DNA of 64,000 bases, from the NCBI RefSeq assembly GCF_014873755.1, contig NZ_JADBEG010000001.1, forward strand, positions 2,358,501-2,422,500. Reading direction: 5' to 3'. Source of the stretch: Amycolatopsis lexingtonensis (lineage in GTDB: Bacteria > Actinomycetota > Actinomycetes > Mycobacteriales > Pseudonocardiaceae). The translations under genes and the position numbers were made by a program. This document shows positions 1 through 64,000 of this stretch, one piece after another. Every line of letters begins with the position of its first letter. The stretch's first letter is position 1. The notes under the pieces were generated by a model. That model was not told the origin of the DNA. It made no database searches and saw nothing but the letters and a program-made list of their open reading frames with translations.

Positions 1-1240
1 GCAGCGGCTCCGGCAGCGGCGCGCTGGTGAACGCGAGCGTCCGGGCGTCGTCGTCGTGCTGGTCCAGCGGGTAGCCGAACCGGTCGGTCGGGTGCTTCGT
101 GAGGCCGCTCAGCGCGCCCACGGTGGGGTCGCCCCGGCCGGTGACCGTCGTGGCCGCCGACGGCCGCCCGCCCGGCGCGGACCGGTACAGGTGCCCGGAG
201 CGGGAGGTGACGAAGACGTGATCGGCCTTCTTCTCCGGCGGCCACTGCCCGGCCCGCACCCAGCGGGAGCCGGTGCCCTGGACGAAGAACGTCGCGGTCC
301 GCTCGCGGGTCCCGCCCCGCGGCGCCCGGCCGTGCAGCCACCGGTCCCACCACGCGCAGGCGAGCACGGCCGACGGGAACGGCGCGACCGCGGCCACGTC
401 CGGGAAAGTGTGCAGCCACGGGCCGACGATCAGGTGCTTGGGCGCCCGGATCTGCTGGTAGGCGGCGATCATCCCGTCGCAGAACAGGTCGCGCCAGCCG
501 GCGACGCACAACGACGGCACGGTGATCCGCCGCGCGTCGATCCGGCGCTCCGCCCACACCGCGTGCCCCGGCGGGTGCTCCCAGGCGTCGGCGAACCACG
601 GCTCGAACTTCTCCAGCCGTTCCTTCCACACGCTCTCGTAGTTCTCGCGGTCGCCGTCCCGCAACGGCGGCAGCAGCGCGCAGAAGATGTGGTACAGGCT
701 CAGGTGCCCGAACATCCCGATCCCGCCGCGCAGCCCGGCCGGGTGCACCAGGTCGCGTTCGACGTCGGTCCAGCCCATCACCGGGAAGATCGCCTTGAGC
801 GCGGGCGGGCGCTGCGCCGCGACGGCCAGCGTCGTCATCCCGCCGTGGGACAGGCCCCACATGCCGACCCGGCCGGTGCACCACGGCTGCGCGGCGGCCC
901 ACTGCACCACCGAGACGCCGTCGGCGACCTCGCCCGGGCTCAGCAGAGGCCGCGGCGTGCCCTCCGACGTCCCGATCCCGAAGCAGTCCACGTACAGCAC
1001 CGCGTAGCCCCGCTCAGCGAAGTACCGCAGGTACCGGCTCGCCGCGATGCCGCCGAGGCCGTCCTTGCGTCCGGTGTGGAGGGTCACCAGCACCGGCACG
1101 CGGTGCGCCGTCTTCGGCAGGTAGAGGTCGGCGCCGAGGGTCAGCCCCGGCTCGCTCGACGGGATGCGGACGTCCCCGCGGAACTCGACGTCGTGGCGCG
1201 GTGGGCCGGACGGCGGCACGCGCACCGGAGGCCGGATCAC
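1..1240 (-). CDS. CocE/NonD-type alpha/beta hydrolase, partial (C-terminus off window)
   Basis: About 413 residues are visible before the gene leaves the left edge; CocE-like enzymes are usually around 550 residues, so the C-terminal jelly-roll part is mostly missing. The N-terminus has the X-Pro dipeptidyl peptidase S15 layout: 'LTLGADLYLP', then a strand-turn 'VLVTLHTG', and the nucleophile elbow GLSHGG (G-x-S-x-G, Ser near residue 136). This family hydrolyses esters or amides of small acyl compounds; the substrate cannot be read from the sequence. The start is GTG at 1240, chosen because its GTGA overlaps the stop of the upstream ketosynthase, a sign of translational coupling. Being last in the ketosynthase/ABC set, it may act on that set's product (inference). 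Confidence 0.8.
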   Translation of the reverse strand, partial: MIRPPVRVPPSGPPRHDVEFRGDVRIPSSEPGLTLGADLYLPKTAHRVPVLVTLHTGRKDGLGGIAASRYLRYFAERGYAVLYVDCFGIGTSEGTPRPLLSPGEVADGVSVVQWAAAQPWCTGRVGMWGLSHGGMTTLAVAAQRPPALKAIFPVMGWTDVERDLVHPAGLRGGIGMFGHLSLYHIFCALLPPLRDGDRENYESVWKERLEKFEPWFADAWEHPPGHAVWAERRIDARRITVPSLCVAGWRDLFCDGMIAAYQQIRAPKHLIVGPWLHTFPDVAAVAPFPSAVLACAWWDRWLHGRAPRGGTRERTATFFVQGTGSRWVRAGQWPPEKKADHVFVTSRSGHLYRSAPGGRPSAATTVTGRGDPTVGALSGLTKHPTDRFGYPLDQHDDDARTLAFTSAPLPEPL

Positions 1241-2247
1241 CGGAGCTCCGCGGGCTTGCGCGGGCGGGTCCAGCGCAGCGTGGCGCCGCCCCAGCTCATC
1301 CCGCCGCCGAACGCCACGAGCAGGACGACGTCGTCGTCGAACAGCCGCCCGGTGCGGACGGCGTCGTCGAGGGTGATCGGGACCGAGGCCGCGCCGGTGT
1401 TGCCGTAGCGCTCGACGGTCAGGTGCATCTGCTCCGGCCGCAGGTCGAGGGTCTTGGCCAGGTCCTGCAGCATCCGGCCGTTCGCCTGGTGCGGCACGAT
1501 GAGGTCGATCTCCGACACCTCCAGCTCCGCCGACTTCGCGACGTCGACGACGAGGTCGGGCAGCACCCGCGAGGCGAGGTCCCGGACCTGCCTGCCGCGC
1601 ATGGCGAAGTAGTGCTCGCCCGCGGCGAGGGTGGCCGCGCTCGCCGGCCGCCGGCTCCCGCCGCCGGGCACGGTGACGAAGTCGGCCGTCGTCCCGTCGG
1701 AGCCCAGCGCGCTCGAGAGCAGCCCGCGGCCGCCGCCGCGCTTGCCGAGCACGACCGCCCCGGCCCCGTCGCCGAACAGCACGCAGGTGCGCCGGTCCTC
1801 GTAGTTCAGGATGCGCGAGTAGGTGTCCGCGCCGATGACGAGAGCGTTGCGGGGCAACGGGTCCGCGTCCAGCAGCGCGTGCGCCGTGACCAGCGCGTAG
1901 ACGAACCCGCTGCACACCGAGTCGACGTCGAAGGCCGCCGCGCGCATCGCCCCGAGGTTGGCCTGCACGGCGCAGGCGGTGGCCGGGATCGGCTGGTCGG
2001 GGGTCGAGGTGGCGACGATGAGCAGGTCGATGTCGGTGGCCGCGAGGTTCGCCGCGCGCAGCGCGTGTTCGGCGGCCTTGGTGGCCAGGTCCGAGGTGGC
2101 TTCGTCCGGCGCCGCGACCCGGCGCTCGGCGATGCAGGTCTTGTCGAAGATCCACTGTTCGCCGAGGCCGAGCCGGCGGCCGAGTTCGGCGCTGGTGAGG
2201 ACGGTCTCCGGCAGGTAGGAGCCGGTGCCGAGAATGGCGGTGTTCAT
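1237..2247 (-). CDS. FabH-like 3-oxoacyl-ACP synthase III (KASIII)
   Basis: A 336-residue protein of normal FabH length with the complete Cys-His-Asn triad: Cys112 in 'DSVCSGF', His253 in 'VPHQAN' and Asn283 in 'YGNTGAAS'. KASIII enzymes condense an acyl-CoA with malonyl-ACP, or in specialised clusters transfer acyl groups to make esters. The N-terminus 'ILGTGSYLPE' is typical. It follows a DUF5988-like gene and is translationally coupled to a CocE-type hydrolase, with an ABC exporter upstream. It is therefore more likely a pathway-specific starter or acyltransfer enzyme than the housekeeping FabH, which normally sits with fabD, acpP and fabF. That assignment is inference from context. Confidence 0.9.
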   Translation of the reverse strand: MNTAILGTGSYLPETVLTSAELGRRLGLGEQWIFDKTCIAERRVAAPDEATSDLATKAAEHALRAANLAATDIDLLIVATSTPDQPIPATACAVQANLGAMRAAAFDVDSVCSGFVYALVTAHALLDADPLPRNALVIGADTYSRILNYEDRRTCVLFGDGAGAVVLGKRGGGRGLLSSALGSDGTTADFVTVPGGGSRRPASAATLAAGEHYFAMRGRQVRDLASRVLPDLVVDVAKSAELEVSEIDLIVPHQANGRMLQDLAKTLDLRPEQMHLTVERYGNTGAASVPITLDDAVRTGRLFDDDVVLLVAFGGGMSWGGATLRWTRPRKPAELR

Positions 2248-2257
2248 GGGCGCCCTT

Positions 2258-2488
2258 CTATTCCGCGAATTTCGTCCGGTCGCACCAGACGAAGACGGCG
2301 CCGTCTTCCGGTACTCCGCGGGAACTGTCTTGGGGGACGAAGTGCTCGTATCCCGCCAGGTACGGGATCTTCAACCGGTCCGCGGCCAGCTCGGCACAGC
2401 GGACGAGCACGGTTTCGGGCATTCCGTCGGGTGCTCCTTTCAAGGTCACTTCCACGGTCGGCTCGGCAGAGCCCATGGCCGGTTTCAC
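2258..2488 (-). CDS. Small DUF5988-like protein
   Basis: A 76-residue protein with the features I associate with DUF5988: an early 'VTLKGAPDGMPETV' segment, a central 'GYEHF' and a C-terminal 'F.W..RTKFAE'. The function of this family is unknown; members are mostly found in actinobacterial biosynthetic clusters. The gene starts 7 bp after the ABC permease stop and is followed after 10 bp by the ketosynthase, so it is almost certainly co-transcribed with both. A start at Met5 is also possible. Confidence 0.65.
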   Translation of the reverse strand: MKPAMGSAEPTVEVTLKGAPDGMPETVLVRCAELAADRLKIPYLAGYEHFVPQDSSRGVPEDGAVFVWCDRTKFAE

Positions 2489-2495
2489 CTCTCCG

Positions 2496-3275
2496 TCATC
2501 CGACGCGCCGGTGGTAGGCGCGGATCGCCAGGGGGAAGAACACGCCCAGTACGCCGGCCGACCAGGCCATTGCCCCGGTCAGCGGGCCGGCGACCGGGCC
2601 GCCGTTGAGCAGGCCGCGCACGGCGTCGGCGAGCAGGCTCACCGGGTTGATGCCGGACCAGGCCCGCAGCCAGCCCGGCATCGTCGCGGCCGGGACGAAA
2701 ACGCTGCTGGCGAACACCATCGGCATGAAGAGCGCGACGGCACTGCCCTGCACCGCGTCGCGGTCGCGCAGCACCATGCCGAGGAACACGGTGATCCAGC
2801 AGAAGCACAGCCCGGCGGTCACCAGGATCGCCGCCGCCGCGAGGACTTCGAGCGGCCCGGTCCGCACGCGGTAACCGAACGCGGCGCCCGCCCCGAGGAG
2901 CACGGCGATCGCCACGACGTAGCGGACCGCGCCGGCGAGCACCACCCCGGTGAGCGGGGCCGACCGGGCGATGGGCATGCTGCGGAACCGGTCGAACACG
3001 CCGCTGCCGGCGTCGCTGTTGAGCCCGACCCCGGCCGAGAGCGTGGCCATCAGCACGGTCGGCACCATCAGCCCCGGCACCAGGTCGCGCAGGTAGGCGT
3101 CCTGGCTGCCGGCGATCGCGCCGCCGAAGAGGTAGCCGAACATGACCAGGAACAGCAGCGGCTGCACGGTGACGTCGACCAGGTGCTCGGGGTTGCGGCG
3201 GATCTTGCGCACTTCGCGCCCGGCCAGGATCAGCCCATGCCGCACGGCTTCCGCGGGCGTGACTCCGCCGCTCAT
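2496..3275 (-). CDS. ABC-2 type exporter permease (DrrB-like)
   Basis: A 259-residue integral membrane protein with about six hydrophobic segments ('PLLFLVMFGYLFGG', 'VVAIAVLLGAGAAFG', 'LVTAGLCFCWITVFLGMVL', 'PMVFASSVFVPAATMP') and the ABC-2 pattern of a conserved region after 'FRSMPIARSAPL'. Residues near 'MPGWLRAWSGINPVS' match the loop conserved in daunorubicin-resistance DrrB-type permeases. The ATG at 3275 overlaps the TGA of the ATPase gene (ATGA), so the pair is translationally coupled and should form one exporter. The likely cargo is a small hydrophobic product of the adjacent ketosynthase locus (inference). Confidence 0.9.
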   Translation of the reverse strand: MSGGVTPAEAVRHGLILAGREVRKIRRNPEHLVDVTVQPLLFLVMFGYLFGGAIAGSQDAYLRDLVPGLMVPTVLMATLSAGVGLNSDAGSGVFDRFRSMPIARSAPLTGVVLAGAVRYVVAIAVLLGAGAAFGYRVRTGPLEVLAAAAILVTAGLCFCWITVFLGMVLRDRDAVQGSAVALFMPMVFASSVFVPAATMPGWLRAWSGINPVSLLADAVRGLLNGGPVAGPLTGAMAWSAGVLGVFFPLAIRAYHRRVG

Positions 3276-4237
3276 CCCGCACTCCCTTCCCGCGCCGCGG
3301 GAACCTCCACCTGGGCCGGCTTCCCGGTCAGCGCGAGGAAAACCTCGTCGAGACTCGGGAACCGCAGCGCCAGCTCGGCCACGGCCAGCCCCGCCTGGTC
3401 GAGCTTGCGGACCAAAGTGGACAGCACCATCGGGTCCGCGGCGGGTGCGGTGAGCAGCCCGGTGCCGAAGTCCCGGGCCGGGGTCGTCCCGGTCAGCTTG
3501 CCGAGAACCCGGGCCGTCGCGTCCATGTCCTGGCTCAAGGCCGGGCGCACCTGCACCGTGCGGCCGCCGACCCGGCGCTTGAGCTCGTCCGGCGTGCCGT
3601 CGGCGACCACGCGGCCGGCGTCGAACACCGTGATGCGGTCGGCGAGCCGGTCGGCCTCCTCCAGGTACTGCGTGGTGAGCAGCACGGTGACGCCCTCGGC
3701 CACCAGTTCCCGCACCACCTGCCACAGCTCCCGCCGCACGTGCGGGTCGAGCCCGGTGGTCGGCTCGTCGAGGCAGAGCACCCGCGGCCGGCCGACCAGG
3801 CTGGCGGCCAGGTCGAGCCGGCGGCGCATGCCGCCGGAGTACGCCGACGCGGGCCGGGCGGCGGCCGGCCCGAGCTCGAAGCGCTCGAGCAGTTCCGCCG
3901 CCCGGTCCCGCGCCGCGGGGTGGGACAGTCCCAGCAGGCGGCCGAGGAGCACCAGGTTTTCCGTGCCCGTCAGGTCCCCGTCGACGGACGCGTACTGGCC
4001 GGTGAGCCCGAGCAGCGCGCGAACCCGCGCCGGTTCGCGCGTCACGTCGAGGCCCCCGACCCGGACCAGGCCCTCGTCCGGCCGCAGCAACGTGGCCAGT
4101 ACCCGGACCATGGTCGTCTTCCCGGCTCCGTTCGGCCCGAGCACGCCGACCACCGTGCCCGCCTCGACGGCGAACCCGACCCGGTCGAGCGCTGTGGTCC
4201 GCCCGAACCGTTTGACCAGGTTCTCCACCCGGATCAT
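3272..4237 (-). CDS. ABC exporter ATPase (DrrA-like)
   Basis: A 321-residue ATPase, the usual DrrA length. It has Walker A GPNGAGKTT (Lys40), signature YSGGMRRRL (near 133-141; a Tyr replaces the usual Leu), Walker B 'VLCLDEPTTGLD' and an H-loop region 'LLTTQYLEEADRLADR'. The C-terminal extension ending 'SLDEVFLALTG' is typical of the daunorubicin-resistance subfamily. An in-frame start lies further upstream, but ATG 4237 is preferred because AAGGAGG sits about 11 bases ahead and the family sequence begins at 'MIRVENLVKRFG'. It energises the coupled permease for drug or metabolite efflux. Confidence 0.92.
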   Translation of the reverse strand: MIRVENLVKRFGRTTALDRVGFAVEAGTVVGVLGPNGAGKTTMVRVLATLLRPDEGLVRVGGLDVTREPARVRALLGLTGQYASVDGDLTGTENLVLLGRLLGLSHPAARDRAAELLERFELGPAAARPASAYSGGMRRRLDLAASLVGRPRVLCLDEPTTGLDPHVRRELWQVVRELVAEGVTVLLTTQYLEEADRLADRITVFDAGRVVADGTPDELKRRVGGRTVQVRPALSQDMDATARVLGKLTGTTPARDFGTGLLTAPAADPMVLSTLVRKLDQAGLAVAELALRFPSLDEVFLALTGKPAQVEVPAAREGSAG

Positions 4238-4390
4238 CGGCGGCACTTTTTCCTCCTTCGGACGTACTCTTTTCCGGCCGGCGGGGCAATCCCGCGTTTC
4301 CCGCCCGAGATCCATGATTCCGCGGCGGGCACACTCTCCGACATCCGAAAACCGAACCCTTCTTCCCGTTCCCGGAAATTGGTTCGGACA

Positions 4391-4430
4391 CGAAAAACGG
4401 GTGCCGTCCGCACTCGCGGACGACACCCGT
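4391..4430 (-). terminator. Rho-independent terminator of the AraC-type gene
   Basis: A 15-bp stem with one mismatch (4397-4411 against 4416-4430) and an ACTC loop. On the minus strand it is followed by TTTTTCG (4391-4396). It lies 27 bp past the AraC-type gene stop and before the ABC operon, so it insulates the two units. Confidence 0.8.
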
Positions 4431-4457
4431 TCGGCTACCCGGATTTCCGGGCGGAAT

Positions 4458-5456
4458 TCACCGCCGCAGCGTTTCCGAGGGCCGCTCCCCGAACCGCTGC
4501 TGGTACCGGGCGGCGAAGTGGCCCGCGTGCAGGAAACCCCATTCCGCGGCCACCTCGGTGACCGTGACGGCGTCGGACTGGGCCGCCCGCAACTGGTCGC
4601 GCACCCCGCGCAGGCGGGTTTCCCGCAGGTACTCCATCGGCCCCATCTTGAGGTGCTTGCGGAACCCCAGCTGCAGCGACCGCTCGGTGACGTCGGCCTC
4701 GCGCGCCAGGCTCGCGGTCGTGTGGTGCCACTTCGGATGGCTGTCGATCCACTCCAGCGCGATGCTCACCGCGCGGGTCGGCGCGGCCGGGATCTCGCCG
4801 TCGAGCATCCGGGTGTAGTTGCTCGGCTGCCCCATCAGCAGCGCGGTGGCCAGCGTGCACTCGAACGTCTCCGCGACCGCGCGCCGCTCGATCAGCGACC
4901 CCGGGCGCTCGAGCTCGGTCACCAGCATCCGCAGGCCGCGCAGCCAGCTTCGGCCGTTGCCCGAGCCGACGGCCATCGCGGGGGCGAACCGCAGCGGCTT
5001 GCGCAGGGGCGCGCCGAGCAGGTCGCTCAGCCGGGCCTCCAGCCCGGCCCGCTCCAGCCGCACGATCAGCTGCGAGCAGTCGCCCGGCCAGCGCAGCGCC
5101 ACCGGGTCCGCCGGGGAGAGCACCGCGGCCGTCGCGGTGCTCAGCGGCACCCGGTCGCCGCCGCAGCGCGCCTCGGCTTCACCCGCCAGCGGGACCAGCA
5201 CGGTGAAAAAGGATTCGGCGGGCCCGGACGCGAACCGCACGGTTCCGCCGTACCGCAGCGCGCTCACCGACAAATCACGCAGCCGCGCGTAGTGCATTCG
5301 CGCGTCCAGCCGCGAATCACCGCCGAGTACCCGGAGGGTGTGCGGCAGCCAAACGCGGCTCACTTCGTCGCGCACATGATTCGCGTCACAAGAACGGAAG
5401 AGCTCGTAACGCGCGAGCGGCAATCCCGACGCGGAGCCGTCTTCCCTGGACAACAC
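4458..5456 (-). CDS. AraC-family transcriptional regulator
   Basis: The C-terminal 100 residues hold the double helix-turn-helix of AraC/XylS regulators: 'TTASLAREADVTERSLQLGFRK' and 'TVTEVAAEWGFLHAGHFAARYQ', ending 'FGERPSETLRR'. The N-terminal part looks like the AraC-binding-like domain found in actinobacterial regulators of about 320 residues. The frame stays open upstream to 5606, but that part is low-complexity Arg-rich sequence. I prefer GTG 5456 (or TTG 5453), which follows GGAGG and gives 332 residues. It lies just upstream of the ABC/ketosynthase set in the same direction but is separated from it by a strong terminator, so it may regulate that set in trans. Confidence 0.85.
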   Translation of the reverse strand: MLSREDGSASGLPLARYELFRSCDANHVRDEVSRVWLPHTLRVLGGDSRLDARMHYARLRDLSVSALRYGGTVRFASGPAESFFTVLVPLAGEAEARCGGDRVPLSTATAAVLSPADPVALRWPGDCSQLIVRLERAGLEARLSDLLGAPLRKPLRFAPAMAVGSGNGRSWLRGLRMLVTELERPGSLIERRAVAETFECTLATALLMGQPSNYTRMLDGEIPAAPTRAVSIALEWIDSHPKWHHTTASLAREADVTERSLQLGFRKHLKMGPMEYLRETRLRGVRDQLRAAQSDAVTVTEVAAEWGFLHAGHFAARYQQRFGERPSETLRR

Positions 5457-5633
5457 CGACCTCCGTCCACTATTCACTGAATTCGTCCGGACCGGAAACC
5501 GCGTCGTCGCGCCTTCCCGGAGCACCCGGGCACCACGGCCGGGGCCGCGAATGCGGGACCGCGCCGACCGGCAATCATCGTATGGCCGCCGCCGCGACGG
5601 CCGCATCGGTCGAAAGAACGAACATCGACGATT

Positions 5634-6332
5634 TCACACGATGCCGAGGTCGCGGGCGAAGGCGGCCAGCTGGGTGCGGCTGCGCAGGTCGAGCCGGGCC
5701 AGCATCCGGGAGACGTGGGTCTTGATCGTCGACTGGCTGAGCCCCAGCTCCGCGGCGACCTCCAGGTTCGAGCAGCCCTGCGCGACGAGCCGGAGGACGC
5801 TCAATTCCCGCTCGGTCAACGGGATCCGCGGGGCTTCCCGCAGCCGGTGGGGTGCCCGGACGCGGAATTCTTCCAGCAGCTCCCCCGCCGCGGCGGGGGA
5901 AAGCCAGCCACCACCCGCGGCGACCGCGCGGACCACGGCTGCCCACGGGTGGCCGCCGGTCCGGTCGACCACGTACCCGCGCACCCCCGCCCGCGCGGCG
6001 GACAGCACGTCCCCGGGGTGGTGGGTGTCGGCCAGCAGCACGACGGCGGGCGGGCGGCCGCCGCGCGCGATGTCCCCGGCCACGGCGACGCCCTCGGCGC
6101 CGAGCACGGCCCGGTCGAGCACGACCACCGACGGCGCGAGCTCTTCGAGCGCGGTCACGACGTCGCTCCAGGTCTCCGGTACCCGCTGCCGCACCTCGAT
6201 GTCCACCTCCTCGATGAGCTGCCGCCCGATCCGGTGGGCCAGGCTGGGACAGGACAGGATCAACAGGACGCGGATCACGGTCGCGGCGACCCGCTTCCAC
6301 CCGCCACTCGGGGAAAGCCGTGCCTGGCGCAA
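5634..6332 (-). CDS. LuxR/NarL-type regulator with degenerate receiver
   Basis: A 232-residue protein. Residues from about 165 on form a LuxR HTH ('LTERELSVLRLVAQGCSNLEVAAELGLSQSTIKTHVSRM'). The N-terminal half is receiver-like, with a possible phospho-acceptor Asp73 in 'VVVLDRAVLG'. However, the acidic pair that normally follows the first beta strand (LLVDD) is absent here ('VLLILSCPSLAH'). That makes classic Mg-dependent phosphorylation doubtful, so it may be an atypical or ligand-responsive regulator. The start is TTG 6332 with AGAGGT about 8 bases upstream; GTG 6278 ('VIRVLLIL') is the alternative. No partner kinase is adjacent. Confidence 0.82.
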   Translation of the reverse strand: MRQARLSPSGGWKRVAATVIRVLLILSCPSLAHRIGRQLIEEVDIEVRQRVPETWSDVVTALEELAPSVVVLDRAVLGAEGVAVAGDIARGGRPPAVVLLADTHHPGDVLSAARAGVRGYVVDRTGGHPWAAVVRAVAAGGGWLSPAAAGELLEEFRVRAPHRLREAPRIPLTERELSVLRLVAQGCSNLEVAAELGLSQSTIKTHVSRMLARLDLRSRTQLAAFARDLGIV

Positions 6333-6590
6333 TGGTTCGGACCTCTAGTCCCGATCAAGCCGTGTCACCTCCGGGGTCGCTTCGTGAATGCTGGCGGAAA
6401 GTAGCGCAGTGACGACGGAGCGCACCAGCGGCACACCGTGGATCTTCGTCCCATTCCCGCACATCACCGGTTCGCCGCAGCACCGGTGGGCCGTCCGGTT
6501 GATCTTCACCCGGCAGAAGGACGCAGGATCCGCCCCGCACCGGGACCGCTAGGGTGGGCCCGGTCATGGCGATCGACGAGGGGGCCGGAC

Positions 6591-7394
6591 ATGACCGACG
6601 AAGCGGAGGCGGACTGGATCCCGCCTGGGGCCGACCTTTCCCGGCCCAGCGCCGCCCGGATCTACGACTACCTCCTCGGCGGCGGCCACAACCTCGCCGC
6701 CGACCGGGCCGTCGCCCGGCGGCTCGAAGCCATCCAGCCCCAGGTCGCCGCCGTCGCCCGGCGCAACCGCGCCTTCCTGGGCCGCGCCGTGCGGTTCATG
6801 CTGGATCGCGGGGTCCGGCAGTTCCTCGATCTCGGGTCCGGCATCCCGACGGTCGGCAACGTGCACGAGGTCGCCCAGTCGGTCGATCCCAGCGCCAGGG
6901 TCGTCTACGTGGACTACGAACCGGTGGCCGTCGCGCACAGCCGCATGCTGCTCAAGGACAACCCCCACGCCGAAGCCGTCGAGGCCGACGCCACCGACAC
7001 CGAAGGCGTGCTCAGCTCGGAGCCCGTGAAGCGCCTGCTCGACCTCGGCCGGCCCGTCGGCCTGCTCGCCATCACGCTCGGGCACTACCTGCCGGACGTC
7101 CGGACCGTCTTCGGCGCCTACCAGGACGCGGTCGCGCCCGGCAGCTACTTCGCCCTCACCCACCTGACCAACGACTTCGCCGTCCTCAACGATCCGCGGG
7201 TCGCCGAAACCATGCGGCAGACGCAGGACCACATCTTCCCGCGGACGAAAGCCGAGGTGCTCGCCCTCTTCGACGGCTTCGAGCTGGTCGAACCCGGGCT
7301 GACCACTTCAGCGGGCTGGCGGCCGGACCGGCTCGCCGCCGCCGTCGATCCCGAAGAGGACGGGCTCTACGCCGGGGTGGGCGTCAAGCGGTAG
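6591..7394 (+). CDS. SAM-dependent methyltransferase, actinobacterial DUF574-type
   Basis: A 267-residue protein beginning with the signature of the S-adenosyl methyltransferase family abundant in actinomycetes: '[21 protein letters not shown]'-type N-terminus, then motif I '[10 protein letters not shown]', an acidic strand end '[14 protein letters not shown]', and 'AVEADATD'. The family has many paralogues per genome and its substrates are mostly unknown. ATG 6591 is preceded by GAGGGG. The last 11 bases overlap tail to tail with the convergent zinc-finger gene, an unusually tight junction leaving no room for a terminator between them. Confidence 0.9.
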
Positions 7395-7740
7395 AGCCGA
7401 AGCGCTCCCACGCCGACTGGCGGGTCATGCCGAGCGCCTCGCCGATCTGGGACCACGTCGCCCCCAGCGCACGAGCCTTGCCGACCCACGCCGCCAGGTT
7501 CTCCTGCACCTGCGCGGTCGCGGCCGCGACCGGGCGGAGGTTCTGCAGCACCTGCTCGATCGGCAGGTCGTGCTCCCAGGGCGCGATCATCGGCGCGTCC
7601 GACGGCTTGCCCTCGATCACCGACACGCACAGCTGCACGCACCCGTCGCAGATGAAGACGCCGGGACCCCCGATGAGCGTGTCGACTTCCGTGTTCGGCT
7701 TGGCGCAGAACGAACAGCGCGCGATGACCCGAGTGCTCAT
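7384..7740 (-). CDS. ClpX-type zinc-finger protein with C-terminal HTH
   Basis: A 118-residue protein. Residues 8-35 hold the four-Cys ClpX zinc finger ('CSFCAKPN' ... 'CDGCVQLC'). The last 30 residues, '[24 protein letters not shown]', look like a helix-turn-helix. There is no AAA+ ATPase domain, so this is not ClpX itself. A DNA-binding or adaptor role is inferred. The start at 7740 has a strong AAGGAGGT Shine-Dalgarno sequence. It follows a hypothetical gene by 26 bp in the same direction. Confidence 0.8.
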
Positions 7741-7766
7741 GCCGACCTCCTTTGTCAGGGCGGACC

Positions 7767-8141
7767 TTACAGCCGCAAGGGAGCGCCTGACAAGAGGAAC
7801 GCGGAGGTCCACTCGGCCAGCTCGGTGAACCGGCCCGTCAGCTCCTCGATCTCGGCCCAGCGCCGGTGCTCCCGCTCTAGGTCCGGCACCAGGAAGTCCT
7901 CCACCAGCAACAACAGCGTGGTGATCTCGTAGGCGACGTCCGCGAGCTGCAGGAACGGGCGGTACTCGGCGGGCGTGCCGGCCCCGTGGCGGACGGCCCA
8001 GTCGCGGGCGCCGTGGCCCGCCGTACGGCAGGCGGCCGCCACCCGCCGCCGCAGCTCGCCGCGCCGGGAGTCCGGTTGTCCTTCGGCCAGCGGGGCGACG
8101 TTCCAGGCCACCGACAGCAGGCAGCACCCGGCGTCGTCCAT
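7767..8141 (-). CDS. Hypothetical alpha-helical protein
   Basis: About 124 residues from ATG 8141; the frame is open to a GTG at 8183 (138 residues) and neither start has a clear ribosome-binding site. The sequence is helix-prone and rich in Leu, Ala and Glu, with no motif, signal peptide or membrane segment that I recognise. It ends 26 bp before the zinc-finger/HTH gene and could share its transcript. I cannot suggest a function. Confidence 0.55.
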
Positions 8142-8208
8142 CGAGTCAGCGATCACCGACGTACTCTGCGGAACCGCGGGCACAAGGCCCGGGCTCCGAC
8201 TCGCCGGG

Positions 8209-9474
8209 TCACCCCATCGTGTGGCGAACCGGCCCGGATCGGGCGAGCATCGGCAACGAGACGAAGTCGGCCAGGGCCTGCTGACCGGCGGCGTTGGCGT
8301 GGATGCCGTCGCCGTTGTCGTAGGCCGGCAGGATGCTGTTCGGCTTCAGCGGGTCCTTGAGCACCTGGTCGAAGTCGACGACGCCGGAACAGGTGCCGCC
8401 GCAGGTGTTCCAGCGTTCGACGAACGTGCCGATCTCGTGGCGGGCCAGGTTGGCGGCGTCGCTGTAGCCGGGGCGCGGCGTGCTCGGGGTGACGTACACG
8501 GCGATGCCCGCCGCGCGCAGGCGCTGGAAGACCGCGCGGTAGCTGTCCAGGATCGCCGTGGCGTCGCAGCCGTACGCGAGGTCGTTGGTGCCGTAGTAGT
8601 AGATCACCGACGTGACGCCGTGCAGCGCCAGGACGTCCCGGTCCAGCCGGCTCGCGGCGTCCAGGCCCGCGACCGACGGCGGCATGCCGGGGCACGACGG
8701 GGCACTCGTGGTGCCCGAGACACCGGCGTTGGCCACGGCGAGCGGCACGGCCGAGGCGACGGCCCGGCGGGCCAGGTCGTCGGTCCACCGCCGGTCCGCG
8801 CCGAGCTGGGTGCAGCCGGGGCCGCAGTTCGTGCTGCCGATGCCGTCGACGACCGAGCTGCCGAACGGGACGACCGTGCCCTTGAGCGCGGTGTTGTGCA
8901 CGTCGACCGCGCTCACGACGTAGGTGGCCCCGACCGTCGAGGTGTAGGCGGCGCCCGAAGCGTCGCCCGTGTGGTCGCCCGAGCCCGGCGGGGTGAGGTA
9001 GTTGTCGCGCAGGGCCGCCCCGTGGCGGCCGGGGACCGCGGTGCCCTCGACCGACATGCTCACGGCCAGGTTCGTGTCCGGCCTCGTGACCAGCCGCGTC
9101 TCGTCACTCCAGACCTCGCCCCCGGCGGGGATCGTGACGGCCGCGCGGCCGGCGAACGTCAGCTCCCGCACCGCCGCCACCGCGGCGCCGCCCGCGCTCG
9201 GGCCCGCGGTCGCGTGCCCGATGGTCAGCGGCCCGGTGCCGAAGGTGTTCTGGAACCGGACGCGGACCGCGTCACCGCCCTGGCTGAGGTGGGTGATCAT
9301 GCGCAGCGACTGCGCGGACACCGGCGCGTCGGCCCGGCCGTCCTGGGACTGGGCCCACGACGTGAACCAGGCGGGCCCGGCCCCGGCGGCACCCGGCGCC
9401 GAGGCGACGACGGCCGCGGCGACGGAAAACGCGGTCAGAAGGGCGATCCTGCGCACGGCGGCTCCCTCGTCCAT
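8209..9474 (-). CDS. Secreted SGNH/GDSL-family esterase
   Basis: A 421-residue exported protein. The N-terminal signal peptide ('RRIALLTAFSVAAAVVASAPGAAGA') is followed by a beta-rich region and then an SGNH catalytic domain. Block I is 'PFGSSVVDGIGS' (GSS in place of GDS, nucleophile Ser), block III is 'YYYGTNDLAYG', and block V 'DGIHANAAG' supplies the Asp and His. Four Cys residues in 'TNCGPGCTQ' and 'NTCGGTCSG' probably form disulfides outside the cell. Members hydrolyse lipid, polysaccharide or aryl esters; the substrate is not evident. It stands alone between a hypothetical gene and a divergent small membrane protein. Confidence 0.88.
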   Translation of the reverse strand: MDEGAAVRRIALLTAFSVAAAVVASAPGAAGAGPAWFTSWAQSQDGRADAPVSAQSLRMITHLSQGGDAVRVRFQNTFGTGPLTIGHATAGPSAGGAAVAAVRELTFAGRAAVTIPAGGEVWSDETRLVTRPDTNLAVSMSVEGTAVPGRHGAALRDNYLTPPGSGDHTGDASGAAYTSTVGATYVVSAVDVHNTALKGTVVPFGSSVVDGIGSTNCGPGCTQLGADRRWTDDLARRAVASAVPLAVANAGVSGTTSAPSCPGMPPSVAGLDAASRLDRDVLALHGVTSVIYYYGTNDLAYGCDATAILDSYRAVFQRLRAAGIAVYVTPSTPRPGYSDAANLARHEIGTFVERWNTCGGTCSGVVDFDQVLKDPLKPNSILPAYDNGDGIHANAAGQQALADFVSLPMLARSGPVRHTMG

Positions 9475-9587
9475 TGAGGACAGTCGACGGCGACGGTCCT
9501 CTCGCCGATCGTAAGCAGCCGATCACGGGAACGACAGGATTTTGTCCGATCTTGTCAACGGCACGAAACCTGCAGTTCGATGGCGGC

Positions 9588-9848
9588 ATGGAGCAACCAC
9601 TCTTCGGCGAGCCCTTCGAGACCCCCGACGGCACCACGGTGATCCCCGTCAGCCGCCCGCTCGGGGTGTTCGCGATCCGCGACGGCCAGGCCAAGTGGGA
9701 ACCGGCCGTCGACGCCACGCGCGTGGCCTTGATCGCGGTGACGACCGGCCTGGTGGCCGCGACGCTGGGCACGCTCGCGGTGCTGCGGCGGCCGCCGTGG
9801 CCGGACCTGCGGGCCGTCGAACCGCCCCACCGCGGCCGGTGGCGCTAG
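9588..9848 (+). CDS. Small GerW/YtfJ-like membrane protein, minimal form
   Basis: An 86-residue protein. 'VFGEPFETPDGTTVIPVSR' and 'GVFAIRDGQAKWEPAVD..RV' resemble both ends of the GerW (YtfJ) sporulation-protein family. The glycine-rich segment that normally separates them is absent here. A hydrophobic stretch follows ('VALIAVTTGLVAATLGTLAVL'), then a short basic tail, consistent with a single membrane anchor. Family resemblance is from memory of motifs and is moderate. It is divergent from the esterase gene and convergent with the GH25 gene, with palindromes between. Confidence 0.6.
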   Translation: MEQPLFGEPFETPDGTTVIPVSRPLGVFAIRDGQAKWEPAVDATRVALIAVTTGLVAATLGTLAVLRRPPWPDLRAVEPPHRGRWR

Positions 9849-9857
9849 CCGAACCAA

Positions 9858-9912
9858 AGGTCCTGAATGAGTCATTCAGGACCTCCGAAGACCTGAATGA
9901 CTCATTCAAGAC
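9858..9912. repeat. Two adjacent TGAATGA/TCATTCA palindromes
   Basis: The first is a perfect 13-bp inverted repeat around one base (9858-9884, core TGAATGAGTCATTCA). The second, at 9890-9912, has the core TGAATGACTCATTCA with weaker flanks. They lie between convergent genes, so a bidirectional terminator role is plausible, but there is no U-tract. The core recurs at 35500-35528. Confidence 0.85.
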
Positions 9913-9977
9913 GTTCGCACGCGCCGCCGGCCGGCCTCGGGCCGGGGCGTCCGCTCGGCTGACTTACCGGGCAGCTC

Positions 9978-10829
9978 CTAAGCGCCGCCGGTCGCCGCGC
10001 CCTTGGCCAGTGCCTGGACCCGGCCGAAGGGGCCGTTGTAGTAGTTCTGGTCCCCCGGCAGGCCGCCGCCGCGGGCGAACTGCCAGATGCTCTGCTTGTC
10101 CCAGCCCGCGGGCAGCTCGCCGACGTCCGGGCCGTAGCGCGCGAGCCAGAGCGGGTTGGTGTTGCCGAAGCCCGACGCGTTGCCGGTGCAGCGCTTCCAC
10201 CACGCCGTGCTGGTGTAGATCAGCGCGCTGCGCTTCACCTTCGCCAGGTACGTGCGGGTGAAGTCCGCGATCCACGCCGTCATGTCCGCCGGGTTCTTGC
10301 CGTAGCAGGTTTCGCCGTACGGGTTGTACTCGATGTCCAGCGCGCCCGGCAGGGTCGTGCCGTCGGCGCGCCAGCCGCCGCCGTTGGCGATGAAGTACTC
10401 CGCCTGCGCGGCGCCGCCGGAGACGTCCGGGCGGGCGAAGTGGTAGGCACCGCGGATGATGCCCGCCGCGTGCGCGCCGTCGTACTGCTGCCCGTACTGC
10501 GGGTTGACGAAGCCGGTGCCTTCGGTCGCCTTGACGTAGGTGAACTGCGCGCCCGCCCCCGCCGCGGCGGCCCAGTCGACCGGGCCCTGGTGCCCGCTGA
10601 CGTCGTGACCGAGGGTCTGCCCGGCGTCGTCCAAGCGCGGGGTGCCCTGGACGCCTTCGTGCAAGGCGATCTGCGTGCCGGCGTAGTTCGTGTCCGCCAG
10701 CGAGTAGTCGGGGGCGGCCGACGCGGGCGGGGCGGTGACCACCGCCGCGAGCGCGGCCAGCGCGCCCGCTCCGGCGAGCCGCGCCCGCCACTTCGGTCGT
10801 TCGTCCTGTGCGGCCAGGCTTCGGCTCAT
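9978..10829 (-). CDS. Secreted GH25-type lysozyme (N-acetylmuramidase)
   Basis: A 283-residue protein with a signal peptide ('RARLAGAGALAALAAVVTAPPASA'). The GH25 hallmarks are 'GHDVSGHQGPVDW' (catalytic Asp), 'TYVKATEGTGFVNPQY', 'GAYHFARPD' and 'ALDIEYNPYG', whose Asp-x-Glu forms the active site. GH25 enzymes cleave the MurNAc-GlcNAc bond of peptidoglycan outside the membrane. The start is ATG 10829; an in-frame GTG at 10907 would add an Arg-rich stretch that breaks the signal peptide pattern. The gene appears monocistronic. Confidence 0.9.
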   Translation of the reverse strand: MSRSLAAQDERPKWRARLAGAGALAALAAVVTAPPASAAPDYSLADTNYAGTQIALHEGVQGTPRLDDAGQTLGHDVSGHQGPVDWAAAAGAGAQFTYVKATEGTGFVNPQYGQQYDGAHAAGIIRGAYHFARPDVSGGAAQAEYFIANGGGWRADGTTLPGALDIEYNPYGETCYGKNPADMTAWIADFTRTYLAKVKRSALIYTSTAWWKRCTGNASGFGNTNPLWLARYGPDVGELPAGWDKQSIWQFARGGGLPGDQNYYNGPFGRVQALAKGAATGGA

Positions 10830-10879
10830 CCGGGCTCCGATCTCGGTACTGGCACGTCCGGAGCCCATGCTGCCTGCCC

Positions 10880-10898
10880 GTGTCGCTCTTCGCGACAC
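10880..10898. terminator. Short hairpin after the radical SAM gene
   Basis: A 7-bp perfect stem (GTGTCGC / GCGACAC) with a TCTTC loop, 22 bp past the radical SAM stop and upstream of the lysozyme start. There is no T-run. It may be a weak terminator or part of the lysozyme leader. Confidence 0.4.
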
Positions 10899-10920
10899 TT
10901 CTGCCACTCGATGTAGTGAT

Positions 10921-12369
10921 CTACAGCTCGGTCGTGATGATCGCTTCCACGAGAACCTCCCCCACCCGGGTCAGTTCGACGACGCCGTGGTCCGGGTCCA
11001 GCCGGACGAGCCCACGCGCGGCCAGCGAGCGGAACTTGCCCAGCCACGGCTCCGCGAACAACGACCGGCCGGGGAACCGCGAGCGGTGGAGCGAATCCCG
11101 CAGCGGCTGCAACGTCGTCAGCGCCATCTTGACCGCCCGCGCCTCCTGCGCTTCGGGGGTGAACCGCGTCGCGGACCCGAGCGGAATCCGCCCGGCCGCC
11201 ACGGTCTCGATGTACCGCTTGGAGTTGACGTCGGTGATCGCCTCCGACGCGCGGCAGCTCGAGCTGCCGCCGAGCCCGATCGCGACCTCGGCCTCCTGCT
11301 TGTCCTGGTCCACCATGATGGACTTCCACTTCTCCGGCCCGAGCCCGGCGCGCGCGAAGTACATCGTCGGGTGCTCGGTGTACCCCGCCGCGCGCAGGCC
11401 GTCGGTGAGCAGCTCGCGCATCTGGTACTGCTCGCCGAGCGTCGGCCAGCGGTGGCCGTCGCGCACCAGCTTGTCCCGGTAGGACGGCAGCTGCCACGCC
11501 GCGGGCTTCTCCCCGGTGACGCCGGTGCGGGTGTCGCTGTAGGACGCCAGGTGCAGCTTCGTGCACACGACCGCGGTGACCTCGTTCTCCAGCACGACGT
11601 CCAAGTCGCGCCGGACGCTGTCGAGGGTCTGGTCGAGCAGGCCGTACATGAGGTCGATGCTGACCCAGTCGAACCCGGCGCGCCGGGCGTTGCGGACGAA
11701 GTCGACGCACATCGCCGCGGTGTGCTCGCGGCCGCACAGGTCGAGGACGTGGTCGTCGAACGACTGCACGCCGCTGGAGAGCTTGGTGCAGCCCAGTTCC
11801 CGCAGCAGGTCCAGCTTCGCCGGGGTGAACGTGCTGGGGTCGCCCTCGAAGCGGATCGTGGTGTCGCCGGTGAACCCGAAGCGCGCGCGGTAGAACTCCA
11901 GCAGCCGGCGGATTTCCGGCTCCGGCAGCAGCGACGGCGTACCGCCGAAGACGTTGAACTCCCCGACCTCGGCCCCGGCCAGGTTCGGCACGGCGTCGAG
12001 CCACAGCTCGGCTTCGGCGATGTTCAGGTCGACCCAGTGCTTCGCCTTTTCGTACGCCACCTCGGGTTTCCCCTTCACGAGCACCACCGGGTACTGGCAG
12101 AACCGGCAGCGGTAGGCGCACGTCGGGATGTAGGACCACAGGTGGATCGGGCCGGACGACGCCAGCTGCGCGTCCAGGTCCCGCAGGAACTCCGCCGGCG
12201 TGCCGGGGACGTTGCCGGGGAACACGTGCGCCCCGAACGGGTCCTCACGGACGAACTCCAGCAGGTGCCGGTTCTCCGGCGCGCCCAGGACGTCGAGGAC
12301 GGCGGGCCGCGGCCACGCCGGGTCGAGCCCGTGCAGCGAGCCGATCGCGTCTTCGTAGGCGAGCGTCAT
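10921..12369 (-). CDS. HemN-like radical SAM protein
   Basis: A 482-residue protein with the radical SAM cluster motif C-x3-C-x2-C ('CAYRCRFC'), preceded by 'LWSYIPT' as in coproporphyrinogen dehydrogenase-like enzymes. It also has 'VFGGTPSLL', 'IRFEGDPSTFT', 'LSSGVQSFDD' and 'SIDLMYGL', which follow the HemN/HemW core. True HemN oxidises coproporphyrinogen III, but many HemN-like proteins are methyltransferases or heme chaperones, so the reaction is open. Its ATG shares one base with the stop of the upstream glycosyltransferase (TGATG). The coupling suggests a joint pathway on a glycosylated or lipid substrate rather than heme synthesis (inference). Confidence 0.85.
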   Translation of the reverse strand: MTLAYEDAIGSLHGLDPAWPRPAVLDVLGAPENRHLLEFVREDPFGAHVFPGNVPGTPAEFLRDLDAQLASSGPIHLWSYIPTCAYRCRFCQYPVVLVKGKPEVAYEKAKHWVDLNIAEAELWLDAVPNLAGAEVGEFNVFGGTPSLLPEPEIRRLLEFYRARFGFTGDTTIRFEGDPSTFTPAKLDLLRELGCTKLSSGVQSFDDHVLDLCGREHTAAMCVDFVRNARRAGFDWVSIDLMYGLLDQTLDSVRRDLDVVLENEVTAVVCTKLHLASYSDTRTGVTGEKPAAWQLPSYRDKLVRDGHRWPTLGEQYQMRELLTDGLRAAGYTEHPTMYFARAGLGPEKWKSIMVDQDKQEAEVAIGLGGSSSCRASEAITDVNSKRYIETVAAGRIPLGSATRFTPEAQEARAVKMALTTLQPLRDSLHRSRFPGRSLFAEPWLGKFRSLAARGLVRLDPDHGVVELTRVGEVLVEAIITTEL

Positions 12370-14942
12370 CAGAACACCCCTCCGTTGCCGAAGTAGTTGT
12401 GGGCTTCCCCGGATTCGCGGTCTTCGCAGTAGTAGCGGACGAACTCCGCGAAGCGTGCGGCCGGGATCTCCGCCAGGCACGGGGGCAGCGGCGGCGGGTA
12501 GCCGATGTCTTCGCCGACGTGCCGGCGCAGGCACGCGAACAGCTCGTCGGCGAACTCGAAGTACAGCCGGTACGACGGCGTCTTGTAGGCGTGGATCGGC
12601 GTGAAGTCGACGACGCGCATCTCGTCGCGGATCTCCGCGATCCGCCGGGCCAGCCGGGTGGCCAGGTCCGCGCCGAAGAACGCGATCACGGCGTCGTCTT
12701 CGAGCAGCGTAGGGGTCAGGAGCACCGGCAGGATGGTGTTCTTCGGCGTGAAGTCCTTGATCGAGAACTCCCACGCCTGCTTCGCCTCGGCCTCGGTCAG
12801 GTCCGCGGCGGCCGCGGGCGCGGCGGGCCGGATGTCGCGCATGACGATGATGCCGTCCGAGCCGTAGGCCCGGCCCGCGATGACCTCGTCGATGGCGTGG
12901 TCGACGCGCCGCGGGTTGATCTCGACGCGCGAGCGCGGCGCGTACGTGAGCGCGTCGCCCCCGCTGGCCACCTTGATCCCGAAGTCCCAGTCGTCGGAGA
13001 GGTGGTTGACGAACTTCCCGTCCTGCAGCTGGTAGAAGATCTCGATGCCGCCGGCGCGCTCGTAGGCGTCGCGCTCGACGGCGAAGCCCTTGCCGTCCGG
13101 GAAGCCGCCGAACAGCGAAAACGTGACCGCGCGGCACCGCAGCGTCCGCTGGATCGCGTCCCACAGCCGCGGCCGCCCGGTGAAGTGCGCGGGATCGTAG
13201 TAGTAGTCGCAGACGCCGATCGCGGCCTTGCTCGTCTCCATCGCGGTGAAGAGTTCGCTGAGCCAGTGCGCGTCGACGCGGCAGTCGGCGTCGGCCGACA
13301 CGAGGTAGAACCGCTCCCCCGGGTCGGTGTCCGGCCGGTTGCGGCTGCGGGCCGCGGCGAAGTCCATCCCGGCCCGCCGCGCGCACGAAACGCCTTGCTC
13401 GGGCTCGCGGATGACGTGCAGCGCCAGTTCCGGGTGCGCTGCCGCGAAGTCCCGGGCGATCGCGACCGTGTCGTCGGTCGAGTTGTTGTCCACCAGCACG
13501 ACCTCGTAGCTGCCGCGGTCGAGCGGCCCGTCGCCGTCGCGCTGGTCGTGCAGCGTCCGCAGCACCTCCGGCAGGTTCGCGGCTTCGTTGTACACCGGCA
13601 GCACGACGCTCAGCCGCGTCCCCGCCCCCATCGGCGGCGGGTACAGCCGGTCGACGACGTCGTCGACGACCCGCGTGCCGAACCGCGCCCGCCCGAGTTC
13701 CGAGTTCGCCCGCACCACTTCCGCCCGTTTCCCTTCGTCGGTGATCAGCTCGGCCACCTCGCGGGCGAACGCCGCGTCCGGCAGGTCGCGGGCCCGGATG
13801 TCCAGCACCGGGGCCCGGAACCCGCCGTAGACGACGTCGTACAGCTCGTACCCGCTCGTGATGTACGGCGTCCCGGACGCGATGGCCTCGCTGACCGGGT
13901 TGCCGTAGCTCTCGTAGTCGTAGGAGGTCAGGAAGGAGACGACCGTCGCGTGCGCCAGCAGATCGCGCACCGAGTAGCGCTCGGGCACGGCGGTGTCGTA
14001 CGGCGTCAGCCAGCCGCCGAACACGACGCGGTCGCGCACGCCGAGCTTCTCGGCCAAGGCGACGAGCCGGGTGTGCTCGGCGGGCGCCTCTTCGACGTCG
14101 CCGGCGACGAACAGCCACGCGTCCGGCAGCATCGCCAGCAGGTGCAGGTCCCGGTCGAGGCGCTTCTGCGGGATGATCCGCGTGATCCGGGCCAGGAGCG
14201 GGACGCCGTCCGGAATGCCGTGGTCGCGCCGGAAACCGGCGTTGCGCTCGTCGACCCGCGCGGGCGCGATGGCGAACGCGTTCGGCAGGACGTCGATGTT
14301 CCGCAGCCCGGGAACCCACTCCAGCGTCCGGGCCTTCGCCTGCTCGTGCAGCGCGAAGTAGTGGATGTGCGGCGAATTCCGCGGCGCCGGGACGCCGGGG
14401 TACGGGAACCGGCCGTACTTGGCGATCCCCGGTTCGCTCTGCCACATCAGGTCGTGGTCGCGCCAGAACACGAACCGGCCGAGCCGGTGGCGGGCGCCGT
14501 AGCGCTCGATCGCCCGGTACAGCGCTTCGGTGTAGGTGAGGTTCTCCGGCAGGGTCCCGTTCTCCACCATCACCATCGTCACGCCGAGGCGTTCCCAGGT
14601 CGCGACGATCCGGCCGGCCAGTGCACCGGCGATCCGGTCGATCTCCGGGCGCAGGGTCTCGTCCCCGCGCTGGACCACTTCCCGGAGCACCCGCTCGACG
14701 AACGCGCGGTCGTAGCCGCGGATCCCTTCGACGCCTTCGACGCGGTCGAGCGTGACCCACTCCGGCAGCAGGCCCGCTTCGTCGCGGTAGGGGCGGAAGA
14801 AGGCACCCTTGTCGGCCTTGATGTCGTACCCGAGGTCGAGGTGCACCCGACGCCCGGGCAACCGGCCCGCTGTCTTGAGGAACTCGACCACGACCCCGGA
14901 CAGCGGAGTGGCGTCGAAGGACACGCCCCAGAGCACTGACAT
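12369..14942 (-). CDS. Fused GT4-GT2 glycosyltransferase
   Basis: An 857-residue soluble protein with two transferase domains. Residues 1-435 resemble GT-B family 4: a donor-side core with 'RITRIIPQKRLDRDL', 'FVAGDV' and the E-x7-E region near 'ESYGNPVSEAIASGTPYI'. Residues about 445-720 are GT-A family 2: 'LSVVLPVYNEAANLPEVL', 'EVVLVDNNSTDDT', the DxD-like 'SADADCRVD' and 'DWDFGIKVASGG'. The final 130 residues are unassigned. No membrane segment is visible. Such a protein could add two sugars successively. It is the first gene of a coupled pair with a HemN-like radical SAM protein and is divergent from a two-component system. Confidence 0.85.
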   Translation of the reverse strand: MSVLWGVSFDATPLSGVVVEFLKTAGRLPGRRVHLDLGYDIKADKGAFFRPYRDEAGLLPEWVTLDRVEGVEGIRGYDRAFVERVLREVVQRGDETLRPEIDRIAGALAGRIVATWERLGVTMVMVENGTLPENLTYTEALYRAIERYGARHRLGRFVFWRDHDLMWQSEPGIAKYGRFPYPGVPAPRNSPHIHYFALHEQAKARTLEWVPGLRNIDVLPNAFAIAPARVDERNAGFRRDHGIPDGVPLLARITRIIPQKRLDRDLHLLAMLPDAWLFVAGDVEEAPAEHTRLVALAEKLGVRDRVVFGGWLTPYDTAVPERYSVRDLLAHATVVSFLTSYDYESYGNPVSEAIASGTPYITSGYELYDVVYGGFRAPVLDIRARDLPDAAFAREVAELITDEGKRAEVVRANSELGRARFGTRVVDDVVDRLYPPPMGAGTRLSVVLPVYNEAANLPEVLRTLHDQRDGDGPLDRGSYEVVLVDNNSTDDTVAIARDFAAAHPELALHVIREPEQGVSCARRAGMDFAAARSRNRPDTDPGERFYLVSADADCRVDAHWLSELFTAMETSKAAIGVCDYYYDPAHFTGRPRLWDAIQRTLRCRAVTFSLFGGFPDGKGFAVERDAYERAGGIEIFYQLQDGKFVNHLSDDWDFGIKVASGGDALTYAPRSRVEINPRRVDHAIDEVIAGRAYGSDGIIVMRDIRPAAPAAAADLTEAEAKQAWEFSIKDFTPKNTILPVLLTPTLLEDDAVIAFFGADLATRLARRIAEIRDEMRVVDFTPIHAYKTPSYRLYFEFADELFACLRRHVGEDIGYPPPLPPCLAEIPAARFAEFVRYYCEDRESGEAHNYFGNGGVF

Positions 14943-15080
14943 CGATGTCGGACTCCCGTCTCGGCTTCGCCGTCACCCTCAGCCTACGGGGTGTGGCGCC
15001 GGGTGGCCGCGTGAGCAGAGAGCGCTTTCCCCGTGCCGCGCGTGGTTGACCGCGGCCGCCGCGCACCCCAGAGTGGCTCC

Positions 15081-16160
15081 ATGAACCGGGCCCTCGGGGT
15101 GCTGACCTGCGGCGCCTTCCTCTCCGTCGTGCTCGGGGTCCTCGGTTCCGGGGAGCCCGTGCTCTCGCTCGTGCTGGGCGCCGTTTTCACCGCGTTCGCC
15201 ACGCTCGGCTTCGGCTGGGTGCAGGACCGCGGCCGGCTCGCCTGGGCGGCGGGGTACGTCGCCGTGCAGCTCCCGCTCGCCTTCGTCGTCTTCACGGTCA
15301 ACGCCGGTGTCGGCGCGACGCTGTTCCTGGTCGTGCTGGTCAGCCAGTGCGTGCTGCTGCGGCTGCCGCTCCCGGTGATCGCGCTGGTGATCGCCGTGGT
15401 GCCGCTCGTGCACCTCGGGATGTCGCTCGGCGAAGGCCTCCGCGAAGGGCTCGGCACGCTGGTTTCCGTGGTGTTCGCGGCCGTCATCACCGAGTTGCTC
15501 CTGCGCGAGCAGCGCTCCCGCGGCGAACTCGCCGAGGCGCACGAAAAGCTGCGCGACTACGCCACCCAGGCCGAACGGCTGGCGACCGCGCAGGAGCGCA
15601 ACCGGGTCGCTCGCGACATCCACGACGGGCTCGGGCATTCGCTCACCGTCGTGCAGATGCAGGTCAAGGCGGCCCGCGCGGTGCTGCCGACCGATCCCGG
15701 CAGGGCCGACGAAGTCCTGGCCAAGGCCCAGGAGCAGGCCGAGAACGCGCTCGCGGAAGTCCGCCGGTCGGTCAAGGCCCTGCGCGAACCGCGACCGGCT
15801 CCGTTGCCGGAAGCGCTGAACGCCCTGGTCTCGGAGGCCGGCGTGCCGGCGCGGCTGACCGTGTCCGGTACCGAACGCCCGCTGCCGGAAGAGCACCGGG
15901 AGGCGCTTTTCCGGGCCGCCCAGGAAGGCCTGACGAACGTCCGGAAGCACGCGGCCGCCACCCGGGTGGACCTCCGGCTGGACTACGCCGAGACGTCGGT
16001 GCGGCTCTCGGTGCGCGACGACGGTGCCGGCACCCCCGGCGGCGGCACCGGGTTCGGGCTGCTGGGGCTGCGCGAACGCGCCGACCACCTGGGTGGCAAG
16101 CTCGACTTCACCTCGGCGCCGGGCGAGGGCAGCGCGCTGAGCATGGAGGTACCGGGATGA
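15081..16160 (+). CDS. NarL-type sensor histidine kinase
   Basis: A 359-residue kinase. The N-terminal half is membrane-embedded (about four to six hydrophobic segments between residues 5 and 140) with no obvious extracellular sensor domain. A short coiled segment leads into the HisKA_3 dimerisation motif 'ARDIHDGLGHSLTVVQMQ', whose His is near residue 180. The HATPase domain follows, with 'REALFRAAQEGLTNVRKHAAAT' (N box) and 'VRDDGAG' / 'GFGLLGLRERADHLGG' (G boxes). The ATG at 15081 puts the first membrane helix at the start. It is coupled to the response regulator by ATGA. Confidence 0.9.
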   Translation: MNRALGVLTCGAFLSVVLGVLGSGEPVLSLVLGAVFTAFATLGFGWVQDRGRLAWAAGYVAVQLPLAFVVFTVNAGVGATLFLVVLVSQCVLLRLPLPVIALVIAVVPLVHLGMSLGEGLREGLGTLVSVVFAAVITELLLREQRSRGELAEAHEKLRDYATQAERLATAQERNRVARDIHDGLGHSLTVVQMQVKAARAVLPTDPGRADEVLAKAQEQAENALAEVRRSVKALREPRPAPLPEALNALVSEAGVPARLTVSGTERPLPEEHREALFRAAQEGLTNVRKHAAATRVDLRLDYAETSVRLSVRDDGAGTPGGGTGFGLLGLRERADHLGGKLDFTSAPGEGSALSMEVPG

Positions 16161-16810
16161 CGCCGGTCCGCGTCCTGCTGGTCGACGACCAGGCCCTCTT
16201 CCGCGAAGCCCTCGGCACCCTCCTCGCCACCCACGACGGCATCGACGTCGTCGGCGAAGCGGGCAACGGCGACGAAGCCCTGAGCCGGGCCGCCGCCCTG
16301 TCCCCGGACGTCGTCCTGATGGACCTGCGCATGCCGGTCCTCGACGGCGTGGGCGCGACCCGGCGGCTGCGGCTGGCGCGGCCGGACGTCCGGGTCATCG
16401 CGCTGACCACCTTCGACGACGACGAAGACGTCTTCGCCGCCCTGCGCGCGGGCGCCGTCGGGTACCTGCTGAAGGACGTCTCGTCGGCGCGCCTGGTGGA
16501 GGCGGTGCTGGCGGCCGCCCGCGGGGAATCCGTGCTGCAGCCGTCGGTCGCCGCGAAGGTCGTCGCGCGGTTCGCCGAGCTGCCGCCGGAGCCGGCGCCT
16601 CGGCCGCAGCCACTGGTCGTGCCACTGTCGGAGCGCGAACTCGAAGTGCTGCGGCTGCTCGCCGACGGGCGCAGCAACCGCGAAATCGCGACGGCGCTGT
16701 TCCTCGCCGAGGGCACGGTGAAGAACCACGTGACGAACCTGCTCGGCAAGCTCGGCGCCCGCGACCGGACGCAGGCCGCGTTGCGCGCGAGGGACCTCGG
16801 CCTGCTCTGA
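16157..16810 (+). CDS. NarL/LuxR-type response regulator
   Basis: A 217-residue regulator with a complete receiver: acidic pair Asp10-Asp11 ('LLVDDQ'), phospho-acceptor Asp56 ('VVLMDLRMP'), switch Thr in 'VIALTTFDDD' and Lys in 'YLLKDVS'. A proline-rich linker leads to a LuxR HTH ('LSERELEVLRLLADGRSNREIATALFLAEGTVKNHVTNLLGKLG'). ATG 16157 overlaps the kinase stop, so the two proteins are made together as a cognate pair. Its targets may include the next two genes, which lie downstream on the same strand (inference). Confidence 0.93.
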   Translation: MTPVRVLLVDDQALFREALGTLLATHDGIDVVGEAGNGDEALSRAAALSPDVVLMDLRMPVLDGVGATRRLRLARPDVRVIALTTFDDDEDVFAALRAGAVGYLLKDVSSARLVEAVLAAARGESVLQPSVAAKVVARFAELPPEPAPRPQPLVVPLSERELEVLRLLADGRSNREIATALFLAEGTVKNHVTNLLGKLGARDRTQAALRARDLGLL

Positions 16811-16905
16811 CGCCGGTCACATGACCCCGGTCATGACTTCCGGCACCTGGCAGCACGGCGCCGGGCCGGGATTCTCGTCCAGGACGCAACCTGGAGGGAC
16901 CCGAG

Positions 16906-17295
16906 ATGACCACCACCGAGACACCCCGACCCACCTCTCGCAAGTTCGCGAGATTCACCGGCCACTACGTCGAAATGGTCGCCGCCATGCTGATCGGCAT
17001 GGTCGCGCTCGGCCCGCTGTGGCCGTCCGCCTGGCTCGAGCGGGCCGACGCCGGCGCGCTCGTGATGGCCACGGACATGACCGTCGCGATGGTGCTCGCC
17101 ATGGCGCTCCGCCGGCACTCGTGGCCGCGGATCGCCGAGATGGCGGCCGCCATGTACCTGCCGTTCGCGGCGCTGCTCGTGCCGTATTGGCTCGGCGCGC
17201 TGTCCGGCACCGCGCTGATGGTGGCCGGGCACGTGCTCATGTTCCCGCTGATGCTGGCCGCCATGGTGTGGCGCCGCGCCGAGTACTGGCACTGA
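16906..17295 (+). CDS. Four-helix integral membrane protein of unknown function
   Basis: A 129-residue protein with four hydrophobic helices ('YVEMVAAMLIGMVALGPL', 'ALVMATDMTVAMVLAMAL', 'MYLPFAALLVPYWLGAL', 'ALMVAGHVLMFPLMLAAMVW'), rich in Met, with scattered His residues in or near the membrane. I do not recognise a characterised family. The Met/His content would suit metal binding, but that is speculation. CTGGAGGGA precedes the ATG. It ends two bases before the DJ-1-like gene, so the two form an operon. Confidence 0.75.
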   Translation: MTTTETPRPTSRKFARFTGHYVEMVAAMLIGMVALGPLWPSAWLERADAGALVMATDMTVAMVLAMALRRHSWPRIAEMAAAMYLPFAALLVPYWLGALSGTALMVAGHVLMFPLMLAAMVWRRAEYWH

Positions 17296-17296
17296 A

Positions 17297-18595
17297 GTGC
17301 GGACCTTCCTGAAGTGGTGCGCGCTCGTCGTCGCCGTGCTCGCCGTCCCGGCCGTCGGCGCGACCGTCTCCGCGCTGTCGGCGTTCGACGCCCTCTACGC
17401 CCCCGGCCCGCCGCGGCCCCTCCCGGCCGCGGCGCCGGCGCCCCACGACCCGGCCAAGCCGACCGCGGTGGTCGTCGTCGGCGAGCACGGCGCCGTCGTC
17501 TCCGATGTGCTGGCGCCGTACGAGATCCTGGCCTCGACCGGCCGGCTCAACGTCTACGTGGTCGCGCCGCACCGCGAGCCGAAGCCGCTGACCGGCGGCC
17601 TGGACCTGGTGCCGGACTTCGGTTTCGAGGAACTCGCCGCCCGGCTCGGCCCGAAGGCGCCGGACCTGGTGGTCGTGCCCGCGCTGCCGGACGTCGGCGA
17701 GCCGAGCGGCGACGTCGTCACGGCGTGGCTGCGCGCTCAGGCCGCGCGCGGCGCGAAGTTCCTGAGCGTCTGCAACGGCGGAGGCGTGCTCGCCTCGGCC
17801 GGCCTGCTCGACGGACGCCCGGCCACCGCGCACTGGCTGAAACTCGGCACGTGGGCGAAGGAGTACCCGGCCGTGAAGTGGGTGCGCGGGCAGCGCTTCG
17901 TCGACGACGGCGACATCGTGTCCACCGCCGGGATCCTCTCCGGCGTCGACGGCACGCTGCACTGGGTCGAGCGGCTGGCCGGGGCGGAAGTGGCGGCCCG
18001 CGCCGCGGCCGCGATCGGCTGGCGGCACTACGGCGACGACGTGCCGGTGACCCCGCCGGCCGGCGTGCCGGACGCGGCCGCGATCGTCAACGCGGCCTTC
18101 CGGTGGAACCCCGACGAAGTCGGCGTGCTGCTCACCGGCGGCGTCGGCGAGATCGAGCTTTCGTCGGTGTTCGACACCGAAGGCCAGTCGCTGTCTTCGC
18201 GCACGCTCGCCGTCAGCGCCGACGGCGGCCCGGTCCGGTCGCGCCACGGGCTGACGTTCCTGCCGCGGGCGGCCGTCACCGCACCGGGTCTGGACCGGCT
18301 GGTCGTGCCGGGTGCGGCGCGCGGGATCACGCCGCCGCCCGGCGGGCCGTCCCCCGAGTACGTCCACGACCGGCCCGGCTTCGCCTACGACACCGTGGTG
18401 AGCGGACTCGCGCGCCACACCGACGTGGCCACCGCCCGCTGGACGGCGAAGGTGCTGGAACTGCCCACCGACGGGGTCGTGTTCGAAGGCCGGGCTTGGC
18501 CGTGGCTGCCGACGGCGGTGCCGGTCGCGCTGATCCTGCTGGGCGCGGCGGTCATCGTGGTGATGCGCCGGGTCAGGAGGCCTAAAACGATTTAG
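17297..18595 (+). CDS. Membrane-anchored DJ-1/PfpI-family protein
   Basis: A 432-residue protein with a hydrophobic N-terminus (residues 3-27) and a C-terminal membrane helix ('AVPVALILLGAAVIVVM') followed by a basic tail, giving two anchors. Between them, residues about 55-245 form a class I glutamine-amidotransferase-like DJ-1/PfpI domain with the nucleophile-elbow Cys in 'FLSVCNGGGVLASAGLL'. A second region (residues 255-400) contains 'DEVGVLLTGGVGEIELSSVFDT', suggesting a further partial repeat of the fold. The start GTG lies two bases after the previous stop. Most DJ-1 proteins are cytosolic, so this topology is unusual; the role is unknown. Confidence 0.75.
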   Translation: MRTFLKWCALVVAVLAVPAVGATVSALSAFDALYAPGPPRPLPAAAPAPHDPAKPTAVVVVGEHGAVVSDVLAPYEILASTGRLNVYVVAPHREPKPLTGGLDLVPDFGFEELAARLGPKAPDLVVVPALPDVGEPSGDVVTAWLRAQAARGAKFLSVCNGGGVLASAGLLDGRPATAHWLKLGTWAKEYPAVKWVRGQRFVDDGDIVSTAGILSGVDGTLHWVERLAGAEVAARAAAAIGWRHYGDDVPVTPPAGVPDAAAIVNAAFRWNPDEVGVLLTGGVGEIELSSVFDTEGQSLSSRTLAVSADGGPVRSRHGLTFLPRAAVTAPGLDRLVVPGAARGITPPPGGPSPEYVHDRPGFAYDTVVSGLARHTDVATARWTAKVLELPTDGVVFEGRAWPWLPTAVPVALILLGAAVIVVMRRVRRPKTI

Positions 18596-18728
18596 GAAAC
18601 CGCGTACCGACGAAGGTCGGGCGCCCCGGTGGAGTATTGCCAACGTGTGAGGTTGTGATTACAGTCACGTATCACGCTGTATTGAAACGTTCAAATTCGT
18701 CGCCCATCCCCGCCTCCAGGGAGCCTGC

Positions 18729-21700
18729 ATGCTGCCCTCCAAGCTTTGGCGCGCGACCACCACCACGCTCGCCGCGATCCTGGCCCTTTCGGGCGCCGCG
18801 GCTCCGCCGGCCGGCGCCGCCCCACCCGTCGACCTCGCCGGAGCGCACTGGATCTGGTACCCCGAAGGTGACGCCCGCGTCTCGGCGCCCGCCGCCACCC
18901 GGTACTTCCGCACGACGTTCACCGTCCCCGCCGGCGCGGTCACCGACGCCCGGTTCGCCGTCACCGGCGACGACACCGCCGACGTCTGGCTCAACGGCAG
19001 CCCCCTGGCTTCCTCCGCGCGCACCACGGACTCCTGGCGGACGGCGCTGGCCGTGGACCTCAGGCCCGCGCTCAAGCCCGGCGTCAACACCCTCGCCGTC
19101 GCCGCCCGCAACGCCGGCGGACCGGCGGGCCTGCTCGGCCGGCTGCGCGTCACCACCGGCTCGGGCACCACGGACCTGACCACCGGCGGCACCTGGAAGA
19201 GCGCCACCACCGCGGCGGAAGGCTGGGAACAGCCCGGTTTCGCCGACGGCGGCTGGGCCGCGGCCCAGGACCTCGGCGCGTACGGCACCGGCCCCTGGGG
19301 CAGCGGCGTCAGCACGCCGAGCCCCTCGGATCCGACCCCGTTGTCGGTCGCGACCGCCACGGTCGGGCAGCGGGTGAACCCCCTCGGCGTCGACCCGGCG
19401 CAGCTGCGGTTCGGCTGGAAGCTGGGCTCTTCCGCGCCGCAGCAGCGGCAGTCCGCGTACCAGATCGTGGTGTCCGCCGGCGGCACGGACGTCTGGGACA
19501 GCGGCCGCGTCGCTTCGGTGCAGCAGGCCGACGTCGCTTACGGCGGTCCGGCGCTCGGCTCGCTCACGGCGTACACCTGGCGGGTCCGCGTCTGGGACGG
19601 CCAGGGCCGGCAGAGCGGCTGGAGTGCGGTGCAGCGCTTCGAAACCGCGTTGCGCACGCCGTCGACCGAGTGGACCGGCGCGTTCCTCGGCCGCGCCACC
19701 GCGGGCCCGGACCTGGCCGGGGCCGGCTGGATCTGGTACCTCGAAGGCGATCCGCTCGGCGGCGTGCCCCCGGCGACCCGGTTCTTCCGCAAGACCCTCG
19801 ACCTGGCGGCGGCGCCGGGGAAGGCGACGCTGGTCGTCACCGGCGACGACACCGCGACCGTGTGGGTCAACGGCACGAAGGTGAGCGACTCGCCGCGGGT
19901 CACCGACTCGTGGAAGACGGCCGCCGTCGTCGACGTCGGCAGTCTCCTGACGGCGGGGTCCAACACGATCGCGATCAGCGCCGAGAACACCACGCAGAGC
20001 CCGGCCGGGCTGGTCGCCAAGCTGACCGTCCCGAGTGGACCGACCGTCGTCACCGACGGGTCGTGGAAGGCGAGCCAGACCGGCCCGGACGGCTGGCAGC
20101 AGCGCGCGTTCGACGACAGCTCCTGGACGGGCGCCCGCGCGCTGACCGCGTACGGCACCGGCCCGTGGGGCGCGAACGTCGCCGTGTCCGCGCCCTCTCC
20201 CCTGCTGCGCAAGAGCTTCACCGTCTCGAAGCCGGTGGCGAGCGCGCGGCTGCTGACCACCGCGCTCGGGCTGCAGGAGACCCACCTCAACGGCGCCAAG
20301 GTCGGCGCGGAGGTCCTCGCGCCGGGCTGGACCGACTACGCGAAACGCGTCCAGTACCGCGTTTCCGACGTCACCGGGCAGATCCGCCAGGGTGAGAACG
20401 CGCTGGGCGCGATGCTGGGCAACGGCTGGTACTCCGGCAGCGTCGGCATCGCCGGCAGCCAGAAGTACGGCACCGAGCCGTGGTACTCGGCGCAGCTCAA
20501 GCTGACCTTCACCGACGGCACCAGCACGACGATCGCGTCCGACGGCACCTGGAAGACCGCCGACGGCCCGATCCGCGCCGACGACCTCTACCAGGGCGAG
20601 ACCTACGACGCGCGGCTCGCGCCGGCGGGCTGGGACCGGCCCGGCTTCGACGACCGCGGCTGGGCGGCACCCCGCGTGCGCTCCGGCGCGACGCCGAACC
20701 TGGTGTCCCAAGTGGACAACGGCGTCACGGTGCAGCAGGAGTTCAAGCCCGTCGCGTGGACGCAGCCGAAGCCCGGCGTGTGGGTGGCCGACCTCGGCCA
20801 GAACTTCAGCGGCTGGAACCGGCTTTCGGTGACCGGGCCGGCGGGGACGACGGTGACCGTGCGGCACGCCGAAGTGCTCAACCCGGACGGCACGATCTAC
20901 ACGACGAACCTCCGCGCGGCGCAGGCCACCGACCGGTTCACCCTGGCGGGCACCGGGTCCGCCGAGACGTACGAGCCGCGGTTCACCGTGCACGGCTACC
21001 GGTACGTCGAGCTGACCGGCCTGCCTTCGGCCCCGACGGCGTCGACGCTGACCGGGCGGGCGATGTGGACGTCCGGCGCGCAGACCGGCACCTTCACGAC
21101 GTCCAACGCGCTGGTGAACCAGTTGCAGCACAACATCTTGTGGGGTGAGCGCTCGAACATGCTCTCCGTCCCGAGCGACTGCCCGCAGCGCGACGAGCGG
21201 CTCGGCTGGACCGGCGACATCGGGATCTTCGCCGGCACCTCGACGTTCAACCTCGACGTGGCGAACTTCCTCGGCAAGTTCAGCGACGACCTGGTCGACG
21301 CGCAGCACGACGACGGCGCGTTCACCGACGTCGCCCCGGGCGTGCTGAGCGGCTCGGGCACGGCGGGCTGGGGCGACGCGGGCGTCATCGTGCCGTACAC
21401 GCTGTGGCAGCGCTACGGCGACACCGGCGTGATCGACGAGCACTTCGCCGCGATGGTGAAGTGGGTCGAGTACCTGCGTTCGACGTCCGGCGCGGACCTG
21501 ATCCGCGACCACCAGACGTACGGGGACTGGCTCAACGTCAACGACAACACCGCGCAGGACCTGATTTCGACGGCGTTCTTCGCGTGGTCGTCCCGGCTGG
21601 TGTCGCGGATGGCGGCGGCCACCGGCCGCACGGCGGAGGCGACGAAGTACGGGACGCTCGCCGACCAGATCGGGGCGGCGTTCACTTCGCGCTTCTCGCA

Positions 21701-22385
21701 GGCCGACGGCACGGTGGGCTCCGGATCCCAAGCCGGTTACGTCCTGGCGCTGGCGTTCGGCCTGCTCCCGGCGGCCCGCGTCCAGCCGGCGGCGGACAAG
21801 CTGGCCGCCCGGGTGGCGGCGGCGGGCGGCCACTTGAGCGTCGGCTTCCTCGGCGTCGAGAACCTGCTGCCGGTGCTGGCCGCGCACGGCCACGCCGACG
21901 TCGCGTACCAGGTGCTGCTGCAGCCGGACTTCCCCGGCTGGGGCTACATGATCGGCCACGGCGCGACCACGATCTGGGAGCGCTGGGACGGCATCAAGCC
22001 GGACGGCACGTTCAACGACCCGGGCATGAACTCGTTCAACCACTACGGCCTCGGCTCGGTGGGCGACTTCCTGTACCGCACGGTCGGTGGCCTGTCACCG
22101 GCGTCCCCGGGGTACGCGTCACTGCTGGTGGCGCCGCGCCCGGGCGGCGGGCTGACGTCGGCGAAGTCGGCGTACGAGACCCCGTACGGCGGCGCGGTCA
22201 GCGACTGGTCGGTGTCGGGCGGGACGCTGACGCTGAAGGTGACGGTCCCGGCGGGGTCTTCGGCGACGGTGAAGGTCCCGACGTCGAACCCGGGCGCGGT
22301 GGCGGCTCCGGCTCAGGCCGTGCCGTCCGCGCCGGGGACGTACTTCGTGCCGGCGGGTTCGTACGTGTTCACCGCTCCCGCGTAG
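18729..22385 (+). CDS. Secreted alpha-L-rhamnosidase (GH78) with duplicated CBM67-like domain
   Basis: A 1218-residue exported enzyme with a signal peptide ending near 'PAGAAPPVD'. Two homologous beta-sandwich units follow (about residues 36-195 and 333-490), each opening with 'AG..WIWY.EGD' and containing 'VTGDDTA.VW.NG'; they resemble rhamnose-binding CBM67. After a fibronectin-like insert and the GH78 N-domain comes the (alpha/alpha)6 barrel, with 'DCPQRDERLGWTGD' near residue 820 and 'TTIWERWDG' near 1085. These contain the acidic residues used by GH78 inverting enzymes. It removes terminal rhamnose from plant glycosides or polysaccharides. The gene is monocistronic and ends five bases before a convergent P450. 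Confidence 0.93.
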   Translation: MLPSKLWRATTTTLAAILALSGAAAPPAGAAPPVDLAGAHWIWYPEGDARVSAPAATRYFRTTFTVPAGAVTDARFAVTGDDTADVWLNGSPLASSARTTDSWRTALAVDLRPALKPGVNTLAVAARNAGGPAGLLGRLRVTTGSGTTDLTTGGTWKSATTAAEGWEQPGFADGGWAAAQDLGAYGTGPWGSGVSTPSPSDPTPLSVATATVGQRVNPLGVDPAQLRFGWKLGSSAPQQRQSAYQIVVSAGGTDVWDSGRVASVQQADVAYGGPALGSLTAYTWRVRVWDGQGRQSGWSAVQRFETALRTPSTEWTGAFLGRATAGPDLAGAGWIWYLEGDPLGGVPPATRFFRKTLDLAAAPGKATLVVTGDDTATVWVNGTKVSDSPRVTDSWKTAAVVDVGSLLTAGSNTIAISAENTTQSPAGLVAKLTVPSGPTVVTDGSWKASQTGPDGWQQRAFDDSSWTGARALTAYGTGPWGANVAVSAPSPLLRKSFTVSKPVASARLLTTALGLQETHLNGAKVGAEVLAPGWTDYAKRVQYRVSDVTGQIRQGENALGAMLGNGWYSGSVGIAGSQKYGTEPWYSAQLKLTFTDGTSTTIASDGTWKTADGPIRADDLYQGETYDARLAPAGWDRPGFDDRGWAAPRVRSGATPNLVSQVDNGVTVQQEFKPVAWTQPKPGVWVADLGQNFSGWNRLSVTGPAGTTVTVRHAEVLNPDGTIYTTNLRAAQATDRFTLAGTGSAETYEPRFTVHGYRYVELTGLPSAPTASTLTGRAMWTSGAQTGTFTTSNALVNQLQHNILWGERSNMLSVPSDCPQRDERLGWTGDIGIFAGTSTFNLDVANFLGKFSDDLVDAQHDDGAFTDVAPGVLSGSGTAGWGDAGVIVPYTLWQRYGDTGVIDEHFAAMVKWVEYLRSTSGADLIRDHQTYGDWLNVNDNTAQDLISTAFFAWSSRLVSRMAAATGRTAEATKYGTLADQIGAAFTSRFSQADGTVGSGSQAGYVLALAFGLLPAARVQPAADKLAARVAAAGGHLSVGFLGVENLLPVLAAHGHADVAYQVLLQPDFPGWGYMIGHGATTIWERWDGIKPDGTFNDPGMNSFNHYGLGSVGDFLYRTVGGLSPASPGYASLLVAPRPGGGLTSAKSAYETPYGGAVSDWSVSGGTLTLKVTVPAGSSATVKVPTSNPGAVAAPAQAVPSAPGTYFVPAGSYVFTAPA

Positions 22386-22390
22386 GGAGT

Positions 22391-23722
22391 TCAGCCGGTG
22401 CCGCCTCCTTCGCGGGGCGGCACCGGCCGCACGGTGAACTTCAGGTGGAAGTTGTCCAGCGTCGTCGGCAGCGGTCGATCCGGCGACAGCACCGGACCCG
22501 TCTTCTGCTCGAACGCGTGGCCCCGCAACAGGTTCGCCAGCATCGTGCTCACGCAGAACTGGACGAGATCCCGCCCCGGGCAGATCGCCGGGCCGGCGCT
22601 GAACGGGACCAGGGCCGGGTTCGCCGCCGCGCGGCCGTCCAGCCAGATGTCCGGGTCGAAGCAGTCGGCGTAGGGGAGGTCCGCGTCGCGGTGGAAGAAC
22701 GGGGTGAAGACCAGGACCGTCGTGCCCGCCGGGCCCCACGACGTCTCCTCCGTGCTCTCGCGCAGCAGCATCGGCGTCGTGGGCCAAAGCCGGATCGCGT
22801 CCAGCACGCACGCCCGCAGGTAGCTCAGCTGCTGCGGCTCCCCCGGGTCGGTCCCGGCGATCTCCTCACGGGCGCGGTCGGCCGCCGCCGGGTGGGAGGA
22901 CAGCAGGGCCAGGGTCCGGAGGGTCACCATGCCCGCCGCGTCGAAGGCGAACAGCCAGTGCGCCACCTGGTCGGCCGCGGTGCCGTCGTCGGCCGTCTCC
23001 GCGATCGCCGCGGCCAGGCTGCCCGGCTCCGCGCGCTCGAGGTGGGCGGTCAGCCGGTCGCGGAACTCGGTGCGCAGCCGGTTCCGCCTCGGGTGCAGGT
23101 ACGCCCAGTTGGCGTCGAGGCGGAGCTTCTCCAGCAAGCCGGTCAAGGTTTCGTCGTCACGGGCCCCTTCGCCGAGCACGACGCGGCGGACCAGATTCCA
23201 CCAAGCGACGTTGAACGCGTCACAGGTCAGCTCGGTGGCGCAGGTCAGGACGGCGGTCTCCTCCGCGATCGCCCGCGCGAAGGGCCCCGCCAGCTCGTGC
23301 AGCGGGCGACCCGGTTCCAGCACGGCTTCGGAGAACTCCCGCCGCGGGCCACGCTCGTCGGCCTCCGAAATCAGCACGCCGTGCGGCTGGAAGTGCCGCA
23401 GCGCGGCCCGTTTCTCCACTGTGGACGGACTGAACGGCGTCGGTGCGGCCGCCAGCACCGCGCCGACGTCTTCGGCGGACAGCGCCAGTTCCACCGACCG
23501 GCCGGGCACGCGCAGCTTCAGCGGCCGCCCGTCGTGCCGGTCGCGCAGGCGCGTCAGCAGTTTCACGGCCGGACGGTCGACCTGCAGCTTCTCCGCGACG
23601 GCCAGCGCCAGCGGGCGGCGCTTGATCACCCCGCCGGCCAGCGTGGGCAGCGCCACGCCGACGGCGATCCGGATCGTCTCGGCCACCGAAGCGGTGTCGG
23701 GCCTCTCCTGGGTAGTCGTCAT
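22391..23722 (-). CDS. Cytochrome P450 with non-canonical ExxR and I-helix motifs
   Basis: A 443-residue protein with a clear heme-binding loop 'FSAGPAICPG' (thiolate Cys381). The K-helix motif reads D308-A-I-R311, so the near-invariant Glu of ExxR is Asp. The I-helix segment 'FDAAGMVTL' (260-268) lacks the usual acidic-Thr pair in the order A/G-G-x-D/E-T. The PERF-like 'FDPDIW' is present. The gene is probably functional but divergent from typical bacterial hydroxylases; the substrate is unknown. A zinc-finger gene lies 39 bp upstream on the same strand and may be co-transcribed. Confidence 0.85.
   Translation of the reverse strand: MTTTQERPDTASVAETIRIAVGVALPTLAGGVIKRRPLALAVAEKLQVDRPAVKLLTRLRDRHDGRPLKLRVPGRSVELALSAEDVGAVLAAAPTPFSPSTVEKRAALRHFQPHGVLISEADERGPRREFSEAVLEPGRPLHELAGPFARAIAEETAVLTCATELTCDAFNVAWWNLVRRVVLGEGARDDETLTGLLEKLRLDANWAYLHPRRNRLRTEFRDRLTAHLERAEPGSLAAAIAETADDGTAADQVAHWLFAFDAAGMVTLRTLALLSSHPAAADRAREEIAGTDPGEPQQLSYLRACVLDAIRLWPTTPMLLRESTEETSWGPAGTTVLVFTPFFHRDADLPYADCFDPDIWLDGRAAANPALVPFSAGPAICPGRDLVQFCVSTMLANLLRGHAFEQKTGPVLSPDRPLPTTLDNFHLKFTVRPVPPREGGGTG
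22394..22427. terminator. Bidirectional hairpin between GH78 and P450 genes
   Basis: A 12-bp perfect stem (GCCGGTGCCGCC / GGCGGCACCGGC, 22394-22405 and 22416-22427). It starts three bases inside the P450 stop and overlaps its last codons, directly after the convergent GH78 stop. It can serve both transcripts. Confidence 0.6.
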
Positions 23723-23761
23723 GAAGCGCGGCTACCCGGCCCGGCCGGGACGGAAACGCCG

Positions 23762-24106
23762 TCAGCGGCGCAGCGCGACGTTCAGCACGTCCCCGGCGTG
23801 GTCGAGGCAGTCCGCGCAGATCACCGCGTCCCGCGCGGCGCAGTCCACACGCAGCAGCGGACGCCGCAGGCCGAGGAACGTCCGGCGCTCGCGGCGGCCG
23901 CAGAAGTCGCAGACCGCGGCCAGCGGAGACGTCACCGCGGCCAATACGTCGCCCGCCGGGGTCTCGCGGTCCGCGCCGTCGCGCACCACCCGCAGCCCGG
24001 CCCGCACGCAGTCCAGGCAGATCGGGCCGGCCCGGCCGGGCACCCGCGGGTCGCGGAGCCGCCCGCAGAACCGGCACGGCCGGCCGGCCCCGTTGCTCGC
24101 CGTCAC
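23762..24106 (-). CDS. Small protein with two ClpX-like C4 zinc fingers
   Basis: A 114-residue protein with two CxxC...CxxC units: 'CRFCGRL' with 'CLDCVRAG', and 'CDFCGRRERR' with 'CADCLDHAG'. Each resembles the ClpX zinc-binding finger, with no other domain. A GTG start is used, with GGAGG ahead of it. Its position just upstream of the P450 on the same strand may mean one transcript. No function can be assigned beyond probable zinc binding. Confidence 0.75.
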   Translation of the reverse strand: MTASNGAGRPCRFCGRLRDPRVPGRAGPICLDCVRAGLRVVRDGADRETPAGDVLAAVTSPLAAVCDFCGRRERRTFLGLRRPLLRVDCAARDAVICADCLDHAGDVLNVALRR

Positions 24107-24278
24107 GCCGCCTCCTCACCGGTTTCGCCGCGCGCACAGCCGGGAACTCCGGGCGCGGCGCACCCTGACCGTCACGCTACTCCGGTCCGGGGCGACGGCG
24201 GACCCGGCTCACGCTCGGCCGGGTCCCGGCACGGACCTCCCGCCCGGGCGGCACGGCACGAGCGGGCAGGAGGAACCC

Positions 24279-25538
24279 TTGTCGTCCTTGACGGTGCTGT
24301 TCGGCGTGGCCGGCCTGCTCGCCCTCGCCGCGGCGATCGTCCCGAAGCTCGTCGCCGACCGGCCGTTCTCGGTGCCGCTGGTGATGCTGATCGCCGGGAT
24401 CGTCCTCGGCCTGCTGCCGCTGCCCGCGCCGTACGGCAACGGCTGGAGCGACCCCGCCGCCCACCTGCACGGCGTCGAATCCTTCACCCAGCTGGGTATT
24501 CTCGTCGCGCTCGCCGGGGCCGGCCTGTCCGTGGACCGCCCGCTCGGGTTCAAGCGCTGGGGCTCGACATGGCGGCTGCTGGCCCTGACCATGCCGCTGT
24601 CCATCCTGGTGATCGCCGCGCTCGGGTACTGGTGGCTCGCGCTCGCCCCCGGCGTGGCACTGCTGCTGGCCGCGGCGCTGGCCCCGACCGACCCGGTGCT
24701 GGCTGGCGACGTCGGCGTGCCGCACCCCGACGTCGAGCCGGACCTGGCCAGGAACAACGAAATCCGGTTCACGCTGACCACGGAGGCCGGGCTCAACGAC
24801 GGCCTGACCATGCCGTTCGTCCTGCTCGGCCTGGCCGTCGCGGGCAGCGAGCCGCACCTGGACGTCTCCTGGGTGCTGGTGGACCTCCTCCTGCCCGTCG
24901 CGATCGGCGTGCTGGTCGGCCTGCTGGCCGGCCGCGGCCTCGGCTGGGCGATCTTCCACACCGCGTCGGACCGGCTGCGGCTGGCCGAGTACGGCGACGG
25001 CCTCGTCCTGCTCGCGCTCGCCTTCCTGCCGTACGCGCTGGCGGAACTGGCCCACGGCAACGGGTTCGCCGCCGTGTTCGTCGCGGCGGTGGTCGTGCGC
25101 AAGCTGGAGCGGGAACACGACTACCACGGCGTTCTGCACGCCTTCGGCCACCAGCTGGAGCGGCTGTTCGTGCCGCTGGCCCTGCTGGGGCTCGGCCTCG
25201 CCATCGGTGACGGGCTGCTGCGGGGCCTGCGCGTGCTCGAAGTGGTTCTCGCGGTCGTCGCGGTCCTGGTCGTGCGGCCCGTGATCGGCTGGCTTTCGCT
25301 GGTCGGCAGCTCCGCCGGCCGCCCGGCCACCGCGGCGATCGCGTTCTTCGGCGTCCGCGGCATCGGCACGCTCTACTACCTGGCCTACGCGCTCAACCGG
25401 CTCCCGGTGCCGCAGCAGGACGTGCTCTGGCGGGTCGGCGCGCTCGCCGTCGCCGTGTCGGTGCTGGTGCACGGCATCCTCGCGGAGCCCGCGATCCAGC
25501 GGATCGAACGAATGGGCGGCCATCTCCCGGCGACCTGA
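24279..25538 (+). CDS. CPA1-type monovalent cation:proton antiporter
   Basis: A 419-residue membrane protein with about twelve hydrophobic segments. It contains the CPA1 core 'LAPTDPVLAGDVG' (TDP region) and 'EAGLNDGLTMPF', whose Asn-Asp pair is the ion-binding site of electrogenic antiporters, plus 'FFGVRGIGTLYYLAYAL'. The frame stays open upstream, but the start is taken as TTG 24279 because a perfect AGGAGG lies 5-10 bases before it and the first helix begins there. It exchanges Na+ or K+ for H+ in pH and salt homeostasis. It stands alone ahead of the stress-type CsbD gene. Confidence 0.9.
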   Translation: MSSLTVLFGVAGLLALAAAIVPKLVADRPFSVPLVMLIAGIVLGLLPLPAPYGNGWSDPAAHLHGVESFTQLGILVALAGAGLSVDRPLGFKRWGSTWRLLALTMPLSILVIAALGYWWLALAPGVALLLAAALAPTDPVLAGDVGVPHPDVEPDLARNNEIRFTLTTEAGLNDGLTMPFVLLGLAVAGSEPHLDVSWVLVDLLLPVAIGVLVGLLAGRGLGWAIFHTASDRLRLAEYGDGLVLLALAFLPYALAELAHGNGFAAVFVAAVVVRKLEREHDYHGVLHAFGHQLERLFVPLALLGLGLAIGDGLLRGLRVLEVVLAVVAVLVVRPVIGWLSLVGSSAGRPATAAIAFFGVRGIGTLYYLAYALNRLPVPQQDVLWRVGALAVAVSVLVHGILAEPAIQRIERMGGHLPAT

Positions 25539-25632
25539 TGTGTAGACCCGCGATGGCCGGGTAACCGCGTGTCAAGGCCCTTTTGGCGACTGGCCGATCC
25601 GGAAATGTCGCCGCGACGGAAGGTGCACCCCG

Positions 25633-25815
25633 ATGAACGACAAGATCGAGAACAAGGGCGAAGAGCTCAAGGGCCGGGCCAAGGAAGCCGTCGGCAACGC
25701 CACCGACAACGAGCAGTGGCAGGCCGAGGGCAAGTCCGAGCAGGCCAAGGGCTCGCTGAAGCAGGCGGGCGAGAAGATCAAGGACGCCGTGAAGGGCGTC
25801 ACGCACAAGGACTGA
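25633..25815 (+). CDS. CsbD-family stress protein
   Basis: A 60-residue highly charged protein: 'KIENKGEELKGRAKEAVGNAT' followed by 'EGKSEQAKGSLKQAGEKIKDAVKG', the classic CsbD pattern. These proteins are abundant in general stress responses and their biochemical role is not established. The ATG follows GGAAGG at a normal distance. The codon usage is strongly biased (AAG, GAG, GGC), consistent with high expression, and a strong hairpin ends the transcript. Confidence 0.92.
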   Translation: MNDKIENKGEELKGRAKEAVGNATDNEQWQAEGKSEQAKGSLKQAGEKIKDAVKGVTHKD

Positions 25816-25827
25816 CGTAGTTCTTCC

Positions 25828-25858
25828 GCGGCCGCACCCCCGCCCGGGGTGCGGCCGC
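25828..25858 (+). terminator. Terminator after the CsbD gene
   Basis: A 13-bp perfect GC stem (GCGGCCGCACCCC / GGGGTGCGGCCGC) with a five-base loop, 12 bp after the CsbD stop, followed by CTTTCG. It is GC-rich with a short pyrimidine tail, typical of actinobacterial terminators. Confidence 0.75.
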
Positions 25859-25879
25859 CTTTCGCGCTGGGGGCAGCAC

Positions 25880-26752
25880 ATGTTCGACGGCTTCACGCTC
25901 GACCACGTCGACGTCGGCGACGTCACGCTGCGGGTGCGTCACGGCGGCTCAGGGCCGCCGGTCCTGCTGCTGCACGGGCACCCGCGCACGCACACGACGT
26001 GGCACCGGGTGGCCCCGCGGCTCGCGGAACGGTTCACGGTGGTGTGCCCGGACACGCGCGGCTACGGCGCTTCGACGAAGCCGCCGACCGATGCCGAGCA
26101 CACGCCGTACAGCAAACGCGTCATGGCGGCCGACTGCGTCGCCTTGATGGCGCACTTCGGGCATTCCCGGTTTTTCGTGGCAGGACACGACCGCGGCGCG
26201 TACGTGGCGACGCGGCTGGCGCTCGACCACCCTTCGGTCATCCGCGGCGCGGCGATCCTGGACGCCGTCCCGATCGGCGAGGCCCTCGCCCGCTGCGACG
26301 CGCGATTCGCGCGCGAATGGTTCCACTGGTTCTTCTTCGCCCAGCCGGAAAAGCCCGAACGGGTGATCACCACCGACCCGGACGCCTGGTACAACGTCGG
26401 CACCAAGAACACGCCCGAGCGCCTCGGCGAGGAGAACTTCGCCGACTTCCACCGCGCGATCCACGACCCGGCGACGGTCACCGCGATGCTCGAGGACTAC
26501 CGCGCCGGCCTGGGCATCGACCGCGCCCACGACGACGCGGACCGGGCCGCCGGCCGGCGGATCACGTGCCCGGCGCTCGTGCTGTGGTCGAGCGACGACG
26601 ACCTGGAGGACCTTTACGGTGATGTCCTGGGTGTCTGGCGGTCGTGGACGACCGATCTGCGCGGGCACTCGATCGAGTCGGGGCACCACATGGCGGAGGA
26701 CAACCCCGAGGCGCTGGCCACCGCGCTCGCCGAGTTCTTCAGCGGAACCTGA
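25880..26752 (+). CDS. Haloacetate/fluoroacetate dehalogenase-like alpha/beta hydrolase
   Basis: A 290-residue hydrolase whose nucleophile elbow is 'GHDRGAY': an Asp where most alpha/beta hydrolases have Ser, as in haloalkanoate dehalogenases. Other matches to fluoroacetate dehalogenase are the oxyanion loop 'HGHPRTHTTW', 'PDTRGYGAS', the Arg three residues after the nucleophile region, the halide-binding 'FHWFFFAQPEKPER' (His-Trp), a Tyr in 'LEDYRAG' and the catalytic His in 'SGHHMAED'. The expected reaction is hydrolytic removal of halide from 2-haloacids. Many annotated relatives are untested. It appears monocistronic and ends in a large palindrome. Confidence 0.82.
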   Translation: MFDGFTLDHVDVGDVTLRVRHGGSGPPVLLLHGHPRTHTTWHRVAPRLAERFTVVCPDTRGYGASTKPPTDAEHTPYSKRVMAADCVALMAHFGHSRFFVAGHDRGAYVATRLALDHPSVIRGAAILDAVPIGEALARCDARFAREWFHWFFFAQPEKPERVITTDPDAWYNVGTKNTPERLGEENFADFHRAIHDPATVTAMLEDYRAGLGIDRAHDDADRAAGRRITCPALVLWSSDDDLEDLYGDVLGVWRSWTTDLRGHSIESGHHMAEDNPEALATALAEFFSGT

Positions 26753-26779
26753 AGTTCGGTTGCAGTGGGCTCGCACGAT

Positions 26780-26834
26780 GCGCCCCAAGGCGGCCTTGGT
26801 TGCGTCTGACGCACCGAAGGCCACATTGGGGCGC
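26780..26834. repeat. Long imperfect palindrome between convergent genes
   Basis: Two 27-base arms (26780-26806 and 26808-26834) separated by one base, 23 of 27 positions paired. The right arm contains GGCCACATTGGGGCGC. It lies between the dehalogenase and selB stops. The GCCACAT block is shared with the palindrome at 62192-62242. Confidence 0.8.
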
Positions 26835-26905
26835 TCGGGGCCTGGACCTCGGTTCGGCGAGTGGGCCGGTTCCGGCCGCCCGCCCACGTCAAGCGACGCG
26901 CGACA

Positions 26906-28627
26906 CTAGCGCACCAGCCGAGTCCCGTCGCCGAGGGGCTCCGTGCAGCCCGCCGCATCTAGGCGTTCCAGCAACGGGATCATCACCCGCCGGGTGCTGT
27001 CGAGCGCCTTCCGCGCCTCGGAAACCGTGAACGGGCCCGGCAGCGAGCGCAGCCCCGCCACCGCCCGCTCTTCCGCGTCCGGGCCGAGCACGACGCCTTC
27101 GGCGAGCGCGGTCAAACGGCCGAGCCGCACCGCCGCCGCGAGTTCGCGCCTGCCCAGCCCCAGCGCCCGCAGCTCGTCCGCCTCCGGCGCGCGGAACGGG
27201 TGTTCGGCGAGCCGCTTCAGCACCGTCTCCAGCGCCGCCTCGACCGCGGGGGCCAGACCGGCGCCGGGACGGCGGACGAGCCCGCCCGCCACCTCGAACC
27301 CGGTACCCGCCAGCACGGGGACGACAAGCTCCGGCGCAGGCAGGCCGAGCCGCTGCCGCAGCGCCTCCACCGGCACGCCCGCGGCGGTCCGGTCCCAGCC
27401 GCCCACGACCTCGGCCGCCTCCGCGCGCAGGGCGGCCAGCCGCTCCGAGTCCGCGCGCCAGCCGCCCAGACGCTCTCCCGTCTCGGCCAGGCCCATCGCG
27501 GCGAAGTCGGCCGCGCGGACGAAACCGTGACGGCGCAAGTAAGTCCGGGCGAGATCGGGGTCCGCCAGCTCACGCCCGCGCTCCCGGGCCGCGCCGCGGC
27601 GGGTCAACGGGGGCGGGCGGACGTCCAGGACGTCGAACCCGGCGGCGATCCGGTGCTCCCCCGGGTCGCGTACCAGCCCCCGGTCGCCGACGCGCAACGG
27701 CAGCGCGGTGCTCGTCGTGAGCCGCGCGGTGTCCGTCCCCAGTGGACGGACACGCACCGGCCGCGCCACCGTGCCCAGGTGCAGCACGAGGTGCCGGTGC
27801 AGATCGGCGGCGGCCGCGCCGCGCAGCCGGACGTCGAACTCGGCCGTGGTGCGCCACCGATCGGGCGTGAGCAGGACGTCGCCGCGCCCGACGTCGGCCC
27901 GCGCGGTGCCCCGGAGGTTGACCGCCACTCGGGCCACGGCGGTGACCCGGTCGCGGGGCTCGCCGAGCGCCTGCAGCCCGCGGACCTTCACCGGCGTCGT
28001 GCCCAGCCACAGCTCGTCGCCCACGGCGATCGTCCCCGCGGCCAGCGTGCCCGTGACGACCGTGCCCGCGCCGGACACGGTGAAGGCGCGGTCGATCCAC
28101 AGCCGGACGTCGGCGTCCGGGTCGGGCGCGGGCAGGCCGGCCGTCAGCTCGGTGATCGCCGTGCGCAACTCTTCGAAGCCCGCGCCCGTCCGGCCGCTGA
28201 CCGCGACGCTCGGCACCGCGCCCAGCGACGTCCGGGCGATCTCGTGCAACGCGGCTTCGGTGGCGGCCGCCGGGGCGGCGCGGTCGGCCTTGGTGACGAC
28301 CAGCAAGCCGCGGCCGACGCCGAACGCGTCCAGCGCGGCGAGGTGCTCGGCCGACTGCGGCATCCAGCCCTCGTCCGCGGCGACGACGAACAGCACGGCC
28401 GGCGCGGGTCCCGCTCCGGCGAGCATGTTGGGCACGAACCGCTCGTGGCCTGGCACGTCCACGAACGCGACGTCTTCCCCGCCGAGCCGGGTCCACGCGA
28501 ACCCGAGGTCGATGGTGAGGCCGCGGCGGCGTTCCTCGGCCCACCGGTCCGGCTCCATCCCGGTCAGCCGCCGCACCAGCGTGGACTTCCCATGGTCGAC
28601 GTGGCCGGCGGTGACGATCACCCGCAT
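26906..28627 (-). CDS. selB: Selenocysteine-specific elongation factor SelB
   Basis: A 573-residue GTPase. The N-terminus 'MRVIVTAGHVDHGKST' (G1), 'DLGFAWT', 'FVDVPGHE' (G3) and 'LLVVTKADRA' (G4) are as in SelB. Beta-barrel domains II and III follow, and the C-terminal third contains winged-helix repeats that bind the SECIS RNA. SelB brings Sec-tRNA(Sec) to in-frame UGA codons on the ribosome. Its start overlaps the selA stop by 10 bases, so the two are translationally coupled. The presence of selA, selC and selD alongside makes the assignment secure. The genuine selenoprotein gene is not in this window. Confidence 0.96.
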   Translation of the reverse strand: MRVIVTAGHVDHGKSTLVRRLTGMEPDRWAEERRRGLTIDLGFAWTRLGGEDVAFVDVPGHERFVPNMLAGAGPAPAVLFVVAADEGWMPQSAEHLAALDAFGVGRGLLVVTKADRAAPAAATEAALHEIARTSLGAVPSVAVSGRTGAGFEELRTAITELTAGLPAPDPDADVRLWIDRAFTVSGAGTVVTGTLAAGTIAVGDELWLGTTPVKVRGLQALGEPRDRVTAVARVAVNLRGTARADVGRGDVLLTPDRWRTTAEFDVRLRGAAAADLHRHLVLHLGTVARPVRVRPLGTDTARLTTSTALPLRVGDRGLVRDPGEHRIAAGFDVLDVRPPPLTRRGAARERGRELADPDLARTYLRRHGFVRAADFAAMGLAETGERLGGWRADSERLAALRAEAAEVVGGWDRTAAGVPVEALRQRLGLPAPELVVPVLAGTGFEVAGGLVRRPGAGLAPAVEAALETVLKRLAEHPFRAPEADELRALGLGRRELAAAVRLGRLTALAEGVVLGPDAEERAVAGLRSLPGPFTVSEARKALDSTRRVMIPLLERLDAAGCTEPLGDGTRLVR

Positions 28628-29901
28628 CGGCGCACGGCTTCCCGCAGCTTCGCGTCCTCGTCCGGCCGCACGGTCCGCAGGTCGAGCAAGCAGCGGTCAC
28701 GCACGACCCGGCCGACGACCGGCGGCTCTCCTGTCCGCAGGGCCGCCGCGAACCGCGCGGGCAGGCTGACCGCGGCACTGGGCAGTTCGACGCCGGGGGC
28801 GCCCCCGCCGCCGACCGCCGCGGTCGATGCCACCGCTTCGGCGCCGAAGTCCCGCAGGCTCTCGGCCAGGGTTTCGGCCCGGCGTCGCAAGTCCTCGACG
28901 GACGCTTCGAGCGCGGCGCGCACCGGCGGGACCGGGCCGCGCAACGTCGCTTCGAGGGCGGCGAGGGTGAGCTTGTCGACGCGCAGGGCCCGGGCCGCCG
29001 GGTGCCGCCGCAGCCGTTCGACGACGTCCTTCTCACCGAAGAGCAGCCCGGCCTGCGGGCCGCCCAGGAGCTTGTCCCCGCTGGCGGTGACGACCGTGGC
29101 GCCCGCCCGCAGCGCGGTCGCCGCGTCCGGTTCGTCCGGCAGGAGCGGGTGCGGGGCGAGCAGGCCGGAGCCGATGTCGGCGACGACCGGCACGCCGAGC
29201 TGGGCGAGTTCCTCGAGCGACGCCTCCGCCGTGAACCCGGTGACGCGGTAGTTCGACGGGTGGACCTTGAGCACGAAACCGGTGTCCGGGCCGAGAGCGG
29301 CGGCGTAGTCACCGGCCGTCGTCCGGTTCGTGGTGCCGACTTCCCGCAGCCGGGACCCGGTCGATTCCAGGAGGTCGGGGATGCGGAAGCCGTCGCCGAT
29401 CTCGACCAGCTCGCCGCGGCTGACGACGATCTCGCGGCCCGGGGCCATGGCGAGCGCGCAGAGCAGCAGGGCGGCCGCGTTGTTGTTGACGACGTGCACC
29501 CCGCCGGCGTCCGGCACGGCGGCGGCCAGTGCGGCGAGCGCGCTCCGGCCGCGGCGAGCCCGGTCGCCGGTCGCGAGGTCGAATTCGACGTCGGTGGCGC
29601 CACCGGCCGCGACGAGCGCGTCGAGCGCGGCGGCCGAGAGCGGGGCGCGGCCGAGGTTGGTGTGCACGACGACGCCGGTCGCGTTGAGCACCGGCCGCAG
29701 CGAGGACGCGCTCCCGGGCAGCCGCGCGAGCACGGTGGCGGCGACGTCGGCCGGGGCGAGTTCTCCGGCGCGCGCGGCCCGCTGGACGTCCTGGACGACG
29801 GATTTCACCAGGTCACGGCCGAGTTCGGCGGCGGCCTTGGCGATCCCGGATTCGGCCAGGAGGGCGTCGGTGCGCGGGATCGCGCGGCGCGGGTCAGGCA
29901 T
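28618..29901 (-). CDS. selA: L-seryl-tRNA(Sec) selenium transferase SelA
   Basis: A 427-residue PLP enzyme that converts seryl-tRNA(Sec) to selenocysteinyl-tRNA(Sec) using selenophosphate. The N-terminal 'DPRRAIPRTDALLAE' is typical of SelA. The fold-type I core has 'NATGVVVHTNLGRAPLS', 'VHVVNNNAAALLL' and the PLP-lysine motif 'ASGDKLLGGPQAG'. The ATG at 29901 is the family start. Its A is also the last A of the encoded CCA end of the selenocysteine tRNA gene, so the two features share a base. It is coupled to selB downstream. Confidence 0.96.
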   Translation of the reverse strand: MPDPRRAIPRTDALLAESGIAKAAAELGRDLVKSVVQDVQRAARAGELAPADVAATVLARLPGSASSLRPVLNATGVVVHTNLGRAPLSAAALDALVAAGGATDVEFDLATGDRARRGRSALAALAAAVPDAGGVHVVNNNAAALLLCALAMAPGREIVVSRGELVEIGDGFRIPDLLESTGSRLREVGTTNRTTAGDYAAALGPDTGFVLKVHPSNYRVTGFTAEASLEELAQLGVPVVADIGSGLLAPHPLLPDEPDAATALRAGATVVTASGDKLLGGPQAGLLFGEKDVVERLRRHPAARALRVDKLTLAALEATLRGPVPPVRAALEASVEDLRRRAETLAESLRDFGAEAVASTAAVGGGGAPGVELPSAAVSLPARFAAALRTGEPPVVGRVVRDRCLLDLRTVRPDEDAKLREAVRRCG

Positions 29902-29995
29902 GGCGGAGGCGGACGGGAATCGAACCCGCCAGCGGCAGGACCTGCCGCTCGGCGATTTTGAAGATCGCGCCGGTCACCAGGCCGGATACGCCTCC
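29901..29995 (-). tRNA. selC: tRNA-Sec (anticodon UCA)
   Basis: A 95-nt gene with GGAGGCG / CGCCTCC acceptor strands, discriminator G and an encoded CCA. It has a long D stem (CCGG / CCGG), anticodon stem GCGAT / ATCGC around CTTCAAA (anticodon TCA), a long variable arm (AGCGGCAGG / CCTGCCGCT) and T arm CGGGTTCGATTCCCG. These are the special proportions of tRNA(Sec). The 3' CCA runs straight into the selA ATG (CCATG). Confidence 0.95.
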
Positions 29996-30049
29996 CTGCA
30001 CCATGGCAGCCATCCTGCCAAGGTCGCGGCGGACGGGCACGATGAGCCC

Positions 30050-31042
30050 GTGGGTTACCGACTGACGCAGTACGCGCACGGCGGCGGCTGCGCGTGCAAG
30101 ATCCCGCCGGGCGAACTCGAAGCGGCCGTCCTCGGCCTCACCGGCGCCTCCCCCGTCGATCCGCCGGGCGAGCTGCTCGTCGGGCTCGACACCGGCGACG
30201 ACGCCGCCGCGGTCCGGATCTCCGGGGACACCGCGCTCATCGCGACGACCGACTTCTTCACCCCGGTCGTCGACGACGCCTACGACTGGGGCCGGATCGC
30301 CGCAGCGAACGCCCTTTCGGACGTCTACGCCATGGGCGGCACGCCGGTGGTGGCGGTCAACCTGCTCGGCTGGCCGCGCGAGACGCTGCCGTTCGAGCTG
30401 GCCGCCGAGGTGCTGCGCGGCGGCCTCGACGTCTGCGGCGCGGCGGGCTGCCACCTCGCCGGCGGGCACAGCATCGACGACCCGGAACCGAAGTACGGCC
30501 TGGCCGTCACCGGCGTCGCGGCCCCTTCGCGGCTGCTGCGCAACGACGCCGGCCGCGCCGGGCTGCCGCTGACGCTGACCAAACCGCTCGGCGTCGGCGT
30601 GCTGAACTCGCGGCACAAGGCCACCGGGGAACGGTTCGAGCAGGCGATCGACGTCATGACGACGCTGAACGCCCCGGCCGCCCGCGCGGCGCTGGCCGCC
30701 GGGGCCGCGTGCGCCACCGACGTCACGGGGTTCGGCCTGCTGGGGCACCTGCACAAGCTGGCGCGGGCCAGCGGCGTCACCGCCCGGCTGGACCCGGCGG
30801 CCGTGCCGTATCTGGACGGCGCCCGCGCGGCGTTGCGCGACGGCTACGTCAGCGGCGGCACCCGGCGCAACCTCGACTGGGTCGCCCCGCACGCCGACCT
30901 GTCCAGGATTTCCGCGGACGAGGCGTTGCTGCTGGCCGACGCGCAGACGTCCGGCGGGCTGCTGGTCGCCGGGGAGCTGCCGGGGTACCCGGTGATCGGG
31001 GAGCTGGTGCCGCGCGGGGACCACACGATCGTCGTGGGCTGA
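30050..31042 (+). CDS. selD: Selenophosphate synthetase SelD
   Basis: A 330-residue enzyme that makes selenophosphate from selenide and ATP. The N-terminal motif 'HGGGCACKIPP' carries the catalytic Cys and Lys. This is the Cys form: the position used by selenocysteine in some homologues is encoded as TGC here. 'GLDTGDDAAAVRI' and 'TTDFFTPVVDD' are the ATP/Mg sites, followed by 'NALSDVYAMGG' and 'TDVTGFGLLGHL'. GTG 30050 is the start, since the sequence 'GYRLTQYAHGG' aligns with known SelD starts. It is divergent from selC-selA-selB across only 54 bp, which must contain both promoters. Confidence 0.95.
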   Translation: MGYRLTQYAHGGGCACKIPPGELEAAVLGLTGASPVDPPGELLVGLDTGDDAAAVRISGDTALIATTDFFTPVVDDAYDWGRIAAANALSDVYAMGGTPVVAVNLLGWPRETLPFELAAEVLRGGLDVCGAAGCHLAGGHSIDDPEPKYGLAVTGVAAPSRLLRNDAGRAGLPLTLTKPLGVGVLNSRHKATGERFEQAIDVMTTLNAPAARAALAAGAACATDVTGFGLLGHLHKLARASGVTARLDPAAVPYLDGARAALRDGYVSGGTRRNLDWVAPHADLSRISADEALLLADAQTSGGLLVAGELPGYPVIGELVPRGDHTIVVG

Positions 31043-31077
31043 GTTTTCGGCCCGGGCGCGGCGGGTACGCGACGAAC

Positions 31078-31290
31078 ATGCCTGCACCGGAACGAGCCAG
31101 CCTGGAACAGCACCTGGCCGAGACGCAGTACCCGTGCGGCCGCGACGAGCTCCTGCGCCGCGCGGCGGCGGCCGGCGGCGGCGACTCGGTGCTCGGCTCC
31201 CTGGGCGGCCTGCCCGACAGCGACCAGTACGACGACTTCGACGCCGTCTGGGAGGCCGTGTCGGCCAAGCACGTCGGCGGGGCGCCGTAG
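31078..31290 (+). CDS. DUF2795-type small protein
   Basis: A 70-residue protein with the DUF2795 pattern: '[45 protein letters not shown]' resembles 'YP..RDDLV..A...GA...VL..L..LPD..Y'. The function is unknown; such proteins are small, acidic and cytosolic. It is 35 bp after selD on the same strand and convergent with the next gene, whose stop lies three bases away. Confidence 0.7.
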   Translation: MPAPERASLEQHLAETQYPCGRDELLRRAAAAGGGDSVLGSLGGLPDSDQYDDFDAVWEAVSAKHVGGAP

Positions 31291-31293
31291 GGT

Positions 31294-31584
31294 TCAGGCG
31301 AGGCGCTCGACGGCGTCCTTCGCGTCTTTGAGATCGGCGCCGGTGTGTTCGCGGTAGACCTTGATCGCCTGGATCTTCCGGCCCTCCCGCACCAGCGCGG
31401 CGACCTCGGCGAGTCCGGGCTCCTCGACGACCACCCCGAGCTTCTCGGCGATGGCGTCGAGCTTGGTCTCCATCCGCGCGAGCCGCCGATCGACCCGCGT
31501 CAGCCGCCGATCGGTGGCCGACGACCCGAGCGCGACGACCACGACCAGCACGACGACACCCAGCAACAGCATCCCGTAGTCCAT
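31294..31584 (-). CDS. Membrane protein with L7/L12 C-terminal-like domain
   Basis: A 96-residue protein: one N-terminal membrane helix ('LLLGVVVLVVVVALG'), a heptad-like coiled segment ('DRRLTRVDRRLARMETKLDAIAEKL') and a C-terminal 'GRKIQAIKVYREHTGADLKDAKDAVERL'. The last part matches the helix-turn region of ribosomal protein L7/L12. Similar small anchored proteins are common in actinobacteria and have no known function; it is not the ribosomal stalk protein. Confidence 0.75.
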   Translation of the reverse strand: MDYGMLLLGVVVLVVVVALGSSATDRRLTRVDRRLARMETKLDAIAEKLGVVVEEPGLAEVAALVREGRKIQAIKVYREHTGADLKDAKDAVERLA

Positions 31585-31638
31585 GGCGCGCCATGCTACT
31601 TGCGGAAATTGTCGGTGGCGGTGGTTATCGTCCGTCCC

Positions 31639-32205
31639 ATGACCACACTGATCGACCGCCCGAAGACCGCCCTGCTCGTCGTCGACGTCCAGAACGGGGT
31701 GATGTCGTCGGCCCACGACCGCTCGTCGGTCCTGGCCAACATCGTCACCCTGGTGGACAAGGCCCGCGCGGCCGGCACGGAAGTGGTGTGGGTGCAGCAC
31801 ACCAGCGCCGAGCTGCCGCGGGACAGCGAACCGTGGGCGTACGTGCCCGAGCTCGTCCGGTGGGAGGCGGAACCGCTGGTGCACAAGGAGTACGGGGACT
31901 CGTTCGAGGCGACGGACCTGGAGGCGGTGCTGGCCGAGCGTGGCGTGGGCTCGCTGGTGGTGGCGGGCGCGCAGACGGACGCGTGCATCCGGTCCACGCT
32001 GCACGGGGCGCTGGCGCGGGGGTATGACGCGGTGCTGGTGTCGGACGCGCACACGACGGAAGATCTGTCGGCTTATGGTGCTCCGCCGCCGGGGCAGGTG
32101 ATCGCGCACACGAACATGTACTGGCAGTACCAGACGGCGCCGGGCCGGACCGCGGGCACGATGACCACGGAGGAGGTGGAGTTCGGGGTGACGACACCGG
32201 CTTGA
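31639..32205 (+). CDS. Isochorismatase-family cysteine hydrolase
   Basis: A 188-residue protein with the Asp-Lys-Cys triad of the family: 'LLVVDVQNGVM' (Asp), 'PLVHKEYGDSF' (Lys) and 'VVAGAQTDACIRST' (Cys, with the preceding cis-peptide region). Such enzymes hydrolyse amides or enol ethers, for example nicotinamide, N-carbamoyl compounds or isochorismate. No catechol-siderophore genes lie nearby, so the substrate is open. The start ATG 31639 lies 54 bp from the divergent L7/L12-like gene. Confidence 0.88.
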   Translation: MTTLIDRPKTALLVVDVQNGVMSSAHDRSSVLANIVTLVDKARAAGTEVVWVQHTSAELPRDSEPWAYVPELVRWEAEPLVHKEYGDSFEATDLEAVLAERGVGSLVVAGAQTDACIRSTLHGALARGYDAVLVSDAHTTEDLSAYGAPPPGQVIAHTNMYWQYQTAPGRTAGTMTTEEVEFGVTTPA

Positions 32206-32327
32206 GAGGTGACGGACTGGGCTGCCGGGCGCGGTTGCGGGCGCCAGGATCGGCCGAGCCGCGATCGGTTCACGGCGACCCTGAGTTACGGCCGTCTCGT
32301 GCGCGCCCCGCGATCCCGTGCGGTCAC

Positions 32328-32660
32328 CTACTCCTGCCGGGTGAAGCCGTAAGCGCGCTCCACCTTCGCCACCTCGATGTAGTAGTTCGCGTACCACTCC
32401 TCCCGGCCGCGGCGCTGCGCCTCAAGGTGCTCCGGATGCTGCTTCCACGCCGCGATCGCCTCGGCGTCCCGGTAGTACAGCACCGTCAGCTCCCGGCCGT
32501 CCGCGGAAGTACGGGACTCGCGGCCCAGGTACCCGGGCTGAGCGGGGCCCAGCTCAGCCATCCGCTCGTCCATCGCCGCGTAACCGACGAGATTCGACTC
32601 GTCCAGGGCGCTCGTGATGATCACCGCGTAGTACGGCGGTTCCGGTCTCGTGAAGGACAC
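32328..32660 (-). CDS. Antibiotic biosynthesis monooxygenase (ABM) domain protein
   Basis: A 110-residue ferredoxin-like barrel protein: 'YYAVIITSALDE', 'MAELGPAQPGYLGRESRT', 'LTVLYYRDAEAIAAWKQHPEHLEAQRRGREEWYANYYIEVAKVER'. The central Trp-x-x-x-x-x-H pattern is typical of the stand-alone ABM family (YdhR/HmoA type). Some members are cofactor-free oxygenases, but most stand-alone ones are uncharacterised. The ORF has its own start 45 bp past the blaB-like gene stop, so it may be read through from it. Confidence 0.8.
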   Translation of the reverse strand: MSFTRPEPPYYAVIITSALDESNLVGYAAMDERMAELGPAQPGYLGRESRTSADGRELTVLYYRDAEAIAAWKQHPEHLEAQRRGREEWYANYYIEVAKVERAYGFTRQE

Positions 32661-32705
32661 CGGCGGAGCTTAAGCGGACGGAAACCGGCGCCCCAACGGG
32701 TTTTC

Positions 32706-33608
32706 TCAGCTGCCGCGGAGGTGGTCGCGCAGGGCTCGGGCGACGCGGGACATCAGCACGTCCGCTTCCGGCTGAACCGCCGCCGGGACGCGGGATTCCG
32801 TCAACGCCACCACGGCGAACACGCCGCCGTCCGCGTGCTCCACCACCCCCGCTTCGTGGCGCATGTTCAGCAGCGTTCCCGTTTTCGACGACCACTTCGC
32901 CGCGTCGGAGGCGAAGTCCGGGGTAAGGCGGTGGCGGATCACGTTGTTCGCCATCAGGTCGCGCACGCCCGCGGCGACCGCCGGGTCGATCTTCGACGGC
33001 GTCCACAGTGCCTGCAACAGCTCCAGCAGCGCCCGGGCCGACGCGGTGTTCGCGCGCGAGACGTCGAGCTGGGCCAAGCGGTGGCCCTGGCCAGCCGTTC
33101 CGGCGCTGATCGCCAGCGCGTGGGCCAGGTCCGCCTCGCCGGCGTCGAAGCGCTCGGCCGGGGTGTCCACCAGGTCGCGCAGCTCGTGCCGCAGCGCGAT
33201 GCCGGTCAGGCCCCAGCCGGTCAGCAGCGCGGCCACCTCGGCCGGGGGCGTCAGGCCGAACAGGACGTCGGCCGCCTGGCCGTCGCTGAGGCACGTGCTC
33301 AGGTAGAGCAGGTCCTCGATCGCGATGCGGGCCGGGTGGCGGAAGCGGGTCACGCCGATCGGGCCTGGCGTGGTGACGCGTCCGGGCGGGACCTCCAGCT
33401 GGGTCGCACCGTCCAGCTCGCCTCGGCGGATGCGCTCCAGCGTCGCCGCCGCGAGCGGGACCTTGACCAGGGACGCGATCGGGTACTCGCGGTCCGGGTC
33501 GATCCCGACCTCGGCGCCCGTGCGCAGGTCGCGCACCAGGAACGACCCGCGTAGGCCGCCTTCGTCCAGCTCCACCCGCAGGTCGCGCACCAGCGCCTCG
33601 GTACTCAC
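32706..33608 (-). CDS. BlaB-like penicillin-recognising serine protein
   Basis: A 300-residue protein of the class A beta-lactamase fold without a signal peptide. The active-site motif S46-L-V-K49 ('IASLVK') and 'SSKTGTLL' are present. The SDN motif is changed to SDG ('LSDGQAA') and I see no convincing Glu166-loop (E-x-x-x-N). It may bind beta-lactams without hydrolysing them. The start GTG 33608 overlaps the stop of the LysR gene (GTGA). The order blaB-blaA with a divergent beta-lactamase matches the Streptomyces cacaoi bla locus, where both blaA and blaB are needed for induction. That parallel is from the literature; function here is inferred. Confidence 0.8.
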   Translation of the reverse strand: MSTEALVRDLRVELDEGGLRGSFLVRDLRTGAEVGIDPDREYPIASLVKVPLAAATLERIRRGELDGATQLEVPPGRVTTPGPIGVTRFRHPARIAIEDLLYLSTCLSDGQAADVLFGLTPPAEVAALLTGWGLTGIALRHELRDLVDTPAERFDAGEADLAHALAISAGTAGQGHRLAQLDVSRANTASARALLELLQALWTPSKIDPAVAAGVRDLMANNVIRHRLTPDFASDAAKWSSKTGTLLNMRHEAGVVEHADGGVFAVVALTESRVPAAVQPEADVLMSRVARALRDHLRGS

Positions 33609-34474
33609 GAGCCAGCCCCAAGACAACGGCCGACGCCCGCCCGCAACACCGTGCGCAGCCGCTCGGCGTCCTCGCCCAGTGCCGCCGCCACCTCGTAGCC
33701 GCGTGCCAGGTCGACTTCGCCGATCGGCCGCCAGTTCAGACCAAGCTCACCCGCTTGCGTGACCGAGCAGAGCAGCAGGTCCGCCGAAGCGATCACCTCC
33801 GCGGCCGCCGCGGTAAGCGAGCCGGCCACGGCGACCTGCGCCGGCTGGAGCCCGACCGCGTCCCGGACCCGCAGTACCCGGTCCCGGACATGCGGGACAT
33901 CGTCCTCCGGCTGGATCCACACCCGCCGCCGCGGGCCACCGGAGCGGCCCGCCCGCAGCGTCTCCAGGTGCACGATCCGCGCCCCCGACGGCGCCACCCC
34001 GGCCACGCCGAGCGGCACCGCCCACACGCCCTCCTCGGCCGGGACGGCGGTGAGCGCCGCCCGCACCTCGCTCGTGCGGACGAGTTCGGCCCGCTCCCCC
34101 GGCTCGGCGGCACGAAACTCCAGGTGGACCTCGAACGCACGCGCTTCGGCGGCGAGTTCGGCGAGCTCCCGCACCCCGCAGGTACCCGGCACCGCCACGC
34201 GCATCGGCCGCAGCCGTGCGCGCTGGGCGTCGTGCTCCAGCGAGTCGGCCAGCCGGACCAGCCGCTGCGCCGTGGGCAGCACGTCGCGCCCGAACGCCGT
34301 CAGCCGTGCCCGGCGGGTGGAACGGTCGAAGAGCCGTTCGCCGAAGTGGCGTTCGAGCGCGGCGATCCGCCGGCTCGCGACCGGCTGCGGGATGCGCGCG
34401 AGTGCCGCGCCCGCCGTGAAGCTCCCCGTCTCGCTCACGCTCACGAACGCCCTGCAGCCGCCGACCAGGTCCAC
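33605..34474 (-). CDS. LysR-type regulator of the beta-lactamase (BlaA/AmpR-like)
   Basis: A 289-residue LysR protein: N-terminal winged HTH 'CRAFVSVSETGSFTAGAALARIPQPVASRRIAALERHFGERLFDRS', then two effector-binding subdomains. It is divergent from the class A beta-lactamase and translationally coupled to a penicillin-recognising protein, the arrangement of the S. cacaoi blaA-blaB pair and similar in logic to AmpR-AmpC. A T-N11-A palindrome lies 12 bp upstream of its start. It probably represses its own gene and activates the beta-lactamase when cell-wall fragments or beta-lactams are sensed (inference). Confidence 0.88.
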   Translation of the reverse strand: MDLVGGCRAFVSVSETGSFTAGAALARIPQPVASRRIAALERHFGERLFDRSTRRARLTAFGRDVLPTAQRLVRLADSLEHDAQRARLRPMRVAVPGTCGVRELAELAAEARAFEVHLEFRAAEPGERAELVRTSEVRAALTAVPAEEGVWAVPLGVAGVAPSGARIVHLETLRAGRSGGPRRRVWIQPEDDVPHVRDRVLRVRDAVGLQPAQVAVAGSLTAAAAEVIASADLLLCSVTQAGELGLNWRPIGEVDLARGYEVAAALGEDAERLRTVLRAGVGRCLGAGS

Positions 34475-34485
34475 GACCTCACTCT

Positions 34486-34500
34486 ATGCGATTCCGGCAT
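34486..34500. promoter_or_regulatory. Candidate LysR operator (ATGC-N7-GCAT)
   Basis: ATGC at 34486-34489 and GCAT at 34497-34500 form a T-N11-A palindrome, the classic LysR recognition pattern. It lies in the 107-bp gap between the divergent LysR gene and the beta-lactamase. An overlapping CGATT-N8-AATCG repeat (34489-34506) could be a second site. Confidence 0.6.
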
Positions 34501-34581
34501 CAATCGGCACGTTTCCGTCTTGGACAGCATGAGCGAACGCGGTGAGACTGCGGATGTCGATCAAGACCGGAAGGAAGCACC

Positions 34582-35481
34582 GTGCCGTTCCCCCACGTCC
34601 GGTGGGCCGCGCTCGCCGCGCTGGCCCTCGTCCCGCTCACCGCGTGCGCCGCCGAAACGCCGGCTCCCGCAGCACCGCCGTCGACGTCCGCGGTCGCGCC
34701 GGCACCGCGGCCGGACTTCGCGCCGCTCGAACGCGAATTCGACGCGCGCCTCGGCGTGTACGCGATCGACACCGGCTCCGGCCGCGAGATCGCCCACCGG
34801 GCCGACGAGCGCTTCGGGTACGCCTCGACGCACAAGGCGTTCTCCGCCGGGGCCGTCCTCCAGCGCACGAGCATGGAAGGGCTGGCGAAGGTGCTGCCCT
34901 ACACCCGCGCCGACGTCCAGCCGAACTCGCCGGTCGGCGAAAAGCACGTCGGCACGGGCCTGTCCTTGCGCGACGCGATCGACGCGGCGCTGCGCTACAG
35001 CGACAACACCGCCGCCAACCTGCTGTTCCGCGAGCTGGGCGGCCCGGCGGGGCTGGCCGCCGCGCTGCGCGGGATCGGCGACACGACCACGCACGTCGAC
35101 CGGATCGAGCCAGGCCTCAACGACCTGGCCCCGGGCGACGTCCGCGACACGAGCACCCCACGCGCAATGGCGGCCGACCTGCGCGCGTTCGCCCTCGGCA
35201 CGGTGCTGCCGGCGGCTCAGCGGACGTTCTACACCGACACGATGCGCGCCAACCGCACCGGCGACGCGGTGATCCGCGCGGGCACCCCCGCCGGCTGGAC
35301 GGTCGCCGACAAGACCGGTACCGGCGAATACGCGACGCGCAACGACATCGCGGTCGTCTGGCCGCCGGGCCGGGCGCCGATCGTGCTGGCGGTGATGTCC
35401 GACCGGAAGACCGAGAACGCCGAGCACGACGACCGCCTGCTCGCCCAGGCGGCGAAGCTCACCCTCGACGCCTACCGCTGA
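34582..35481 (+). CDS. Class A beta-lactamase, lipoprotein
   Basis: A 299-residue enzyme with all class A motifs: S82-T-H-K85 (SxxK), S140-D-N142, E176-x-x-x-N180 (general base loop) and K244-T-G. The N-terminus '[12 protein letters not shown]' has a lipobox with Cys22, so it is probably tethered to the membrane outside the cell, followed by an Ala/Pro linker. It should hydrolyse penicillins and some cephalosporins. It is divergently transcribed from its LysR regulator. The start ATG 34582 is preceded by AAGGAAG. Confidence 0.95.
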
Positions 35482-35499
35482 CCGCCCGGGCGCGACGCG

Positions 35500-35528
35500 A
35501 AGGTCGCGAATGACTCATTCGCGACCTT
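35500..35528. repeat. Perfect 14-bp palindrome overlapping a stop codon
   Basis: Two 14-base perfect arms around a single C (core GCGAATGACTCATTCGC). It lies between the convergent beta-lactamase and reductase genes. The reductase's last four codons and its TGA stop (35515-35517) are inside the palindrome. The AATGACTCATT core is shared with 9890-9912. Confidence 0.9.
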
Positions 35529-36150
35529 GCGGCAGCGCGCGGAAGATCCGGGCCACCTCGCCTTCGACCTCGTCGAGCCACCGCACGCGGGTGTCGGCAC
35601 CGGCGTCGGCCAGCACCCGCAGCACGAGCCGCCAGACCTCCGGCTCGCCGAGGTACGGGGCCAAGCAGCGCCGCCAGATCGCGTCGAGCGGGTCGCCGAA
35701 CAGCGTCCGCTCGCGCTCTTCGGTCGTGTCGGACGTGTTCACCACCAGCAACCGCCGCAGGGAAAGCAACGACTCGGGCGCGCCACCCGCGGCGGAGAGG
35801 CGGTACGCGACACCCGGGACGAGGATCCGGTCGAGCCAGCCGCTGAGGATCGCGGGCGGCTTGCCCCACCAGTTCGGGTGGACCGCGACCAGCCCGCCCG
35901 CGTCGCGCAGCTCCTCGCGGTGGCGCCGCACCAGCGGGTCCGGTTCGGCGGCGAGGAACTCTTCCGCCCGGGTCCCGCTGGTGTAGGCCTCTTCCGCGGT
36001 CAGCACCGGGTCGAAGCCCTCGGCGTACAGGTCGTGGAACCGCACCGGCACCCCGGCCTGCTCCAGCGCCGCGACGACGCGGTCGGCGAGCGCGTGGTTG
36101 AAGCTCCCGGGCCGCGGGTGCGCGAGCAGCACGACGACCGGTGCGGTCAT
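35515..36150 (-). CDS. NAD(P)H:quinone/flavin oxidoreductase, flavodoxin-2 fold
   Basis: A 211-residue protein with the MdaB/KefF/NQO2 pattern: 'VVVLLAHPRPGSFNHALADRV' (phosphate loop for FMN/FAD), 'VAVHPNWWGKPPAILSGWLDRILVPGVAYRL' and a substrate-pocket segment. It transfers electrons from NAD(P)H to quinones or similar acceptors. ATG 36150 overlaps the dioxygenase stop (ATGA), so it is the last gene of the NRPS/PKS operon by coupling. It could reduce an intermediate or the product; no specific role can be proved. Confidence 0.85.
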   Translation of the reverse strand: MTAPVVVLLAHPRPGSFNHALADRVVAALEQAGVPVRFHDLYAEGFDPVLTAEEAYTSGTRAEEFLAAEPDPLVRRHREELRDAGGLVAVHPNWWGKPPAILSGWLDRILVPGVAYRLSAAGGAPESLLSLRRLLVVNTSDTTEERERTLFGDPLDAIWRRCLAPYLGEPEVWRLVLRVLADAGADTRVRWLDEVEGEVARIFRALPQGRE

Positions 36151-37085
36151 CCCGTCATCGCCACCAGGATGCGCCGCTTGCCGGTGAACGGCTCGCGCCC
36201 GTGGGCCATCAGCATGTTGTTGATCACCATGATGTCCCCACTCTGCCACGGGAACGCGTAGCTGACCTCGTCGTAGACCTCGCGGATCTTCGCCAGGTCG
36301 TCGACCGGGATCGGGCTGCCGTCGGCGAAGTAGGCGTTGCGCGGCAGGTCGGCCTCCGGGTACAGCTCCAGCAGCGCCTCGCTCACCTCCTCGCCGAGGC
36401 TCGAGACGTGGAAGAGGTTGGCCTGGTTGAACCACACGGTGTCCCCGGTGTGCTCTTCCACCACGAACGACGGCCGGACGTGCCGGGTGCGCAGGCCGTC
36501 CTCGGTCCATTCGAACGTCTGGCCGTTGCGCGTGCAGTAGTCCTCGACGACCGCGCGGTCCTCGGTCTGGAACGCCTCCTGCCAGGTCAGCCCGAGTCCT
36601 TCGCGGAACGCTCGCGTGTAGACGACGCCGCCCGCGAACCGCTCACGGAGGTCCTCGGGCAGCAGCCGGTACATCGCCCGGCTGTCCGCGATCGGTGTCG
36701 CTCCACCGGTTTCCGCGGCGGTGTCGCACAGGAAGAACAGGCGCGCGGGCCAGCTCGCCGAGTACGAGTTCTCGTTGTGCATCGGGATCGACTCGGCCGG
36801 CGGGTACTCCGTCGAGGTGTAGATGTTGCCGGCGACGTTCGAGCGCGGCGTCGAGCGCTCGGTGTAGGTCAGCAGCGCCCCGCCGATCGTCTCGGTGACC
36901 CGGTTGAACAAGTCGAGGTCGGCGGGCAGGCCGCGCAGCAGGATCGCGCCGTGATCGCGCAGGTGCTCCCGGACCTGCGGCAGCTGCGCCTCCACGGCCG
37001 CGAAGTCCGCGGCCGGGAAGACGGCGATCTTGGTGTGCTCGTTGCCCTGCAGCTGCCCCAGCGGCGCCGCGAGATCGGCGGTCAT
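36147..37085 (-). CDS. TauD/SyrP-like Fe(II)/2-oxoglutarate dioxygenase
   Basis: A 312-residue enzyme with a complete facial triad: His103 and Glu105 ('MHNENSYS') and distal His295 ('NNMLMAHGREPF'), plus Arg304-305 for 2-oxoglutarate. The 'P.HNE.SYS..WP..LFF.C' segment is characteristic of the SyrP-like subgroup, which beta-hydroxylates amino acids, often Asp held on an NRPS carrier. One downstream NRPS module has an Asx-type specificity code, so beta-hydroxy-Asx is a sensible prediction (inference). It is coupled by ATGA overlaps to the ATP-grasp gene upstream and the reductase downstream. Confidence 0.9.
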   Translation of the reverse strand: MTADLAAPLGQLQGNEHTKIAVFPAADFAAVEAQLPQVREHLRDHGAILLRGLPADLDLFNRVTETIGGALLTYTERSTPRSNVAGNIYTSTEYPPAESIPMHNENSYSASWPARLFFLCDTAAETGGATPIADSRAMYRLLPEDLRERFAGGVVYTRAFREGLGLTWQEAFQTEDRAVVEDYCTRNGQTFEWTEDGLRTRHVRPSFVVEEHTGDTVWFNQANLFHVSSLGEEVSEALLELYPEADLPRNAYFADGSPIPVDDLAKIREVYDEVSYAFPWQSGDIMVINNMLMAHGREPFTGKRRILVAMTG

Positions 37086-38335
37086 GACTCCTCCAGTACG
37101 AATCGGACAAGCTTCGCGGCTTCGGCGTGCAGCGCGGCCAGGTCGTCGACGTCGGCGAACCCGGCGACGAGGACGTTCACGGCGTAGATCTCCTGGTCGT
37201 CGCTGAGCACCTGGCCGGGGGAAACGATGGTGACGACGTCGAGGACCTCCGGCAGGTCCGCGACTTCCGCGGTGCCCTCGACGCGCACCAGCCGCCCGGT
37301 GCCTTCGGCGTAGACGACCAGGTAGCCGACCGGCACCGGCAGCCCGATCCCGCGCGCGGGCGGCGGGGTGCCGAGGGCGAGGGAAACGACTTCGGCGGTG
37401 ACGTCGATGCCGGTGGCCAGCCGCAGCAACGCCGGTTGCGCTCCCCCGGCGGGACGTCCGGCGTTGACCTCGACGACCACCGGCCCGAGCGTGGCGTCGT
37501 CGATCACTTCGACGTGCGCGCACGTCGAGTCCAGGCCCAGGGCCAGCACGGCGGCGGTCGCGGCCTCGGTGATCAGCCCGGCCCGTTCCTCCGTCAGCCC
37601 GAACGGCGGGCAGACCATGCCGAGCTCGAACTTACGCTCGTCGATCAGCGGTTTGCCGACCACCGTGACGGGTTCGGCGGCGCCGTCGCGGACGAGCACG
37701 TCCACCGCGTACTCCGGGCCGTCGAGCAGGCTCTCGACGAGGAACACCCGCAGCGGGTCGAGCGGGCCCGGCAGCGGGCGGTGGTAACGCGCGTCGGAGT
37801 TCTCCGGCAGCCGCGTGGCCAGCAGCTGGTAGGCCGCGACCAGTTCGTCCACAGTGGACACCGTGCGGACGAGCGTGCTCGCGGCGCCGTTGACCGGCTT
37901 CACGATCGCCGGGAGACCGACCTCCGCGGCGATCGCGGGCGCCTGCGCCGGATCGGCGAACAACGCGGCCCGTGGCCCCGGCAACCCGGCCGCGGCCAGC
38001 GCCTGCCGGACGGCGAACTTGTTGTGCGCCAGGGTGAACACGTCCGCCGGGCAACGCGCGACGCCGAGCAGCTCGGCGATCCGGGCGGTGCTCGCGATGA
38101 TCCCCTCCGCCGCGGTCAGCACCGCGGCGGGCTCCCGGTCGCGGAGCGCTTCGGCCACCGCGGGCGCATCCCGGACGTCGTCGACCACGACGAAGCCGTC
38201 GACCTGGTACTCTGGCTCGCCGTCGGCCAGGGGCTCGGTGACCAGCTCGGCCCGCCACCCGGCGGCCCGGACGGCGGCCGCGAAGTCCGCGATCCACTGG
38301 CCGTGCGTTTCCCGCACGATGAACGCGGTCTTCAC
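37082..38335 (-). CDS. ATP-grasp ligase (paralogue 1)
   Basis: A 417-residue ATP-grasp enzyme. It has an N-terminal pre-ATP domain ('FIVRETHGQWIADFAAAVRAAG'), a central ATP-grasp with 'LPAIVKPVNGAASTLVRTV', a Glu in 'EYAVDVLV', and the Mg-binding 'VEVIDD..LGPVVVEVNAGRPAGG'. The C-terminal domain ends 'LVRFVLEES'. ATP-grasp ligases join a carboxylate to an amine or thiol through an acyl phosphate. Members with this layout include amino-acid ligases. It is homologous along its whole length with the adjacent gene and coupled to it by ATGA. Confidence 0.88.
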   Translation of the reverse strand: MKTAFIVRETHGQWIADFAAAVRAAGWRAELVTEPLADGEPEYQVDGFVVVDDVRDAPAVAEALRDREPAAVLTAAEGIIASTARIAELLGVARCPADVFTLAHNKFAVRQALAAAGLPGPRAALFADPAQAPAIAAEVGLPAIVKPVNGAASTLVRTVSTVDELVAAYQLLATRLPENSDARYHRPLPGPLDPLRVFLVESLLDGPEYAVDVLVRDGAAEPVTVVGKPLIDERKFELGMVCPPFGLTEERAGLITEAATAAVLALGLDSTCAHVEVIDDATLGPVVVEVNAGRPAGGAQPALLRLATGIDVTAEVVSLALGTPPPARGIGLPVPVGYLVVYAEGTGRLVRVEGTAEVADLPEVLDVVTIVSPGQVLSDDQEIYAVNVLVAGFADVDDLAALHAEAAKLVRFVLEES

Positions 38336-39585
38336 GCGACCTCCAACCGGATCAGCTTGCTGGCTTCGGCGTGCAGCGCGGCGAGGTCGTCGTGGTCGGC
38401 GAACCCGGCGACGACCAGGTTGACCGCGTACGTCTCCTGCTCGTCGGTGAGCACCTGACCGGGGGAAACCGTCGTGACGACGTCGACGACCTCCGGCAGC
38501 GCGGCGACCTCGTCGAGGCCGCCGATGCCGGTCAAGGTGCCGGACCCGGACGCGTACAGGATCAGCATGGCCAGCGGGATCGGCAGCTTCGCGGGCTCCC
38601 GCGCGGGCGGTGGCGCGGCGAGGGCGAGAGCGGTCAGCTCCGCGAACACGTCGACGCCGGTGCGCAGCTTGGCCAGCAGCGGCATGATCGAGCCCGCCGG
38701 GCGGCCCGCGTTGACCTCGACGATCGTGGGGCCGCGGCGCTCGTCGTCGATCACCTCGACGTGCGCGATCGTGTTGTCCAGCCCCAGCGCGAGCACCGCC
38801 GCCGACGCCGCCGACGTGACCAGTTCCGCCCGCTCCGCCGAGAGCCCATCCGGCGGGCAGGACAGGACCAGCTCGAACTTGCGCTCGTCGATCAGCGGCT
38901 TGTCGAGGATCTCGACCGGCTCGGCGACGCCGTCGCGGATCAGGACGTCCACCGCGTACTCCGGCCCCTGCAGCAGGCTTTCGACGAGGAACGTCGCGGC
39001 CGGGTCGATCGTCCCCAGTGGACGGTGGTAGCGCGGGTCCGCGGACTCGGGCAGCCGCGACGCCAGCAGCTCGTACGCGGCCGCCAGTTCAGCCACAGTG
39101 GACACCGTGCGCACGAGGTTGCTCCCGGCGCCGTTGACCGGCTTGACGATCGCGGGCAGCCCGACCCGGTCGGCCACCTCGGATGCCGAAGCGGCCGAGG
39201 AGATCAGCGCCGCCGCGGGACCCGGCAGCCCGGCCGCGGCCAGCGCTTCCCGGACCGCGAACTTGTCGGCGCACAAGGCGAACACCGACGCCGGGCACCG
39301 CGCGACACCGAGCAGCTCGGCGACCCGGGCGGTGCTCGCGATCGCGCCGTCGGAACCGGTCAGCACGGCGGCGGGCACCCCGACCGCCGAGCGGATCCGG
39401 GCGGCGACGGCTTCGGCGTCGTAGACGTCGTCGACGGCGATCACCTCGTCCACCACCCCGGCCAACGACGCCTCGTCGACCGGCGGCGCGAGCAGCACCG
39501 CGCGGTGGCCGGCGGCGTGCACCGCGGCGGCGACTTCGCCGACCCAGTGCCCGCGGGCTTCCCTGATCAGCACGACGTCGCTCAC
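38332..39585 (-). CDS. ATP-grasp ligase (paralogue 2)
   Basis: Also 417 residues and a tandem homologue of the next gene: 'LIREARGHWVGEVAAAVHAAG', 'LPAIVKPVNGAGSNLVRTVSTV', 'EVIDDERRGPTIVEVNAGRPAGS' and an identical C-terminal layout ('VTTVSPGQVLTDEQETYAVNLVVAGFAD'). The catalytic and Mg-binding positions look intact in both copies, so neither is an obvious pseudogene; they probably act on different partners or form a heteromer. The start GTG 39585 overlaps the NRPS-MFS stop (GTGA). Confidence 0.88.
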   Translation of the reverse strand: MSDVVLIREARGHWVGEVAAAVHAAGHRAVLLAPPVDEASLAGVVDEVIAVDDVYDAEAVAARIRSAVGVPAAVLTGSDGAIASTARVAELLGVARCPASVFALCADKFAVREALAAAGLPGPAAALISSAASASEVADRVGLPAIVKPVNGAGSNLVRTVSTVAELAAAYELLASRLPESADPRYHRPLGTIDPAATFLVESLLQGPEYAVDVLIRDGVAEPVEILDKPLIDERKFELVLSCPPDGLSAERAELVTSAASAAVLALGLDNTIAHVEVIDDERRGPTIVEVNAGRPAGSIMPLLAKLRTGVDVFAELTALALAAPPPAREPAKLPIPLAMLILYASGSGTLTGIGGLDEVAALPEVVDVVTTVSPGQVLTDEQETYAVNLVVAGFADHDDLAALHAEASKLIRLEVA

Positions 39586-42500
39586 GCGGCCTCCTTCCCG
39601 GCGAGCTTGCGCTCCCGTTCCTGCGCGCCGACGAGGTCGTCCGGCAGCGAATCGGGCACCTCGGTGTCGAAGCGGCGCAGCAGCTTCACGGCGAACCCGC
39701 CGGCGTTGATCAGCAGCAGGATCAGCGCGTAGACGACGTACGCGAGCCCGACCCCGCGGCCCTCGCCGGTCCCGAGGATCGAACCGACCGACCCGGACAG
39801 CGCGCCGCCGGGGGCGAGCAGCGGCGAGAACCAGCCGACCGCGAGCGGGGCGAGCACGGCGAACCCGATCGGCAGCGTGGACCAGGTGATCGTCTGGTTG
39901 ATGGCGAACACCCGGCCGTGGTAGCGCTGCGGCACCTTGACCTGCACCAGCGTCGCGTAGATGCCCTGGGACACGGCCATCGCCGCGGCCAGCAGGAACA
40001 CCCCGGCCGCGACCACGATCAGCGACGGCCGCAGCCCCATCACGAGGCTGCCGACCGCGATGCCGACGTTGCCCGCGAGCACGCCGACCATCCGCCGCTT
40101 GCGCGGGCCGCCCCACAGAGCCATGCCGATGCCACCGGCCACCGCGCCGACCGCTTCGGCGAGCGCGACCTGGGCGACGTCGGTGACCGTGCCGAAGGAC
40201 AGCACCAGCGGCGAGACGAGGACCAGCGCCGGCGCCAGGAAGACGTTGGCCAGCGCGAAGTACAGCAGCATCGTGCGGAAGCCGCGGTGGTTCCACGAGT
40301 ACTTCAGCCCGCCCGCGATCGCCGTCAGCAGCGGCTCGCGCGGGCGCCAGCCGAGCAGGTCCGGGAACCGGACGAACAGCAGGCTGACGATGGCGAAGAC
40401 GTAGCTCGCCATGTCGAGGACCAGGATCCCCCGCAGCTGGATCGCCGCCAGCAGCCCGGCCGCGATCACCGGCATCAGCAGCTGCGCGAAGCCGTTGGAC
40501 AGCTGGGCGAGCCCCATCGCGTGTCCCAGGTACTGCTTGGGCACGAGCTGCGCCACCGACGACTGGTAGGCGATGCGCTGGATCGAGCCCGCGACCGAGC
40601 CGAGCGGGATCAGCACGTAGAGCCACCAGAGCTGGAGGTTCCCCACCGTCAGCAGCACCGCGAGCGCTAGCTGGATGACGCCGGCGATCGCGCTGGCGGC
40701 GATCATGATCTTCCGGCGGTCGCCGCGGTCGACGAGCGCGCCCGCCACCGGCAGGACCAGCACCCCGCACAGCAGCGCCAGCGCCCAGAGCAGGCCGAGG
40801 TCGGTGACCGAGCCGGTCCGGGTGTAGAGCCAGATCGGCACCGCGAACGACGTCAGCGCCGACCCGGTCGACGACACCAGCTGGCCGACCGTGACCGTGA
40901 CGAACCGGGCCATGCTCGGCTTGACCGCGGGCTTGTCGTCCACTTCGGACCGGTGGGTGTCGTGCACCGCCCAGCCCTCGTCTTCGCGCACCGAAACGTG
41001 CAGGTCACCGGGTTCGTCCAGGGCCGGGTGCACCCGGGTCAGGATTTCCGCCAGCTCTTCCGCGCGGTAGCGGAGGAAGAAGTGCCCGGCCTGGTCCAGC
41101 ACCACGAGCGCGGTCCGGTCGGTGAGGAACTCCCACTCGCGGTAGCGCTCGGCGTAGTAGTCGGTGACCGGGTCCTCCGAGCCGACCACCGAGATGATCG
41201 GCGCGCGCAGCTTGGCGACGCGGGCATCGAGCAGGCCGCTGAAGTACTCCTCGGCGGCGCGGCTGTCGGCGCGCATGTTGCTGATGATCCGGTCGGCCTG
41301 TGCCGGGTCGAGGTCGTCGGTGTCGACGCCCATCCCCTTGAGCCAGTTCGCGTAGTACCGGTTGCTGCGCAGCTTTTCCAGCCGCGTCCGCAGCGTCCCG
41401 ACCGCGCCCTTGATCCGCGCGAACGGGAAGATCGCGCCGATGTGCACGACTTCCAGCTCGCGGCCGCGCTCCTCGAGACGCCGGGAGACGCCGACGGCGA
41501 GGGCGTTGCCGACGCCGCAGTGGCCGTAGATCGCCAGCGGCCCGTCGATCCGCTCGAGGACCTCGTCCGCGAGCCGCTCGACCAGTTCGTCGAACGGCAC
41601 CGCTTCTTCGGACAGGCCGACGTCGTGACCGGGGATCGCGACCGAGAACAGCGAATACCCGCTGGGCAGCGCGTCCGCGAGGGGCTGGTAGACGATCGCG
41701 CTGCCGCCGCCGTACGGGAAGCAGACGTAGGTGAGCGTCGGCTTCGCGACCGGCTTGGTCAGCTCGTACAGCAGATGGCCCGAATCGTCGCGGTCGCCGT
41801 CGAGGAACACCGCCAGCTCGCGGATCGTGCGGTGCTGGAACAGGTCCATCACGCCGGCCTGGTGCCCGGCCTTCGCGATCCGCGCGACCACCTGGGTGGC
41901 GAGCATCGAGTGGCCGCCGAGGTCGAAGAAGTCGTCGTCGACGCCGAGTTCCTCGACCTTGAGAACGTCCCGCCAGATGTCCGCGAGCAGCAGTTCGAGC
42001 GGGGTGGACGGCTCGACCATTGCGGTGCTCGCGTCCCGCGCGGCGACCGGCGCGGGCAGGGCCTTGCGGTCGAGCTTCCCGTTCGGCGTCAGCGGCAGCG
42101 CGTCGAGGGTGACGAACGACGGCGGCACCATGTAGTCCGGCAGCGTCTCCTTGAGCGCGGCCCGCAGGCCTTCCGCGTCGCCGACGACGTAGCCGACCAG
42201 GCGCTTGTCCCCCGGCGTGTCCTCCCGGACCACCACGACGGCGTCGGCCACACCGGGCTGCTCCCGCAGGCGGGCCTCGATCTCGCCGAGTTCGATCCGC
42301 AGGCCGCGCAGCTTGACCTGATGGTCGAGGCGGCCGAGGAACGCGATCGTGCCGTCGGCGCGCCAGTGCGCGAGGTCACCGGTGCGGTACATCCGGCCGC
42401 CGTGGAACGGGTCCGTGACGAACCGCTCGGCCGTCAGCTCCGGCCGGTTGTGGTAGCCGAGCGCGAGCCCGACGCCGGCGATGTGGAGTTCGCCGGGCAC

Positions 42501-44972
42501 ACCGACCGGGCACGGGTTGCCGCGCCGGTCGAGGACGTAGATCCGGAGGTTGCGGATCGGTGCCCCGATCGGCACGGACGCCACCTCGGCGAGCGCTTCG
42601 GGCGTGCAGTGCCAGGCGGTGACGTCGATCGCGGCTTCGGTCGGGCCGTACAGGTTGTGCAGTTCGCAGTGCGGCAGCCGCCGGACGAACTCGCGGGCGG
42701 TGTCGAGCGGCAGTTCCTCGCCGCTGCAGACCACGCGCCGCAACGCCGTCACCGACTCGATACTCGGCTCCGCGAGGAACAGATTCAGCATCGACGGCAC
42801 GAAGTGCGCGGTCGTGATCCCCTCGGTGGCCAGGAGTTCACGCAGGTACGCCGCGTCCTTGTGCCCGCCGGGCTCGGCCAGCACCAGCCGGGCGCCGGTC
42901 ATGAGCGGCCAGAAGAACTCCCACACCGAAACGTCGAAGCTCGCCGGGGTCTTCTGCAGCACCGCGTCCGAGCCGTCGAGGCCGTATTCGCGCTGCATCC
43001 AGTCGAGCCGGTTGACGATGCCGCGGTGCCCGTTCGGCACGCCCTTCGGCCGCCCGGTGGAGCCCGAGGTGTAGATGACGTACGCGGGATCGTCCGCGCT
43101 CACCAGCGGTTCCGGAGGCGTGGCCGGGCCGGTCAGGCCGTCGAGCACGACGACGGTCGTGTCCCCGGCCGGGAGGGTGTCCCGGAGCGCGGCCTGGGTC
43201 AGGACCACCGGCGCGGCCGCGTCTTCGAGCATGAACGCGAGCCGGTCCGCCGGGTACTCCGGGTCGAGCGGCACGTAGGCGCCGCCCGCCTTCAGCACGC
43301 CGAGCAGGCCGACGACCAGCTCGAAGGAGCGGTTCGCGAAGACGCCGACCAGCGTCCCCGGCCCGACGCCCAGCTCACGCAGCCGGTGCGCGAGGCCGTT
43401 GGCGCGCTCGTCGAGGTCCCGGTAGGACAGCGATTCACCGCGGAACGTCAGCGCGGGCGCGTCCGGCGTGCGGGCCACCTGCGCTTCGACGAGCGAGTGC
43501 AGCGTGCCCGGCGGGATCTCCCCCGCCGTGTCGTTCCAGCGGTTCAGGACCAGGTCGCGCTGGTCCCCCAGGATGTCCAGTTCGGACAGTGACCGTTCGG
43601 GGTCGGCGGTGATCGAGCGCAGCAGCGTGACCAGGCGCCCGGCCATCCCGGCGACGGTCTCCGCGCCGAACAGCGCGGTGTTGTACACCAGCTTGCCGAT
43701 CAGCCCGGACTCGACCTCGATGGCGTGGAACTCGAAGTCGAACCGGGTCGCGGGCAGGTCCATCGGCAGCCAGCGGAAGTCCACTTCGGACGTCCCGGCC
43801 GTGCCCAGCCGGCCCATCTCGTAGTTCTGCAGCACGAACATCGCCTGGAACACCGGCGAACGGCTCACGTCCCGCGGCACACCGAGGGCGTTCACCAGGC
43901 GTTCGAACGGGACGTCGGCGTGGTCGAACGCGTCGAGCACGTGCCGCCGGGTCCGCGCCAGCAGCTCGGTGAAGCTCGGGTCGCCGTCGAGCTGGGCGCG
44001 CAGCGGCAGCATGTTGATGAACATGCCGACCACGCCTTCCAGCTCGGGCAGCCCGCGCCCGGCCGACGACGAGCCGACGGCGAAGTCCTCCTGCCCGGAG
44101 TACCGGGACAGCAGCACCTGGTAGGCCGCCAGCAGCGTCATGAACAGCGTGACGCCGTGCTCGCGGCTCAGGTCGCCGAGCGCCCGGACGAGGTCCTTTT
44201 CGACGAAGAACTCGTGGATCGCCCCGTCGAACGCCTGGGTCGCCGGCCGCGGCCGGTCGGTGGGCAGTTCCAGGGGTTCGACGCCGCGGAGGGTCTCCTG
44301 CCAGTGGTCGAGCTGCCGGTCCAGTTCGGCGCCGGTCAGCGTCCGGCGCTGCCAGTGCGCGAAGTCGCCGTAGCCGATGGACAGCGCGGGCAGCGCGGCC
44401 GCCGTCCCGTGGTAGGCCGCCGCGAGGTCGCGCAGCAGCAGGTCGACCGACCAGCCGTCGCCGACGATGTGGTGGGTGCACACGGCGAGGAAGTGGTCGT
44501 CGTCGGACACACGCACCAGGGTGGCGCGCAGCAGCGGTCCTTCGGCCAGGTCGAACGGCTCGGCCGCGGCGGCGTCGACGGCGGCCCGGGCGGCCTCTTC
44601 CCCGGAAGCGTCCACAACGGTCAAGGGGACGGTGACCACCGGTTCGAGCCGGACCGACGGCTGCCCGTCGTCCCCGGCCGGGAACCGCATGCGCAGGGCC
44701 TCGTGCCGGGCGGGGAGGCTGTCCAAAGCGGACTGGAGCACGCCGACGTCCAGGCGGCCGGTGAGCCGGATCGGCACCGGGATGTGGTACGACGTGGTCC
44801 CGGGTGCGAACTGCTCCATGAACCAGACGCGTTCCTGCTGGTACGACAGCGGGACGGGGTCGCCGTCCGGCCGCCGGGTGATGGTCGCGGCGGGCTCGGC
44901 GCGCCGCCGCAGCCGCCGTTCCAGCAGCGCCCGGCGCGCGGCCGCGCTGCTGGTTTCGTCGATCGTCGTCAC
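39582..44972 (-). CDS. NRPS module C-A(Ser)-PCP-TE fused to an MFS exporter
   Basis: A 1796-residue protein. C domain about 18-460 (HHIVGDG near 168). A domain about 490-985, whose binding-pocket residues read D-V-W-H-V-S-L-I-D-K, a known serine code. PCP about 1000-1070 ('LGGHSML'). Thioesterase about 1085-1320, in which the nucleophile elbow reads GHCGVG: Cys1152 replaces Ser, with Asp in 'SEDP' and His in 'DQAGHF'. From about 1360 to 1770 a 10-12 helix MFS transporter follows ('GALVDRGDRRKIM' is the A-loop). It is the terminal module: it adds Ser, releases the product and probably exports it. The fusion is seen directly; its mechanism is inferred. Confidence 0.95.
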   Translation of the reverse strand: MTTIDETSSAAARRALLERRLRRRAEPAATITRRPDGDPVPLSYQQERVWFMEQFAPGTTSYHIPVPIRLTGRLDVGVLQSALDSLPARHEALRMRFPAGDDGQPSVRLEPVVTVPLTVVDASGEEAARAAVDAAAAEPFDLAEGPLLRATLVRVSDDDHFLAVCTHHIVGDGWSVDLLLRDLAAAYHGTAAALPALSIGYGDFAHWQRRTLTGAELDRQLDHWQETLRGVEPLELPTDRPRPATQAFDGAIHEFFVEKDLVRALGDLSREHGVTLFMTLLAAYQVLLSRYSGQEDFAVGSSSAGRGLPELEGVVGMFINMLPLRAQLDGDPSFTELLARTRRHVLDAFDHADVPFERLVNALGVPRDVSRSPVFQAMFVLQNYEMGRLGTAGTSEVDFRWLPMDLPATRFDFEFHAIEVESGLIGKLVYNTALFGAETVAGMAGRLVTLLRSITADPERSLSELDILGDQRDLVLNRWNDTAGEIPPGTLHSLVEAQVARTPDAPALTFRGESLSYRDLDERANGLAHRLRELGVGPGTLVGVFANRSFELVVGLLGVLKAGGAYVPLDPEYPADRLAFMLEDAAAPVVLTQAALRDTLPAGDTTVVVLDGLTGPATPPEPLVSADDPAYVIYTSGSTGRPKGVPNGHRGIVNRLDWMQREYGLDGSDAVLQKTPASFDVSVWEFFWPLMTGARLVLAEPGGHKDAAYLRELLATEGITTAHFVPSMLNLFLAEPSIESVTALRRVVCSGEELPLDTAREFVRRLPHCELHNLYGPTEAAIDVTAWHCTPEALAEVASVPIGAPIRNLRIYVLDRRGNPCPVGVPGELHIAGVGLALGYHNRPELTAERFVTDPFHGGRMYRTGDLAHWRADGTIAFLGRLDHQVKLRGLRIELGEIEARLREQPGVADAVVVVREDTPGDKRLVGYVVGDAEGLRAALKETLPDYMVPPSFVTLDALPLTPNGKLDRKALPAPVAARDASTAMVEPSTPLELLLADIWRDVLKVEELGVDDDFFDLGGHSMLATQVVARIAKAGHQAGVMDLFQHRTIRELAVFLDGDRDDSGHLLYELTKPVAKPTLTYVCFPYGGGSAIVYQPLADALPSGYSLFSVAIPGHDVGLSEEAVPFDELVERLADEVLERIDGPLAIYGHCGVGNALAVGVSRRLEERGRELEVVHIGAIFPFARIKGAVGTLRTRLEKLRSNRYYANWLKGMGVDTDDLDPAQADRIISNMRADSRAAEEYFSGLLDARVAKLRAPIISVVGSEDPVTDYYAERYREWEFLTDRTALVVLDQAGHFFLRYRAEELAEILTRVHPALDEPGDLHVSVREDEGWAVHDTHRSEVDDKPAVKPSMARFVTVTVGQLVSSTGSALTSFAVPIWLYTRTGSVTDLGLLWALALLCGVLVLPVAGALVDRGDRRKIMIAASAIAGVIQLALAVLLTVGNLQLWWLYVLIPLGSVAGSIQRIAYQSSVAQLVPKQYLGHAMGLAQLSNGFAQLLMPVIAAGLLAAIQLRGILVLDMASYVFAIVSLLFVRFPDLLGWRPREPLLTAIAGGLKYSWNHRGFRTMLLYFALANVFLAPALVLVSPLVLSFGTVTDVAQVALAEAVGAVAGGIGMALWGGPRKRRMVGVLAGNVGIAVGSLVMGLRPSLIVVAAGVFLLAAAMAVSQGIYATLVQVKVPQRYHGRVFAINQTITWSTLPIGFAVLAPLAVGWFSPLLAPGGALSGSVGSILGTGEGRGVGLAYVVYALILLLINAGGFAVKLLRRFDTEVPDSLPDDLVGAQERERKLAGKEAA

Positions 44973-47953
44973 GCCTGCTCACCTTCGGCCAGCTGGGCCC
45001 GGACCTCTTCGTCGCTGAGCTGGTCGAGGTCGGCTTCCAGGCGGCGTTCGACCTCCGCGGCCAGCTCGGCCACCGTGGTGAACGAGAAGAGGCCGCGGAC
45101 CGGCAGCTCGACGCCGACCTGCTTGCGGATCCGGGCCATCGCGCGGATCGCGAGGAGCGAATTGCCGCCGTGGGCGAAGAAGTCGTCGTGCACGCCCAGC
45201 TTCTCGATGCCCAGCAGTTCCCCCAGCACCTCGGCGACCAGCTCTTCGGCCGCGGTGCTCGGGGCCACGTACTCCGCCTCGCCGCTGGGTTGCGGGTCGG
45301 GCAGCGCGGCCCGGTCGAGCTTGCCGCTCGCCGCCACCGGAAGCGCTTCGAGGGTGACGAACACGGTCGGGACCAGGTACTCCGGCAGCACCGCCCGCAA
45401 CGCTTCGGCCGCGCCGTCGGCGTTCCCGACGACGTACCCGACGAGCGTTCCCTCGCGGACCGCGACCGCCGCGTCCCGGATCTCCGGCAGCTCGCGCAGG
45501 GCGGCTTCCACCTCCCCCGGCTCGATCCGGAAACCGCGCAGCTTGACCTGGTCGTCGGTCCGGCCGAGGTACTCGAGGGTGCCGTCCCGGCGCCAGCGGG
45601 CCAGGTCGCCCGTGGCGTACATCCGCCCGTACGGGCCGTCCGGGAACCGTTCGGCGGTCAGTTCGGGCAGCCCGAGGTAGCCGTGCGCGAGCTGCGCACC
45701 GGCCAGGTGGAGCTGGCCGGCGACGCCCGGCGGCACCGGCCGCAGGCGCTCGTCGAGGACGTAGGCGCGGGTGCCGGGGATCGGGCGGCCGATCGGCACC
45801 GGGCCGTCGACCGGGCCGTCGAGGCGGTGCACGACGCAGCCGACGGTCGCCTCGGTCGGCCCGTACTCGTTGGTGACGACGATCCCGGCGAACGGCCGCA
45901 CGGCCTCACCCATCAGCGCCTCGCCGCCGAGCACCAAGTCCGCGGTCGGATAGGACTCCTCGGGCAGCACGGCGAGGTGCGTCGGGGTGGCCTTGACGAA
46001 GTCCGGCCGCCCGGAGTCCACGATGGACCCACCGGCGGTGAGCGGGCCGAGCAGCGTCGTGACGGTCAGGTCGAACGACGCCGACGTGTGCAGCAGCGCG
46101 CGGCCGGCGAGACTCGGGTACGCCTCGCGCGCCCAGCCCAGGTAGGTGGCGAGCGCGCGGTGGCCGACCTGCACGCCCTTGGGGCGCCCGGTCGAGCCGG
46201 ACGTGTAGATGACGTAGGCGATGTCGTCGGCGCCCGGCCGAGCGGGGTTCTCCTCGGAGGACTCCGCCCACACCGCCGGATCGTCGAGGGCGAGGGTCTC
46301 GGCGGCCAGGGTCACCTCGCCCGCGGTCAGCACCACGCGCGCCCCGGCGTCGGCCAGGACCAGCTCCTGCCGCGCCGCCGGGTTGGCCGGGTCGAGCGGG
46401 ACGTAGGCCGCGCCGCTCTTGAGCGCGCCGAGGATGCCCACGACGAGGTCCGCGGAGTTCGGCGCGCACACGCCGACCACGCCACCGGCCCCGACGCGGT
46501 GCGCGACCCGGTTGGCCCGCGCGTTCAGCTCGGCGTACGTCAGGACCGTGCCGCCGAGCTCCACCGCGACGGCGTCGGGCGTCGACCGGACCTGCTCTTC
46601 GAACCGCTCGACGAACAGCGGCGAGTCCGAAGTGGACGATCCGCTCCACGATTCCACCTGGGCGCGCTCGGCGTCCGACAGCAGCGGCAGGTCCGCCACG
46701 GCGATCGAGGCGTTCTCGACCGCGGCCGCCAGGACGCGCAGGAACCGGTCCGCCATGGACTCCGCGGTCTCCCGGTCGAACAGGTCGGTGCGGTAGAGCA
46801 GCCGGCCACCCGTCGCAGTGAGGTCGATGGCGACGTCGTCCTTGGCGGTGGCGTAGCGGACCGGCTCGATGCCCGAGTCGGGGATGAAGTTGAAGCCGAT
46901 CTGGTAGAGCGCCTGCACGCCCGCGTCGCGCTCCGGCCGCACCTCGTCGGCGACCAGCTGGAACGGCACGCGGCCGTGCTCGATGGCGTCGAGCACCGCG
47001 GCGCGGACCCGGCCGACCAGCTCGGCGAACGCCGGGTCGCCGCCGCAGTCGACGCGGATGGCGAGCTGGTTGACGAACATGCCGATCAGCGGCGCGAGTT
47101 CGGGCAGGTCGCGGCCGGCGACCGGCACCCCGACCACGATGTCCTCCGACCCGGACAGCCGCGACAGCAGCGCGGTGTACCCGGCGAGCAGCACCATGAA
47201 CGGCGACGCCGACAGCTCGCGGCCGACTTCGCCGACCCGGTCGAGCAGGCCGTCCGGGAGCGTGAAGTCGACCTGGCCGCCGTCGAACCCGAAGTCCGCG
47301 GGCCGCGGCCGGTCGGTGGGCAGGCTGTGCACCGGCGGGAGCCCGGCGAGCCGCTCGCGCCAGTAGTCCAGCTGCGCGCGCACGAGCGGGAGCTGGCCGC
47401 GCTGCCACGCCGAGTAGTCCGGGTACTGGATGGCCAGCTCGGGCAGCTTCGGCAGCCGCCCTTCCGCGACCGCGTTGCAGGCCTCGTTCAGCTCGTTCGC
47501 CAGCACCAGCACGGAACCGGCGTCGAACACCGTGTGGTGCACGACGAAGGTCAGCAGCCAGTCGGCGTCGCCGAGCCGGCAGAGCTGGGCTCGCCACGGC
47601 GGCGCCGACTCCAGCGGGATCGGGCGGCGGGCGATCGCCTCGGCCAGCTCGGCCGCGCGTTCCTCCCGCTCCGGGAGGTCACGCAGGTCGTGCACCTCGA
47701 CGTCGATCGGGACGTCGGCGTGCACCACCTGGACGAGCTCGCCGCCGTCCATCCGGAACGCCGTGCGCAGGGCTTCGTGCCGCCCGACGACCACGCCGAG
47801 CGCGGCGCGCCACTGGCCAACAGTGAGCGGCAGGTCCTGCCGTACCTGGCAGGGCAGGTTGTACACCGGGGACGCCGGGTCGAGCTGGTTCGACAGCCAG
47901 ATCCGCTCCTGCCCGAACGAGGCCGGGAACGTCCATTGCTTCGTGTCGGTCAT
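44969..47953 (-). CDS. NRPS module C-A(Asx-type)-PCP
   Basis: A 994-residue single module. The C domain has 'VVHHTVFDAGS', where Ala follows the catalytic Asp instead of the usual Gly of HHxxxDG. The A domain ('YTSGSTGRPKG', 'NEYGPTEATVG') has pocket residues D-L-T-K-V-G-E-V-G-K, closest to Asn/Asp codes. The PCP has 'HGGNSLLAIRAM'. A C-terminal tail 'LDQLSDEEVRAQL' resembles a docking helix. ATG 47953 follows AGGAG closely; a longer upstream frame is Pro/Ser-rich and unlikely. It is coupled to the Ser/TE/MFS protein by ATGA and lies 10 bp after the PKS. Confidence 0.93.
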   Translation of the reverse strand: MTDTKQWTFPASFGQERIWLSNQLDPASPVYNLPCQVRQDLPLTVGQWRAALGVVVGRHEALRTAFRMDGGELVQVVHADVPIDVEVHDLRDLPEREERAAELAEAIARRPIPLESAPPWRAQLCRLGDADWLLTFVVHHTVFDAGSVLVLANELNEACNAVAEGRLPKLPELAIQYPDYSAWQRGQLPLVRAQLDYWRERLAGLPPVHSLPTDRPRPADFGFDGGQVDFTLPDGLLDRVGEVGRELSASPFMVLLAGYTALLSRLSGSEDIVVGVPVAGRDLPELAPLIGMFVNQLAIRVDCGGDPAFAELVGRVRAAVLDAIEHGRVPFQLVADEVRPERDAGVQALYQIGFNFIPDSGIEPVRYATAKDDVAIDLTATGGRLLYRTDLFDRETAESMADRFLRVLAAAVENASIAVADLPLLSDAERAQVESWSGSSTSDSPLFVERFEEQVRSTPDAVAVELGGTVLTYAELNARANRVAHRVGAGGVVGVCAPNSADLVVGILGALKSGAAYVPLDPANPAARQELVLADAGARVVLTAGEVTLAAETLALDDPAVWAESSEENPARPGADDIAYVIYTSGSTGRPKGVQVGHRALATYLGWAREAYPSLAGRALLHTSASFDLTVTTLLGPLTAGGSIVDSGRPDFVKATPTHLAVLPEESYPTADLVLGGEALMGEAVRPFAGIVVTNEYGPTEATVGCVVHRLDGPVDGPVPIGRPIPGTRAYVLDERLRPVPPGVAGQLHLAGAQLAHGYLGLPELTAERFPDGPYGRMYATGDLARWRRDGTLEYLGRTDDQVKLRGFRIEPGEVEAALRELPEIRDAAVAVREGTLVGYVVGNADGAAEALRAVLPEYLVPTVFVTLEALPVAASGKLDRAALPDPQPSGEAEYVAPSTAAEELVAEVLGELLGIEKLGVHDDFFAHGGNSLLAIRAMARIRKQVGVELPVRGLFSFTTVAELAAEVERRLEADLDQLSDEEVRAQLAEGEQA

Positions 47954-47963
47954 GTCTCCTGCT

Positions 47964-50900
47964 TCAGCGCTCGAGCTTGGGGATGGTGGTGGCGGCGTCG
48001 CTTTCACGTGAAAGCGACGCGCTCTGCAGTTCTTCGATCCGCTCGACCAGTGCGGCCACCGTGGAGGATTCGAACAGCGTCTTCATGGCCAGCCGGGCGC
48101 CGGTGGTCTTGCGGACCTGCGCGATGAGCTGGATGGCGACCAGGGAATTGCCGCCGAGGGCGAAGAAGTCGTCGTGGACGCCGATGTGCTCGACCCCGAG
48201 CACCTCGGCCCACTGCCGGGCGATCTCGGCCTCGAGGTCGGTCCGCGGCGCGACGTAGTCGTCCTGGGACTGCGCCTGGACGACCTCCGCGACCTCTTCG
48301 GTCTCTTCCAGGGCTTCGGCGGTGACCCGGCGGGCGAACAGGTCGCGCACCGGCCGGGTGCTGATCACCACCTGGCCGCCGAGGCCCGGCGTCAGCGCCC
48401 GGAGGAACGCCTCGGCGCCGTCGACCGGCCGGATGCCACTGGAGTCCACAGTGGACTTCGCCGCGGGCGCCGTGAGCCCGCCGCTGACCGCACCCTCGTC
48501 GACCTGGCGCAGCACGAAGTCCTCGATCTCGACCAGCACGCGGCCGTCGTCGGCGCACAGCGTCAGGTCCGCGGCGATGACCTGGTCACCACCGGAGTCG
48601 CGGTAGCGCAGGTGGCTGTGGAAGCTCGCCGGGAGCGCGTCGTGCACGACCACCCGGCCGTAGCTCATCGGCAGGTACGTGCCGCTCCCCCGGCCGCGGC
48701 CGAACGCGGTCGCGACGTCGAGCAGCGCCGGGTGCAGCCCCCAGCCGGTGTCGAAGACCGGCGCGACGAGCGAGGCGAGTTCCTCGTGCGTGCCGACGTG
48801 GTGGGTGCGCAGCGCGGCCCACCGCGGGCCGAAGGTGACCATGCTGGTCCGGCCGGTGCCGAAGGCGTTGCCGTCGTCGAGCACGCTCGTCCTGGCCCGC
48901 ACCGCGTCGAGGTCCACAGTGGACGTCGCGGGTGCGGGGATCCAGCCCGCGGAGCCGCGGACGTGCGTCTTCGTCACCCCGCCCGCGCGGCTGGTCACGG
49001 CGAACCCGTCGCCGTCGAAGCCGACCCGGTACTCCGCGACCGTGCCCTCCGGCACCGAGAACGGCTCCAGGAACGCGACATCGCGCAGTTCGACGACGTG
49101 GCCGTCGCCCGGCTTCGGCAGCGCCGCCTCGACGGCCGCCCGCACGGTCTCCAGGTGCCCGGTGCCGGGCACGACCGGGACCCCGGCGATCCGGTGCTCG
49201 TCGAGCAGCCAGTGCGCGGCCGCCGAGACCAGCCCGTGGCAGTCCTCGCCGGTGCGCGTGGTGAGCACCGGGTGCGCGACCGGGCCGTCCGCCTTCGTGC
49301 GGGTGGACCGGATCGTCGTCGGCGCGGCCACTTCCGCGGCCATCCCGACCTCGTCCCAGCCACCCCAGTCGTGCGACACCACCCGCGCCCGCCAGCCGTG
49401 GTCGCCGCGGGCGTAGGCGTCGAGGAAGTTGTTGGCCGCGCAGTAGTCGACCTGCCCGAAGTCACCCGAGACGGCGGTGACCGACGAGCACAGCGCGACG
49501 AAGTCCATCGGCAAGTCGGCGAACGCCGAAGCCAGCGCCAGGGTGCCGGCGATCTTCGGCGCCAGCACCGCTTCCGCGGCCGCGCGTTCCTTGACCTCCG
49601 CGACCCCGCCACCGGGGAGCCCGGCCGCGTGCACGATGCCGTCGAGCCCGCCGAACTCGCGTTCGGCCAGTTCCCGGACTTCCCGCAGCCGCGCCGGGTC
49701 GGTGACGTCGGCGGCGACGACGTGCACCACCGAGCCGGCCGCCTCCATCCGCCGGATCGCCCGGATCGCGCGCGCCGTCCGGTCGGTCCCGTCGCGGGTG
49801 TCCCACTCCTCGCGCGGCGGCAGGCCGGAGCGGGTCAGCAGGATCAGCTTCGCACGGACGCGCAGGGCGAAGTCCTCGGCGAGGGTGACGCCGATGCCGC
49901 CGGTGCCCCCGGTGATCAGGTACCGGCCGCCCTCGCGGAGCACCGGCACCGCTTCGGGCACGGTGACCTGCGTGTGCTCGAGGACCCAGCGCCGGCCCCG
50001 CCGCAGGGCGACCTCGGCCTCGGCCGGGCGGAACAGCTCGGCGACGACCTCCTCGGTCACCGCCTCGACGTCGATGCGCCGCACGGCCGTGCCGGGAACT
50101 TCCAGCGGCAGCACCCGCGCGATGCCTGCGAGCGTCGCGTGTTCAGGCCGGGTCAGGTCGGTGCCGGTGACGTCGGCGGTGCCGGTGCTCAGCACGTCGA
50201 TCCGCACCGGCTCGCCCCAGGCCTGGACCAGGTTGAGGACGCTGAAGAACCCGCGTTCCTGGGCGGCCATCCCGGTTTCGGTGCCGCCGAGGGCCCACGC
50301 GTGGACCACCCGTTCGGGCCGGTCGCCGAGGGCGGCGACCAGTTCGTCGTAGTCCGCCCGCACCCCGGGCCGGACGGTGAAGCCGCGGTCGGTGGCGGCG
50401 AAGGCGGCGCCGGGCCGGACCTCGGTGACCGCGACCCCGGCGTCCCGCAGCAGACCGGGCAGGACGTCGTCGTCGACGAACGCGAGGCAGGACGCGAAGG
50501 GCTCCCGCCGCAGTTCCGGACCGGCCTGCCGCCAGGACGGCACCGCGAACCACTCGTCGAGGGGCAGCGGCCCGCTCGGCTGCTCGGGCTGGACGAGTGT
50601 CCCCTTCGGATCGGGGTCGACCCAGTACCGCTTGCGCGCGTAGGGGTAGCCGGGCAGCGGGACGCGGTGCCCGGCCGTCGTCAGCTCGACGGACACCCCG
50701 TGGGTCCACAGCAGACCGGCCGCGGCGTACAGCGTTTCGACGTCACCCTCGCGGTCGGTGCGGCCGGGCAGGCTCGGCTGCGGCGCGGGCAGGCCCTTCG
50801 GCACCTGGCCGCGGGCGAGCCCGGCCAGCTGGTGGCCCGGGCCGCACTCGACGAGCGCCCACCGCTCGCCGCCGCCGAGCAGCGTCCGCACGCAGTCGCC

Positions 50901-53222
50901 GAACCGGACCGCCTGGCGCAGGTGCGCGGCCCAGTACGCCGGATCGGTGGCCTGCTCGGCGGTGATCCAGCCGCCGGTCAGGTTCGACAGGAACGGCAGC
51001 GACGGCGCCGACCGCGGCACCGCGGCGACCGCCTCGGCGAACTCGGCCAGGATCGGGTCCATCATCGGCGAGTGGAAGGCGTGCGAGGTCACCAGTTCCC
51101 GGCACTGCACGTCACTCGACTTCAGCAGCGACGCGAAGTCCGCGACCGCGCCGGACGGCCCGGCGACGACGCACGTCCCCGGCCCGTTGACCCCGGCGAT
51201 CGAAAGACCTTCCGGCAGCCGCTTCGCGACGGATTCTTCGTCGAGCTGGACGGCGAGCATCGCGCCGGCGGGCATCGCCTGCATCAGCTCGCCGCGCCGC
51301 ACGACCAGCCGCATCGCGTCGGCGAGGGTGAACACCCCGGCCACGGTCGCGGCGACGTACTCCCCGACGGAGTGCCCGAGCATCGCGCCCGGCCGCACGC
51401 CCCAGCTGCGCCACAGCCGGGCCAGCGCGTATTCGACGGCGAACAGCGCGGGCTGGGTGTACCGCGTCTCGCGCAGCTCGGCGTCCCCGCCGCGGCCGAG
51501 GACCAGCTCCTTCAGGCCGGGCAGCCCGGAAAGCTCGCAGCACTCGTCGAACGCCGTCGCGAAGACGGGCTCGCTGCGGTACAGCTCGGCGCCCATCCCG
51601 GCGTACTGCGAACCCTGCCCGGAGAACAGGAACGCCACCTTGAGCTCGCCGGCCTGGCCCGTGACGAGCCGCCGGGAGTCGCGCAGGCCGTCGACGGCGT
51701 CTTCGGAGTCGCGCGCGACGACCACCGCGCGGTGCGGGTACTCGGTGCGCCCGGTCGCGAGGGTGTGCGCGACGTCGGCGAGGTCGAGGTCGACGTCCCC
51801 GGCCAGCCGGTCGGCGAGCCGCTCGACCGCGGTGGCCAGGGTTTCCGGCGTCTTCGCCGACACCCGCAGCAGGTGGGCCGGGTGCGGCCGGCGGTGCCGC
51901 CGCGGCGCGGGCGCCTCCTCCAGCACCACGTGGGCGTTGGTGCCGCCGACGCCGAAGGAGCTCACGCCCGCCCGGCGCGGGGTGTCCGCGGCTTCCCACT
52001 TGGTCACGGTGGTGGCCGGGTGGAAGGGGCTGTTCGGGAAGTCGATGCCCGGGTTGGCTTCTTCGTAGTTGATGGTCGGCGGGATGAGCCCGTGTTCCAT
52101 CGCCAACACGGTCTTGATCAGCGCCACGACGCCGGCCGCCTGCGACAGGTGGCCGATGTTCGACTTCACCGAGCCGATCGCGCACCAGCCGGTGTCCGGC
52201 ACGCCGTGGCCGTACACAGTGGACAGCGAGGTGATCTCGATCGGGTCGCCCAGCGCGGTTCCGGTGCCGTGGGCCTCGACGTAGCCGATCGTGCGCGGGT
52301 CCACCCCGGCCATGCCGACCGCCTGCGCGATGGCCTCGGTCTGCCCGGCGACGCTCGGCGCGGAGAAGCCGACCTTCGTGGCGCCGTCGTTGTTGATCGC
52401 GTTGCCGAGCACGACCGCCCGGATGTGGTCGCCGTCTTCCAGGGCCTGGGAGAGCCGCTTGACCAGGACAACGCCGACGCCGCTGCTCCACACCGTGCCG
52501 TTGGCGCCGGCGTCGAACGCGCGCACGTGCCCGTCCGGGGAGGTGAAGCCTTCGACGCCCATGTACCCGATGCCGTGCGGCATCTCCAGGTTCACCCCGC
52601 CGGCCAGCGCGAGGTCGCACTCGCCGTTGCGCAGTGCCTCGCACGCCAGGTGCACCGCGACCAGCGACGTCGAGCACGCCGTGTGGATCGCGAGGCTCGG
52701 GCCGCGCAGGTTCAGCTTGTAGGACACCGACGTCGTCAGGTAGCTGGGCTGGTTGCCGGTGGACATCCCGATGCCGCCGTGCTGCGAGGCCATCACGCGC
52801 TCGTTGCGCAGCAGGTTTTCGATGAGGTAGCCGGTCCGCCCGGTGCCGCCGTAGACCCCGATCGCGCCGCCGTAGCGGGCCGGGTCGTAGCCGCCGTCGG
52901 TCAGCGCCGCGTGGCAGGCTTCGAGGAAGACCCGGTGCTGCGGGTCGGTGATCTCGGCTTCGCGGCTGGTCATGCCGAACAGGTCGGCGTCGAACTCGTC
53001 GAAGCCCTCGACCACCGTGGTCGCGTTGACCCAGCTGGGATCGTCCAAAGTGGCCGGATCGGCACCGCGGGCGAGCAGTTCCTCGCGGGTGGCGGGCTTG
53101 ATGGACTCGACCCCGTCGACGAGGTTGCGCCAGAACTGCCGGAGGTCGCCGGCGCCGGGGACGCGGGCGGCCATCCCGACGATGGCGATGGGTTCTGCGC
53201 CCGGTTCGAGGTCGTTCGTCAC
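47964..53222 (-). CDS. Type I PKS module KS-AT-KR-DH-ACP
   Basis: A 1752-residue module. KS about 10-435 (Cys183 in 'HTACSTS', His near 320 in 'EAHGTGTALGD', His near 357 in 'SNIGHL'). AT about 525-840 (GHSVGEY Ser near 614; HAFH near 712, the malonyl-CoA type). KR about 1095-1280 ('GGTGGIG', Tyr in 'DYCAANNF'). DH about 1335-1590 ('HRIAGVPVVPG' with His near 1342; 'HPALLDVA' with Asp near 1500). ACP about 1660-1735 ('LGGNSLVAIQL'). KR comes before DH, the reverse of the usual order. It should extend by one malonate and leave a 2,3-double bond. The start GTG 53222 overlaps the previous stop. Confidence 0.95.
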   Translation of the reverse strand: MTNDLEPGAEPIAIVGMAARVPGAGDLRQFWRNLVDGVESIKPATREELLARGADPATLDDPSWVNATTVVEGFDEFDADLFGMTSREAEITDPQHRVFLEACHAALTDGGYDPARYGGAIGVYGGTGRTGYLIENLLRNERVMASQHGGIGMSTGNQPSYLTTSVSYKLNLRGPSLAIHTACSTSLVAVHLACEALRNGECDLALAGGVNLEMPHGIGYMGVEGFTSPDGHVRAFDAGANGTVWSSGVGVVLVKRLSQALEDGDHIRAVVLGNAINNDGATKVGFSAPSVAGQTEAIAQAVGMAGVDPRTIGYVEAHGTGTALGDPIEITSLSTVYGHGVPDTGWCAIGSVKSNIGHLSQAAGVVALIKTVLAMEHGLIPPTINYEEANPGIDFPNSPFHPATTVTKWEAADTPRRAGVSSFGVGGTNAHVVLEEAPAPRRHRRPHPAHLLRVSAKTPETLATAVERLADRLAGDVDLDLADVAHTLATGRTEYPHRAVVVARDSEDAVDGLRDSRRLVTGQAGELKVAFLFSGQGSQYAGMGAELYRSEPVFATAFDECCELSGLPGLKELVLGRGGDAELRETRYTQPALFAVEYALARLWRSWGVRPGAMLGHSVGEYVAATVAGVFTLADAMRLVVRRGELMQAMPAGAMLAVQLDEESVAKRLPEGLSIAGVNGPGTCVVAGPSGAVADFASLLKSSDVQCRELVTSHAFHSPMMDPILAEFAEAVAAVPRSAPSLPFLSNLTGGWITAEQATDPAYWAAHLRQAVRFGDCVRTLLGGGERWALVECGPGHQLAGLARGQVPKGLPAPQPSLPGRTDREGDVETLYAAAGLLWTHGVSVELTTAGHRVPLPGYPYARKRYWVDPDPKGTLVQPEQPSGPLPLDEWFAVPSWRQAGPELRREPFASCLAFVDDDVLPGLLRDAGVAVTEVRPGAAFAATDRGFTVRPGVRADYDELVAALGDRPERVVHAWALGGTETGMAAQERGFFSVLNLVQAWGEPVRIDVLSTGTADVTGTDLTRPEHATLAGIARVLPLEVPGTAVRRIDVEAVTEEVVAELFRPAEAEVALRRGRRWVLEHTQVTVPEAVPVLREGGRYLITGGTGGIGVTLAEDFALRVRAKLILLTRSGLPPREEWDTRDGTDRTARAIRAIRRMEAAGSVVHVVAADVTDPARLREVRELAEREFGGLDGIVHAAGLPGGGVAEVKERAAAEAVLAPKIAGTLALASAFADLPMDFVALCSSVTAVSGDFGQVDYCAANNFLDAYARGDHGWRARVVSHDWGGWDEVGMAAEVAAPTTIRSTRTKADGPVAHPVLTTRTGEDCHGLVSAAAHWLLDEHRIAGVPVVPGTGHLETVRAAVEAALPKPGDGHVVELRDVAFLEPFSVPEGTVAEYRVGFDGDGFAVTSRAGGVTKTHVRGSAGWIPAPATSTVDLDAVRARTSVLDDGNAFGTGRTSMVTFGPRWAALRTHHVGTHEELASLVAPVFDTGWGLHPALLDVATAFGRGRGSGTYLPMSYGRVVVHDALPASFHSHLRYRDSGGDQVIAADLTLCADDGRVLVEIEDFVLRQVDEGAVSGGLTAPAAKSTVDSSGIRPVDGAEAFLRALTPGLGGQVVISTRPVRDLFARRVTAEALEETEEVAEVVQAQSQDDYVAPRTDLEAEIARQWAEVLGVEHIGVHDDFFALGGNSLVAIQLIAQVRKTTGARLAMKTLFESSTVAALVERIEELQSASLSRESDAATTIPKLER

Positions 53223-56200
53223 TGCGGTCGCTCCTGTTCGTGGCCGGTCGTGCCGGCACTGCGGCGGGGTCTTCTGGACGGGGTGCGCCCCCGGCGGGCG
53301 GCGACCCGCTCGGCGGCCCGGGCGAGTTCCGGACTGGGCGCGGCCCCCGCGTGGAGGTGGGTGGCGAGGGCGCGGACGGTGGGGTGGGTGAACAGGTCGA
53401 CCATCGGGATGCGGCGGCCGAGCCGGGCGGTGACCTCGGCGTGCACCTTCGCCAGTGCGAGCGAATGCCCGCCGACGTCGAAGAAGTTGTCGGTCACGCG
53501 GACGGCGTCGAGACCGAGCACCTCCCGCCAGGTCGCGGCGATCAGGGCTTCGGTCGCCGCCAGCGCGGCCGGGTCGACGGCGGGCGCGGGCTCGGCCTTC
53601 GGCGGCGCGGCCGCTTCCGGCGCGGCCGTCCGGACGGCGGCCCGCGGCAGTTCCGGTGCGCACGCCCCGGCCGGCCGGTCCGGCTCGGCGGCCAGCGCCG
53701 CGAGGAGCGCCGTGAAGTCCTCTGCCAGCGCGGCCATCCGGGCCGCGTCGAACAGGTCCGGGTTGTACAGCAGCTCGACGCCGTGCTCGAGGACGTACAC
53801 CGTGAGGTCGAACGGCGAACCGGGTTTCTCGACCGGAAGCCACGTCCCGCGCACCCCGGGCAGGTCGAGCCGGGGTTCGGTGAAGCCGAGGACGTTGACC
53901 ATCACCTGCACCAGCGGCGCCCGCGAGGGGTCGCGGGGCACGCCGAGCGCGCCCACGAGCCGGTCGATCGGGGCCGCCGGGTGCGCGGTGGCGGCCAGCA
54001 GTTCGGCGCCGCCGCGGCGGGCGAGCGTGGTGAAGTCCGCGTCCCCGCCGCGCAGCCGCACCGGGACGATGTCCACGAAGAACCCGGCGACGTCCTGGGT
54101 TTCGGCCAGCTGCCGGTCCGCGACGACGGTGGCGACCAGGTGGTCGTCCCCGCCGGTCAGGCGGGCGAGCAGCTGCCCGAACGCGGCCAGCACGACGCCC
54201 GCGCGGGTCGTCCCGGTGCGGGTCGCCAGTGCTCCGACGGCTTCGGCGACGCCGTCCGGGAAGGCCTCGTGGTGGGTCGTGCCGCGGTAGGTCTGCACCG
54301 GCGGGCGCGGCCGGTCGCGCGGAAGGTCCACTGTGGACGGCGCACCCGCGAGGTGCTCGGTCCACCACGCGAGGTCCACGGCTTCGCGGCGGCGGTCGCG
54401 GTCCGCGCGCCACACCGCGTAGTCCGCATAGGACACCGGCAGCGGCGGCAGGGTCTCGCCGCGGTAGGCCGCCGCGAGGTCGGCGCAGAGCAGCTCCTGC
54501 GACCAGCCGTCGAACACGGCGTGATGGAGCGTGAACCCGAGCACGTGCTCCTCGGGTCCCAGCTCGTACAACCGCACGCGCCACGGCGGTTCGCGGTCGA
54601 GCCGCACGGGTGCCGCCGCGTCGGCGGCCAGGCGGCCGCGGACCTCGGAGTCGGTCAGCGGGAGCACCGGCAGCTCGACGTCGCCGGGTGGCAGGCACTC
54701 CGCCCGCGGGGCACCGTCGACGGGCCGGATCCGCCAGCGCAGCACGTCGTGCCGTTCGGCCACCGCGCGCAACGCCGCCCGCAGCGCGCCGACGTCGAGC
54801 GGCCCGGTCAGCCGGAACGCCATCGCGATGTTGTACGGCGCCGCGTCCGGGGCGAGCTGGTCGAGGAACCAGAGCCGCCGCTGCGGCGGGGACAGCGCGG
54901 GAGCGTGCCCGGTGGTCAGGCCCGCACCGGTGAGCGGCGCGGCCGCGGCCACCCGCCGGGTCAGCTCCTCGAGCGTCCGGCCGGCGAAGACGTCCTCGAC
55001 GGACACGTCGGCGGCGAAGTCCTTCCGCAGCGCGGCGACCAGCCGCATCGCCGCGATCGAGTCACCGCCGGACCGCAGGAAGTCCGGCCCGGCGCCCGCG
55101 CCCAGCACCCGCCGCCACACCTCGGCGACCGGCGAGCCGCCCAGGTCTTCGCCCGGCTCGCTGTCGGCCAAGGCACGCAGCGCGGGCCGGTCGATCTTCC
55201 CGGTGACGGGGTTGACCGGCAGCACGTCCAGGCGGCGGAGCACGGCCGGGCGCATGGCCTCGGTGAGCCGCTCGCCCGCGTAGGCGTGGATGTCCGCGTC
55301 GGACGGTGCCGACGCCGGGCTGAGGAACGCGACCAGCCGGGTGCCGCCCGGACCGGGCACGGCTTCCACGGCGACGGCGCCGACGTCCGGGTGGGCCCCC
55401 AGCGCGGCCTCGACCTCCCCGAGCTCGATGCGCTGCCCGCGGATCTTCACCTGCCGGTCGGCGCGGCCGGCGAACTCCAGCCTGCCGTCGAGGCGGAGCC
55501 GGGCCAGGTCGCCGGTGCGGTAGAGCCGCTCCCCCGGCGTGAACGGGTCCTCGACGAACTTCCGCGCGGTCAGTTCCGGGCTGCCGAGGTAGCCCGCGGC
55601 GAGGCCGGGACCGCCGATCAGCAGCTCCCCGACCTCGCCCGGCGGGACCGGCCGCAGCTCGTCGTCGACGACGTGGGCGCGGTGCTCCGGCGTCGGCGTC
55701 CCCAGCGGCAGCGGGTCGGCGGGTACACCGGTCACCTCGTCGGTGAGCACGACGACGGTGGTCTCGGTGGGGCCGTAGACGTGGAAGAACCGGCGGCCCG
55801 GCAGCCAGCGGGCGACCAGCTCGGCGGGCACCGGCTCGCCACCGCAGGCCACCGTCCGCCAGCCGGGCACGTCGGCGGGGTCCACAAGGGACAACAGGGT
55901 CGGGGTGATGAACCCCCAGTCGACGTCGTGCTCGACGATGAACCGCCGCAGCCGTTCGGGGTCCGCCCGGTCGGCGGTCCCGGCCAGCTGCACCGAGCCG
56001 CCGACCGACAGCGGCACGAAGACGTCCATCGTGAACGCGTCGAACCCGAGCGAGGAGATGCCGAGCGTCCGGGTGCCGGGACCGACGCCGAGCCGGCCGG
56101 CGAACCCCGTGACGAACGCAACGATGTTGCGGTGGCTGGTGAGCACGCCCTTGGGCCGCCCGGTCGAGCCGGAGGTGTAGAGCACGTGCGCGGTGGTGTC

Positions 56201-56653
56201 CGGGCCGGCCGGGCAGTGGCCGGGCGCGGCGGGCGGCGGGACGTCGATCCCCGCCACCGCACCGAATTCCGCGACGGCCGCGTCACCGATGACGAGGGAA
56301 ACCCCGGCGTCCTCGGCGATCGCGGTCAGCCGCGCGCGCGGCCCGCCCGGGTCGAGCGGGACGTAACAGGCGCCGGACAGCAGGACCCCGAGCACGGTGC
56401 TGATGAGCGCGGGTGTGCGGTGCGCGCACACCCCGACCCGGGTCTCCGGGCCGGCTCCGCGTTCGCGCAGGACGGCCGCGACACCCCAGGCCGCGGCGAC
56501 GAGCTCAGCGTAGGTGAGCCGGGTCCCGCCCTGCCGCACCGCGAGCGCGTCCGGCGTCTTCTCCGCCTGTGCCAGGACCAGTCCGGCGACCGTGGTGTCC
56601 GGATAGGACAGTGGCGGGCCGTGCGTACCCGCGACGGGCAGCGTGTCGGTCAC
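53219..56653 (-). CDS. NRPS A-PCP-C-PCP
   Basis: A 1144-residue protein. A domain about 15-500 ('YTSGSTGRPKG'; pocket residues read D-A-M-F-A-G-V-V-V-K, no confident match, hydrophobic). PCP1 near 531 ('SGGDSIAAM'). C domain about 575-1000 ('LHHAVFDGWS' near 712). PCP2 near 1062 ('VGGHSLALAK'), then a basic tail rich in Arg/Pro. There is no A domain between C and PCP2, so PCP2 must be loaded in trans or receive a chain by transfer. The start GTG 56653 has GGGGAG ahead and lies 57 bp after the A-PCP-KS stop. It is coupled by GTGA to the PKS. Confidence 0.93.
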   Translation of the reverse strand: MTDTLPVAGTHGPPLSYPDTTVAGLVLAQAEKTPDALAVRQGGTRLTYAELVAAAWGVAAVLRERGAGPETRVGVCAHRTPALISTVLGVLLSGACYVPLDPGGPRARLTAIAEDAGVSLVIGDAAVAEFGAVAGIDVPPPAAPGHCPAGPDTTAHVLYTSGSTGRPKGVLTSHRNIVAFVTGFAGRLGVGPGTRTLGISSLGFDAFTMDVFVPLSVGGSVQLAGTADRADPERLRRFIVEHDVDWGFITPTLLSLVDPADVPGWRTVACGGEPVPAELVARWLPGRRFFHVYGPTETTVVVLTDEVTGVPADPLPLGTPTPEHRAHVVDDELRPVPPGEVGELLIGGPGLAAGYLGSPELTARKFVEDPFTPGERLYRTGDLARLRLDGRLEFAGRADRQVKIRGQRIELGEVEAALGAHPDVGAVAVEAVPGPGGTRLVAFLSPASAPSDADIHAYAGERLTEAMRPAVLRRLDVLPVNPVTGKIDRPALRALADSEPGEDLGGSPVAEVWRRVLGAGAGPDFLRSGGDSIAAMRLVAALRKDFAADVSVEDVFAGRTLEELTRRVAAAAPLTGAGLTTGHAPALSPPQRRLWFLDQLAPDAAPYNIAMAFRLTGPLDVGALRAALRAVAERHDVLRWRIRPVDGAPRAECLPPGDVELPVLPLTDSEVRGRLAADAAAPVRLDREPPWRVRLYELGPEEHVLGFTLHHAVFDGWSQELLCADLAAAYRGETLPPLPVSYADYAVWRADRDRRREAVDLAWWTEHLAGAPSTVDLPRDRPRPPVQTYRGTTHHEAFPDGVAEAVGALATRTGTTRAGVVLAAFGQLLARLTGGDDHLVATVVADRQLAETQDVAGFFVDIVPVRLRGGDADFTTLARRGGAELLAATAHPAAPIDRLVGALGVPRDPSRAPLVQVMVNVLGFTEPRLDLPGVRGTWLPVEKPGSPFDLTVYVLEHGVELLYNPDLFDAARMAALAEDFTALLAALAAEPDRPAGACAPELPRAAVRTAAPEAAAPPKAEPAPAVDPAALAATEALIAATWREVLGLDAVRVTDNFFDVGGHSLALAKVHAEVTARLGRRIPMVDLFTHPTVRALATHLHAGAAPSPELARAAERVAARRGRTPSRRPRRSAGTTGHEQERPQ

Positions 56654-56710
56654 GAAGAACTCCCCAGTTCGGCCCGGCCGCGGTGGCGGCCGGGTGGTGG
56701 TGCGTGCGGC

Positions 56711-59700
56711 TCATGGGTGGTGTCCCGGAACCGGTGGGTCGATCCAGCACCGCACGCGCTGGAACGGGTAGCCGGGCAGCGGCACCCGCCCGGGCTCGGC
56801 GCCGTCGTGGCGGGCGGTCCAGTCGACGCTGTCGCCGCCGGTCCAGCGCAGCGCCAGCTCGCGTGCGGCACCGGGCGGCCCGGCCACGTCGCCGCCCTCG
56901 GCCAAGAGGGTGCCGAGCCCCTCGACGGCTTCCTCGGCGGTCGAAGCAACCACAGCCGCTCGGCAGGCGAACTCCCGGCGGCCCACCGCGAGGGTGTAAG
57001 CGGCGTCGGCGAGGTCCGGCGGGTTGGCGGCGAGCCGGTCCCGCAGCGCGGATAGGGCCTGGCGCAGGGCTTCCGGGTCCCGCGCCGACACCGGCAGGAC
57101 GTGCGGTCCCCCGGCCGTCACGCGCGAGCCCGGCGCCGGTGCTTCTTCGACGACGACGTGAACGTTGGTGCCGCCCAGGCCGAACGCGCTGACCCCGGCC
57201 ACCCGGCGGGGCGCGTCGGGCCAGTCGGTGGCCTTGACCGGCACGAAGCACGGGCCACCCGCCAGGTCGACCTCCGGGTGCGGCGCGGTGAAGTGCAGGT
57301 TCGGCGGGATCACGCCGTGGCGCACCGAAAGCACCGCCTTGATCAGGCCGGCCACCCCGGCGGCCGCGTCGAGGTGCCCGATGTTCGTCTTGACCGAGCC
57401 GAGCGCGCACGTGCCGGGCGGGACGTCGCGGTACACCCGGTTGAGCGCGGCGACTTCGATGGCGTCGCCCAGCGGCGTGCCACTGCCGTGCGCCTCGATC
57501 AGCCGCACCTCGGCCGGGTCCACTTCGGCCACGGCCAGTGCCTCCGCGATCGCGGCCGCCTGGCCCGCCGGGCTCGGCACGGCGTACCCGGCGCGGTCGG
57601 CGCCGTCGTTGGTCATCGCCCAGCCGGGCAGCACGGCGTGGATGTGGTCGCGGTCGGCGAGCGCGTCGGACAGCCGCCGCAGCACCACGACCCCGGCGCC
57701 GGAGCCGAACCCGGCCCCGTCGGCGGCCGCGTCGAACGAGCGGCAGCGGCCGTCCGCCGACGCGAGGCCGCCCGCGCGGTACCGCGGCCACGTGACGCTC
57801 ACCCCACCGGCGATCGCCAGGTCGCAGCGGTATTCGGCGAGGCTCTGCGCGGCCAGGCCGACCGCGGCGAGCGAGCTGGAGCAAGCACTTTGGACGGCGA
57901 CCGCCGGCCCGGTCAGCCCCAGCCGGTAGGCGACCTGGCCGGGCAGGTGGTCGGTGAGCTGGCGGCCGAGCAGCCGGCCCTCCCAGTCGTCCGGGTCGAC
58001 GTCTCCGGTGACGGCCGGGTTCCCGAAGAGGTGGAAGAGGAAGTACCGGTTGACCCCGGCGGAGGTGAACACCCCGACCGGGCCGTGCTCCTGCGCCGGG
58101 TCGCGGCCCGCGTCCTCCAGCGCCCGCCACGCGGCCTCCAGGAACAGGCGGTGCTGCGGGTCGGTGCGCGCCGCTTCCTCCGCGGTGAACCCGAAGAACC
58201 CGGCGTCGAAGTCCTCGACGCCGTCGAGACGGCCGCCCGCCCGCACGTGCGCGGGGTCGCCGCGCAGGCCGGGTCCGATGCCGAGCGCGGCCAGCTCGTC
58301 GTCGGTGTAGTCGTGGATCGCGTCGGCGCCCGCGCAGAGGTTCCACCAGAACGCGTCCGCGTCGGGCGCGCCCGGGAACCGGCAGGCGAGCCCGACGACG
58401 GCGATCAGGTCGCTGCCCGGCTCGTCCTCCTCGGCTTCGGCCGCGGCCGCACGGGGTTCGTCCGAAGGGGCCGGTTCCAGGTAGGCGGCTTGCGCCGCGA
58501 CCGTCGGGCGCTCCAGCAGCCCGAGCAGCGGAACGTCCACGCCGGACTCCGCGGCCAGCCGCTGCTGGACCCGGCCCAGAAGCAGGGAATGCCCGCCGAC
58601 GTCGAAGAAGGCGTCCTCGGTGCCGAACCCCTCGTGCCCCAGCACGGCGGCCCAGATCGCGTGCACCCGCCGCTGCGCCGCGGTCATCGGCCCGGCCGGG
58701 ACGGGCGCGGGCGGCCGGGGATCCGGAAGTGCTTCCTCGTCGAGCTTCCCCGTGACCGTGAGCGGGAACGCCGGGACGGCGACGACCGCGGACGGTACCG
58801 AATGCGCGGGCAGCACCTCGGCCAGCGCGGCCCGCAGCGCCGTCACGTCCGGCTCGCCGGCCGGCACGACGTAAGCGAGCAGCTCGCCGTCCCGCACGAT
58901 CGAGCGGGCTTCGGCGACGCCCGGCTGTTCGCCGAGGCGGGCTTCGATCTCGGTCAGCTCGACCCGGAACCCGCGGACCTTCACCTGCCGGTCGAGGCGG
59001 CCGAGGCAGACGATGGTCCCGTCCGGCCGGACCTCGCCGAGGTCGCCGGTGCGGTAGCTGCGGACGCCGTCGCCGGTGGTGCCGAACGCCGGGCCCGGCT
59101 GGTCGAAGTAGCCGTCGACCAGGTACTCGCCGCTGACTTCGAGCTCACCGCCGTCGAGCACGGTGAGCGCGTAGCCGGGCAGCGCGGTACCGATCGGCAG
59201 CGGGCCGGTGGCGCCGGCCGGGACGTCGGCGGCGGTCAGCCGGTACTGCGCGGCGAAGGTCACCTCGGTCGCGCCGTACCCGTTGACGTACACGCATTCG
59301 GGGGCGAAGCGACCGCGGCGGACGTCGGCGTAGGTGGCCTGCTCACCGCCGAGCAGGACGGTCCGCACCGACGGCAGGTCGCCGTCGAGCGCGTCCAGGA
59401 GGTGGCGGTAGACCGTCGGCGTCGAGTGGTAGACGGTGACCCGGTGCCGCGCGAGTTCACGGGCGGCGTGGGCGACGCCGTGGGCGCGGACGTCCACCGG
59501 CACCACGGCGGCGCCGGTCAGCAGCGCCGGGTAGAGGTCCGGGATCGCCGCGTCGAAGCCGAAGGACGCCAGCAGGCTGAGCCGGTCGGCGGCGGTGATG
59601 CCGAGCGACGCGATCTGGTTGTCCACGACGTGCAGCAGGTTGCGGTGGGTCTGCGCGACCGCCTTCGGCGTCCCGGTGGAGCCGGAGGTGAACAGCACGT

Positions 59701-60142
59701 AGGCCGGCGCGGCCGGGTCCGGGTCGGGCACCGGCAGCGGCGCGGTGTCCGGCCCGGACTCCACGACCCGCGCGGCAGCGTTGCGGCACAACGCTTCCGC
59801 GAGGTCGCCGTGCTCGGGGATGGTGAGCACGGCCGACACGCGGGCCGCCGCGACCTGGTGGGCGAGCCGGTCCCGCGGGAACGTCGGGTCGAGCGGGACG
59901 TACGTGCAGCCCGCGGCCAGGGTGCCGAGGATCGCCGCGATCGCGGCGGTCCCGTGCCCGGTCAGCAGGCCGACGAACTCGCCCGGCCGGACGCCGGCGT
60001 CGAGCAGCCGGGCGGCGTGCCCGCCGGCCAGCCCGGCCAGCCGCGCGTAGCTCACCGCCGAGTCGTGCTCGACGACCGCGATCCGGTCGGGCGACTGCCC
60101 CGCGATTCCCGCGAAACGTCTGATGCAGCCGTCTTGCGTCAT
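56711..60142 (-). CDS. NRPS-PKS hybrid A-PCP-KS with AT deleted
   Basis: A 1143-residue protein. A domain about 8-500 ('FTSGSTGTPKAV', atypical 'NGYGATEVTF', pocket residues D-A-P-H-L-G-G-F-A-K, no match). PCP near 517 ('VGGHSLLLG'). KS about 575-1000 with Cys near 753 ('QSACSSS'), His near 883 ('EAHGSGTPLGD') and His near 923 ('TNIGHL'), so the triad is complete. The KS-AT linker is followed directly by a post-AT linker-like end ('PLPGYPFQRVRCW'); no AT or ACP is present. It is the first large gene of the operon. ATG 60142 overlaps the stop of a 22-codon leader (ATGA); GTG 60187 is a weaker alternative. Confidence 0.92.
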   Translation of the reverse strand: MTQDGCIRRFAGIAGQSPDRIAVVEHDSAVSYARLAGLAGGHAARLLDAGVRPGEFVGLLTGHGTAAIAAILGTLAAGCTYVPLDPTFPRDRLAHQVAAARVSAVLTIPEHGDLAEALCRNAAARVVESGPDTAPLPVPDPDPAAPAYVLFTSGSTGTPKAVAQTHRNLLHVVDNQIASLGITAADRLSLLASFGFDAAIPDLYPALLTGAAVVPVDVRAHGVAHAARELARHRVTVYHSTPTVYRHLLDALDGDLPSVRTVLLGGEQATYADVRRGRFAPECVYVNGYGATEVTFAAQYRLTAADVPAGATGPLPIGTALPGYALTVLDGGELEVSGEYLVDGYFDQPGPAFGTTGDGVRSYRTGDLGEVRPDGTIVCLGRLDRQVKVRGFRVELTEIEARLGEQPGVAEARSIVRDGELLAYVVPAGEPDVTALRAALAEVLPAHSVPSAVVAVPAFPLTVTGKLDEEALPDPRPPAPVPAGPMTAAQRRVHAIWAAVLGHEGFGTEDAFFDVGGHSLLLGRVQQRLAAESGVDVPLLGLLERPTVAAQAAYLEPAPSDEPRAAAAEAEEDEPGSDLIAVVGLACRFPGAPDADAFWWNLCAGADAIHDYTDDELAALGIGPGLRGDPAHVRAGGRLDGVEDFDAGFFGFTAEEAARTDPQHRLFLEAAWRALEDAGRDPAQEHGPVGVFTSAGVNRYFLFHLFGNPAVTGDVDPDDWEGRLLGRQLTDHLPGQVAYRLGLTGPAVAVQSACSSSLAAVGLAAQSLAEYRCDLAIAGGVSVTWPRYRAGGLASADGRCRSFDAAADGAGFGSGAGVVVLRRLSDALADRDHIHAVLPGWAMTNDGADRAGYAVPSPAGQAAAIAEALAVAEVDPAEVRLIEAHGSGTPLGDAIEVAALNRVYRDVPPGTCALGSVKTNIGHLDAAAGVAGLIKAVLSVRHGVIPPNLHFTAPHPEVDLAGGPCFVPVKATDWPDAPRRVAGVSAFGLGGTNVHVVVEEAPAPGSRVTAGGPHVLPVSARDPEALRQALSALRDRLAANPPDLADAAYTLAVGRREFACRAAVVASTAEEAVEGLGTLLAEGGDVAGPPGAARELALRWTGGDSVDWTARHDGAEPGRVPLPGYPFQRVRCWIDPPVPGHHP

Positions 60143-60207
60143 CGCTCGGTGTCGGCTCCCGACGGCGAATGGGCGCGCGGAAACCACGGCGGTGACGTCG
60201 ACTTCAT
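60139..60207 (-). CDS. Candidate 22-residue leader peptide of the NRPS/PKS operon
   Basis: A 22-codon frame, ATG 60207 to TGA 60139, that would encode a Pro/Ser-rich peptide (MKSTSPPWFPRAHSPSGADT..). GGGGAG lies four bases upstream of its ATG, a better ribosome site than the NRPS gene itself has. Its TGA overlaps the NRPS ATG (ATGA), the same arrangement as most other junctions of the operon. It may couple translation into the first synthetase. It could also be chance; there is no family evidence. Confidence 0.45.
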   Translation of the reverse strand: MKSTSPPWFPRAHSPSGADTER

Positions 60208-60452
60208 CTCACTCCCCAGTGCGATTCATGGTGAAGAATCACGCAAGGTTAAGGCTCAAGTCGCCGCGTGGGGATACGCAATCCGCAGAGTTCAGCCGAA
60301 TGACCTATCGATCCTGGACCAGACGCACGAATTTCCCACGTGATCCCCTCTCGCGGTGAGCCCACCCGCCACTGTGGACACCCGATCCACTACCGCGCGT
60401 GACGCTCCCGAATTGCGGAGTTCGCCGGTCGGATATTCACCGACAACCCATT
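60208..60452. promoter_or_regulatory. Probable promoter/leader region of the NRPS/PKS operon
   Basis: About 245 bp without a gene between the operon leader and the Hsp31-like gene stop. It has a local AT-rich patch (about 60220-60330) unlike the rest of the window, fitting a promoter reading leftward. It also holds GCCACTGTGGAC (60368-60379), one of the recurrent 13-bp-type motifs. I could not place -35/-10 boxes with confidence. Confidence 0.5.
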
Positions 60453-61163
60453 TCACGAAATCGATCCAGAATCGAGCAGCCGCGCGACGCGGGCCGCGGT
60501 GTCCACACTGGATTGCGGGTTCTGGCCCGTGACGAGGTTCCGGTCGGCGACGACCGTGCTCGACCACGGCGCACCCGGCGTCACGTCGGCACCCTGCTCG
60601 CGCAGCCGGGCCTCGATGAAGAACGGCGTCCGCTCCCCCAGCCCGCCCTGGCGTTCTTCGTCGTCGCTGAAGGAGGTCATCGCGCGCCCGGCGAAGGCGA
60701 ACGTCCCGTCGTCCCGGCGGGCGGCGAGGAGCCCGGCGACGCCGTGGCACAGCGCCGCGACGAGCTTGCCCTCGTCGTCCGCGGCGGTCAGCAGCCGGCC
60801 GAGCGCGGGGTCCGCCACCAGGTCGGCCATCGGCCCGTGACCGCCGGGCAGGTAGAGCGCGTCGTAGCCGTCGGCGGTCGCGTCGGCCAGCTTGATCGGC
60901 GCGGCCAGGTCGTCGAGCGCGTCGAGGTACGCGCGGTACTTCGCACCGGCCGCGGGGTCGACGCCGCCGCGCTCGTCGAAACTGACCGGGTCGGCGACCG
61001 GCCGCCGCCCGTCCGGGGTGGCGACGTCGACGTGGTGCCCGGCCTCGGTGAGCACCCGGTGCGACTCGGCGACCTCCTCGGCCCAGAAGCCGGTCGGGTG
61101 GTCGGTGCCGTCGGCGAGGCGCAGCCGGTCGGCGGCCGAAACGATCATCAGGATCCTTGCCAT
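60453..61163 (-). CDS. Hsp31-like DJ-1/PfpI-family protein
   Basis: A 236-residue protein of the class I amidotransferase-like fold with the Hsp31/glyoxalase III layout: 'GFWAEEVAESHRVLTEAGH' (conserved Glu), 'LYLPGGHGPMADL' and the nucleophile Cys in 'VAALCHGVAGLL', where His follows Cys. Such proteins detoxify methylglyoxal or act as stress chaperones. ATG 61163 is preceded by GAGGAAA; the longer frame adds an unstructured Pro-rich end. It is divergent from a LysR gene and probably its target, not part of the NRPS operon. Confidence 0.88.
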   Translation of the reverse strand: MARILMIVSAADRLRLADGTDHPTGFWAEEVAESHRVLTEAGHHVDVATPDGRRPVADPVSFDERGGVDPAAGAKYRAYLDALDDLAAPIKLADATADGYDALYLPGGHGPMADLVADPALGRLLTAADDEGKLVAALCHGVAGLLAARRDDGTFAFAGRAMTSFSDDEERQGGLGERTPFFIEARLREQGADVTPGAPWSSTVVADRNLVTGQNPQSSVDTAARVARLLDSGSIS

Positions 61164-61245
61164 GTCGGGGTTTTCCTCTTCCGCGGGACCCGGTGCCCCG
61201 CACGCCGGGGACAACCGCGCGAGCCCGGCGGGTAGTCCGTACCAT

Positions 61246-61263
61246 CCATAACGTCACTTATGG
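61246..61263. promoter_or_regulatory. Candidate LysR operator (CCATAA-N6-TTATGG)
   Basis: A perfect 6-bp inverted repeat spaced by six bases in the 112-bp gap between the divergent Hsp31-like and LysR genes, 12 bp before the LysR start. Its AT content stands out against the surrounding GC. It is the best candidate for autoregulation by this LysR protein. Confidence 0.6.
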
Positions 61264-61275
61264 AAGGTGGCTTGC

Positions 61276-62178
61276 GTGCCAAGTCTGGATCTGCTCAGCA
61301 CGTTCCTCGCGGTCTACCGGCGCGGCTCGCTTTCGGCCGCGGCGGCGGAGCTGGGCCTGACCCAGCCCGCCGTCACCGGCCAGCTGTCCCGGCTGGAGAA
61401 GGAGCTGGGCGAGCCGTTGTTCACCCGGTCCCGCCACGGCGCCGCGCCGACCGGCCGCGCGGTCGAGCTGGCCGCGCGCATCGGCACCCGGATCGACGAA
61501 CTGCGCGGCGCGCTCACGGCCGGCCCGGAGGACGCGGTGCCACTCGATCGGGTGGCGCTCGGCGGCGCGAGCGACGCGATGGCGACCCGGGTGCTGCCCG
61601 CGCTCACCCCGCTGACCACGCGCGGGCTGCAGCTGTCGGTGACGCTCGGCCTCGCCGAGGAACTGCTCGCCGCGCTCACCGCGGCCCGCCTCGACCTGGT
61701 CGTCTCGTCGGTGCGGCCCCGCGACCGCGCGCTGACCGCGACGCCGATGATCGACGAGGAGTTCGTCCTGGTGGCCGCCCCGGCCCTGGCCCGCGGCATC
61801 GACCCGGCCCGGCTGGCGGCCGACCCGGTCGGCGCACTGGCGCACCTGCCCCTCGTGGCGTACGCCGACGAGCTGCCGATCATCCGCCGCTACTGGCGCA
61901 GCGAGTTCGGCAGACGCCCGCCGAACCGGGTCGCGGTGGTGGTCCCGGACCTGCGCGCGATCCTCGCCGTGGTGGTCGCCGGCGCCGGCGCGACGGTCCT
62001 GCCCCGCTACCTCGCGGCCGCGGCGCTGGAGTCGGGTTCGGTCGAGCTGGTCCACGAGCCCGAGACGCCGCCGCTCAACACCTGGTACCTGGTCACCCGC
62101 GCGACCCCGCCCCGCCCGGCGGTCAGCCTGGTGCGCGACCACCTGCTCCAGCGCGCGCACGCCTGGGGCTCGCTCTAG
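61276..62178 (+). CDS. LysR-family transcriptional regulator
   Basis: A 300-residue protein: HTH 'LLSTFLAVYRRGSLSAAAAELGLTQPAVTGQLSRLEKELGEPLFTRS', then the LysR substrate-binding domain ('FVLVAAPALARG', 'PNRVAVVVPDLRAILAVVVAGAGATVLPRYL'). GTG 61276 is preferred over GTG 61267 because GGAAGG lies about eight bases ahead of it. Its partner is the divergent Hsp31-like gene, a common redox or electrophile-stress arrangement. The inducer is unknown. Confidence 0.9.
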   Translation: MPSLDLLSTFLAVYRRGSLSAAAAELGLTQPAVTGQLSRLEKELGEPLFTRSRHGAAPTGRAVELAARIGTRIDELRGALTAGPEDAVPLDRVALGGASDAMATRVLPALTPLTTRGLQLSVTLGLAEELLAALTAARLDLVVSSVRPRDRALTATPMIDEEFVLVAAPALARGIDPARLAADPVGALAHLPLVAYADELPIIRRYWRSEFGRRPPNRVAVVVPDLRAILAVVVAGAGATVLPRYLAAAALESGSVELVHEPETPPLNTWYLVTRATPPRPAVSLVRDHLLQRAHAWGSL

Positions 62179-62191
62179 CCCGGCCGGAAAG

Positions 62192-62242
62192 CCGTGAATG
62201 CCACATCGAGAGACGTATAGGCCCTCGATGTGGCATTCACGG
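62192..62242. repeat. Perfect 19-bp palindrome with 13-base loop
   Basis: Arms 62192-62210 (CCGTGAATGCCACATCGAG) and 62224-62242 are perfect complements. It lies 14 bp after the LysR stop and 20 bp before the convergent small gene stop. It can fold in either transcript. GTGAATG and GCCACAT are blocks shared with the other convergent-junction palindromes. Confidence 0.9.
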
Positions 62243-62261
62243 ACCGCGGGGCCGGCGCGGC

Positions 62262-62510
62262 TCAGCCCGCGTTGGCCAGGAAGTTTCCGCCCGCCGGCGC
62301 GCTCTCCATCAGGCACGCGTGGCAGGGCATGCCGCGCAGCCCGTCGAGCACTTCGGCCTCGCCGGGGAAGATCGCCTCACCGCACAGCGCCGTCAGGTGT
62401 TCCGGGACCGGGCCGGTGGGCACGGGGATCAGGTGGCAGACGCGTCTGCTCTCGCCGACGACACCTCGGCGAAGCCGCACCAGCGCGAGCATCCCACCGT
62501 TCTCACCCAT
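62262..62510 (-). CDS. Small Cys-rich protein of unknown function
   Basis: An 82-residue protein from ATG 62510 (the frame opens at 62561). It contains 'RRVCHLIPVPTG', 'LTALCGEAI' and 'RGMPCHACLMES', giving four Cys and two His that could bind zinc. Similar short proteins with a terminal 'GMPC..C' motif are common in Pseudonocardiaceae, with no known role. No partner gene is evident; PucR lies upstream on the same strand. Confidence 0.65.
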   Translation of the reverse strand: MGENGGMLALVRLRRGVVGESRRVCHLIPVPTGPVPEHLTALCGEAIFPGEAEVLDGLRGMPCHACLMESAPAGGNFLANAG

Positions 62511-62595
62511 ACCGGAAACGTAGGCCGAACGGCCGATCACGGCTTCGTGCTCGCGACCCAACGATCATCGCCACCGGTGGTCCGGGACACCAAAG

Positions 62596-63846
62596 TCACG
62601 CCGGGGACAGCACCGCCGCGCCGAGCCGCTGGCACAGGTTCAGCGCCAGCTCGACGTCCAGCCGTCCCTCGCCCAGCCCGCGCGGCAACAGCTCCTGCGC
62701 CTTGCGGACGCGGTACTGGACGGAGTTCTTGTGCATCGTCAGCTCGGCGGCCGCCGCGGTGTAGCTGCCGCCGGAGGCGAGGAACACCCGCAGCGTCTCG
62801 CGCAGCCGTCCGCAGTTCTCGTCGTCGGCCGACATCGGCCCGAGCGTGCTCGCGACCCACAGCCGCGCCGCGTTGAGGTCGCTCGTCATCAGCGCCACCG
62901 TGCCCACCTCGCGGAAGGTCAGGACGCGGTCGCAGTGCTCACCGGCGGCCAGCGCCAGCGCGTGCACCCGGCGGGCCTGCTGGTGGGTGTCGCGGAAGCC
63001 GTCGACGCCGGTGCCGGGATCACCGACGGTCACCCGCACGCCCGGGTCGGCGTCCGCGAGCGCCGCGTCGAGGTGCTCGCGGTGGACCGACGCGACCGGC
63101 AGCCAGGCCCAGGCCCCGGCTTCGTCGCGGGGCACGAACAGCGGACGGCCTTCCCCGCCGGCCCGCTCCAGCACCGCCCCGGCGACCGACTCCAGGTGCG
63201 ACAGCACGTCGTGGGCCTCGGACGCGTGCCAGATGACGAGCCCGACGTGCGTGCCACGCAGGCGGTAGCCGATCACCGCCTCGGCCGCGTCGACGTCGGT
63301 CGGGCCGCCGTTCTCGCCCAGCAGGTCCAGCACCTTGGCGGCCCGCGCGGCACTCCGGTTGAGCAGCCAGCGGTCGCGTTCGTCCTGGTAGACGCCGACG
63401 AGCTGGCGGACCACCCGGGTGATGAACTCGTAGGCGACCTTCAGCAGCCGCCGCATCATGGCGCCGAGCAGGGCCGCGTCGTCGACCACGCGGATGCATT
63501 CCTGGAACCCGAAGTCGAGCATCGCGGCCTGGCCGAGGTCGTAGGCGCGGATCAGGTCGAACACCGGCGTGCCGCGCTGCGCCAGCCGCCGCGCGTACTC
63601 CATCGCCGCGGCCGGCGGCTCGACGGTCGCCGGGTCGATGCCGTGCCGGAAGATCTGCAGCGCGGTCTCGATGTTCTGGTAGACGCTCGCCGACAGCAGG
63701 CTCACCATGCGCTCGTCGTCGTTGACCAGCTGCGGCAGGTCGGCGGCGTACAGCTGGACCAGTTCCCCGGTGAGCTCGCCCGCGCGGTCCGCGAGGGTGG
63801 CGGCGATCTGCCGGATGCGCTCCGAGACGACTTCTTCGTCCACCAT
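62596..63846 (-). CDS. PucR/CdaR-type transcriptional regulator
   Basis: A 416-residue regulator. The C-terminal HTH 'TLRVFLASGGSYTAAAAELTMHKNSVQYRVRKAQELL' is the PucR/CdaR hallmark. The central part ('GYRLRGTHVGLVIWHASE', 'VRVTVGDPGTGVDGFRDTHQQARRVHALA') is a GGDEF-like ligand region, and the N-terminal 160 residues are helical. Such proteins often activate catabolic or secondary-metabolite genes. It is unclear whether it controls the NRPS/PKS operon 2.4 kb away; no target site is visible. Confidence 0.9.
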   Translation of the reverse strand: MVDEEVVSERIRQIAATLADRAGELTGELVQLYAADLPQLVNDDERMVSLLSASVYQNIETALQIFRHGIDPATVEPPAAAMEYARRLAQRGTPVFDLIRAYDLGQAAMLDFGFQECIRVVDDAALLGAMMRRLLKVAYEFITRVVRQLVGVYQDERDRWLLNRSAARAAKVLDLLGENGGPTDVDAAEAVIGYRLRGTHVGLVIWHASEAHDVLSHLESVAGAVLERAGGEGRPLFVPRDEAGAWAWLPVASVHREHLDAALADADPGVRVTVGDPGTGVDGFRDTHQQARRVHALALAAGEHCDRVLTFREVGTVALMTSDLNAARLWVASTLGPMSADDENCGRLRETLRVFLASGGSYTAAAAELTMHKNSVQYRVRKAQELLPRGLGEGRLDVELALNLCQRLGAAVLSPA

Positions 63847-64000
63847 GGAGCCACTCTACGGGGTCGTGGATCAAGCTCATCGAGGAACACGTCGATCCTG
63901 TCGAATGTCGCGTCGGCGAACGTCCCGCCCTCACCGGCGAAAGGCGACATCACCTGTGCGATATCGACCGGAAGTGTCACATTCGGGGACCCGGAGTGCG
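63847..64000. other. Right edge, no gene recognised
   Basis: The last 154 bases precede the PucR-type start. A short minus-strand frame passes through but shows no ribosome-binding site or family resemblance. I see only a probable upstream region of PucR, with no clear promoter. Confidence 0.5.

Follow-up and report, generated by a model that had tools for sequence, protein, structure and literature searches.

Organization of the operon

The window (the whole stretch of 64,000 nucleotides that was analysed) carries an Amycolatopsis operon of nine genes, named here p1 to p9, and a leader ORF of 22 codons. All of them lie on the minus strand, the leader at 60207-60139 and the genes from 60142 down to 35515, in the order A-T-KS, A-T-C-T, KS-AT-KR-DH-ACP, C-A(Asn)-T, C-A(Ser)-T-TE-MFS, ATP-grasp, ATP-grasp, TauD and NAD(P)H oxidoreductase:

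60139-60207, minus strand: leader ORF of 22 codons, stop overlapping the p1 start (ATGA)
56711-60142, minus strand: p1, A-T-KS with no AT and no ACP; code DAPHLGGFAK (X)
53219-56653, minus strand: p2, A-T-C-T; hydrophobic variable code DAMFAGVVVK (Y); C motif LHHAVFDG
47964-53222, minus strand: p3, KS-AT-KR-DH-ACP, predicted to perform one malonyl extension, ketoreduction and dehydration
44969-47953, minus strand: p4, C-A-T; code DLTKVGEVGK (Asn); C motif HHTVFDA
39582-44972, minus strand: p5, C-A-T-TE-MFS in a single frame of 1796 aa; code DVWHVSLIDK (Ser)
41040-41726, minus strand: thioesterase domain of p5, Cys-Asp-His triad, ObiF-like
39885-40892, minus strand: MFS transporter domain of p5
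38332-39585, minus strand: p6, ATP-grasp amide ligase with LAL_C2 domain
37082-38335, minus strand: p7, ATP-grasp amide ligase with LAL_C2 domain
36147-37085, minus strand: p8, TauD-type Fe/2-oxoglutarate oxygenase, SyrP-like (HxE...H...R)
35515-36150, minus strand: p9, Flavodoxin_2/NAD(P)H-oxidoreductase-like, of one Amycolatopsis clade

Seven of the nine junctions are 4-base ATGA/GTGA overlaps; a 57-base gap separates p1 from p2 and a 10-base gap separates p3 from p4. The preliminary description of a one-direction operon of nine genes and a leader, with overlaps at most junctions, was thus confirmed, and its module order agrees with the Pfam domains and the A-domain codes. One correction concerns p2, which is A-T-C-T and so contains a C-T pair without an A domain. 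The reported lack of MbtH and PPTase genes within the operon was also borne out; three MbtH and four ACPS-family matches were found outside it in the rest of the genome. The gene at the operon end, previously called a flavin reductase, is present, but p9 is Flavodoxin_2/NAD(P)H-oxidoreductase-like; it occurs in 8 of 19 named Amycolatopsis/Labedaea loci.

The ORF of p1 opens at 60187, and its presumed ATG start was placed by the overlap with the leader. All 12 relatives read at this position likewise have, in front of p1, an ORF whose end forms this ATGA overlap; no leader-type ORF was noticed before p1 in four Micromonospora-type members or in the locus G111. Pairwise comparison of eight equal-length leaders gave 14 synonymous and 64 nonsynonymous codon differences, so the peptide seems unconstrained and the idea of a conserved leader peptide was rejected. 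The leader may instead serve translational coupling to p1.

A widespread family of orphan clusters

The order p1-p7 was the same in 13 of the 14 relatives examined, and in the remaining one (G283) a contig end removes p1, p2 and part of p3; the operon is therefore not a chance arrangement. The entire assembly line was also present in all four more distant members read upstream. Relatives were found in many soil actinobacteria, and within this widespread NRPS/PKS family of orphan clusters the operon represents the branch found in Amycolatopsis. The statement that it lacks a named counterpart is correct as regards the product, since searches of the open-licence literature yielded none named for this family; the family itself has members that have been printed as orphans, one of the two cases being a probable match (see below). 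A plasmid search gave best matches of 41-43 % identity to generic NRPS.

The cluster was found in A. orientalis/japonica-type species, in A. rifamycinica/vancoresmycina-type species and in A. marina, the first two groups being those that we take to be assigned to Amycolatopsis clades A and B. The same hybrid type with the same distribution across clades A and B and A. marina has been reported as 'PKS/NRPS BGC-4' (Adamek et al. 2018, PMC5984834), for which the available part of that source names no product. By hybrid type and distribution, the Amycolatopsis branch is probably this cluster. In the portion of a second source covering Micromonospora sp. DSW705, pks/nrps-3 is tabulated as an orphan prediction with the string X-X-?-C2-Asn-Ser (PMC5075396, Table 5). 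This module string, including the A-less module, is matched by the window operon, M. chalcea and M. matsumotoense, the DSW705 cluster being represented here by its published string only. Unlike the window operon, the Micromonospora-type members carry PEARL-like twins and no ATP-grasp twins.

Three cousin clusters were left out of all counts, apart from two of the nine PEARL-like proteins that were aligned. G031 contains A-T, KS-T, A-T-C-T and KS-AT-KR-DH-ACP units with one ATP-grasp gene and a separate MFS; G127 and G247 combine KS-AT-KR-DH-ACP with one PEARL-like and one ATP-grasp gene.

Early modules

The p1 A-domain code is constant and that of p2 hydrophobic and variable; accordingly, p1 and p2 would each contribute an amino acid, named X (invariant) and Y (hydrophobic, differing between members). 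The C domain of p2 would couple the unit on T2 to a unit on the A-less T3, which might be loaded in trans, possibly from p1. One malonate would then be added by p3, with formation of an enoyl group; the order of these early steps is a prediction.

The p1 KS has Cys-His-His motifs in 14 of 14 sequences. A TAS1-like terminal KS was considered and rejected, since domains of modular and AT-less PKS match much better (best E 2.1e-175) than TAS1 does (6kog, E 3.5e-62). In p3, HAFH, the KR motif and the first DH motif were found in all 14 sequences. Several features count against the pathway favoured below: an acceptor ACP for KS1 is not evident, T3 of p2 lacks an A domain, the DH has Ala in 14/14 four residues after its Asp where Q/H is usual, and GHSVGE is matched by the AT in 11 of 14.

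Since p2 starts A-T-C as SnaA does, a ureido chain reversal as in threopeptin was considered, in which the p2 C domain would link two amines via a urea and the ligases would extend the freed carboxylate. The sna cluster, as far as the consulted part of its description goes, demonstrates the combination of a PEARL with NRPS/PKS logic, and the C-domain signature reported there for ureido formation is EHHXXHDG (PMC11212132). The p2 motif reads LHHAVFDG in the window and in 13/13 relatives, and [LVFM]HHAVFDG in all four Micromonospora-type members. EHHXXHDG was absent from every locus examined, so that the p2 C-domain motif contradicts this reading and makes it highly improbable.

Asn module and TauD oxygenase

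We take the code of p4 to specify Asn and that of p5 to specify Ser. The p4 code was found in 70 of 80 sequences. The oxygenase gene is linked to this module: TauD and the Asn module were both present in 60 of 80 loci and both missing in 17; they occurred apart in 3, which counts against the route proposed here. The iron ligands HxE...H of the p8 TauD domain, with its other motifs, are present in the window and in all 12 of the relatives read that carry the gene. Among solved proteins, p8 is closest to At3g21360 and to an unnamed TauD protein; with SyrP-like/TauD oxygenases of NRPS clusters p8 shares the TauD fold, the HxE...H ligands and the linkage, here to an Asn module. In the proposed route p4 would add Asn and p8 would hydroxylate this residue, the site of hydroxylation being likewise predicted.

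Cys thioesterase fused to an MFS transporter

In p5 the reading frame continues from the thioesterase into the MFS transporter, and this fusion is open in 14 of 14 relatives; the Ser code is conserved in 79 of 80 sequences. The thioesterase nucleophile is Cys in all 15 family members and in 8 of 10 more distant fused enzymes, the other two having Ser. The catalytic Asp is at position II, and none was found at position I, in the 15 family thioesterases. The best sequence match is ObiF1 (E 2.7e-32), with the type II thioesterase 6vap (BorB) ranking between it and SulM; among fold matches to solved structures ObiF1 comes first and the SulM TE next. A link of the Cys thioesterases ObiF1 (obafluorin) and SulM (sulfazecin) with beta-lactone or beta-lactam formation is described in the accessible portions of PMC6668435 and PMC11298585. 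With these enzymes, as presented there, the p5 domain has in common the Cys nucleophile, Asp at position II and the C-A-T-TE context; it differs in having a fused MFS and no MbtH domain and in its substrate, which is Ser here and a substituted homo-Phe or DAP there. The p5 thioesterase departs from the strict GXCXG motif, because its elbow, GHCGVG, has one residue more than ObiF GHCAG before the second Gly. This elbow, the Ser in two of the distant enzymes and the rank of BorB in the sequence search speak against the preferred reading.

The last module is predicted from its code to load a beta-hydroxy-alpha-amino acid (Ser), as is expected for an ObiF-type enzyme. After addition of Ser, the Cys thioesterase would free the chain, with the Ser hydroxyl as the most likely nucleophile, and export of the product would fall to the fused MFS domain; judging from these sequence features, the chain is probably released as a Ser beta-lactone. 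Alternatively, on the same assembly line the thioesterase might hydrolyse or macrocyclise the chain, with the ligases extending the Ser carboxylate if it is free. This is a real possibility, held with low confidence: type II and macrocyclising enzymes (RifR, BorB, Vlm2) are also among the fold matches, the elbow differs from that of ObiF by one residue, and the ligases require some free carboxylate. Against it speak the two best structural matches, ObiF1 and SulM, the Ser of the last module, a residue of the type needed for a beta-lactone, and the minimal Planobispora/Planomonospora clusters, which keep TE-MFS although neither PEARL-like nor ATP-grasp genes accompany them.

Beta-lactamase genes were noted as neighbours; a part for them in self-resistance would be speculative.

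Exchange of the ligase pair

The ATP-grasp and LAL_C2 domains of p6 and p7 score above the Pfam cut-offs. Such twins were present in 16 of 16 Amycolatopsis/Labedaea genomes and in 0 of 34 others. PEARL-like ligases were absent from the clusters of those 16 genomes, as from the nine genes of the window, and exactly two were found at the cluster in 24 of the 34 others. These counts follow phylogeny and therefore represent few independent events. The positions also differ, as in Micromonospora-type members p1 and p2 flank the PEARL-like genes, which have a type II TE next to them, and the ATP-grasp twins follow p5. A remnant type II TE further supports the swap.

A PDB search with a PEARL-like protein gave no relevant solved relative, so the identity of these proteins is based on Pfam PF04738 and the conserved residues. 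The PEARL residues were matched in nine of nine aligned proteins (two from the cousin clusters), although for the upstream Glu the correspondence to the published one relies on spacing only. The PEARL-like twins are probably tRNA-dependent ligases. For the ATP-grasp ligases the best solved match is BL00235 (E 5.6e-17), and the DdaF model scored 18.6 bits on p6 against a cut-off of 840. The twins thus resemble the L-amino-acid ligases BL00235, BacD and DdaF in having ATP-grasp with a LAL C-terminal domain, but are distant from them and occur as two copies beside a megasynthase. In the part of PMC11212132 dealing with SnaE of the sna/threopeptin cluster, a carboxylate-activating ligase likewise stands outside the assembly line of an NRPS-PKS cluster, and sister members of the present family carry PEARL-like genes as well; the window operon differs in lacking the ureido signature and in having twin ligases of the ATP-grasp type.

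p6 and p7 may activate the free carboxylate of an intermediate with ATP, each adding one amino acid, and so do the job of the PEARL-like twins in Micromonospora-type members. Both pairs might instead make or protect a building block, e.g. a short peptide loaded by A1/A2, or add a removable self-protecting extension. This would fit the position of the Micromonospora-type PEARL-like genes next to the starter genes, with a type II TE, and the constant, though unassigned, p1 code. The swapped ATP-grasp genes lie after p5, and to our knowledge the p1 and p2 codes resemble no known dipeptide-loading domain, which makes a building-block role unlikely.

Proposed product

The reading that we prefer, with confidence a little short of even, is a chain of X-Y-enoyl-(hydroxy)Asn-Ser with probable release as a Ser beta-lactone, export by the MFS domain and extension by the two ligases at a free carboxylate. 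The domains fit the short, chain-unsaturated, hydroxylated peptide-polyketide proposed earlier; 'lipopeptide-like' finds no support, since no domain suggests a fatty-acyl starter and the line opens with an A-T pair. In a broader and rather doubtful form, the family would produce and export a beta-lactone of Asn-Ser bearing an enoyl-peptide arm extended by two residues, its releasing enzyme joined to its exporter. The extension would have been solved twice, with tRNA-dependent PEARL-like twins in Micromonospora-type strains and with ATP-grasp twins, which need no tRNA, in Amycolatopsis; one amide-ligase pair would thus have been exchanged for a non-orthologous one within a single pathway. Both forms are made somewhat less likely by the motif HHTVFDA in the p4 C domain, which counts against the preferred reading, and by G111, where the Asn module is present and neither a TauD nor a p9 relative was found in the stretches examined.

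If the proposal is true, one orphan operon becomes a family with testable chemistry, and many cultured strains of Micromonospora and Amycolatopsis would be expected to export a reactive product, given that their ObiF-like Cys thioesterase follows a Ser module and is joined to a transporter. The exchange of PEARL-like for ATP-grasp ligases would be a natural experiment on PEARL-like enzymes in nonribosomal pathways, a question raised, in the available part of PMC11212132, for about two thousand clusters.

The MFS fusion behind the thioesterase, the Cys nucleophile and the ligase swap had been overlooked in the preliminary description.

Organization of the operon and its surroundings

The operon consists of a leader ORF and nine genes (p1-p9) read from 60207 to 35515 of the window in a genome assembled as one contig of 10.74 Mb, and 4-base overlaps join 7 of its 9 junctions. 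Pfam assigned the following domains:

p1, minus strand, A-T-KS
p2, minus strand, A-T-C-T
p3, minus strand, KS-AT-KR-DH-ACP
p4, minus strand, C-A-T
p5, minus strand, C-A-T-TE-MFS
p6 and p7, minus strand, ATP-grasp/LAL_C2
p8, minus strand, TauD
p9, minus strand, Flavodoxin_2

The module order proposed in the preliminary description was thereby confirmed; the MFS fusion of p5 and the extra C-T of p2 had been overlooked. Outside the operon the same genome has 3 MbtH and 4 ACPS-family matches. The leader ORF (60139-60207) has counterparts of 20-23 codons that overlap p1 identically in 12/12 Amycolatopsis-type relatives, in which the peptide mostly opens with MKST and drifts beyond that.

Other features of the window are:

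18729-22385, large alpha-L-rhamnosidase gene
26906-29995, adjoining SelB-like, SelA and tRNA-Sec genes, a selenocysteine insertion locus
32706-35481, two beta-lactamase-family genes flanking a LysR regulator, directly behind the operon

Distribution of the cluster family

The operon is not a singleton. Among the matches listed from 297 searched genomes, the ATP-grasp pair was present in 13 of 26 same-genus genomes (that of the window included) and also in G030 and G111, both outside Amycolatopsis; among named genomes p7 finds its closest relatives in Amycolatopsis (90-96 % identity over the first four matches). The p1-p7 order was kept in 13 of 14 extracted relatives, the fourteenth (G283) being truncated by a contig end that removes p1, p2 and part of p3. 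Gene p8 was found in 13/14, not in the stretches examined around the G111 cluster, and p9 in 1/14 and in 8 of 19 named Amycolatopsis/Labedaea loci. In this p9-bearing clade both beta-lactamase genes lie near the cluster in 8/8 loci and LysR in 7/8, with the pair in 0/11 of the remaining Amycolatopsis/Labedaea loci.

A search of named genomes with the TE-MFS part of p5 gave 245 relatives, of which 80 loci were retained: 19 from Amycolatopsis/Labedaea, many from Micromonospora, and others from Microtetraspora, Planobispora, Planomonospora, Actinophytocola, Actinokineospora, Nonomuraea and further genera. In all four members whose upstream genes were also read (M. chalcea, M. matsumotoense, Paractinoplanes pyxinae and Microtetraspora fusca) A-T-KS, A-T-C-T and KS-AT-KR-DH-ACP precede the Asn and Ser-TE-MFS modules; in the Planobispora and Planomonospora clusters only the Asn module, Ser-TE-MFS and TauD are seen.

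NRPS/PKS hybrids as such are already familiar. Excerpts of two papers mention an orphan "PKS/NRPS BGC-4" with the same distribution as the Amycolatopsis branch of this family (PMC5984834) and an orphan entry X-X-?-C2-Asn-Ser (PMC5075396). In the open-licence literature searched, no named product of the family was found, nor any description of an NRPS-TE-MFS fusion, of a releasing module that carries its own exporter or of a PEARL/ATP-grasp exchange.

The assembly line and its substrates

Adenylation codes were taken at the GrsA positions, verified on PDB 1AMU. In 80 sequences, some genomes being represented twice, the p4-type code was DLTKVGEVGK in 70 and DLTKLGEVGK in one, which we take to specify Asn; at least three of the remainder are Ser modules, retrieved for want of an Asn module at the locus. 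The p5-type code, presumably for Ser, was DVWH[IV]SL[IV]DK in 79/80. The p1 code was DAPHLGGFAK in 13/14 sequences and DAPHLGGFVK in 1/14; of three more distant members read, two Micromonospora have the former and M. fusca the latter. The p2 codes are variable and hydrophobic-looking.

The Cys and second-His motifs of both KS domains, the AT HAFH (which we assume to indicate malonyl), the KR, the first DH motif and the carrier serines are intact in 14/14; AT GHSVGE is kept in 11/14 and KS2 EAHGTGT in 13/14. In the DH, Ala replaces the usual Q/H at the fourth residue after the Asp in 14/14, and the p4 C domain has the less clean motif HHTVFDA. KS1 of p1 has no evident acceptor ACP, unlike its counterpart in the cousin cluster G031, which carries its own T; trans-loading of the second, A-less T of p2 is therefore plausible.

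The Asn module and TauD co-occur in 60 of the 80 loci and are both missing in 17, a count that keeps all loci, including at least L142, L153 and L164 at contig edges. The exceptions are one locus with Asn and no TauD (L189) and two with TauD and no Asn (L155, L164). This co-occurrence supports a putative hydroxylation of Asn by the TauD enzyme.

Thioesterase release and the fused exporter

The TE-MFS fusion is an open frame in 14/14 relatives, and among the matches listed C, A, T, TE and MFS stand together in 119/120 proteins, the remaining one being partial and lacking C. This architecture is wider than the Asn-module family. The fusion was found at E 1e-60 or better in 22/394 genomes of the class, sometimes in several copies, and loci L070-L098 and L182-L198 carry it in clusters without an Asn module.

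A Cys, Asp (position II), His triad is present in 15/15 family members; among ten more distant fused TEs the nucleophile is Cys in 8 and Ser in 2. Against solved sequences ObiF1 ranked first (E 2.7e-32), followed by 6vap (BorB) and SulM. An AlphaFold model of TE-MFS (21 sequences, mean pLDDT 77.9, pTM 0.61) matched ObiF1 first and SulM chains second, with MFS transporters and type II TEs ranking below them. Triads of this kind have been linked to beta-lactone and beta-lactam closure, according to the parts of PMC6668435 and PMC11298585 consulted. Release as a Ser beta-lactone would fit the Ser-loaded last module, but the nucleophile elbow of the p5 TE is one residue longer than that of ObiF, which counts against this reading.

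Exchange of the accessory ligases

Ligases were compared in 50 of the 80 loci (16 Amycolatopsis/Labedaea, 34 others), 46 of which have a p1 match better than E 1e-200. Twin ATP-grasp genes occur in 16/16 Amycolatopsis/Labedaea genomes and 0/34 others. PEARL-like PF04738 genes, assigned to the cluster by proximity of coordinates, occur in 0/16 of the former; the 34 others have two in 24, one in 5, three in 1 (L164, an uncertain score, as is the pair of partial matches in L155) and none in 4, namely L145 and L152, where PEARL-like genes nevertheless sit at contig ends, and the minimal clusters L173 and L175. The simplest story is that the Amycolatopsis line lost PEARL-like twins and gained ATP-grasp twins, the counts tracking phylogeny and not being independent. 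A type II TE lies between p1 and p2 in A. marina and G111, with no PEARL there; it is 55-61 % identical to the type II TE that neighbours the PEARL-like genes in two Micromonospora.

All nine PEARL-like proteins aligned (two from the cousins G127 and G247) retain E-x-R together with a Glu upstream of it. These residues resemble those reported for the phosphorylation step in the part of PMC11962472 consulted, where a proposal that PEARLs originated from ATP-grasp enzymes is cited as well. A ureido route, considered from a threopeptin-like reading of the p2 C domain, is contradicted by the C-domain motif. In G127 and G247 (L060, L062, L064, L067) a KS-AT-KR-DH-ACP gene is accompanied by a single PEARL-like gene and a single ATP-grasp gene; G127 additionally has E1/E2 2-oxoacid dehydrogenase genes and G247 a methylaspartate mutase E chain.
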